Shown here piece by piece: positions 1-34,012 of a stretch of DNA of 34,012 nucleotides; the first letter of the stretch is position 1, and each line of letters starts with the position of its first letter. The position numbers were made by a program, and so were the translations under genes. This DNA comes from Bacteroidota bacterium (GTDB taxonomy: Bacteria > Bacteroidota > Bacteroidia > JAADEI01). Location of the stretch: assembly GCA_026992635.1 (NCBI GenBank), contig JALWYU010000103.1:1-34012 (forward strand), written 5' to 3'. The notes below the pieces were generated by a model that had not been told where the DNA came from, made no database searches, and saw only the letters and a program-made list of their open reading frames with translations.

Positions 1-404
1 CTCTGGGCAGCGGCATGGATCCACATATCCGGTCTTCCGAAATATCCGGCCCGGGGGATGAACATATATTTGAGGCCCACAATGGAGTTAGGCAGTGATA
101 GGGCCCACACGGCTGCCACGGCGAGGAGAAACACCAGCGTGGGCATGAGGACCATGTTCACCTTCTCAATCCCCTTCGCTATCCCCCTGTACACCACATA
201 TCCACCCACCGCCAGGGCGATTATCTGGAAAAAGACGACCTGGTGGGGAGAGTTTATGAAAGAATACCAGAGCGTCTGCGTATCCGTGTGGGTTATCTGG
301 CCCGTAGCCGAGACCCAGAAATACCTTATCGTCCACCCCATCACCACCGCATAGTAGAAGTTTATGGCCGTGGAGACCCACACCATCCACTCCCCCATCC
401 AACT
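1..404 (-). pseudogene. Broken fragment of a sodium:neurotransmitter symporter (NSS/SNF) family transporter
   Basis: Read on the minus strand, this frame is open and encodes membrane segments typical of LeuT-fold NSS transporters: a TM3-like stretch TAINFYYAVVMGW, then a hydrophobic helix, the loop GIAKGIEKVNMVLMPTL that matches the TM5-TM6 junction of the family, and a continuation off the window edge. Family members are about 450-500 residues and begin with a conserved GNIWRFPY-type TM1; TM1 and TM2 are missing, because the frame meets a stop at 423-425 just inside the ABC ATPase gene. Codon use differs from the window: 6 of 11 Ile codons are ATA and none of the 4 Arg codons visible is CGC/CGA/CGT. 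Five GGCC sites lie in 1-369, against 7 in the rest of the window. I infer a chimeric assembly edge or a recently inserted remnant. The family call is fairly secure from motifs; substrate is unknown. Confidence 0.7.
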
Positions 405-1230
405 CCGAAACATCCATTTCGCTTACACACGCCACCAGCCCCTCTTCACAAACCTCTCCCTATCACTCCATACCGGACATATCTATGGCTTGCTCGGACC
501 CAATGGCGCCGGCAAAACCTCACTCCTCAAACTCATCACCGGCGTACTCTTCCCCCAAAAAGGACAGGCACTCCTCTGGAATCAACTCACCACCCACCGC
601 AACGCCCAACAACTCGCCAGAATCTATTTCCTCCAGGAAGAGCTCGGACTCCCACCATGGAAACCCACCCAGCTCATCCAGCTCCACGGCAAATTCTACC
701 CCAACTTCAGCGAAGCAATTTTCCACGATTGCATCCACCAGCTGGGACCAGTCCCCAACCTTCCCCTACCCAAAATGTCCAGAGGTATGCGCCAAAAAGT
801 CGCCATCGCACTCGCACTCGCCGCCCAAACCGACATCCTCATCCTGGATGAACCTTTCAAAGGATTGGACATTCCCTCAAGACATGCATTCCGCCAACTC
901 CTCGCCCAGCACTTCTCTGCCTCCCGAATCATCATCATCTCCACGCACGAACTGCGTGAAGCCCAGGACCTCGTAGATAGCGTCATCTTCCTCTGGAATG
1001 GCTCCATCCTTGTCCAGGCTCCCCTTACACGCCTGGCTTCCAAACTAAATGTCATAGAAACCACGCAAAAACCCTCCAACGCCCTCTACGCCGAAGAAAT
1101 CGGCTCACACTGGAAAGCCCTCGTCCCCGCCAACCAGGAAGGCAACCTGGACATTGAATTCCTCTTCATCGCAGCAATACGAAGCGAACGAATCCGGCAC
1201 TACCTCCATACAATCCAGACGCCAAAGTAA
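364..1230 (+). CDS. ABC transporter ATP-binding protein
   Basis: Cytoplasmic ATPase subunit that would drive the permease encoded next. Walker A GPNGAGKT is at residues 45-52, a signature-like MSRGMRQK at 138-145 in the place of LSGGQ, Walker B ILILDEP at 158-164 and the switch histidine in STHE at 193-196. Length (288 aa) fits a single-domain ATPase of the CcmA/YtrB type, which commonly pairs with GntR regulators. The start is uncertain: family similarity begins near residue 12 (IQLRNIHFAY), while the ATG at 364 and the first codons lie in sequence that also reads as the foreign NSS fragment on the other strand and contain a GGCC site otherwise rare here. The true 5-prime end may therefore be lost at the junction. 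It is followed after 20 bases by the permease gene. The substrate cannot be told. Confidence 0.85.
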   Translation: MAVETHTIHSPIQLRNIHFAYTRHQPLFTNLSLSLHTGHIYGLLGPNGAGKTSLLKLITGVLFPQKGQALLWNQLTTHRNAQQLARIYFLQEELGLPPWKPTQLIQLHGKFYPNFSEAIFHDCIHQLGPVPNLPLPKMSRGMRQKVAIALALAAQTDILILDEPFKGLDIPSRHAFRQLLAQHFSASRIIIISTHELREAQDLVDSVIFLWNGSILVQAPLTRLASKLNVIETTQKPSNALYAEEIGSHWKALVPANQEGNLDIEFLFIAAIRSERIRHYLHTIQTPK

Positions 1231-1250
1231 ACTAATCAATCAAGCCAGCC

Positions 1251-1970
1251 ATGGACACCCTGACCAGACTCTTCTTACGCGACTGGCACTGGCGACTGCG
1301 CACCTTCTCCATCACACTCACGCTCCTGGCAATCCTCAGTGGCGTCCTGGGCATCGGATACTTCGCCACCGCCTACCTTCTCCTCCTGATAGCACTGGCT
1401 TATCCCTCACGCCTCTTCTACGAATGGAACCGAAATACCTCACTCCTCACAGAATACCTGCTACTCCCCATCCCCTGGTGGAAAAAATGGCTGGCTCGCT
1501 GGCTCCAGATCACTGTACTCATTCCAGCCCTGATCCTCACACTCACCGCACTCGCCCAGCAAATCCGTACAGCCCTGCATGGCGAGCCTTTTGAATTCTT
1601 TACACCTGAGAACATTCGCTACTTCCTCCAAACCTGGTATGTCCTCTCAGGTATCCTCCTGGTCGGTGGTATGTTCTTCCGCAAAGCACCCTTCCTCAAA
1701 ACAATGATCTTCATCCTGCTGTTTCTGCTCATCACCGGATTAATCGCCAAACTACTTATCCCCTACCCGGACACCCTCCTCTCTGAAACCCTGCCCGCCC
1801 ATTGGGGCTTCCTCGTCCAGATCTTCAAACATACAATCGTGGTCCTGGTGACACTCGCCCTCGGACTGGAAGACCTCCCCCAATGGACACTACACACCCT
1901 GCTATGGGGATCCATCACCTGGCTATGGCTCATCAGCCTGACCCGACTCCGCGAAATGCAAGCATTATGA
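1251..1970 (+). CDS. ABC-2-type membrane permease subunit
   Basis: A 239-residue, strongly hydrophobic protein with about six or seven predicted membrane segments (roughly residues 18-38, 38-56, 82-100, 126-145, 150-172, 186-207 and 213-232) and no other recognisable domain. Its position 20 bases after an ABC ATPase and overlapping a YtrA-type GntR regulator by ATGA suggests it is the membrane half of the exporter. The start ATG is preceded by the CC usual in this genome. I recognise no conserved motif that names a substrate, so the permease role rests on hydrophobicity and context. Confidence 0.7.
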   Translation: MDTLTRLFLRDWHWRLRTFSITLTLLAILSGVLGIGYFATAYLLLLIALAYPSRLFYEWNRNTSLLTEYLLLPIPWWKKWLARWLQITVLIPALILTLTALAQQIRTALHGEPFEFFTPENIRYFLQTWYVLSGILLVGGMFFRKAPFLKTMIFILLFLLITGLIAKLLIPYPDTLLSETLPAHWGFLVQIFKHTIVVLVTLALGLEDLPQWTLHTLLWGSITWLWLISLTRLREMQAL

Positions 1971-2377
1971 GCTTCCGATTCGCCGACTCTGAACCCACCT
2001 ACGTCCGTATCGCCCGACAAATCGGCGATGGCATCCTCGCCGGCAAATGGAAAGAACACGACCGCATTCCCTCTATCCGAGAACTGGCAGTCAACCTACA
2101 GGTCAACCCGCTCACCGTCATGCGCGCCTACGAATGGCTGGAAAAAGAAGGAATCATTGAAGCACGACCCGGCAAAGGCTACTTCGTCAAACCCGGAGGC
2201 AGCCACCGCTGGCGAACACTCCGCCTGAAACGGTTCCTGGAAAAAGAATTGCCCGCTCTCGTAGAAACCATGCAACTCCTCAACATCTCAACGCACCAGC
2301 TCATAGAACACATCCACAAAATCCAGCAGCAACAACAACACCCAAATGACCCACACCATGACCCAGCAACAAACTAA
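1967..2377 (+). CDS. GntR-family transcriptional regulator, YtrA-like
   Basis: A short (136 aa) regulator with the full GntR winged-helix: PTYVRIARQIGDGILAG, then the recognition region SIRELAVNLQVNPLTVMRAY (about residues 39-58) and the wing EGIIEARPGKGYFV. After the DNA-binding domain there are only about 55 residues, rich in Gln and His at the end (IQQQQQH), which is the size of the YtrA subfamily. YtrA members usually repress the ABC transporter operon that encodes them, so autoregulation of 364-5460 is a reasonable inference. The operator cannot be sought, because the sequence upstream of the cluster is replaced by the foreign fragment. The start is fixed by the ATGA overlap with the permease stop. 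Confidence 0.88.
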   Translation: MSFRFADSEPTYVRIARQIGDGILAGKWKEHDRIPSIRELAVNLQVNPLTVMRAYEWLEKEGIIEARPGKGYFVKPGGSHRWRTLRLKRFLEKELPALVETMQLLNISTHQLIEHIHKIQQQQQHPNDPHHDPATN

Positions 2378-2957
2378 CCTCAGCCTGTGGCTACTACTCG
2401 CCTTTCTCCTCTTCCAGATAGGCACCACCACATGGGTGATCCACCGGGGCACACAACGCCTCCAGTCCACCGCACACCTCATCACCATCCGTACACCCGA
2501 TACCCTTATCCTCCAGGGTTCAGGAACCGCACATATCCTGGTCCATACCACCAGCGACTCCCTTCCTGACATTCCACTAAGCCAGGTCATCACCACCTCC
2601 TCCCACACCATCCTGATCCAGGAAAGCGTCCAAGCCCAAATCCACACAGTCAGTCCTTTGCCCTACCTTTCCATCCAAACCATCCATATGAGCAAAACCA
2701 AACTCCTCTGCCAATCTAAGAAAATCCAGCGCCTCCACATACGCGTCCACGATATGGCTTCCCTATCCATCCATTGCACAGCAGATACCCTGATCGTCTA
2801 CGCAGACAACACCAGTTCACTGTACCTGGCAGGCAACTACCACTACGCATACATCCACGCACAGGATATGGCACACGTCCAGGCAAGCCCCAACCTCCCT
2901 CTCAGCATCCAGACCAAACAAATCGTTGGCGACGACCTCGCTTACGTCCAGCTCTAA
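2346..2957 (+). CDS. Membrane-anchored protein resembling head-GIN (DUF2807) adhesin-like proteins
   Basis: About 200 residues: a short N-terminal cytoplasmic piece, one membrane segment or uncleaved signal (LSLWLLLAFLLFQIGTTTWV), then a repetitive region of alternating hydrophobic beta strands (for example LHIRVHDMASLSIHCTADTL followed by similar units). This is the pattern of the right-handed beta-solenoid head-GIN domain common in Bacteroidota, often beside GntR/ABC genes. Two starts are possible: ATG 2346, or ATG 2358, which has the CC context preferred here. It overlaps the end of the regulator gene by 20-32 bases and is followed after 34 bases by the outer-membrane protein gene. The family assignment is tentative because no sharply conserved motif is visible. 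Confidence 0.5.
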   Translation: MTHTMTQQQTNLSLWLLLAFLLFQIGTTTWVIHRGTQRLQSTAHLITIRTPDTLILQGSGTAHILVHTTSDSLPDIPLSQVITTSSHTILIQESVQAQIHTVSPLPYLSIQTIHMSKTKLLCQSKKIQRLHIRVHDMASLSIHCTADTLIVYADNTSSLYLAGNYHYAYIHAQDMAHVQASPNLPLSIQTKQIVGDDLAYVQL

Positions 2958-2991
2958 CAAACATCACAACCCGGACCAAACCCCTGAAACC

Positions 2992-5460
2992 ATGACGCAT
3001 ACAACACCACCCTTCCACCATCTGATCAAACCAGCAATCCGCACCTGCACCACAACCCTACTCCTCACCTCCCTACTCACACCCCTATCCAGCCAGCCCC
3101 CCTGGCAACCCCAACAACAAACCCCACACGTCTTCTTCTCCATCCAGCTGAAAGACCTCCGTACCCGTGAACCCATACCCGCCGCAACCCTCCAGATCAC
3201 TTCTCCCGCAGACTCATCACTGCGCCGAACTACATTCTCCGACGACAACGGCACCGCAGAACTCACCGTACCCACCCACATACCGCTCACCTTATCCATC
3301 TCACACCCCGCCTACAAAGACACTCTGCTTGCCATTGAGCCCCTCCACGACCACACCTTCTGGGGCGTCCTGCTCCTCCATCCCACCACCCAGCAACTCC
3401 AAACCATCACCATCAAAGCACAACGTACACGCGTCAACTTTGACAAAAAAGAATACATCGTTACAGAACGCATGCGACGACGCGCAACCACCGCCACCGA
3501 CATCCTCAAAGAACTCCCCGACATCCAGTACGACCCCTTCCAGGACCAGATCCTTGTTCGCGGCAAAACCAACATCCTCTACCTCGTCAACGGCGTGGAA
3601 AAACCACCCGAATACGTCAAAAACATCTCCCCACAACGAATCCTCCGCATTGAAATCTACCGGAACCCCACAGGACGATACGCACTCCAGGGCTACGACG
3701 CCGTCATCAACATCATCCTGCGCGACGACTACATCGGCTGGGAACTCACCACCGGCGGACAAGCCGCATTCTCCACCAACTGGCAACAAGCACCCGCCCC
3801 ACTCCCCTACATGTTCAGCTTCCTCCGAACCGCTTTCATCCGCTACCGAACCACCTTCCGATTCGTCTTCTACAACTGGAAATACCACGGATACGCCCAC
3901 GACAACGACGCACTCAACTACAACACCACACCACTCTGGATCCAGCAACCCCTAGCTATCTTCCCTCAGGGATTCAACGCACTGAGCAAAGGCTGGGGCT
4001 TCTCACTCTACGCAGGTATGGACTGGATCCCCTCAACCCAGCACCAGATCGCCATAGACAGCCGATTCTCCTCCGTCTTCATCCCCTACTCCACGCAACG
4101 CGCCTACACTGTCCAGGACACACCCTCCACCCTCCACATCTATGCACGCAACGACAACACACCGCGCACCTACCAGATCACATTCACCCACACCTGGAAA
4201 TACACACGCGATTACCAGCTCCAGACCGCAATCTCCTACGCCTTCTCCCAAACCACCACCTACATCCGCTACGAAGAACAAAACCTCTTCACCATTGAAC
4301 AAATCCAGCAAAGCTGGGGACCAACCGGCAAAGCCTACTGGGAATGGAACGGAACACTCGCACACAACAAACTCCACCTCCTGATGGGAACACTCCTGGA
4401 AACCACCAAACAAACCACACGACTCACCACATCCTTCAACCTGCAACCCTCAGAAACCACGCCCGAATTCCACTACACACTCACCACACTCAAACCCTAC
4501 GCCTACCTGACCTGGCGCATCGCACAAAAACTCAAACTCCGAACCGGAACAGGCATCCAGACCATCTGGTTCACCACCAACAACACCCCACAACCCACCC
4601 TCCTCTTCATAGAACCCGCCGCCGACATCAACTGGCAACCCCACAAACTCTTCACGATCGTCCTCTCCTACCGCATGGATATAGAAAACCCTTCTATCGC
4701 ACAAATGCTCACCACCGCCATCACCCAAAACCGATACATCCGACAGATGGGCAACCCCAACCTCAAACCCTATGCCCATCACTCTATCCAGCTGGACGCC
4801 AACGCCCTCAGCGGACTCCTCTCACTCACACCCTTCTACGAATGGAGTACCAACGCCATTGACCAGATCTGGATACCCTACAACCAGGATTCCATTGTCG
4901 CAATGCCTATCCAGGGCGTCCACTACCAAAACTGGGGAACCGAATTCTCCATACCCATCCCCCTCTACAAACGCTCGCTCATCCTGATGGTCTACGGCGA
5001 ACTCACCACAACCCGACTCGCCTACGACACCCTCACCAACCAGATCTCCCGATTCTCCGGATTCATCGCACTCATCTACCACAACGAACGACACAAATTC
5101 AGTACAGGCTTCGCCAGCATGAACTTCGTCGTCAAAAACCCTCTTCTACAGGGCTACACAATGCAACTGGGCAGCCACCCACCCGACTTCTACGGATTCT
5201 TCCTCCGAAAACAATTCTGGAAAAACCGGGGATCCGCAACCCTCTACCTCACCTTCCCCTGGCAAATCCCCCCCATAGACTACACACTCACCACCGAACT
5301 CTCCAGCGCACAATGGCACCGACTCCACCAGCGCTACTACCCCGCTATGCGCTACCTGGCTGGCTTCATGCTCCGATTCAACTTCGCACAGGGTAGAACC
5401 ATCCACCACAAAAAACAACCAGATAACCAACCCCAACCACAGGGATTTCCCATGTTCTAA
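2992..5460 (+). CDS. Outer-membrane beta-barrel protein with carboxypeptidase-like and plug domains
   Basis: An 822-residue protein with a signal peptide (hydrophobic core TTLLLTSLLTPLS), then a carboxypeptidase-regulatory-like beta-sandwich (about 43-130), a TonB-plug-like segment around residues 155-240 containing LPDIQYDPFQDQILVRG and ending in GYDAVINIILRDD, and a long C-terminal barrel rich in aromatic beta strands. This is the architecture of the PF14905-type outer-membrane beta-barrel family of Bacteroidota, related to TonB-dependent receptors. ATG 2992 is chosen because it is directly followed by the signal peptide and has the CC context; an in-frame start at 2926 lies inside the previous gene. 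It is last in the five-gene plus-strand cluster and ends four bases before the stop of the convergent gene. The ligand is unknown. Confidence 0.82.
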   Translation: MTHTTPPFHHLIKPAIRTCTTTLLLTSLLTPLSSQPPWQPQQQTPHVFFSIQLKDLRTREPIPAATLQITSPADSSLRRTTFSDDNGTAELTVPTHIPLTLSISHPAYKDTLLAIEPLHDHTFWGVLLLHPTTQQLQTITIKAQRTRVNFDKKEYIVTERMRRRATTATDILKELPDIQYDPFQDQILVRGKTNILYLVNGVEKPPEYVKNISPQRILRIEIYRNPTGRYALQGYDAVINIILRDDYIGWELTTGGQAAFSTNWQQAPAPLPYMFSFLRTAFIRYRTTFRFVFYNWKYHGYAHDNDALNYNTTPLWIQQPLAIFPQGFNALSKGWGFSLYAGMDWIPSTQHQIAIDSRFSSVFIPYSTQRAYTVQDTPSTLHIYARNDNTPRTYQITFTHTWKYTRDYQLQTAISYAFSQTTTYIRYEEQNLFTIEQIQQSWGPTGKAYWEWNGTLAHNKLHLLMGTLLETTKQTTRLTTSFNLQPSETTPEFHYTLTTLKPYAYLTWRIAQKLKLRTGTGIQTIWFTTNNTPQPTLLFIEPAADINWQPHKLFTIVLSYRMDIENPSIAQMLTTAITQNRYIRQMGNPNLKPYAHHSIQLDANALSGLLSLTPFYEWSTNAIDQIWIPYNQDSIVAMPIQGVHYQNWGTEFSIPIPLYKRSLILMVYGELTTTRLAYDTLTNQISRFSGFIALIYHNERHKFSTGFASMNFVVKNPLLQGYTMQLGSHPPDFYGFFLRKQFWKNRGSATLYLTFPWQIPPIDYTLTTELSSAQWHRLHQRYYPAMRYLAGFMLRFNFAQGRTIHHKKQPDNQPQPQGFPMF

Positions 5461-5464
5461 CCCC

Positions 5465-7387
5465 TCAACGAAGCAACTCCTCCCAATTTCGCGGAACCGA
5501 CAAACCCGAACCAACCCGCAACAAAACCGACTCCTCCGGACAATACTCACCCGACACCACACTCCCCATCACAGACCCCGTAACATCCACCTCAGGCGGC
5601 AAATACGAAACCGGAGGACCCGGATTGTACACCACCGGCACACCCGCCGAAACAAACCGACCCACACGACCACGAAAACAACTCACCGGACACTGAACCG
5701 TCCCATCCAACCGACCACGAACCAGAAAAATGTCTCCATCCACCGCACCAAACCCTGTCGTTATCCCCGCCGCCAAAAACAACCCCGAATCCACAGGCAC
5801 CACACCCAGCAACAAATCTAAATCCTGACTGCCCACCACCAACGTCCACAACGTATCCGACAGATCCGGCGTAAACCGAACCACATACCCATTCAAATCA
5901 CCGCCATACGCCGTATACGCCGCCACCAAAACCGTAGAATCCGGCAACACCGCCACCGAACTCACATTGTTCAACCGCTCATAATGATCCTTGCTCCCAA
6001 ACCGCACCGAACGCAAAATGTTCCCCTGCGTATCTATACGAATCAAAAAGAGATCCGACGAATCCCACGACCCTGAAAGATGCCTGCCCGCCAGCAAAAA
6101 CGTACCGTCCGCCAGCGGAACAAACGCAAACGCCCGATCATCAACCTCATTCACGCCCACAGACTTCAAAAAATGCTCACTGACCACCTGACCCGTACCC
6201 GTATCCAGCTTCACCCACACCACATCCGAAGGAAGAAGACCACCCATCTCACTCTCCCCACCAGCATACACCCTGCCCGACGACAACAAATACGCCGCAC
6301 GAAACCACGTAATGCCTAACGTCCCGTACTCCCCATACCGGATCAGCTTCCTGATTTGACCCGCACTGTCCAGCCACATCACAAACCCCGAGTTGCTCGC
6401 ACCACTCCACCCCCCACTCAGAAAATACCCGCCCGTAGACAACTGCCGTATATACCAGCAATCGCCCTTTCCATACCGACGCTGCCACAACACCTGACCC
6501 TGACCATCTACGCGAACCACATATACCTCCACAGAATCCACCGTACGCGCCACACCACAGGCAATCCACCCCGAATCCACCGTCGGCGAAACATAATACA
6601 ACTCTTCATCCGCCGTAGAATCCCCATACGCCGCCAGCCAATCAATCACACCCTCTGGCGTCACCTGAACCAACAACGCATCTTGACCATATACGGGTCC
6701 CCCAGAACCAAAGGAAGTTACAAAACCTGCCAGTATCACCTTCCGAAGACCCGAATTCTGATTCACCGATAACACAAACTCATCACCACCAGGAAGCGGA
6801 ATCCGCGCACAAAACGTATTGCACGTGTCTGCCTCCAGCCAGCGCCGATACCGCGAACCACAACCACACAAATTGCACGCCGCCACCTCTACCATCCCAT
6901 CCGTCGTATCCGGCAACACCACCAGCGTATCACCACGCTGCCAAACCACCTGCCACGACGACGGAACCACCCACCGAAACGCAACCTGACACCCACCCAA
7001 ACACCGCGCAACAAACGTTGCGGGCTGACCCGAACACAAATACTCCGGACCCACCAGCTGAACCACACACTCCGGAACACGACAATACCGCGGACAAACC
7101 AGCGTATGCCACCTGTCCAGCACCGTATCATACACCTCCACACAAAACGAATCTATGTTGAAAATCATCAACGTATGCGCAGGATCCTGAATCGCATTGC
7201 GCTGAGCGGTCGTTAACCGCGGAATCAACAAACCCCGATCCGTACTGAAAATATCCAGAATCGCCGTGGTATCCGGATCCGTCGTGCCAATCCCTACAGA
7301 CTGCCCCCACCCCACCTGAATCCCACTCAACGTGCAAACCACCAGAAAACCAGCCCACCAGACTCTTCCAATCCAAAACCTCCACAT
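5465..7387 (-). CDS. Secreted protein with PKD-like region and seven propeller-like repeats
   Basis: About 640 residues with a signal peptide (WWAGFLVVCTLSGIQVGWGQ). The mature N-terminus has the segment VGIGTTDPDTTAILDI...GLLIPRLTTAQR common in secreted Bacteroidota proteins, then a Cys-rich PKD/Ig-like region. After that, seven units recur every 47-57 residues with the pattern hydrophobic-V-R-hydrophobic-D-x-x-G (for example VYVVRVDGQGQVLWQRRYG and DLFLIRIDTQGNILRSVRFG), consistent with a seven-bladed beta-propeller. No type IX C-terminal signal is evident; the protein ends VPRNWEELLR. Start at 7387 leaves a plausible leader after the candidate promoter; an in-frame ATG at 7423 is the alternative. 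The protein is unusually rich in Gly, Val and Trp because its coding strand is G/T-rich. Function unknown. Confidence 0.75.
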   Translation of the reverse strand: MWRFWIGRVWWAGFLVVCTLSGIQVGWGQSVGIGTTDPDTTAILDIFSTDRGLLIPRLTTAQRNAIQDPAHTLMIFNIDSFCVEVYDTVLDRWHTLVCPRYCRVPECVVQLVGPEYLCSGQPATFVARCLGGCQVAFRWVVPSSWQVVWQRGDTLVVLPDTTDGMVEVAACNLCGCGSRYRRWLEADTCNTFCARIPLPGGDEFVLSVNQNSGLRKVILAGFVTSFGSGGPVYGQDALLVQVTPEGVIDWLAAYGDSTADEELYYVSPTVDSGWIACGVARTVDSVEVYVVRVDGQGQVLWQRRYGKGDCWYIRQLSTGGYFLSGGWSGASNSGFVMWLDSAGQIRKLIRYGEYGTLGITWFRAAYLLSSGRVYAGGESEMGGLLPSDVVWVKLDTGTGQVVSEHFLKSVGVNEVDDRAFAFVPLADGTFLLAGRHLSGSWDSSDLFLIRIDTQGNILRSVRFGSKDHYERLNNVSSVAVLPDSTVLVAAYTAYGGDLNGYVVRFTPDLSDTLWTLVVGSQDLDLLLGVVPVDSGLFLAAGITTGFGAVDGDIFLVRGRLDGTVQCPVSCFRGRVGRFVSAGVPVVYNPGPPVSYLPPEVDVTGSVMGSVVSGEYCPEESVLLRVGSGLSVPRNWEELLR

Positions 7388-7430
7388 CTTCACCACCAAT
7401 TTGGAACCCAAACCACAAACCACTCATCAA

Positions 7431-7463
7431 GCAACCTACTCCATCACCCACCACCACACCAAA
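7431..7463 (-). promoter_or_regulatory. Candidate Bacteroidota-type promoter for the propeller protein gene
   Basis: On the minus strand TTTG (7463-7460) is followed after 21 bases by TAGGTTGC (7438-7431), a partial match to the -33 TTTG and -7 TAnnTTTG elements known from Bacteroides. It would start transcription near 7427, giving a leader of about 40 bases to ATG 7387. The match is imperfect and the G/T-rich strand makes chance hits likely. Confidence 0.25.
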
Positions 7464-7591
7464 CACCTTTCCCTGCCCACGTCCCCATTTCACAAAAAGA
7501 ACTCTGCAAAACAGCAACTTACAACTTCCAGGCACAAACCCGGAAACCTTTCCACCCACCCAAACACTTTCCCCTCCAAAAACTTTCCACC

Positions 7592-8257
7592 ATGTACATG
7601 CTCGCACATTGCTACGCCGCACCCCCGGGCAGCCCACCTCCCTTCCTCGCAGGTACCATCCTCGCCGACTACCTCCAGCGCAACCTCCCTGCCCATACCA
7701 CCACCCTGGACAAAACCTTCCTGCAGGGCGTTGCCTTCCACCGATTCACCGACCAGCACTACCACCAGCACACCCTCTTCCAAACACCCTACCACACCAT
7801 CCAGCAACTGTGGCAAACCTGGAACCTGCCCCCCTACCCACGACGACACTTCCTCTGGCACCTGACCATTGACATCACCTGGGACCACTGGCTATGGAAA
7901 TCCCTGCCCATACCCACACACCGACTCCTCTCAACACGCCACTACCTGCGCCGACTCACTATCCCAACCCACTGGCTACGAAACCCCTTCCAACCCCACG
8001 CATCCCTGCTCCTCCGACGTATCACAACACGACTCACACCCTCCTTCTGGCAAACCCCCTCCAACCTCTTCCACCTCCTCTGGGATATCTACACCTTCTG
8101 GGTACCCTCTATGCGACCACATCACCTGCCCCCCTTCCTGCCAGACCTCATCCACGCACTCACCCCCACCTTCGCCCAGCTCCTCAACACAATGCACACC
8201 TTCCTCCACCAAATCGGTTTCCGCTGGCAACAACACCACCACCAAACCCTCCACTAA
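7592..8257 (+). CDS. Acyl carrier protein phosphodiesterase-like protein (AcpH/YajB family)
   Basis: A 221-residue protein whose N-terminal half carries the marks of the AcpH family: MYMLAH at the start (family MNxLAH), LAGTILADYL at 19-28, and LQGVAFHRFTDQHYH at 44-58 matching the GI-x2-HR-x-ID-x3-D metal/active-site motif, followed by LWHLTIDITWDHWLW. AcpH removes the 4-phosphopantetheine group from acyl carrier protein; in many Bacteroidota the family members are annotated but untested. The protein is very rich in His, Thr, Pro and Leu, as expected from its C/A-rich coding strand. It is followed nine bases later by apbE, suggesting co-transcription. Confidence 0.65.
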   Translation: MYMLAHCYAAPPGSPPPFLAGTILADYLQRNLPAHTTTLDKTFLQGVAFHRFTDQHYHQHTLFQTPYHTIQQLWQTWNLPPYPRRHFLWHLTIDITWDHWLWKSLPIPTHRLLSTRHYLRRLTIPTHWLRNPFQPHASLLLRRITTRLTPSFWQTPSNLFHLLWDIYTFWVPSMRPHHLPPFLPDLIHALTPTFAQLLNTMHTFLHQIGFRWQQHHHQTLH

Positions 8258-8266
8258 CCACAAACC

Positions 8267-9322
8267 ATGCACCTCACCCACACTCCAGCACTGCTCTTCC
8301 CCACACTCACCCTCCTGTTGTGCACATGCCAGACCCAACCCACCCTAACCCTGCAACAATGCACCGGCATGACTATGGGCACCACCTACGAAATCAAAAT
8401 ATGGTTCCGACAACCCACCACCCTACCCTCCCACCTCTGCCAAACTATAGACTCACTCCTCCACACCTTAGACCACCACTTCACCACCTACGACTCCACC
8501 TCTCCCCTTAACTTTATTAACTACCACCAGCAACACACCCTCTGTATTGACACGGCACTGGCACAGGTCCTCCTCAAAGCCCGCCAGATCTGGCAAGCCT
8601 CTCTCGGTACCTTCGACCCCACCGTCGGACCCGCCGTCGCCCACCAGGGCTTCGGATCGCCCCTCCTCCAGACAGACTCCTTCATCATCGGCATGCAATA
8701 CGTACACATCCAGTGCACAAACACAAACACAGACACCTGCCCATGCACACTGACTCGCGACACACTCCCCATCTACTTTGACCTGGGCGGCATCGCCAAA
8801 GGCTGGGCAATTGACCAGATCACCCACTTCATCCAAACACAATGGCAACCCTACAGAACTTATGTCAACATAGGCGGCGACCTCCGACTCGCCGGACCCG
8901 GACCACACCCCCATAACCGCTGGCACATCGGAATCGCTCATCCGCACAACCCCCTCAAACCCATTCTCGTCCTCCAGACACCCGCTACCGCACTCACCAC
9001 ATCCGGCGCCTACTTCCAGACACGAATAGACACCTCAGGAACACCCCACACCCACATCGTCAACCCCAACAACCCTTCACAACCTCTGCCCATCCACCAT
9101 ACCCTGAGCGTAACTGTGCTGGCAGAAACCGCTACGGACGCCGACGCCTGGGCAACCGCTCTCTTCGCCATCGGATGCCCACAAATCCACCACTTTATGC
9201 AACAGACATCCACTCCCCACTTCCTCATGCTCTGCCACTCCCCAACCCACCAGATTTGCTACATCACCAACATAACGAACGCCACCTTCCAGCCTATCCA
9301 GCCCATCCAGCCCTGCCATTAA
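8267..9322 (+). CDS. apbE: FAD:protein FMN transferase (ApbE family lipoprotein)
   Basis: A 351-residue ApbE. The N-terminus is a lipoprotein-like signal with cysteines at 19 and 21 (LTLLLCTC). Family landmarks follow: GMTMGTTYEIKI, the FDPTVGP segment, YFDLGGIAKGWAID, YVNIGGDLRLAG, a metal-site region TTSGAYFQ, HIVNPNNPSQPLP and ADAWATALFAIG. ApbE moves FMN from FAD onto Thr/Ser of target proteins such as NqrB, NqrC and RnfD/G on the outer face of the membrane. No target gene is in this window, so its substrate here is unknown. Contains one of the only five TCGA sites in the window (8613), within FDP. Confidence 0.9.
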   Translation: MHLTHTPALLFPTLTLLLCTCQTQPTLTLQQCTGMTMGTTYEIKIWFRQPTTLPSHLCQTIDSLLHTLDHHFTTYDSTSPLNFINYHQQHTLCIDTALAQVLLKARQIWQASLGTFDPTVGPAVAHQGFGSPLLQTDSFIIGMQYVHIQCTNTNTDTCPCTLTRDTLPIYFDLGGIAKGWAIDQITHFIQTQWQPYRTYVNIGGDLRLAGPGPHPHNRWHIGIAHPHNPLKPILVLQTPATALTTSGAYFQTRIDTSGTPHTHIVNPNNPSQPLPIHHTLSVTVLAETATDADAWATALFAIGCPQIHHFMQQTSTPHFLMLCHSPTHQICYITNITNATFQPIQPIQPCH

Positions 9323-9515
9323 TCACTGACTATCAGCACAAACCCTCCAGCCATTATCCAGCCTCCAATCCTTCCCACACAACTTGCCCGGTGCACATTA
9401 TGCGAATCGGGAAAAAGCAAGTAAAATTTCCCACCTCCCTTTCCTTTTTTTGCCCCACCTTTGATGTGCACAGCAACGATCGCACCTTCTCCTCCACCTA
9501 TAACCAAACCCAGCA
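9323..9515 (+). other. Spacer upstream of dnaA
   Basis: About 190 bases, strongly C-rich on the plus strand, between apbE and dnaA. It should contain the dnaA promoter, but I see no good match to TTTG/TAnnTTTG. One partial DnaA-box-like string, TTATCCAGC, is near 9354, and a CTATCCACA lies just inside dnaA. There is no box cluster, so I do not call an origin here. Confidence 0.4.
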
Positions 9516-11012
9516 ATGCCATTGGCAAAAGAACAACGAACAAAACGTGTGGAACAAACCCACTATCCACAACAGCCCGTAAACCGCCAGCGTATCCAGG
9601 AAGAAATCCACCGTGCCCACCGCCTGTGGAAAGCCTGCTTAGAACAACTCAAACAACACCTCTCCCAAATAGAAGTAGAAACCTGGTTCGCACCCCTCAC
9701 GCCCGTACGACTCTCCCACGACGTATTCATCCTCCGTATGCCCAGCTTCTTCTATGTGGAATGGATTGAAGAACACTACGCCCACCTCCTCATCCAGATC
9801 CTACGAAACTTAGCCGGCGCCAACCTCCGCTTAGAATACGAGGTCCAGGTCCTCAAAAGTACCACCCAGCAACAGGGAACACTCGTAACCACCACCTCGC
9901 CCGTACTGCCACCCAACCCCTATGCACTTCCCCAACAACAACCCCAAGCCTCCCAACCCCAAATCGCAACCCCAGAACTGAACCCACGACTTACCTTTGA
10001 AACTTTCGTGGAAGGCGACTGCAACCGTCTCGCTCGCGCCGCCGCCATCCAGGTCAGCCAATCCCCCGGAAAAACTTCTTTCAATCCACTGGTTATCTAC
10101 GGAGGAACAGGTCTGGGCAAAACCCACTTGCTCCACGCAATTGGCAACGCCCTACTCAGAACTCACCCACACCTGCGCATCGCATTCACCACAGGCGAAC
10201 TGTTCACCAGCCAGTTCGTACAAATGGCACGACAAAACACGGTGGACGACTTCCTGCGATTCTATTACAACGTGGACTGCCTCCTCATTGACGACATCCA
10301 CCTCTTAGCAGGCAAAGAAAAAACCCAGGAAGTCTTCTTCCACATCTTCAACTACCTGCATCAGCACGGCAAACAAATCGTCGTCACGACCGATACACCC
10401 CCCGCACAAATGAAAGGCTTTACCGAACGCCTCCTCTCACGACTGCGATGGAGCCTCGTCGCAGAAATCCACCCCCCCGACTTCTCCACACGCCTGGCAA
10501 TCCTCAAAATGCGCGCACAGCAAGAAGGCATCACACTGCCCGACGAAATCTTCCGAATCTTAGCACGGGAAATCACCGGAAGCATCCGCGAACTGGAAGG
10601 CGCGCTTATCTCATTCTCTGCCCACCTCCTCTACGAAAAAGCACCCCCTTCCCCACGCCTCCTCCTCAAAGTGGTCAAACGCATCGTGGCAACTCGCGCC
10701 TCACGCCACGCCCTCAGCCGCGAAGATATCCTCCGCGCCATATGCCAGCACTTCGGACTGAAACCCCAGGACCTCAACAGCAAACAGCGCGATAAACACC
10801 TGGTCTTAGCACGCGACTTAGCCGTCTTCCTCATGCGCAAACACCTCTGCCTCTCCTGGAAAGAAATCGGTGTCTGGTTCCAGCGCGACCACTCCTGGGC
10901 ACTCCGATCCTATCAACGTGCTGAACAGCGCCTTAAACAAGAACCCTCCCTCCAGAGTACCCTCCAGAAAATTTTGCAGAAACTCCCTGGAACTTTTTCG
11001 GGACACGATTAG
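9516..11012 (+). CDS. dnaA: Chromosomal replication initiator DnaA
   Basis: A 498-residue DnaA that binds origin boxes and melts the duplex. Domain I has WKACLEQLKQHLSQIEVETWF; a Gln/Pro-rich linker (about 115-155) is domain II. The AAA+ core has Walker A GGTGLGKT at 196-203, Walker B LLIDD at 256-260, and the sensor/arginine region GFTERLLSRLRW. Domain IV has SREDILRAICQHF and LARDLAVFLMRKH. Odd point: the box-recognition signature usually reading RDHSTV is RDHSWA at 457-462, replacing a base-contacting Thr by Trp. The gene is 38 bases upstream of tRNA-Ser and close to the str operon. Start ATG 9516 gives a slightly long N-terminus; no Shine-Dalgarno is present. Confidence 0.97.
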   Translation: MPLAKEQRTKRVEQTHYPQQPVNRQRIQEEIHRAHRLWKACLEQLKQHLSQIEVETWFAPLTPVRLSHDVFILRMPSFFYVEWIEEHYAHLLIQILRNLAGANLRLEYEVQVLKSTTQQQGTLVTTTSPVLPPNPYALPQQQPQASQPQIATPELNPRLTFETFVEGDCNRLARAAAIQVSQSPGKTSFNPLVIYGGTGLGKTHLLHAIGNALLRTHPHLRIAFTTGELFTSQFVQMARQNTVDDFLRFYYNVDCLLIDDIHLLAGKEKTQEVFFHIFNYLHQHGKQIVVTTDTPPAQMKGFTERLLSRLRWSLVAEIHPPDFSTRLAILKMRAQQEGITLPDEIFRILAREITGSIRELEGALISFSAHLLYEKAPPSPRLLLKVVKRIVATRASRHALSREDILRAICQHFGLKPQDLNSKQRDKHLVLARDLAVFLMRKHLCLSWKEIGVWFQRDHSWALRSYQRAEQRLKQEPSLQSTLQKILQKLPGTFSGHD

Positions 11013-11050
11013 TTATCAGGTGGCACAGACCCCCTTCCTAAGAAAATGGA

Positions 11051-11141
11051 GGAGGGGTGCCGGAGTGGCCGAACGGGGCTCCCTGCTAAGGAGTTGAGCC
11101 GGTTAATCCCGGCTCCGAGGGTTCGAATCCCTCCCCCTCCG
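11051..11141 (+). tRNA. tRNA-Ser (anticodon GCU)
   Basis: A 91-base class II tRNA. Acceptor strand GGAGGGG (11051-11057) pairs with CCCCTCC (11134-11140). The anticodon loop CTGCTAA carries GCU, which reads AGC/AGU serine codons. A long variable arm GAGCCGG-TTAAT-CCGGCTC marks serine, and the T arm is GAGGG-TTCGAAT-CCCTC. The discriminator is G and CCA is not encoded. It sits between dnaA and rpsL; its T loop holds one of the five TCGA sites, and its D arm one of the few GGCC sites. Confidence 0.97.
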
Positions 11142-11179
11142 CACTCCCTACCCACGTACACCCAAAATGAACGCAGTCC

Positions 11180-11554
11180 ATGCCAACCATCCAGCAACTG
11201 ATCCGAAAAGGCAGGAAACCAAAACGGTACAAGCGCCGGTCCGTCGCCCTGGACGGCTGCCCTCAAAAACGCGGCGTATGCCTCCACGTCTATACCACTA
11301 CGCCCAAAAAACCCAACTCAGCACTCCGTAAGGTGGCAAAGGTCCGACTGAGCAACGGCAAAGAAGTCATCGCGTATATCCCGGGCGAAGGACACAACCT
11401 CCAGGAACACTCCATCGTCTTAGTCCGTGGCGGACGTGTCAAAGACCTGCCCGGCGTCAAATACCACATCATCCGCGGCGTGCTGGATTGTGCCGGCGTA
11501 GAAGGCAGACGTAAGTCCCGATCCAAATACGGCACCAAACGACCCAAATCCTGA
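11180..11554 (+). CDS. rpsL: 30S ribosomal protein S12
   Basis: S12 (124 aa) sits at the decoding centre and monitors codon-anticodon pairing. The conserved [19 protein letters not shown] and [13 protein letters not shown] segments are intact, with the lysines whose mutation gives streptomycin resistance present in wild-type form. First gene of the str part, 38 bases after the tRNA and five bases before rpsG. ATG is preceded by CC. Confidence 0.98.
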
Positions 11555-11559
11555 ACTCC

Positions 11560-12033
11560 ATGCCCAGAAAAAAACGGAAAATAGAACGGCGAATCCCCCC
11601 ACCCGACCCTATCTACAACGACCCCTACGTCTCCAAGTTCATCAACATCATGATGCGCGATGGCAAAAAGACCAAAGCCGCCAAAATCTTCTATGAAGCC
11701 CTCAAACTGATTGAAAAGAAAACCGGACAGAACGGATACGAAGTGTGGAAAAAAGCCGTGGAAAACGTCAAACCCATTTTAGAAGTCCGACCACGCCGAA
11801 TCGGCGGTGCCACCTACCAGGTCCCCTATGAGGTCCCTCCCCACAGGCAGATCTCGCTGTCTATGCGCTGGATCGTACAGGCTGCCAGGCAACGCCGGGG
11901 AAAATCCATGATTGAAAAGCTCGCCCACGAACTCATAGACGCCGCACGCAACCAGGGCGGCGCCATCAAAACCAAAGAAAACATCCACCGAATGGCAGAA
12001 GGCAACCGCGCATTTGCCCACCTGCGCTTCTAA
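11560..12033 (+). CDS. rpsG: 30S ribosomal protein S7
   Basis: S7 (157 aa) organises the 3-prime domain of 16S rRNA and contacts tRNA in the E site. The N-terminal [20 protein letters not shown] and the [17 protein letters not shown] region match the family. Length is normal. The gene lies between rpsL (5-base gap) and fusA (29-base gap), in the standard str order. Confidence 0.98.
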
Positions 12034-12062
12034 ACCTGCCCAACCCGCAAATCACACACACC

Positions 12063-14216
12063 ATGGCAAAAGGGAAAAACATTGACTTTGGCGACGCCTT
12101 TGAAAAACTCAAACGAACACGCAATATTGGAATCGTCGCCCACATCGACGCAGGCAAAACCACCACTACAGAACGAATCCTGTTCTATACGGGACTTATC
12201 CACAAGATGGGCGAAGTCCACGAAGGAACCGCTACGATGGACTGGATGGTCCAGGAACGCGAACGCGGCATCACCATTACCGCCGCCACCACACGAGTAT
12301 TCTGGGACTACAAAGGGCAACGCTACCGAATCAACATCATTGACACGCCCGGACACGTGGACTTCACCATAGAAGTAGAACGATCGTTGCGCGTCCTGGA
12401 CGGCGCCGTCATCGTTCTGTGCGGAGTAGGCGGCGTGGAACCCCAAACGGAAACCGTCTGGCGACAAGCCAACCGATACAACGTACCCCGCATCGTCTTT
12501 GTCAACAAGATGGATCGCGTCGGGGCAGACTTCTTCAAAGCCGTCCGCCAGATCAAAGAAAAACTGGGTGCCAACCCCGTGCCGATCCAGCTGCCCATCG
12601 GCGAAGAAAGCAATTTTGTCGGCGTCATAGACCTCATCCGAATGAAAGCCCTCTACTGGGATACCGACGAGCTTGGTAAGATGTACCGCGTTGCCGATAT
12701 CCCCGAAGAACTGCGCGAACAAGCCGAACAGTACCGGCAAAACTTACTGGAAGCCATCGCTGAACTGGACGAGGAACTCTTCAACAAGTACATAGAAGAT
12801 CCCGACTCACTCACCGAGGACGACATCCTCCAGGGCCTCCGAAAAGGAACCGTCTCCTTCCAGCTGGTCCCCGTACTGTGCGGATCTGCTTTGCGCAATC
12901 GCGGGATCCAGCCCCTCTTAGACGCCGTCATCGCCTTCCTCCCCTCACCCCTGGACATCCCCGACGTGAAAGGCGTCCACCCCGATACCGGCGAAGAACT
13001 CACACGACCTACCGACCCCAACGCACCCTTCGCCGCCCTCGCCTTCAAAATCATGACCGACCCCTACGTAGGACGACTCGTCTACTTCCGCGTGTACTCA
13101 GGACGACTCCACGCCGGATCCGCCGTCTACAACCCACGTACACGCAGCAAAGAACGAATCTCACGACTCTACCAGATGCACGCCAACAAACAACAAATGA
13201 TTGAGTACGTGGAAGCCGGAGATATCGCCGCCGGCGTCGGATTCAAGGACATCCGAACCGGCGATACACTCTGCGACGAAAAACACCCCATCATCTTAGA
13301 AAGCATCAACGTGCCCGAACCCGTCATCTCTATGGCAATTGAACCCCCATCCAAAGCCGACTTTGACAAGCTCTCCATCGCCCTATCCAAACTCTCCGAA
13401 GAAGACCCCACCTTCCGCGTGAAAGTGGACGCCGAAACCGGACAGACCATCATCAGCGGAATGGGCGAACTCCACCTGGAAATCATCTTAGACCGACTCC
13501 GACGCGAATTCAAAGTGGAAGCCCGTGCCGGTAAGCCCCAGGTCGCCTATCGCGAAACCATCACCAAACCCATTACACACCGCGAACTGCTCAAGAAACA
13601 AACCGGAGGACGCGGAAAATACGCAGAAATCATCGCAGAGTTCATGCCACCCGACGACCAGCAACACCCCACCGGACTCACCTTCATCAACGAAATCTAC
13701 GGGGGCGCAATCCCCAAGGAATTCATCCCTGCCATTGAAAAAGGCTTTAAAGACGCAATGCAAACAGGACCTTTGGCAGGCTATCCCCTCATCGGACTCA
13801 AAGTTCGCGTCTTTGACGGGTCTTACCACGAGGTGGACTCCGATAGCCAGTCCTTTGAAATGTGTGCACGCGCCGCCCTCCGACATGCCACCGCCCAGGC
13901 AGACCCCATACTCTTAGAGCCCATCATGCGCGTGGAAGTGGTTACACCCGAAGAATACCTGGGCGAAGTCATAGGCGACCTCAACCGACGACGTGGCAAA
14001 ATCCTGGGTATGGAAGAAAAAGGCAACGCCCGATCAGTACTTGCCCACGTCCCCCTGTCCGAACTCTTCGGATACGTCACACAACTGCGTAGCCTGACTT
14101 CGGGACGGGCATTCGCCATGATGGAATTCTCCCACTACGAACCCGTCCCACCCAACATCCAGGAAGAAATCGTTGCCCGCGTCCGAGGAAAAGCCAAAGC
14201 CGAAGCCGAAACCTGA
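12063..14216 (+). CDS. fusA: Elongation factor G
   Basis: EF-G (717 aa) is the GTPase that drives translocation and, with RRF, ribosome recycling. G1 AHIDAGKTT starts at residue 26, followed by RERGITI (switch I/G2), DTPGHVDF (G3), NKMD (G4) and the GSA (G5) loop; the remaining domains II-V are of normal length, with conserved [16 protein letters not shown] in domain IV. tuf, which follows fusA in many phyla, is absent: rpsJ comes next after five bases, as is usual in Bacteroidota. One TCGA site (12145) falls in the invariant HID of the P-loop, and one GGCC at 12834. Confidence 0.98.
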
Positions 14217-14221
14217 CCACC

Positions 14222-14557
14222 ATGCCCAGTACAACCTCTGAAGTGCGCCGACCAATACGAATCCGTATACGCCTGCAATCTTACGACCATACCTTAGTGG
14301 ACCGAACCGTAGAACGCATCGTGAAAACAGTGAAGCAAACGGACGCCATCATCCGCGGACCTGTACCCCTGCCCACCAAACGCAAAATCTTCACCGTACT
14401 GCGCTCACCCCACGTGAACAAAGACTCACGAGAACAATTCATGCTGCGCATTCACCGGCGACTCATTGACATCTATCCGCGCAATACTTCACGCACCATT
14501 GAAGCCCTGACCAAATTGACCATACCCAGCGGCGTGGATATTGAAGTAAAGACATGA
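14222..14557 (+). CDS. rpsJ: 30S ribosomal protein S10
   Basis: S10 (111 aa) of the 30S head, also the NusE partner of NusB in transcription antitermination. The core [20 protein letters not shown] and [19 protein letters not shown] with NKDSREQF are intact. It has about ten extra N-terminal residues ([11 protein letters not shown]) relative to the usual length. Five bases separate it from fusA and four from rplC. Confidence 0.97.
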
Positions 14558-14561
14558 AGCC

Positions 14562-15203
14562 ATGCGCGGACTGATTGGCAGAAAACTCGGTATGACCCAG
14601 ATCTTCCTGGAAGACGGAACCGTCGTACCCTGTACCGTCCTGGAAGTGGGACCTTGCGTCGTTACGCAAATCCGAACACCGGAACGCGACGGCTACCGGG
14701 CTGTCCAGCTCGGATTCGGAGAACGCAAAGTCAAAAACACACCCAAGCCCCTGCTCGGACACTTCGCCAAAGCCAAAACCTCGCCCAAACGCAAACTGGC
14801 TGAATTCCGCGATTGGGACGGCGAACTCCCACAATTAGGACAAACCCTGACCGTTGCCGATATCTTCCAGGAGGGCGACCTCGTGGACGTAACCGGGACC
14901 AGCAAAGGAAAAGGTTTTCAGGGCGTGGTCAAACGCCATGGATTCAGCGGCGTGGGGATGCAAACCCACGGTCAAAAAGACAAAGAACGACACCCCGGAT
15001 CCATTGGCGCCGCCACCTTCCCGGCACGCGTCGTCAAAGGCAAACGAATGGCAGGGCACATGGGCAACGCCCGCGTAACCGTCAAAAACCTGCGCGTGCT
15101 CCGAATAGATAAGACACGCAACCTGCTGTTCGTCAAAGGGAGTGTACCCGGACATCGCGGTGCCTTCGTCCTGGTCAAAAAAGTCAAACAACAACTCCTC
15201 TAA
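14562..15203 (+). CDS. rplC: 50S ribosomal protein L3
   Basis: L3 (213 aa) binds near the 3-prime end of 23S rRNA and reaches toward the peptidyl-transferase centre. Start [15 protein letters not shown] and the loop [16 protein letters not shown] are typical; RHPGSIGA is a small variant of the usual RxPGSIG. Normal length. It starts four bases after rpsJ and is followed by a 29-base gap to rplD. Confidence 0.97.
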
Positions 15204-15232
15204 AAACGCACCGACAAAAAAGCAAAAGCCTC

Positions 15233-15889
15233 ATGAAATTTCCGGTCCTCAACCTGGAAGGCGAGCAAACGGGACGATTCGTGGAAGTATCCGATGAAGT
15301 GTTCGCGATCCAGCCCAACTGGCATGCCATCTATCTGGATACCAAACGCTATTTAGCAAGCCAGCATCGCGGAACCCACAAGACCAAGACCCGAGGGGAA
15401 GTCCAGGGATCCACACGAAAAATCCGACCCCAAAAATACACGGGACAGGCGCGATTAGGACAGCGCACCAGCCCATTGCTCCGTGGCGGTGGACGCGTAT
15501 TTGGTCCCCGACCCCGATCCTACGCCATCAAAGTCAACAAAAAAGTACAGTTACTGGCAAGGCGGTCCGCACTGAGCGTCCAGGCTCAAAACGGGAACAT
15601 CCTCGTCATTGAAGACTTTGAAATGGAACGACCCCGAACCAAACGCATTGCTGAGCTCCTGCGCGTGGTGGGCGCTTCCCAGCGCTTCACACTTTTCATC
15701 CTGCCCGAACCCAACCGAATTATCTATCTGTCCGCCAGAAATATCCCCTACGTAGAGACGATCCCCGCCTACCAGCTCAACACCTACCTGATTACTCGCG
15801 CCTACACCCTCCTCTTCACAGAACGCGCGATCCTTCGCGTAGACCAGTGGCTACAACCCAAAAAACAAACACACCATGCATCTGTATGA
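15233..15889 (+). CDS. rplD: 50S ribosomal protein L4
   Basis: L4 (218 aa) lines the exit tunnel with L22. The tunnel loop is RPQKYTGQARLGQRTSPLLR followed by GGGRVFGPRPRSY; the GQARLGQ wording differs from the more common GTGRARxGS, but the arginine-rich character is kept. The end of the gene overlaps rplW by 14 bases. In enterobacteria L4 also represses its own operon; nothing here shows whether that applies. Confidence 0.95.
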   Translation: MKFPVLNLEGEQTGRFVEVSDEVFAIQPNWHAIYLDTKRYLASQHRGTHKTKTRGEVQGSTRKIRPQKYTGQARLGQRTSPLLRGGGRVFGPRPRSYAIKVNKKVQLLARRSALSVQAQNGNILVIEDFEMERPRTKRIAELLRVVGASQRFTLFILPEPNRIIYLSARNIPYVETIPAYQLNTYLITRAYTLLFTERAILRVDQWLQPKKQTHHASV

Positions 15890-16184
15890 GGTGATCAAGC
15901 GACCCATCCTCACCGAAAAAACCACAAAACTCCAGGAAACACGCAATTGCTACGTATTTGAAGTAGACCGACGCGCCAACAAAACCCTTATCAAACAGGC
16001 AGTAGAAAAAATCTTCAACGTGAAAGTCCGAAAAGTCAATACCGCCATCATTCCGGGCAAACGACGAATTCGCTATACACGCGACGGAAAAATCATCCAG
16101 GGCAAAAAACCCCCCTACAAGAAAGCCTATGTGTACTTAGAGCCAGGCTACACCATTGACTTCTTCAACCTGGAAACCACCTGA
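15876..16184 (+). CDS. rplW: 50S ribosomal protein L23
   Basis: L23 (102 aa) sits at the tunnel exit and is the docking point for trigger factor and [19 protein letters not shown] and [20 protein letters not shown] are the conserved segments. The start at 15876 lies inside rplD (14-base overlap), with ATG preceded by CC; a 37-base gap leads to rplB. Confidence 0.97.
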
Positions 16185-16221
16185 ACACCAGACCAAATTC
16201 CCACCAACAAAACGAAGAAGC

Positions 16222-17067
16222 ATGCCCGTCAAGCGATTTAAACCCATCACACCAGGACGACGCTTTATGACCGTAGATACCTTTGAAGCACTCACACGCG
16301 ACGAACCCGAAAAAGCCCTCCTCGTCAAATACAAACAAAAAGCAGGGCGCAACAACCAGGGGCGCCGATCTATGCGCTATCGCGGGGGCGGACACAAAAA
16401 ACGCTATCGCCTCATTGACTTTAAACGCGACAAAGACGGAATTCCCGCACGCGTCGCCTCCATAGAATACGACCCCATACGCAGCGCATACATCTCCTTA
16501 GTGGTGTATGCCGACGGCGAAAAACGATACATCCTAGCACCCGATGGAATCCAGGTGGGCGACGAAATCCTCTCCGGACCCGATGCGCCTATCAAAACCG
16601 GGAATGCCCTCCCCTTAGAGAAGATCCCCGTCGGTACCATGATCCACAATATTGAACTGTGGCCAGGCAGAGGAGGACAACTGGTGCGCGCCGCCGGAAC
16701 CTACGCCCAGATCGTAGGACGCGAAGGCAAATTCACCATTATCAAACTCCCCTCAGGCGAAATCCGAAAAGTCTATTCCAAGTGCAAAGCCACCATTGGA
16801 CGCGTCTCCAATCCGGACCACAACCAGATCGTCATCGGCAAAGCTGGACGACACCGATGGATGGGTCGCCGACCGCGAACACGCGCCGTCGTCATGAACC
16901 CCGTTGACCATCCTATGGGTGGCGGCGAAGGCGGAAAACACAAAGCACACCATCCCCAATCACGATCCGGACTCTACGCCAAAGGCAAGAAAACACGCAA
17001 TCCACGGAAGCCCACCAGCGTATTCATCATTCGGCGACGTGGCGAAACCGAACGCCAAAAAGCATAA
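16222..17067 (+). CDS. rplB: 50S ribosomal protein L2
   Basis: L2 (281 aa) is needed for subunit joining and peptidyl transfer. The [16 protein letters not shown] segment, the [20 protein letters not shown] region and the C-terminal [15 protein letters not shown] with its conserved histidine are all present. ATG 16222 ([15 protein letters not shown]) is the homologous start; an in-frame start upstream at 16156 lies inside rplW and is rejected. Carries one GGCC at 16661. Confidence 0.98.
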
Positions 17068-17113
17068 TAAGTCCCACCCAAAACCTCACGCAAATAAATA
17101 AATCCGTAAGCCC

Positions 17114-17383
17114 ATGCCCCGCTCCCTGAAAAAAGGACCTTTCGTAGACCCCAAACTCCTCAAAAAAATCCGTGCCCTCAACCAGGCAAAAAAGAAACAG
17201 ACCATCCGGACGTGGTCCCGACGTTCCACCATTATCCCAGAGATGGTGGGGCATACCATTGCCGTCCATAACGGAAAGGGATTCGTGCCCGTCTACATCA
17301 CCGAGCAAATGGTGGGACATAAACTGGGGGAATTCGCCCCAACACGTACATTCCGCGGACACAGCTCCAAGAAGATCAAATAG
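17114..17383 (+). CDS. rpsS: 30S ribosomal protein S19
   Basis: S19 (89 aa) pairs with S13 in the 30S head. [39 protein letters not shown] and [16 protein letters not shown] are the full family signature. The 46-base gap before it is unusually A-rich (AAATAAATAAAT), the longest between rplC and rplV; a weak internal promoter is possible but not shown. Confidence 0.98.
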
Positions 17384-17404
17384 CACGCCAAAACCGATGA
17401 CACC

Positions 17405-17998
17405 ATGACAACAACCACAACGCAAGCCAGACGAAAGAAGAAAAAGCAGTTGACAAGCCGCGATTTCTGGCGCGAGTATGAAAGCCGGGCTGTGCTCCGT
17501 CGCCTCCGTATCTCCCCCAAAAAAATCAAGCCGCTCCTGGATCAAATCCGATGGCAACGCGTGGATACCGCCCTTGCCTATTTAGATATTGTTCCCAAAC
17601 GGGCGGCACGACCCATCGCCAAACTCATCCGATCTTGCTTAGCGAACTGGCAGGACCTCTACGGGGCTGAAGCCCCTGTCGATCTCCAGGAACTGTACAT
17701 CTCAGAAATCTACGTGACACCCGGAGGGATGCTCAAGCGGTGGCGACCCGTCTCCCGCGGACGCGCCCACCCTTACCGACGACGACTCGCACACATCTTC
17801 GTCAAAATCGCACCACTCCGCCCAGAACCCCAAACACCACCCACACAACAACAAGAAAAAGAAGCAGCAGAAAAGCAGGAGCGAGACCAGTCCACCACAA
17901 CCCCTGAAACAAAAACTCAACAAGAACAGCAGCAACCTGAAAACACAACCCAGAACACGAACACGGGGGAACTTCCCGAATCCGAAAAAACTTCTTAA
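17405..17998 (+). CDS. rplV: 50S ribosomal protein L22 with a disordered C-terminal tail
   Basis: L22 (197 aa) contacts all 23S domains and lines the tunnel. The core runs to about residue 135 and includes RISPKKIKPLLDQIR, the tunnel hairpin region YVTPGGMLKRWRPVSRGRA, and the C-terminal beta strand ending near IFVKIAP. The family is usually about 110 residues; here a tail of some 60 residues of Gln, Glu, Thr, Pro and Asn follows, plus about 20 extra N-terminal residues with RRKKKK. The tail is clearly translated in frame, with the stop at 17996. The purpose of such a tail is unknown. One TCGA at 17679. Confidence 0.95.
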   Translation: MTTTTTQARRKKKKQLTSRDFWREYESRAVLRRLRISPKKIKPLLDQIRWQRVDTALAYLDIVPKRAARPIAKLIRSCLANWQDLYGAEAPVDLQELYISEIYVTPGGMLKRWRPVSRGRAHPYRRRLAHIFVKIAPLRPEPQTPPTQQQEKEAAEKQERDQSTTTPETKTQQEQQQPENTTQNTNTGELPESEKTS

Positions 17999-18040
17999 CA
18001 AACCGTAAAAATCAAAAAAAGCGAGTAGAAAACAGGGCGC

Positions 18041-18748
18041 ATGGGACAAAAAACCAATCCAATCGGCAACCGACTGGGCATCATCCGCGGCTGGGACAGT
18101 ATGTGGCTCGGAAAAAAACAACACTTTGCGCAACGCGTCCTCCAGGATTGGCAAATCCGACAGTATATCTATCGGCGGTACCCCCGCGGAGGCATCTCAC
18201 GAATCATCATTGAACGCTTCCCACGGCGCATTACTATTACTATTTACACGGCACGACCCGGCGTCATTGTCGGAAAAGGCGGACAGGAAATCCGGCAGCT
18301 CACCGACGAACTCCGTGTGCTCACCGGTGAATCCGAACTGGACGTCAAAATTGGCGAGATTACCCGACCCGAACTGGAAGCACCACTCGTTGCAGAGAAC
18401 ATTGCCCGACAAATAGAAGCACGCGTCAACCACCGACGCGCCATCAAAGCCGCTATGCAAGCCACATTGAAGATGGGCGCCGAAGGCATTCGCGTAGAAG
18501 TGGCAGGGCGTCTGGGGGGCGCCGAAATGGCACGACGCGAAAAATACATTGAGGGACGCGTACCACTCAGTACCCTGCGCGCAGACATTGATTATGCCCT
18601 GCGCGAAGCCTTCACCAAATGGGGAGTCATCGGCGTGAAAGTCTGGATTTGCCGGGGCGAAGTCTACGGGAAGCGCGACCTCTCTATTCACAACCCCGCA
18701 ATCCAGCTCCGAACTATTCGGCGCCGAAAAACGTTATTATCCCGATAG
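18041..18748 (+). CDS. rpsC: 30S ribosomal protein S3
   Basis: S3 (235 aa) at the mRNA entry channel. The start MGQKTNPIGNRLGIIRGWDS, the KH-domain loop VIVGKGGQEIRQL, and the C-terminal half with LGGAEMARREKYIEGRVPL are all conserved. The usual order rplV-rpsC-rplP is kept, with 42- and 48-base gaps. Its ATG is preceded by GC rather than CC. Confidence 0.98.
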   Translation: MGQKTNPIGNRLGIIRGWDSMWLGKKQHFAQRVLQDWQIRQYIYRRYPRGGISRIIIERFPRRITITIYTARPGVIVGKGGQEIRQLTDELRVLTGESELDVKIGEITRPELEAPLVAENIARQIEARVNHRRAIKAAMQATLKMGAEGIRVEVAGRLGGAEMARREKYIEGRVPLSTLRADIDYALREAFTKWGVIGVKVWICRGEVYGKRDLSIHNPAIQLRTIRRRKTLLSR

Positions 18749-18796
18749 CACAGGGGGATTCAACAGCCAATCCTGCTGGAAAACCGTTGAAGAGCC

Positions 18797-19243
18797 ATGC
18801 TCCAGCCCCGAAGATACAAATGGCGCAAGCAACAACGCGGGCGAATGCGTGGAATTGCCCAGCGTGGGCATCGCTTAGCCTTTGGATCCTTTGGCTTAAA
18901 AGCCTTAGGGCACGCCTGGCTCTCCGCAGCACAAATTGAGGCGGCACGCGTCGCCATCTCCCGCGCCCTCCGTAAGGAAGGAAAAATGTGGATTCGCGTG
19001 TTCCCCGATAAACCCATCACCAAAAAACCCTTGGAAGTACGTATGGGGAAAGGGAAAGGCGATTTTGACCACTGGGCAGCCGTTGTTCACCCTGGCGAAA
19101 TCCTCTTTGAAGTGGATAACGTGCCTTATCGCGAAGCCGTCTATGCCCTGAATTTAGCCGCCTACAAGTTGCCCATTCCCACCAAGATCGTAGTTCGCCC
19201 CGACTATTTCACCGAGCTGGAAGAAAGCGGGACATCCGCATAG
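18797..19243 (+). CDS. rplP: 50S ribosomal protein L16
   Basis: L16 (148 aa) near the A site of the 50S subunit. [27 protein letters not shown] and the [19 protein letters not shown] segment match the family, in which the arginine of the last motif can be hydroxylated. About ten residues longer at the C-terminus ([10 protein letters not shown]). Start is the homologous one. Confidence 0.97.
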
Positions 19244-19276
19244 CACACTGCACCACCTAACCAAAACCAAACAACC

Positions 19277-19519
19277 ATGATGCGCATGGATGAGATCCGA
19301 CAGCTCTCCGATGAAGAGCTCTTAGCCAAAATTGAAGAGGAGAAACTCCGCTACCAGAAAATGAAATGGGCACACAAGATTACGCCCTTAGAAAACCCCA
19401 TGCGCCTTCGCTACCAGCGCAAATTTATTGCCCGCCTCCTTACAGAATGGAATGCACGCCAGCGCGCAAAAAAACAACAACAAAAGCAACAACAACAACA
19501 ACACGCCCAGCAACAATAA
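19277..19519 (+). CDS. rpmC: 50S ribosomal protein L29 with Gln-rich tail
   Basis: L29 (80 aa) at the tunnel exit beside L23. MDEIRQLSDEELLAKIEEEK and PLENPMRLRYQRKFIARLLT are the two-helix core. After the core comes a tail of nearly pure Gln (KKQQQKQQQQQHAQQQ) encoded by CAA triplets at about 19468-19516. Start may be ATG 19277, 19280 or 19286; the first has the CC context, while the third corresponds to the usual family start. Confidence 0.93.
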   Translation: MMRMDEIRQLSDEELLAKIEEEKLRYQKMKWAHKITPLENPMRLRYQRKFIARLLTEWNARQRAKKQQQKQQQQQHAQQQ

Positions 19520-19532
19520 ACGATAACCAGCC

Positions 19533-20009
19533 ATGCCAGCCAAAAAAACACGGGGACGACGAAAAGTTTTTGAAGGTATTGTGGTGAGCAACAAGATGGA
19601 TAAGACTGTGGTAGTACGCGTAGAGCGACGTGTCCTCCATCCCAAATATGGGAAATACGTTCTGCGCTCGTCCAAGTTCATGGCACACGATGAACACAAC
19701 GAATGCCAGGAAGGCGACTTAGTCCGCATCATGGAGACACGACCTCTCAGCCGACATAAACGATGGCGCGTCGTAGAGATTCTCCAGCGCAAGCCACAAC
19801 TGGTTCGGACCGACCAGCCCGAACTGGAAGAAGAAACCCTGGAAAAAATGATTGAAGAACGAATGCAACGGCGCACAACCCGGGAAAAGAAAGCGCAAGC
19901 CTCCGAAAGCCAGGATGAAAACCACACAGACGAAACAACAACACCTGCGGCACCCACAACGCCAGACCAGCAAAATCCATCTGAAACCTCCCCATCTGCC
20001 GACCACTGA
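19533..20009 (+). CDS. rpsQ: 30S ribosomal protein S17 with long acidic/Thr-rich tail
   Basis: S17 (158 aa) binds the 5-prime domain of 16S rRNA. The OB-fold core has [39 protein letters not shown] and [20 protein letters not shown]. The family is about 85 residues; here about 70 more follow, first a charged helix ([17 protein letters not shown]) and then a Thr/Pro/Asp/Glu-rich end. It is the longest ribosomal tail in the operon. It starts 13 bases after rpmC. Confidence 0.94.
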
Positions 20010-20042
20010 CCCGATGAGCCCGAAAAAAAATCCTGGTGAGCC

Positions 20043-20411
20043 ATGATCCAGCGCACAACTCGTTTGGTCGTTGCCGACAATTCCGGTGCCAAGGAAGTCA
20101 TGTGCATAGGCATTTTGGGATACAGCAATAAGCGATACGCAACGGTGGGCGACCGAATCGTCGTTTCCGTCAAAAAAGCAGTGCCCCGTGCCAGCGTAGA
20201 AGAAGGCGATGTGGTTCGGGCGGTCGTCGTACGGACGCGAAAGGAAATCCGCAGGAAAGACGGGTCGTACGTCCGCTTTGACGACAATGCCGTTGTCCTG
20301 CTCAACCAGTATGGCGAGCCCTTGGGAACACGCGTCTTTGGACCCGTGGCACGCGAATTGCGCGAAAAAGGCTTCACACGAATCATTTCCTTAGCACCCG
20401 AAGTGATCTAA
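20043..20411 (+). CDS. rplN: 50S ribosomal protein L14
   Basis: L14 (122 aa) bridges to 16S r[23 protein letters not shown] and [20 protein letters not shown] are standard, and the length is exactly that of the family, without any tail. A GGTGA lies five bases before the ATG, one of the few purine-rich leaders in the operon. Confidence 0.98.
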
Positions 20412-20427
20412 AAAAGCAGGGGACGCC

Positions 20428-20802
20428 ATGCCCAAAAAACGCAAACCAAAGAAAACCGAAGGGCGAAAACGATTCAAGCCCAAACTCAAAATCAAAAAAG
20501 GCGACATAGTCCAGGTCATTGCCGGCGACTATGCCTACCGCGGAAAACAGGGACGGGTCTTAGCCGTCTTCCCCGAGGAACAACGCATAATTGTGGAGGG
20601 CGTCAACCTGGTGAAAAAACACGTGAAGCCCTCACAGGAATTTCCCCAGGGCGGAATCATTGAAGTAGAAGCACCTATCCATATCTCCAACGTAATGCTG
20701 GTGGATCCCGAGACGGGCGAACCCACACGCGTCGGGCGCAAGCGCTTAGAAGACGGACGCATCGTACGCTACGCCAAGAAAAGCGGAAAAATTCTGGATT
20801 GA
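20428..20802 (+). CDS. rplX: 50S ribosomal protein L24
   Basis: L24 (124 aa) starts assembly of the 50S subunit. The KOW segment [20 protein letters not shown] with [20 protein letters not shown] is typical. About 20 basic residues precede it ([20 protein letters not shown]). The stop TGA overlaps the rplE ATG (TGATG at 20800-20804), suggesting coupled translation. Confidence 0.97.
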
Positions 20803-21431
20803 TGGCGCAAAAAGCGACAACGACGAGCAGGGGCGACGAACCCCTCCTGGATGCCTACCCCCAGGAAAACGGGAAATATATCCCCCGACTGAAACTCTAT
20901 TACAAACAACACGTTGTACCCCGCCTGATGGAACGCTTCCAGTACAAAAACGTGATGGAAGTCCCTACACTGATCAAAATCTGCCTGAATCGCGGAATTG
21001 GCTATGCCCTCCAGGATAAACGCCTCATGGACGCGGCAATGCAAGAGCTGATGCTGATTGCCGGACAAAAACCTGTCTTTACCTACGCCCGAAAGTCCGT
21101 CGCGAGCTTTCGGATTCGCAAAGGGATGCCCGTAGGTATCCGCGTAACCTTACGTGGAGACCGTATGTGGGAATTCTTAGACCGGCTGATCACCGTCGCC
21201 CTGCCACGCGTCCGCGACTTTCGTGGTGTACCCCGTACGGGCTTCGACGGAAAAGGCAACTTCTCCCTGGGTATCGCCGAACAAATCGTCTTTCCTGAAA
21301 TCAGTATAGACCAGGTACCTCGCGTGACAGGCCTGGATATCACCATCGTAACTTCCGCCGAAACCGACGAAGAAGCCGAAGCCCTCTTAGAAGAACTGGG
21401 CTTTCCCTTCACACCCCGTCCCGGAAACTAA
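20802..21431 (+). CDS. rplE: 50S ribosomal protein L5
   Basis: L5 (209 aa) contacts 5S rRNA. The core has [28 protein letters not shown] and [20 protein letters not shown]. There are about 20 extra N-terminal residues before the family start. ATG 20802 is used since it overlaps the rplX stop; a TTG three bases... directly upstream at 20799 is in frame but unnecessary. Holds one TCGA (21244) and one GGCC (21330). Confidence 0.97.
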
Positions 21432-21459
21432 CAACACTACTACCTAAACCCCTTCGCCC

Positions 21460-21729
21460 ATGCCCAACAAATCCACTATTGCCCGCAACGAAAAACGCAA
21501 AAGACTCTACGAAAAATACAAAGAGAAGCGTGAACGGCTCAAACGCGAAGGACGCTGGCTGGAACTGGCACTCCTCCCCAGAAATTCCTCACCGGTACGC
21601 ATCCGAAATCGCTGCCAGATTTGCGGGCGCGCCCGCGGATACATCCGCCTGTACGGACTGTGCCGGATCCATTTCCGGGAGCTGGCTGCCTCAGGGCAGA
21701 TTCCCGGCATCCGAAAAGCCAGCTGGTAA
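21460..21729 (+). CDS. rpsN: 30S ribosomal protein S14, long form with C-x2-C-x12-C-x2-H
   Basis: S14 (89 aa) in the 30S head. Length and N-terminus ([15 protein letters not shown]) are those of the long form, which normally lacks zinc ligands, yet residues C52, C55, C68 and H71 ([10 protein letters not shown] and GLCRIHFRE) are exactly where the short zinc-binding form has its four cysteines. The family end [11 protein letters not shown] is intact. I infer possible zinc binding by three Cys and one His. Confidence 0.97.
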
Positions 21730-21750
21730 CCACCAAAAACACGATGCGTC

Positions 21751-22155
21751 ATGGCGGTAACGGATCCCGTCGGCGATTTCCTTACACGCATCCGAAATGC
21801 ACTGATGGCACGCCATGCCTATGTGGAAGTGCCTGCTTCCAAGTTGCTCAAAGCCATTTGCGACGTCCTCCTGGACCAGGGCTACATTCGCGGATACCGC
21901 TGGGTGGAAACCCCCAATAACCAGGGGAAACTGGTCATTGCGCTTAAATACGATCCGCGAACTGGTGAGCCCGCAATTCGCGAACTCAAACGCGTAAGTA
22001 AACCCAGCCGACGGGTTTACGCCCCTGCCCGACGACTACCTCGCGTCTACGATGGCCTGGGAATTGCCATTATTTCCACGTCACAGGGCGTGATGACCGA
22101 CAAAGAAGCACGGCGCCGGAACATTGGCGGTGAGGTTCTCTGTTACATCTTCTGA
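21751..22155 (+). CDS. rpsH: 30S ribosomal protein S8
   Basis: S8 (134 aa) is a primary 16S rRNA binder. VTDPVGDFLTRIRNALMA, RVSKPSRRVYA and GLGIAIISTSQGVMTDKEAR followed by GGEVLCYIF match the family over the full length. In enterobacteria it represses the spc operon. A 48-base gap with GGAG before the next ATG follows. Confidence 0.98.
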   Translation: MAVTDPVGDFLTRIRNALMARHAYVEVPASKLLKAICDVLLDQGYIRGYRWVETPNNQGKLVIALKYDPRTGEPAIRELKRVSKPSRRVYAPARRLPRVYDGLGIAIISTSQGVMTDKEARRRNIGGEVLCYIF

Positions 22156-22203
22156 TTGTTCAAGCAAGTCAGGAACATGGGTAAAGGGTAAAGACCAGGA
22201 GCC

Positions 22204-22758
22204 ATGTCTCGGTTAGCCAAACGCCCGATTCGTGTACCCGACAACGTCAAGATTGAATTTCGCCAGACAGAAGTTTACGTGGAGGGACCGCGCGGTGCCC
22301 TGACCGTACCCTTTGACCCACGCTTCCGCTTCCACTACGAAAATGGCGAGATCCGAATTGAGCGCCCCTCCGACGAAAAAGAAGACAAAGCCAAACACGG
22401 ACTCTACTGGAAACTCCTCGTCAACGCCATTACCGGTGTAACAGAAGGGTTTCGCAAAGAACTGGAAGTGATCGGTGTGGGCTACCGTGCACAACTCAAA
22501 GGCAAACAGGTTCTGGAACTCAGTCTGGGCTATTCCCACCCCATCTATTTTGTTTTGCCACCTGAGATTTCTGCCCACGTAGAAGCCACCCGGGAAAAAA
22601 CCACCATCCGCATAGAAGGGATTGACCGGGCACTGGTCGGAGAAGTCGCAGCAAAGATTCGGGCTTTGCGCAAGCCCAATGTTTACACGGGGAAGGGTAT
22701 CCGGTACGCAGGGGAATATGTCCGGCGGAAACCAGGCAAAGCCGCTGTCAAACGATAA
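22204..22758 (+). CDS. rplF: 50S ribosomal protein L6
   Basis: L6 (184 aa) lies near the GTPase centre and sarcin-ricin loop. IEFRQTEVYVEGPRGALTV, GFRKELEVIGVGYRAQLKG and KPNVYTGKGIRYAGEYVRRK are the family landmarks, the last being the C-terminal rRNA contact. GGAG at 22199-22202 region precedes the ATG, so this gene may keep a Shine-Dalgarno-like leader. Confidence 0.98.
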   Translation: MSRLAKRPIRVPDNVKIEFRQTEVYVEGPRGALTVPFDPRFRFHYENGEIRIERPSDEKEDKAKHGLYWKLLVNAITGVTEGFRKELEVIGVGYRAQLKGKQVLELSLGYSHPIYFVLPPEISAHVEATREKTTIRIEGIDRALVGEVAAKIRALRKPNVYTGKGIRYAGEYVRRKPGKAAVKR

Positions 22759-22786
22759 AAAACTCACTGCAAAATCCTGAAGAGTC

Positions 22787-23158
22787 ATGGCGGCACCCCG
22801 CGAAAAACAATTCCGGTATATTCGGCGACGGCGAATCAAAATTCGTATTCGCAAGCGTATTTTTGGCACGCCGGACCGACCCCGCCTGACTGTCTACCGA
22901 AGCCTCCAGCACATCTACGCCCAGATCATTGACGATACAAAGGGGCATACTTTGGTGGCGGCGTCCTCCTTAGAGCGTGCCATTCGCGAAAAACCCGGTA
23001 CCAAAACAGAGAAAGCCTATTTAGTAGGGCAATTGCTTGCCCAGCGTGCCTTGGCAAAGGGTATCCAGAAAGTCGCCTTTGACCGCAACGGATACAAGTA
23101 CCATGGACGTGTGAAAGCCCTTGCTGAAGGTGCACGTGCCGGCAAACTGGACTTTTAG
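22787..23158 (+). CDS. rplR: 50S ribosomal protein L18
   Basis: L18 (123 aa) binds 5S rRNA with L5 and L25. The basic N-terminus ([19 protein letters not shown]) is followed by [19 protein letters not shown] and [20 protein letters not shown]. Normal length. ATG is preceded by TC. It is followed by 13 bases to rpsE. Confidence 0.97.
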
Positions 23159-23171
23159 AATTGACGGGAAC

Positions 23172-23726
23172 ATGTCCGGTACAAAGAAGAAAATCCCACG
23201 AGTTCCCCAGAAGATCCGGCGCCAGCATTTGACATTGCCTCCAGGTACGGAATTGCAAGAACGCCTTGTAGAACTGCGCCGTGTCGTCAAAGTGACGAAA
23301 GGCGGACGAACCTTCCGGTTCTCTGCCTTGGTGGTTGTGGGTGATGGCAATGGGCTCGTGGGCTTTGGCTTGGGGAAAGCCCGGGAAGTGCCCGCCGCCG
23401 TGGAAAAAGCCCTCAACCGCGCCAAGAAAAATCTGTACCGCGTACCCATTTTGCACGGGACGATTCCTCACCGGATCACCGCCAAAGCAGGCGCAGCAAA
23501 AGTTTTCCTGCGCCCGGCAGCCCCCGGTACGGGAATCATTGCCGGGAACACCATGCGTGCCGTCTTAGAATGTGCAGGCTATACGGACATTATTGCCAAG
23601 AGTCTGGGGTCTAACACGCCCCATAACGTGGTACGCGCAACCATCAAGGCATTGACGAGTCTGGAAGACGCCCTGTCCGTTGCACAGCGCAGGCAAATCC
23701 CCCTCAAAAAAGTGTTCAATGGCTGA
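23172..23726 (+). CDS. rpsE: 30S ribosomal protein S5
   Basis: S5 (184 aa) acts in decoding fidelity. LVELRRVVKVTKGGRTFRFS, the GDGNGLVGFGLGKAREVPAA loop and GAAKVFLRPAAPGTGIIAG are conserved. ATG 23172 is chosen because the N-terminus then matches the family and starts after rplR stops; an in-frame upstream ATG at 23121 lies inside rplR. About 20 N-terminal residues precede the core. Overlaps rpmD by eight bases. Confidence 0.97.
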   Translation: MSGTKKKIPRVPQKIRRQHLTLPPGTELQERLVELRRVVKVTKGGRTFRFSALVVVGDGNGLVGFGLGKAREVPAAVEKALNRAKKNLYRVPILHGTIPHRITAKAGAAKVFLRPAAPGTGIIAGNTMRAVLECAGYTDIIAKSLGSNTPHNVVRATIKALTSLEDALSVAQRRQIPLKKVFNG

Positions 23727-23991
23727 GCCACAGCAACAAGCGACGACCCCCACTCCAGCACAGGAGGAAAAGGATTACCCCTACGTGGAAGTGGAGCTGG
23801 TCCGCTCATTGATTGGTGAGCCACGCCGACACCGGGCAACCGCCCATGCCTTGGGGTTACGGCGCTTGCACCAGCGGCGTGTCCACCGGCTGACACCTGC
23901 AATCGCCGGAATGCTCCGACGAATCCATCACATGATTCGTGTGCGGCAAATCTCTGCACCTGAGGCAAATACCAAAACAAAAGCCCAATGA
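23719..23991 (+). CDS. rpmD: 50S ribosomal protein L30 with N-terminal extension
   Basis: L30 core (VEVELVRSLIGEPRRHRATA and ALGLRRLHQRRVHR, then the helix ending MIRVRQI) is about 59 residues, yet the protein has 90: some 22 residues rich in Gln, Thr, Pro and Glu precede it and a short ANTKTKAQ end follows. ATG 23719 sits inside the end of rpsE. The final ATGA overlaps rplO. The identity rests on the core and position between rpsE and rplO. Confidence 0.94.
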   Translation: MAEPQQQATTPTPAQEEKDYPYVEVELVRSLIGEPRRHRATAHALGLRRLHQRRVHRLTPAIAGMLRRIHHMIRVRQISAPEANTKTKAQ

Positions 23992-24446
23992 GCTTTTTAC
24001 ATCGGATTCGGCCTGCCCCCGGCTCGGTTCGTACCCGTAAGCGTGTGGGACGCGGCAATGCGTCCGGGAAAGGGAACACGGCAGGACGCGGGACAAAAGG
24101 TGCGCAATCGCGGTCGGGCTATAGACTGCGCCCGGGATTTGCCGGGGGGAACCTCCCCATCCACCTGCGCTACCCCAAGCGAGGCTTCACGCCACCCAAC
24201 CGCATAGAATACGCGATTATCAATGTGGGTCGGCTCCAGACACTTGTGAACAAATACAAGTGGCAAGAAGTTACGCCCGAAGTCCTGTACACCTGCGGTG
24301 CCATTCGGAAAAAGAATCTACCCATCAAGATTCTGGGTGAAGGGCATTGGGAAGCACCGATTGTCGTGCGTGCCCACGCTTTCAGTCAGAAAGCCCGTGA
24401 GAAGATCCTGGCGGCAGGTGGCAAACCGGAAGTCCTCTCCCCATGA
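23988..24446 (+). CDS. rplO: 50S ribosomal protein L15
   Basis: L15 (152 aa) is a late-assembly protein. The glycine-rich N-terminus (RVGRGNASGKGNTAGRGTKG) and FAGGNLPIHLRYPKRGF are standard, and the C-terminal domain ends KILAAGGKPEVL. ATGA overlaps link it to rpmD upstream and secY downstream, so the three are probably translationally coupled. Confidence 0.98.
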   Translation: MSFLHRIRPAPGSVRTRKRVGRGNASGKGNTAGRGTKGAQSRSGYRLRPGFAGGNLPIHLRYPKRGFTPPNRIEYAIINVGRLQTLVNKYKWQEVTPEVLYTCGAIRKKNLPIKILGEGHWEAPIVVRAHAFSQKAREKILAAGGKPEVLSP

Positions 24447-25786
24447 GCAAGTTGATTGAGATCTTTCGGGAGATCTGGCGCATTAAGGAGCTCCGCCAGC
24501 GCTTGCTGATCACGCTGGGACTCATTGCTGTCTACCGGTTGGGGTCGTACATTCTTTTGCCCGGAATTGACGCGACCAAGCTGGAAGCCCTGGCTTCGCA
24601 GGCAACCACCGGATTGCTCGGCTTGATCAACCTGTTTGCAGGCGGGGGCTTCGCCCGATCCTCTATCTTTGCCCTAGGCGTAATGCCTTACATTACGGCA
24701 TCCATTATTGTCCAGTTACTGGGCGTGTCGCTGCCCTATTTCCAGCGATTACAACAGGAAGGGGAGAGCGGTCGCCGAAAACTCAACCAGATTACCCGCT
24801 ACCTAACCGTTCTGATTACAGCTGTTCAGGCGAGCGCTTATGTAACCTACCTGCGATTCATTGCGGCAGATGCAATTATTGTTCCGCCTGGCTTGTTCTG
24901 GTTTACCACAGTGGTGATTCTCACGGCAGGTACGTTGTTTGCCATGTGGCTGGGCGAAAAAATCACGGATCGCGGAGTAGGAAATGGCATCTCCCTGCTC
25001 ATCACCGTGGGGATCCTGGCAGATCTGCCCTTTGCCCTGACCGCAGAAGTTTCTTCACGGCTGACGCAACCTGGTGGTCAACTTTACCTGATCCTTGAAT
25101 TGTTGATTCTGGTAGGGGTTGTCGTGGGCGTCATCATGATCGTTCAGGCAGTGCGCAAGATCCCGATTCAGTATACACGCCGTGTGATTGGCGGTCGGAT
25201 CTACCAGGTGCAGGGTGCCCGTCAATACCTGCCATTTAAGGTGACGGCGGCAGGGGTCATGCCCATAATCTTTGCCCAGGCAATTATGATGCTTCCTTCT
25301 ACGGTAGCGCAGTTTTTTGGGGATGCACCCATTGCACAAACCATCAACCAGATCTTTGGGGACATTGCCTCCTTCTGGTACAATTTGTTTCTGTTCATCC
25401 TTGTGGTGATTTTCACGTACTTTTACACGGCGGTTATTTACAATCCGATTCAGATGGCAGAAGATATGAAGCGCAATGGTGCGTTTATTCCTGGCGTTAA
25501 ACCCGGCAGAAAAACCGCCGAATACATAGATAGCGTCATCACCCACATTACTTTTCCAGGCGCAATTCTGATTGGAATTGTCGCGATTTTGCCGGCATTT
25601 GCGATTTTAGCGGGCGTCAACCAGCAATTCGCCCAATTTTACGGGGGGACGACATTGCTGATTATTGTGGCAGTCCTGATTGAATTCCTGCAGCACGTGG
25701 AGAGCTACATGCTGATGCGCCATTATGAAGGGCTGATGCGTACCGGCAGATTGCAACGGCGCCGACCCATTGGCGTCACTGCCTGA
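24443..25786 (+). CDS. secY: Preprotein translocase channel subunit SecY
   Basis: SecY (447 aa), the ten-helix channel of the Sec translocon in the inner membrane. RLLITLGLIAVYRLGSYILL opens TM1, followed by the plug, the GVMPYITASIIVQLL segment of TM2, the LGEKITDRGVGNGISLLI loop and the C-terminal cytoplasmic tail. Full length. It is the last gene of the ribosomal block: map, infA, rpmJ, rpsM, rpsK, rpsD, rpoA and rplQ, which often follow, are not here. Base composition shifts from C-rich to balanced across this gene. Confidence 0.98.
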   Translation: MSKLIEIFREIWRIKELRQRLLITLGLIAVYRLGSYILLPGIDATKLEALASQATTGLLGLINLFAGGGFARSSIFALGVMPYITASIIVQLLGVSLPYFQRLQQEGESGRRKLNQITRYLTVLITAVQASAYVTYLRFIAADAIIVPPGLFWFTTVVILTAGTLFAMWLGEKITDRGVGNGISLLITVGILADLPFALTAEVSSRLTQPGGQLYLILELLILVGVVVGVIMIVQAVRKIPIQYTRRVIGGRIYQVQGARQYLPFKVTAAGVMPIIFAQAIMMLPSTVAQFFGDAPIAQTINQIFGDIASFWYNLFLFILVVIFTYFYTAVIYNPIQMAEDMKRNGAFIPGVKPGRKTAEYIDSVITHITFPGAILIGIVAILPAFAILAGVNQQFAQFYGGTTLLIIVAVLIEFLQHVESYMLMRHYEGLMRTGRLQRRRPIGVTA

Positions 25787-25984
25787 TAGTAAGTCCACAC
25801 CTGGCTTGTATTCCCGTTGGCAAGAGGGGAGAGTACGTCCCCCCGAGTGTGTTGTCCACACCCAGGAAAGCCCCATACGAGAATGATGGAATGTTGCGTT
25901 ATTTTCTATGCGAAGTGAGGGGAAGGCAACAAAGCCGGGGGAAATTCCGTTTATTCAATAGGCAGCTTCGTAAATCCGCCAGCC
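25787..25984 (+). other. secY-clpC spacer with a repeated GTCCACACC
   Basis: About 200 bases. GTCCACACC occurs twice (25793-25801 and 25854-25862); the second is preceded by TT, making TTGTCCACA, one base from the DnaA box TTATCCACA. GGGGA and TCCCC flank GAGTACG to form a short hairpin, and an AT-rich stretch (GTTATTTTCT, GTTTATTCAATAG) precedes clpC. No small gene is seen. It probably carries the clpC promoter; the nearby skew reversal makes an origin role worth testing. Confidence 0.4.
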
Positions 25985-28510
25985 ATGGAATCCCAATTCT
26001 CACGGGATGTCCGGAACTTGCTTATGTTGAGTGAGCAGGAGGCACGCCGCCTCGGACACGAGTACGTAGGCGTAGAACACCTCATGCTGGCGCTCCTCCG
26101 CGATGAAGACAATTTAGGCGTACAAACTTTACGTGCTTTGCATATCAACCCGCGCAAACTCTACCAGCAAATTGAACAGACGTTAAGGCGAACACGCCCC
26201 CGACTGCGCAACCAGCGTACACCACGCCGTGCTTATTACACTCGCCAGGCAGAGTATGTCCTTCGGACGATGCTCTTAGAAGCCCAGGAGATGGGCGACC
26301 CCGAAGCCGGACCCGAACACCTCCTCCTAGCCATCCTCCGCAATGAAGACAATCTGCCCACACAAATCCTGTATAACGAATACGACGTGGACTATCAGAG
26401 CTTTCGTGCGGAGCTGGAATACCTGTTGCGCCACCGGCAACCCACTGCTTCCTACCGCTCCGAAATGGAAGACGACGACGAAGAAGAAGAACTGCCCCGA
26501 CGTCGGCGCCCTGAAAAATCCCGGACGACCGTGCTGGACACCTTTGGACGAAACATCACGCAGCTGGCACGCGAAGGCAAACTGGACCCCGTCGTAGGAC
26601 GCGACCAGGAAATTGAACGCGTCTGCCAGATTTTAGCACGGCGCAAGAAGAACAACCCTGTCCTGATTGGTGAGCCCGGCGTGGGAAAAACCGCCATTGT
26701 GGAGGGATTGGCACTTCGGATTGTCCAGCGCCGCGTTCCTCGCGTCTTGCTCAACAAAGAGATTTACCAGCTGGATATGGCGTCTGTGGTGGCAGGCACG
26801 AAATACCGCGGGCAGTTTGAAGAACGGATGAAAGCCATTCTCCAGGAACTGGAAAAGAACAAAAACATCATTCTGTTCATTGATGAATTGCACACGATTG
26901 TAGGGGCAGGGAGTGCAACGGGCTCCTTAGACGCTTCCAACATCTTTAAACCCGCTTTAGCACGCGGGGAAATCCAGGTGATTGGCGCCTCTACCCTTGA
27001 CGAATACCGGCAGTATATTGAAAAGGATGGGGCTTTAGAGCGGCGCTTCCAAAAAGTGATTGTGAACCCACCTTCAGCCGAGGAAACCTTAGAGATTCTC
27101 CAGCAATTGAAACCCCGCTACGAGGAATTTCACCACGTACGCTATACAGACGATGCGCTTCGTGCATGCGTGGAGTTGACAGAACGCTACATTACGGATC
27201 GGTTTCAGCCGGACAAGGCACTGGATGTCCTGGATGAGGCAGGGGCACGCGTCCATCTACGCGGAATTGAGCCTCCTCCCGAAATCAAGCAGCTGGAAGA
27301 AGAAATCAAGCGCTTAGAAGCACTTAAGCAGGATGCGATTCGCAACCAGCGATTTGAGCAAGCCGCCGCCCTGCGCGACCAGCTCAAACAAGCCTCTTTA
27401 CAGCTGACACAACTGCGCGAAGAATGGGAAGAATCCCTCAAGAGGAAGTACTTTACGGTGACGGAAGATGACGTGGCAGAGGTCATTGCCATGATGACGG
27501 GGATTCCCGTCCAGCGCATTACGCAATCGGAAGCAGAGCGCCTGCGCCACTTACGCGAAGCACTCAAACGCCACATCGTCGGACAGGACGAAGCCATTGA
27601 AAAAGTCGTTCGGGCAATTCAGCGGAACCGCCTGGGATTGAAAGACCCGCGTCGCCCCATCGCTTCCTTTATCTTTTTGGGTCCGACGGGCGTGGGCAAA
27701 ACAGAGCTGGCACGGACGATCGCCCGCGTCCTGTTTGACTCGGAAGATGCCCTGATCCGAATTGACATGTCTGAGTATATGGAACGCTTTTCGGTATCTC
27801 GCCTGATTGGCGCACCTCCCGGATACGTGGGCTACGAAGAAGGGGGTCAGCTGACGGAGCGCGTTCGTCGTCGTCCATACAGTGTCGTGCTCTTAGACGA
27901 GATTGAAAAAGCACATCCCGATGTGTTCAACCTGCTGTTGCAAATTCTGGAAGATGGGCATCTGACCGATAGCCTGGGCAGACGTGTGGACTTTCGCAAC
28001 ACGATTATCATCATGACCTCCAACATTGGTGCACGCCAATTACAGGAGTTTGGAAAGGGAATTGGCTTTGCTGTGGGAACCGAGGATGAACTGGACCAGC
28101 GTACCCGATCGGTGATTCAACAGGCGTTGAAACGAACGTTTGCTCCGGAATTCTTAAATCGGCTGGACGACGTGATCCTGTTCAACCCGCTTACGCGCGA
28201 ACACATCGCCCAGATTTTGGACATCCTCTTAGAGGACTTCAAGAAGCGCCTCCAGAAGCGCCATCTCCAGTTGGAGTTGACCGAGCGCATGCACGCCTTC
28301 TTAGTAGATCGGGGCTACGACCCGAAATTTGGTGCGCGTCCTTTGCGCCGGGCAATCCAGCGCTACTTGGAAGACGAAATCGCCGAATACCTGTTGCAAC
28401 ATCCCGGGTTGCGTGATGCGATCCTCGTGGTTGATCATACTGAAGAAGAGGGGGTCCAGATTACGCACAAAATCCTGGAAGAGGAAGAAGAGGAAATGAC
28501 TTCGTCGTAG
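25985..28510 (+). CDS. clpC: ATP-dependent Clp protease ATPase subunit ClpC
   Basis: ClpC (841 aa), an AAA+ unfoldase that feeds ClpP and acts in protein quality control. Two Clp-N repeats (about 5-75 and 80-150), an acidic/basic linker, first ATPase domain with GEPGVGKT at 229-236, a UVR/middle coiled coil near 436-480 ([18 protein letters not shown]), second ATPase domain with GPTGVGKT near 566-573, and the IGF loop (KGIGFAVG, near 692) that docks on ClpP. Tail ends in Glu-rich [10 protein letters not shown]. The UVR region and IGF separate it from ClpB and ClpA. Its position after secY is unusual. clpP, mcsA and mcsB are not in the window. Confidence 0.95.
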
Positions 28511-28665
28511 CGTGTTCATACGACCTTTTTGCCGATGCCCATTGAGAACACGCGAGTTCGGACCACGTTGCTCTGCTCAACCTGACAAGGTTGATACGGG
28601 GAAGACAAGGACATTTTTTGAATGTCCGGGAATTATGCCGGATCCGAAATGAACAGGCTTCGCCA
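28511..28665 (+). other. Hairpin-rich leader between clpC and the MFS gene
   Basis: Three inverted repeats in 155 bases: CGTGTTC 28511-28517 with GAACACG 28546-28552; TCAACCT 28577-28583 with AGGTTGA 28588-28594 (four-base loop); GGACAT 28609-28614 with ATGTCC 28622-28627. None is followed by a clear T-run in the plus direction. They may end clpC mRNA or form a leader of the transporter mRNA. Confidence 0.4.
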
Positions 28666-29793
28666 ATGGCACACGTAGTACTGATCAGTATGTTCCTTTT
28701 GTTTCTGCGAATGTTTGGTTTGTTTTTAGTCATTCCTGTATTCAGTGCTGGCGCATTGCAATATAGTGGGGCAACTGATGTATGGGCAGGACTTGCAATG
28801 GGTAGCTATGGTATCACACAAGCCCTGATGCAACTGCCGATGGGCTGGCTGGCAGAACGCCTTTCATTGCGGACAGCACTGCTCGTGGGATTAAGTTTGT
28901 TTGTCATAGGGAGTCTATGGGCATATGAAACCTCAACGATTTATGGACTGATTGGTGCACGGCTCGTACAGGGGATGGGCGCCATCGCAGGTTTGGTAAT
29001 GGGCTGGCTGACCACGACAGTTCCAGAGGGATGGCGCGCCCGTGCATACATGTTGCAGGGGATGGCTGTAGGTGCCGGCATCTTTGGCGGACTCCTTGCC
29101 GCTCCCTGGCTATACCGGTGGTTGGGCTTTCGCCCACTGTTCTTACTGTTGGCAGGGGCAGGTTTCCTCTCACTAATTCTCGTTCTGATAGGAATTCGCC
29201 ATGAGCGATCTGCCCAGCCCGCTTCTCCAGATGTACAGCACTCAATATGGCATGTATTGCCTTATTTATTGATGACTGGCAGTTCAGCATTTTTGCTTCA
29301 GTTTTTGTTTTTTGGGATGCCCAGGGTGTTTGCCACGGCACTCCGCCAGATCTACGGCGTTGCAATGGTTGTAGCCTTGCTGGGCTATCCGCTCCTGACC
29401 TGGTTTGAACGACGCAGGAAATACTTTGTAGCAACAGTGTTTGCCTGGGTGTTGTTTACAGTGGGTACGGGGCTGGGTGTTCATTTTCTGTTTTCCTGGG
29501 TTCCATGGTGGTGGCTGGCAGGATGCACGGCTTGCAGTTTGCTGGGCTACTCTATGATTCAACCGGCGGTGGCGGCACTCCTTGCCCGAAAGGGACGTGC
29601 ACTCATTCATATGAGCGCTAACCAGATGGCAATGTCCGCGGGTGCCGGCGCCGGAGGGATTGTTGCCGGATGGCTATGGCAATGGCACTCATCCCATGTT
29701 GATGGACTTGTCTTTGGCGTGCTTGCTGGCTTGTTCTCTTTGAATTTGTTCTGGTTATGGAAAGACCTTCTTCATTCGCGACAACCTCATTAA
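28666..29793 (+). CDS. Major facilitator superfamily transporter
   Basis: A 375-residue membrane protein with about 11-12 helices. The N-terminal half has LRMFGLFLVIPVFSAGALQY, the motif-A-like GWLAERLSLRTALLVG between TM2 and TM3, and GARLVQGMGAIAG in TM4, resembling the YajR-type drug/unknown-substrate MFS group. The start ATG 28666 gives a normal N-terminus (MAHVVLISMFLLF); an in-frame TTG at 28591 would add 25 hydrophilic residues and is less likely. T/G-rich codon use matches the right half of the window. Substrate is unknown. It is 25 bases upstream of sufS. Confidence 0.85.
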   Translation: MAHVVLISMFLLFLRMFGLFLVIPVFSAGALQYSGATDVWAGLAMGSYGITQALMQLPMGWLAERLSLRTALLVGLSLFVIGSLWAYETSTIYGLIGARLVQGMGAIAGLVMGWLTTTVPEGWRARAYMLQGMAVGAGIFGGLLAAPWLYRWLGFRPLFLLLAGAGFLSLILVLIGIRHERSAQPASPDVQHSIWHVLPYLLMTGSSAFLLQFLFFGMPRVFATALRQIYGVAMVVALLGYPLLTWFERRRKYFVATVFAWVLFTVGTGLGVHFLFSWVPWWWLAGCTACSLLGYSMIQPAVAALLARKGRALIHMSANQMAMSAGAGAGGIVAGWLWQWHSSHVDGLVFGVLAGLFSLNLFWLWKDLLHSRQPH

Positions 29794-29818
29794 CTTTTGC
29801 AATAAAGTGGACTGGATC

Positions 29819-31138
29819 ATGGTCGGAGAGGTCAGACCGGGAACAGAAGCACCAAACACCCATTCTGAAAGGAACAAGGGGGTTGGGAACGGTCTGAGTA
29901 CGCCGTCTCCCTTTTCAGTGTATGCGATTCGTGCACAATTCCCTGTTTTGCACAGGGCTATGCATGGCAAGCCGCTAATCTATCTGGATAACGCTGCGTC
30001 CACACAGAAGCCCCAGGTCGTGATTGATACGCTGGTCCGCTTTTACTCCACCACATACAGCAATGTCCATCGGGGAGCCTATGCATTAAGCGAAGAGGCG
30101 ACTGCCCGGTATGAAGAAGCCCGTCAGATTGTGGCACGCTTCTTAGGCGCACGCTCCTGGCGAGAGATTGTTTTTGTCCGGGGGGCAACAGAAGGCATTA
30201 ACCTCCTGGCATTTTCCTTAGGTGAGTACTTTCTGCGGGAAGGAGATACGGTGGTCGTTACAGAGATGGAGCACCACTCCAATTTAGTGCCCTGGCAAAT
30301 GGCTTGTGCCCGGAAAGGTGCGCACCTGCGGGTTGTTCCCCTTCGTGAGGATGGCGATCTGGACCTGGATCAGCTGGAAACCCTCCTTGCTCAGAAACCG
30401 AAAATCCTGGCTGTTACGCATGTGTCCAATTCGCTGGGTACGGTCAATCCCATTCGTCAGATCGTGGAAATTGCCCATGCTTATGGTGTGGTGGTGGTGG
30501 TAGATGGTGCCCAGGCAGTTGCGCATGTTCCGGTCAACGTTCAGGAGCTGGACTGTGATTTCTATGTGTTTTCCGGGCATAAGATTTATGGTCCGACGGG
30601 GATTGGCGTGGTCTACGGTAAGGAAGAGTGGCTGGACCGACTGCCGCCGTACCAGGGTGGCGGTGAGATGATCCGGGAAGTCACCTTTGAAAAAACCACC
30701 TACAACGATATTCCCTATCGGTTTGAAGCCGGTACGCCCAACATTGTGGATGCGGTGGGGTTAGGTGCGGCATTGCAATTTGTGGAGTTAACGGGTCGTG
30801 AGCAGATCTTCCGCCATGAAGACCAGTTAATCAAGGAGTTAGAAAAGGGGCTGCGCGCGATACAGGGTGTCCGTGTGCTGGGTGCACCCCAAAAACGTGT
30901 GGCGGCAATCTCGTTTGTCGTTGAAGGCGTACATGCCCACGATATTGGAACAGGCTTGGATTTACACGGCATTTGTGTGCGGACTGGGCACCACTGTACA
31001 CAGCCTGTAATGCGCTTTTATGGGGTACCGGCAACGGTTCGTCCTTCCTTAGCCATGTACAACACGCGCGAGGAAATAGAACGCTTTCTGGCGGCGCTGG
31101 AAGAAGTCATTGCCTTTTTCCGGCGTGGCTCTGCTTAA
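29819..31138 (+). CDS. sufS: Cysteine desulfurase SufS
   Basis: A PLP enzyme (439 aa from ATG 29819) that takes sulfur from cysteine for Fe-S clusters. Family landmarks: IRAQFPVLHRAMHGKPLIYL, DNAASTQKPQVV, the SNVHRGAY region, TEMEHHSNLVPWQ, the PLP-lysine in FSGHKIYGPTG (K255), and the active cysteine in RTGHHCTQPVM (C393). About 30 residues precede the usual start; a GTG at 29807 is an earlier alternative, and a GTG just before YAIRAQF a later one. It pairs with sufU 12 bases downstream, the arrangement of the SufS-SufU system. sufBCD are not in the window. Confidence 0.95.
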   Translation: MVGEVRPGTEAPNTHSERNKGVGNGLSTPSPFSVYAIRAQFPVLHRAMHGKPLIYLDNAASTQKPQVVIDTLVRFYSTTYSNVHRGAYALSEEATARYEEARQIVARFLGARSWREIVFVRGATEGINLLAFSLGEYFLREGDTVVVTEMEHHSNLVPWQMACARKGAHLRVVPLREDGDLDLDQLETLLAQKPKILAVTHVSNSLGTVNPIRQIVEIAHAYGVVVVVDGAQAVAHVPVNVQELDCDFYVFSGHKIYGPTGIGVVYGKEEWLDRLPPYQGGGEMIREVTFEKTTYNDIPYRFEAGTPNIVDAVGLGAALQFVELTGREQIFRHEDQLIKELEKGLRAIQGVRVLGAPQKRVAAISFVVEGVHAHDIGTGLDLHGICVRTGHHCTQPVMRFYGVPATVRPSLAMYNTREEIERFLAALEEVIAFFRRGSA

Positions 31139-31150
31139 AATCGCCAGGAC

Positions 31151-31612
31151 ATGAGCGACCTGCAAAGTCTGTACCAGGAAGTGATTCTGGATCACAGTCG
31201 GAATCCCCGGCATTTTGGCAAGCCCCAACAGTGGACGCATCACATCCGGGGACAGAATCCACTCTGTGGTGATGAAATTGACCTTTACGTTACGCTGGAT
31301 GAAGAAAAGCAGGTCATTCGGTCCATCCATTTTGATGGGCAGGGATGTTCTATCAGTATTGCCAGTGCGTCGTTTATGGCGGAGCATTTGAGCGGGAAGT
31401 CGCGTACGGAAGCCCTTACGTGGATTCAGCGATTTTTCCAAATGGTCAAAACACCATTCACTGAGCCCCTGAACGAAGAAGAATATGGCGATCTGATTGT
31501 ATTTGGTGGTGTTCGTGCATTTCCCTCGCGTGTGAAATGCGCTACTCTGGCTTGGCACGCATTAGAATCGGTATTGAAAGGAGAAGGAAAAGAAGTCATC
31601 ACGACCGAATAG
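31151..31612 (+). CDS. sufU: SufU-type sulfur acceptor/scaffold protein
   Basis: A 153-residue IscU-fold protein. Zinc/sulfur-site residues C39, D41, C66 and C130 are all present (NPLCGDEID, GQGCSISIAS, RVKCATLAW), and the insertion between C66 and the last cysteine typical of SufU rather than IscU is seen. SufU activates SufS and accepts the persulfide. It sits 12 bases after sufS, so both are likely on one mRNA, ended by the hairpins downstream. Confidence 0.95.
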   Translation: MSDLQSLYQEVILDHSRNPRHFGKPQQWTHHIRGQNPLCGDEIDLYVTLDEEKQVIRSIHFDGQGCSISIASASFMAEHLSGKSRTEALTWIQRFFQMVKTPFTEPLNEEEYGDLIVFGGVRAFPSRVKCATLAWHALESVLKGEGKEVITTE

Positions 31613-31682
31613 GAAAGTCCCAAACCGGTTGGTTGCTTCCTTTTCCCTGTGTGCTTGTACAATTTGTGCTGGCGTGGAACAT

Positions 31683-31790
31683 GTGCTGACTGAGCACGCA
31701 AACCCGTTCATCGGGAACTTTTTGACCTGCTCAAAGCCAGTGCGAGCTTCGTGGCTTAAACGCCTGAACCTGCCCGGGTAGGGCTCAGGG
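31683..31790 (+). ncRNA. Candidate structured RNA: row of hairpins downstream of sufU
   Basis: Between two convergent genes lie four stems in just over 100 bases: GTGCT/AGCAC (31683-31697), CCCG/CGGG (31703-31715, followed by AACTTTTT so possibly the sufU terminator), AAGCCA/TGGCTT (31734-31757) with an inner CGA/TCG, and CCTGA/TCAGG (31763-31789) enclosing CCTGC-CCGG-GTAGG. A strong terminator follows at 31802. TACAAT near 31669 could be a -10 element. I cannot match it to SRP, tmRNA, RNase P or 6S RNA. Could also be only the 3-prime end of the suf mRNA. Confidence 0.3.
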
Positions 31791-31801
31791 AATCAGATGG
31801 A

Positions 31802-31857
31802 GGTCCCCCTTTACCCTCCTTGTTTTCCGGGTGGGCAAGGGGGACCCTCTTTTCCTT
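31802..31857 (+). terminator. Intrinsic terminator, plus direction
   Basis: GGTCCCCCTT (31802-31811) pairs perfectly with AAGGGGGACC (31837-31846), and CTCTTTTCCTT follows. The loop is 25 bases and may fold further. It would stop transcription from sufU or the candidate RNA before the convergent surface-protein gene ending at 31878. The T-rich run is on the plus side only. Confidence 0.65.
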
Positions 31858-31877
31858 CACAAAGCTGTGTGTTGCGG

Positions 31878-33741
31878 TCAATCAGTCTGCGCATAGTAGA
31901 AGAACCGAAGGAGGGCTCGCTGTCCCGATACAGTCTCAACGACCAGGAAATAGATTCCTGAATGCTCCGGAGCGGGTAAAACCATAGCTGGAGTCCGACT
32001 GCCAGAACCTGTAGCCATAGCGAGCATACGCCCATCTATGGTTTGGAGCCAGGCATGCTTAAGCGGCTCATGCGTTGCCCAGATCAAGATCTGATTCTGA
32101 CGCAATTGCCAGTAGACCAGGTTTGATCCGGTGGAAGGAGTGCTTGTGATGGCGGAAGGCATATCTACCCATATGTAAAGGGTATCGCTCCCTACCAGTC
32201 CGCACACGGTATCCCGACAGGATACGCCAATGACATAATAGCCGGGCTGTGTGTACACATGCATATTTTGCTGGCAGGAGGTAATGGTTCCATCACCCCA
32301 GTAAATGGTACAGACATCGCAGGGTGGAGAGAAGACGCTCACGAACACAGTGTCCCCAACGTAGGCATGGGCACTATCACTGGAATGGATGGAGTCCGTA
32401 ATGATGGTGGCGTCCAGGAAAAGTTCATCGGGACAGACAGCACAGAGGGTATCTACATGTGTAGGCATGGGCGCATGCCGAAAGAGGTAAGAATCCACCG
32501 AAACATAAGGGCTATAATCCAGGAGGAGCAGATAGACGGAATCATCGGGCGGATAAGGATAGGGTTCTACGAGCCAGAAGGGCTGGGAATAGCAATAGGT
32601 AGTAATTCCTTTGCCTGTTTGGGCATCCAGGTACACGTATCCCACTTTTTGCTGGTGTGTGATGCCTGCGATGGACACGAAGCTGTTTCCGAAAAGTTCA
32701 ATCGCGCCGCGACCCAGTCGTACAAAGCTATCCAGGACTGTAATCCAATGGATAGTAGCGGGTGCTCCATAGGGGTCCAATCTGAGGACAAAACCCTTCG
32801 TGTACGGTAGCCAGGGATAGTTAATATAGCCGGCGACGTAGGCGGCATGGTCTGAAAGGGCGGCGGCCAGTGGGACGAGCATCACGGAATCTGTCGTTGT
32901 GAATATCTTGTTGCAATACAATGGGTTACCACTCCACGCGTCAATCAGACATACGTACAGGGTATCGCGGGTATCGCGCCGGGTTCCCGCAACGAAAATG
33001 TAGGTAGAATCGTCGGTGGCGATTGCCTGCCAGTCTACATAATGCCAGCGTGTTGCCCACGCAATTTGCGTGCCCTGTCCATTGAGGGCAAACAGAATAT
33101 CACAGGCACCAGAACACAAGGATGCTACGACGCGATCCAGCCCTCCTTCATGATAGACCAGATCCTGAACGGTATGTCCCCAGGGAATGTCAGGGTTGGT
33201 GACCAGTCGGATCCAGTCCAGCGAATGTGTAGCCATATTGAGGCGGGCGACCAATCCTGCGGTCGTGGCAGGTCCGGTGTAACATCCCCTGCCTCCTATG
33301 TAGACAATGGAGCCCGACAATTGAAACCTTTCATAAGCGGTTGTGGCATACAGGCGATGTGCCGGGAAAAAACAAATTGGGATCACCACCTGCAATCCCT
33401 GTTGTCAACCAGTTGTACTGGTTCACAACCATAATGCGTGGCGTAGAATCCACCTCCCAGACCTCATTCACTACAAAGTACTGCCGTGTGATATCGCCAA
33501 GAGAAGGCGAGCCGGCAACGCCCAGCAACGTATCACAGTGAGCAACCCGACACAGGAAGAGGTCGGGTCCGGCGGCACTGAGTGCGTCTGCTCCGTAGGC
33601 TCTGACAAAGGTAGCTGGAGCACTGAGCTGGATTGCCTGCGCCTGCAAAGCGGGGAGTTGTGTCATTGGTGCGGCAAGTGGCAGGAGGAGCAATGACCAG
33701 CACTGAGGGAGGTGTCCGGGAAGGAGGGTTTGGCGGAGCAT
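31878..33741 (-). pseudogene. Surface protein with PKD and type IX-like C-terminal domains, split by a frameshift
   Basis: Two overlapping frames on the minus strand make one protein. The first (33741-33331) has a signal peptide (WSLLLLPLAAPMTQLPALQA) and runs to NWLTTGIAGGDPNLFFPG; the second (from about 33370 to 31878) resumes as PAHRLYATTAYERF. The switch is at a run of six T (six A on the plus strand, 33367-33372); removing one T restores a single frame of about 620 residues. The body has repeated beta-propeller-like units, a PKD domain (IYWGDG ... HVYTQPGYYVIGV), and an end of about 75 residues with GIYFLVVETVSG that resembles type A sorting domains of the type IX secretion system. It may be a true pseudogene, a sequencing error, or a slippage-expressed gene. 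Function unknown. Confidence 0.75.
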
Positions 33742-34012
33742 GGCTGCTGGATTTTGGGGGTTGGCTGACTTTTCAAGGGGTGGACATTATAAAAGATGCT
33801 GGACTGGATGATAAGGGTTGCACGGGACACGAAGAATAGCGGAAACTGCTGATTATGAGTTGACTGGGTTGGTCAGGTGCAGGGGGTCGGGGTGGTTTAG
33901 GAGAGGGCTGACAAGCGCAAGGGACAGGTTTGACCTGATTCAAGCAGGTGGACGCAAGGGGCTGGGTTTCGGTGAGACAAGAGGCGGTTTTTTGGGGTTG
34001 GTTGGGTTTGGG
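33742..34012. other. G-rich upstream region without a gene
   Basis: 271 bases with 112 G and 34 C on the plus strand. No frame on either strand looks coding. It holds the candidate promoter above and a small inverted repeat CAGGT-TTG-ACCTG. The gene that would lie beyond is outside the window. Confidence 0.5.
33786..33814 (-). promoter_or_regulatory. Candidate promoter of the split surface-protein gene
   Basis: On the minus strand TTATCA (33814-33809) and TATAAT (33791-33786) are 17 bases apart, about 45 bases before the ATG at 33741. TATAAT stands out in otherwise G-rich sequence. The -35 match is weak, and Bacteroidota primary sigma factors often prefer TAnnTTTG, so this is tentative. Confidence 0.3.

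Follow-up and report, generated by a model that had tools for sequence, protein, structure and literature searches.

Why is the tetranucleotide TCGA almost missing from a 34-kb stretch of Bacteroidota DNA? The window analysed here is the whole of a 34,012-nt contig (C103, positions 1 to 34012), and its own genome, G000, is an assembly of 2.13 Mb in 114 contigs, 82.6% complete; from this fragmentation and completeness, it is probably a metagenome-assembled genome. The window carries dnaA, a tRNA-Ser gene, fusA, ribosomal genes such as rplV and rplE, and secY- and clpC-like genes, and its EF-G shares 58-64% identity with Bacteroidota homologues. Observed counts were compared with a maximal-order Markov model and with a synonymous-codon shuffle keeping both the protein and the codon usage, Bacteroidota loci being used as control. 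Genome-wide counts were made on 578,491 bases in 41 stretches including the window, i.e. 27% of the G000 assembly. Four relatives were also compared: G001, G002 and G003, which belong to the same family but to another genus, and G004, which belongs to the same order.

A sequence-only reading of the window had claimed TCGA at five positions where about 120 copies were expected. Our recount returned exactly these five (8613, 11123, 12145, 17679 and 21244) and no others, and base composition gives an expectation of 123.5. Under the Markov model, 92.0 sites were expected on one strand or 98.7 on both strands (Poisson P ~1e-35), and the synonymous-codon shuffle of the window ORFs gave 141.6 expected for 4 observed. 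The residual sites are as follows:

8613..8616, Phe-Asp codons in a gene of the ApbE family (8267-9322)
11123..11126, T loop (TTCGA) of tRNA-Ser(GCT) (gene 11051-11142)
12145..12148, HID motif of EF-G (gene 12063-14216)
17679..17682, within ribosomal protein L22 (rplV, gene 17405-17998)
21244..21247, Phe-Asp codons in ribosomal protein L5 (rplE, gene 20802-21431)

The second and third had already been recognised as the tRNA-Ser T loop and the EF-G HID motif, and these identities held. The reading had also dismissed CpG loss, rightly so: CG and GC are equally common in the window (2330 vs 2317), which rules out such a loss as the cause of TCGA scarcity.

The sequence-only reading had treated TCGA as the sole case. 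The loss of TCGA is real, but the single-case view is not, since at least three palindromes are nearly eliminated. In the window, GGCC was found 12 times for 165-165.9 expected and CTAG 4 times for 51-53.0 expected (Markov). Five of the 12 GGCC sites (48, 74, 102, 299 and 366) lie within the first 370 bases, and this end of the contig may be foreign or chimeric:

48..369, GGCC cluster

Neither is the depletion limited to the window, the case that the reading itself had set against its claim, as the sample outside is also depleted. Over the 578-kb sample of G000, TCGA occurs 58 times for 1486.9 expected, a Markov ratio (0.039) that is not near 1; the corresponding figures are 165 vs 2503.7 for GGCC (0.066) and 77 vs 649.8 for CTAG (0.119). 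The three 4-mers most depleted in G000 are all palindromes, and TCGA, GGCC and CTAG are under-represented genome-wide beyond the effect of their sub-words. Under the codon-preserving shuffle, 40 TCGA were observed for ~1940 expected, and the ratios were 0.02 for TCGA, 0.07 for GGCC and 0.19 for CTAG, against 0.91, 1.04 and 0.45 in controls. The loss of CTAG is therefore partly a general feature, unlike that of TCGA and GGCC; with the Markov model, median ratios of control Bacteroidota loci were 0.98 for TCGA and 0.26 for CTAG. CTAG is known to be scarce in most prokaryotes (PMC4687349).

We then considered the level at which these words are lost. Outside tRNA genes, 51 kb of intergenic DNA retain ~2 TCGA for ~121 expected and 11 GGCC for 269 expected; the depletion is thus independent of reading frame and as strong as in coding DNA, which rules out a codon or mRNA effect as its cause. 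The avoidance of codons ending in TC before codons starting with GA, pointed out from the window alone, was found throughout the genome sample: from elsewhere to this context, ATC falls from 0.463 to 0.009, GTC from 0.215 to 0.005, CTC from 0.221 to 0.001 and TTC from 0.439 to 0.027. The Ser codon TCG before A (0.269 to 0.002) and the Arg codon CGA after T (0.174 to 0.002) behave likewise. One-mismatch neighbours of TCGA show no depletion (0.89-1.46). Because intergenic loss is equal, all synonymous routes are hit and no deamination product is in excess, the loss of TCGA reflects selection on DNA.

Both words contain methylatable cytosines, so that cytosine methylation followed by deamination or Vsr-like repair might erase sites without any selection, and repair of the Vsr type is a published explanation for CTAG (PMC4687349). 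Such a mutational loss appears improbable here. Under the codon null, the deamination products show no excess (TTGA/TCAA 1.07; GGTC/GACC 0.85), and Ile before GA is rerouted more to ATA (0.095 to 0.44) than to ATT (0.442 to 0.551), while GTT for Val, instead of rising, falls from 0.242 to 0.117, a drop that avoidance of TTGA cannot explain given its ratio of 1.07. The unenriched TTGA/TCAA and the codon rerouting tell against a leading role of methylcytosine deamination; moreover, no C5 DNA methyltransferase turned up when the four family genomes were searched, the weak matches being just short frames of 180-196 aa that resemble the rRNA methyltransferase RsmD. Selection on RNA or translation, e.g. 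by a UCGA-cutting ribonuclease or a codon-pair preference, is more improbable still. It would be in line with the tRNA genes, as if folded RNA were exempt: they hold 12 of the 58 residual TCGA of the G000 sample, and in each of the 35 sampled tRNAs the T loop still reads TTCGA. However, intergenic DNA loses TCGA just as strongly, the three most depleted 4-mers are palindromes, and tRNAs are equally exempt from GGCC (16/35 contain it). The undepleted G004 also has TTCGA in 5/5 tRNAs, so this T loop is probably the ancestral state, unshifted by selection. A shift from TTCGA to TTCAA under avoidance was accordingly rejected. Since TTCAA is common in control Bacteroidota (12 of 18 readable tRNAs, TTCGA being found in the other 6) and 35/35 G000 tRNAs keep TTCGA, selection per site must be weaker than the constraint on tRNA, and the untouched T loops set an upper bound on the strength of restriction selection.

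The distribution of the depletion among relatives was then assessed. TCGA ratios are 0.059, 0.079 and 0.076 in G001, G002 and G003, respectively, and GGCC ratios 0.066, 0.045 and 0.118, whereas G004 shows 1.25 and 0.76. As the three sister genomes are depleted at 37-42% G+C, compared to 53% in G000, and G004 is undepleted, the loss of both words is a family trait that does not track base composition. Further words are depleted in G001 and G002 (GATC, GCGC, CGCG, GTAC, AGCT and CCWGG), which fits with the abundance of methyltransferase genes in these two genomes (PF01555 matches: 12 and 19, respectively).

Two of these sisters carry a TaqI-type methyltransferase-endonuclease pair, located directly after a methylmalonyl-CoA mutase gene (contig C125 of G002 and contig C62 of G001). 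The methyltransferase (437 aa), of the gamma class, combines Eco57I and TaqI_C domains and matches the solved M.TaqI in the PDB (E = 2e-75); the G002 endonuclease beside it scores 211.5 bits with the RE_TaqI Pfam (PF09573, cut-off 26.1). The pair is complete in G002, and in G001 the endonuclease runs off the contig end. From these homologies, the pair is predicted to recognise TCGA. A putative cognate system thus occurs in G001 and G002 for TCGA, and one of the MjaI type in G000 itself for CTAG. The sequence-only reading had proposed restriction of TaqI-like specificity and a search for a TCGA methyltransferase/endonuclease pair; restriction as the cause is well supported, since several depleted words are known sites of enzyme families present in G000 or its sisters, and the pair was recovered in G001 and G002, but not in G000 or G003. 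Searches with PF09573 and with the sister protein found no RE_TaqI endonuclease in the assembled 82.6% of G000, nor was an M.TaqI-like gene found there, and neither a TaqI endonuclease nor an M.TaqI-like gene was found in G003 (95% complete). The mutase adjoining the pair was not found in these two genomes either. G000 does encode a homologue of the phosphatase that adjoins the pair in G001, but other genes flank it there, and no empty site was readable. As to the phages, which the sequence-only reading had also named, comparison of CRISPR spacers with viral contigs gave no match.

We consider, with a probability of about 0.72, that the pattern results from prolonged DNA-level selection against restriction sites, TCGA being removed under a TaqI-type system that was lost from G000 or is unassembled there, as its genes were not found in the assembly. 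The family of G000 to G003 would long have carried orthodox Type II restriction-modification (R-M) systems, including a TaqI-type pair whose endonuclease would cut TCGA and whose gamma-class N6-adenine methyltransferase would protect it. Occasional cutting of unmethylated host sites, i.e. self-restriction as the presumed selecting force, would then favour site-removing mutations until almost none was left. The same process may have acted on CTAG (MjaI-type system), GTSAC (Tsp45I-type) and, weakly, CGCG (ThaI-type), and on GGCC through some further system. The main reservation is that TCGA depletion is at full strength in G000 and G003, where no TaqI pair was found. G000 may have lost the pair recently or carry it in the missing part of the assembly; because depletion in G000 and G003 is as strong as in the carriers, a loss would have left little time for decay. 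Site avoidance in a genome devoid of the system can be the trace of a lost system (PMC4687349, Rusinov et al. 2015).

That same reservation would be met if some other system directed at TCGA, belonging to a family not yet recognised, were present in all four genomes and the TaqI pairs of the two sisters were later acquisitions. The family is indeed rich in R-M genes devoid of a Pfam name, such as a pair on contig C18 of G000 and a CcrM-like methyltransferase on contig C48 with orthologues in the sisters. We regard this as unlikely: the only methyltransferase found to be common to the four genomes is of the MjaI (CTAG) type, and none of the 396 sampled genomes of the phylum contains a relative of the C18 endonuclease candidate.

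Selection by restriction systems is also consistent with the other R-M genes of G000, in which three endonucleases adjoin a PF01555 methyltransferase:

contig C77, endonuclease of the MjaI family
contig C80, endonuclease of the Tsp45I family
contig C61, endonuclease of the ThaI family

The namesake enzymes recognise CTAG, GTSAC and CGCG, respectively. The depletion pattern tracks this R-M content, since under the codon null the three words have lower ratios in G000 (0.19, 0.45 and 0.66) than in controls (0.44-0.45, 0.86 and 0.90). The C18 pair and the C48 methyltransferase are further R-M candidates of G000. The C18 endonuclease was discarded as a GGCC or TCGA enzyme, having no relative in sampled phylum genomes or plasmids and matching, just partially, hypothetical proteins of Synechococcus phages.

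GGCC differs from TCGA in that its avoidance can reach the proteins, as Trp-Pro can be encoded only as TGG-CCN and hence always creates GGCC. Trp-Pro is the most depleted dipeptide (among those with an expected count of at least 15) in G000 and in the sisters, with 33 observed vs 223 expected (0.15) in the former and 6 vs 40 (0.15) in the latter, the next lowest in G000 being at 0.46. Control Bacteroidota show 93 vs 113 (Fisher tests against control: P = 8e-14 for G000 and 9e-6 for the sisters). The ratio was still 0.15 when only ORFs of at least 300 aa were kept, and the reverse dipeptide Pro-Trp is at 0.64 in G000. Other GG-CC junctions stand at ~0.08-0.11 of expectation (before Pro, GGG 16, CGG 15 and AGG 4), which indicates that GGCC sites whose removal forces an amino-acid change were removed almost as fully as synonymous ones. 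No cognate GGCC system was found: in addition to the absence of C5 DNA methyltransferases from the family, no GGCC-type endonuclease was detected among the neighbouring genes examined. On balance, we slightly favour the view that GGCC avoidance removed ~85% of the family's Trp-Pro, through a GGCC-directed system that is either non-C5 or lost. If this is true, restriction pressure was strong enough to rewrite proteins, and the loss of Trp-Pro, competing as it does with protein function, offers a gauge of the strength of restriction selection. The literature searched contained no prior report of a GGCC-forced depletion of Trp-Pro.

Several known systems can be compared with these observations. 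TaqI of Thermus aquaticus has TCGA as its site; as in that system, G001 and G002 possess an adjacent Eco57I and TaqI_C methyltransferase and a TaqI-family endonuclease, but searches of the G000 assembly did not find the pair, and the sister specificity is a predicted one. With MjaI, Tsp45I and ThaI, the likeness lies in family members of G000 standing beside PF01555 methyltransferases and in depleted namesake sites, their specificities being taken by analogy from the namesakes. Avoidance of Type II sites is itself an already known phenomenon: avoidance of the sites of orthodox Type II systems is reported for about half of cases, and more so with longer residence (PMC4687349). The present family resembles that description in the genome-wide scarcity of short palindromes, common to relatives with or without the system, and in a depletion that is stronger with long residence. 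It is an extreme case (~96% of TCGA removed) and a clean one, in an uncultured lineage; its depletion pattern can serve as an archive of former and current R-M systems, from which the enzymes that its members carried are predicted. It departs from the avoidance described earlier (PMC4687349) in two respects, namely that two unrelated 4-base palindromes are reduced at once to 0.02-0.07 under the codon null, and that the GGCC-forced dipeptide Trp-Pro is depleted, the latter being a new detail.

The near-elimination of TCGA in the genome studied here (G000) was not shared by the order-level relative G004, where TCGA is not avoided in the sample examined (L135-L139). In the same sample, GTCGAC (1 versus 16) and CTCGAG (1 versus 13) are avoided, and so is GTAC (0.13 under the codon null, i.e. 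a shuffle of synonymous codons with protein sequence fixed). The set of presumed restriction sites in G004 thereby differs from that of G000.

Within the window, GGCC sites are concentrated at one end, the first ~410 bases holding 5 of the 12 and the remaining 33.6 kb only 7. Reading of these first bases gave the following feature:

window 1-413, minus strand: apparent internal piece of a membrane transporter, from its look perhaps a sodium:neurotransmitter symporter

This piece may have been acquired recently, or the end of the contig may be chimeric. Strand asymmetry is marked over window 1-34012, the plus strand containing 10770 C versus 7667 G and 9137 A versus 6438 T.

Two methyltransferase loci and two intergenic repeat arrays were recorded in G000:

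C18, L006:1339-2945, minus strand: PF01555 methyltransferase with SPPY motif and adjoining 221-245 aa protein
C48, L004:1429-2166, plus strand: CcrM-like methyltransferase with DPPF motif
C80, L022 about 6759-7400: array of 22-base period
C55, L017 start: array of 22-base period

The 221-245 aa protein had no match in Pfam or PADLOC, its sole relatives found being hypothetical proteins of Synechococcus phage ACG-2014d (38% identity); it is possibly a restriction endonuclease of a family not yet described. No endonuclease gene was seen beside the CcrM-like methyltransferase in G000; in the sisters, members of the same family (L217, L219), the gene after its orthologue encodes a protein of 196-209 aa that matches no family. 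One of the arrays (example sequence: CACCCCCTAATGGGTCAATCGGC) lies just upstream of Tsp45I-type R-M genes.

Other loci of G000 with a known or possible role in defence comprised:

C83, L250 about 650-1400: CRISPR array, 37-base repeat, nine spacers
C6, L141:6880-14798, minus strand: two adjacent genes, each about 1,320 aa

Six of the spacers were searched against viral contigs, with no match, and a Cas3-like gene is carried on a separate contig, C6. The C6 gene pair is a possible further defence system: one member is an Eco57I-type methyltransferase resembling Type IIG, DISARM and BREX proteins, and the other a helicase with DISARM/PLD-helicase-like matches.

Follow-up and report, generated by a model that had tools for sequence, protein, structure and literature searches.

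Archaeal transporter sequence at the left end of a Bacteroidota contig: a very probable assembly or library artefact at the start of an ABC ATPase gene

Results

Gene content of the contig

The window, that is, the whole stretch of DNA analyzed here, is the entire contig C103 (34,012 bp) of a Bacteroidota genome, so that base 1 marks a contig end. The host genome (G000) comprises 2,130,337 bp in 114 contigs, with a completeness of 82.55% and a contamination score of 0.48%. The features of the left part of the window are collected in table 1.

Table 1. Features identified between the left contig end and position 5460
Feature	Coordinates	Strand	Basis
Internal piece of an archaeal (Thermoplasmata-like) NSS/SNF transporter gene	1..401	-	72% DNA and 72% protein identity to L029 (G060); Pfam SNF
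False N-terminus of the ABC ORF, MAVETHTIH	364..390	+	Archaeal NSS antisense; the same L029 stretch reads MAVETHTIHAPIQ
Junction zone, about 8–11 bases compatible with both parents (microhomology)	391..401	.	Archaeal match to 401; ABC homology from 391–397
Bacterial gene for an ABC-transporter ATPase; its start codon was lost at the junction	391..1230	+	55%/50% identity to the G003/G001 relatives; ABC_tran
Remaining bacterial block: membrane protein, GntR regulator, unknown protein, outer-membrane beta-barrel protein	1251..5460	+	Same order in L049/L050; Pfam GntR, OMP_b-brl_3

As called (364–1230), the ABC ORF matches Pfam ABC_tran, and its closest relatives come from within the host's family, from G003 (55% identity) and G001 (50%). 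In these two family members, at the loci L049 and L050, the gene stands at the head of a block that continues with a membrane protein, a GntR regulator, a protein like that encoded at 2346–2957, and an outer-membrane protein. The order of the five genes is the same as in the window throughout L049 and, as far as its contig end, in L050, where the match to the outer-membrane protein is partial and close to that end. The window copy differs from both in having neither a start codon nor the native upstream region. The comparison with related genomes that the initial annotation had proposed returned, for both family members examined, an ABC block with no NSS relative beside it at a useful score (best E 4.0).

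In both relatives, the ABC gene is preceded by a gene that is 82% identical between them and that we read, from its sequence, as a probable FAD-dependent oxidoreductase. G000 contains nothing close to it (24% and 30%), although a further conserved upstream gene of the relatives has a 58% match on contig C63 of that genome. The missing oxidoreductase fits an unassembled gap at the true left flank of the ABC gene; the host genus could alternatively have a different gene content or order.

At the right end of the window, the minus-strand ORFs 33331–33741 and 31878–33395 overlap in different frames; neither matched in a Pfam search, and the two may represent one frameshifted gene. The final 271 bases (33742–34012) have a GC skew of +0.53 and hold no ORF of at least 120 codons. 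They contain no GGCC and, unlike the left end, do not look foreign by this test. Between 391 and 34012, strand asymmetry is extreme and tracks the plus strand rather than gene direction. The third-codon GC skew on that strand is about -0.7 at the left, including the minus-strand ORF at 5468–7423, then -0.57 in dnaA, -0.56 in the EF-G gene, and about 0 at secY (24.4 kb), and it reaches +0.1 to +0.2 by 29–33 kb. A possible reading of this pattern is that a replication origin is close by.

An internal piece of an archaeal NSS transporter gene

On the minus strand, an open frame running from 413 to 3 exits the contig end. Its 137 codons, of which the initial three or four lie on the far side of the junction, match Pfam SNF (PF00209) at profile positions 181–257 of 524, which bears out the earlier description of the left edge as an internal piece of an NSS transporter. 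The piece has lost both its flanks, one to the contig end at 1 and the other to the junction at 391–401, and falls short of a complete functional NSS/SNF gene, with its roughly 500 codons, start, and full set of membrane helices. Its 134 remaining codons are open, with zero stops.

The foreign origin suspected for this edge was borne out by homology, which points to a gene of the Thermoplasmata type. In the genome collection, 17 of the 19 homologous loci carry archaeal record titles (Thermoplasmata, Poseidoniia/Marine Group III, and other Euryarchaeota), the two others being from a Thermoanaerobaculia MAG and a Neomarinimicrobiota MAG. The best relative is found in the MAG of the Thermoplasmata archaeon AUK251 (L029), whose NSS gene of about 500 codons, as opposed to the roughly 134 held by the window, is 72% identical to the piece in protein (residues 4–137, 134 residues) and 72% in DNA over 1–401, in a pairing printed without gaps. 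A search for a closer donor among 60 relatives of this archaeon, at a cut-off of E 0.001, returned two genomes with a match at that level or better, AUK251 itself being one of them. The donor's own DNA was not found, the nearest sequence being 72% identical.

The taxonomy of best hits on each side, a further check suggested from the start, is accordingly divided: archaeal for 1–401 and of the host's own family for 391–5460.

One sharp junction truncates both genes

That the NSS piece ends abruptly inside the ABC gene, both genes being altered at one point, had been noticed from the letters alone, and the alignments agree, since the archaeal match stops at 401 and the ABC start is lost. The breakpoint itself, first placed at 369–380, has to be moved to about 391–401. 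Identity to L029 is 18–20 of 20 bases per step across 341–400 and drops to 4–6 of 20 across 401–480 (deeper inside the piece, it is 9–17 of 20), and the protein alignments of the ABC ORF with its relatives begin at codon 391 (L050) and codon 397 (L049). Whether the number of bases shared by both parents is nearer 8 or nearer 11 depends on base 391, where the window in the archaeal frame encodes Glu and five homologues (L029, L030, L034, L042, and L046) encode Ala, Ala, Ile, Met, and Val, respectively.

The first nine residues of the ABC ORF are found unchanged in the antisense reading of L029, and its opening codons are therefore of archaeal type. The ABC proteins of the relatives open with MNAVEI or MSAVEI, and their native start aligns near window position 388, where the window reads CAC. 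Because the next in-frame start codon past the junction is a TTG at 490, the ABC gene as written has only the false start at 364. Two junction sequences recur within the window, a 12-mer (384 and 9207) and an 11-mer (392 and 13344), which we judged to be probable chance repeats in C-rich sequence.

A motif avoided by the host marks the left edge

Composition sets the edge apart in the ways first noted. It holds five GGCC sites (48, 74, 102, 299, and 366), and G and C are closer to balance in 1–401 (GC skew -0.11) than in 402–802 (-0.46). Codon use differs likewise: five neighboring host genes use ATA for 14 of 137 Ile and AGG for 0 of 86 Arg, the NSS piece for 6 of 11 and 2 of 4, respectively. 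In the remaining 33,611 bases of the window, GGCC is strongly depleted, with 7 sites seen where a Markov estimate gives 161. Other 401-base stretches, sampled in steps of 5, contain at most one GGCC each, and at the host rate the Poisson chance of at least five sites in 401 bases is 3e-8.

Across the whole genome (2.13 Mb), the pattern GGCC-N1-30-GGCC-N1-30-GGCC occurs once, at this very edge, against 254 times for the reversed control, and the corresponding pair pattern occurs 19 times against 1605, 2 of the 19 falling inside the edge; at least some pairs elsewhere look to us like tRNA sequence. GGCC is also scarce in the stretches from the two family members, with 7 sites in L049 where 60.5 are expected and 0 in L050 where 35.7 are; in the archaeal L029 it stands at chance expectation (62 per 6.2 kb). 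For a C5 methyltransferase, a candidate cause of the avoidance, the genome gave one match, below the Pfam family cut-off, and none above it. After position 401, the window is also poor in two other palindromes, TCGA (5 against 92 expected) and CTAG (4 against 50), and the left 401 bases contain neither; zero counts in so short a piece say little, and only GGCC separates the edge.

No companion archaeal sequence in the host genome

When the 6.2-kb L029 DNA was compared with the host genome, C103:1–401 was the sole match, and the NSS piece was found there once only. Apart from this piece, the full archaeal NSS protein matched a single gene, the NSS gene that the bacterium itself carries on C87 (35% identity). 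DNA matches of window 1–600 elsewhere in the genome are only 24–48 bases long and lie at 475–522, away from the junction, in what we take to be the ATP-binding motif region of ABC genes. Reading 1–401 and its ORFs, we saw no integrase, IS, transposase, repeats, or target duplication, the far side of the piece lying beyond the contig. Viral contigs held no relatives of the NSS piece or of the ABC protein, and plasmids gave no DNA match; carriage by a virus or plasmid was rejected on these grounds.

Discussion

Two parents from two domains of life meet at one sharp junction at which the genes of both are truncated, and the two relatives examined carry the ABC block without NSS. From the letters, either an assembly chimera or a fresh insertion had been proposed, and this pair of readings holds up. 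We consider it very probable that the left 400 bases or so are an artefact of assembly or library preparation, in which an archaeal NSS fragment was joined to the start of a bacterial ABC gene. A chimera is favored because the piece lies at a contig end, shows no mobile-element features on the side that can be read, carries a motif that the host avoids, is accompanied by nothing else from the archaeal locus in this genome, and is missing beside the ABC block of the two relatives.

The main competitor is that the sampled population did acquire archaeal DNA very recently, a stretch of 400 bases or more that continues past the contig having been inserted at the start of the ABC gene through end-joining at a short homology. 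The sharp junction and its microhomology would suit such an event, as stretches of 8–11 shared bases are also left by illegitimate recombination in cells, and a piece that retains its own codons and GGCC sites is unadapted to the host. Yet we regard this insertion as unlikely, for it would have broken the first gene of a conserved block and left no visible integrase, IS, or repeat at the edge, the rest of the archaeal locus is absent from the genome, and 400 bases separate the join from a contig end, the place where chimeras are expected. Recombination through the archaeal ABC gene of L029 (5162–6208) was also considered and rejected, as that gene lies beyond the opposite (3′) end of the NSS gene.

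An old horizontal transfer that has since decayed into an NSS pseudogene adjoining the ABC gene would account for the partial state of the piece, but it is extremely improbable given 134 stop-free codons that still share 72% identity with the archaeal gene, GGCC sites retained in a genome with very few clustered ones, the lack of NSS beside ABC in the two family members examined, and the break of both genes at one point. It is scarcely credible, too, that the bacterium's own NSS gene on C87 was misjoined to its ABC gene, since that gene, which does make such a join conceivable, has only 35% identity to the piece against 72% for the archaeal one; this reading was rejected, the short DNA matches elsewhere in the genome also lying off the junction.

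If the contig end is indeed chimeric, a fragment of a Thermoplasmata-like NSS gene would have become attached to the ABC ATPase gene at its start, through about 8–11 bases common to both, either during library preparation, as a chimeric molecule, or through a misjoin that the assembler introduced where bacterial coverage would have run out. Both routes lie outside the cell, the first in vitro and the second in silico. De Bruijn misjoins usually need a shared k-mer longer than 8–11 bases. Because the shared stretch is so short, a chimeric molecule seems likelier than a k-mer misjoin, and the purely assembler-based version is the weaker one; a length of about 400 bases would also fit a single sequenced fragment.

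We see nothing new to biology in this left edge, which serves rather as a warning and as a showcase for motif avoidance as a detector of chimeras. Left in databases, the join would suggest a false gene transfer from an archaeon to a bacterium and give the ABC gene a start that is not its own. It also illustrates that a strongly avoided tetranucleotide can reveal 400 bases of foreign sequence at the edge of a contig even when the contamination score of the genome is as low as that reported here.

Chimeric contigs are a known product of metagenome assembly, and one benchmark counts 22.15 of them per genome with megahit and 2.63 with SPAdes (PMC11261854). As in the chimeric contigs of such benchmarks, two organisms are here brought together by one join near a contig end; unlike in the usual case, the parents come from two domains and the join is flagged by a motif that the host avoids, which makes this example unusually visible.
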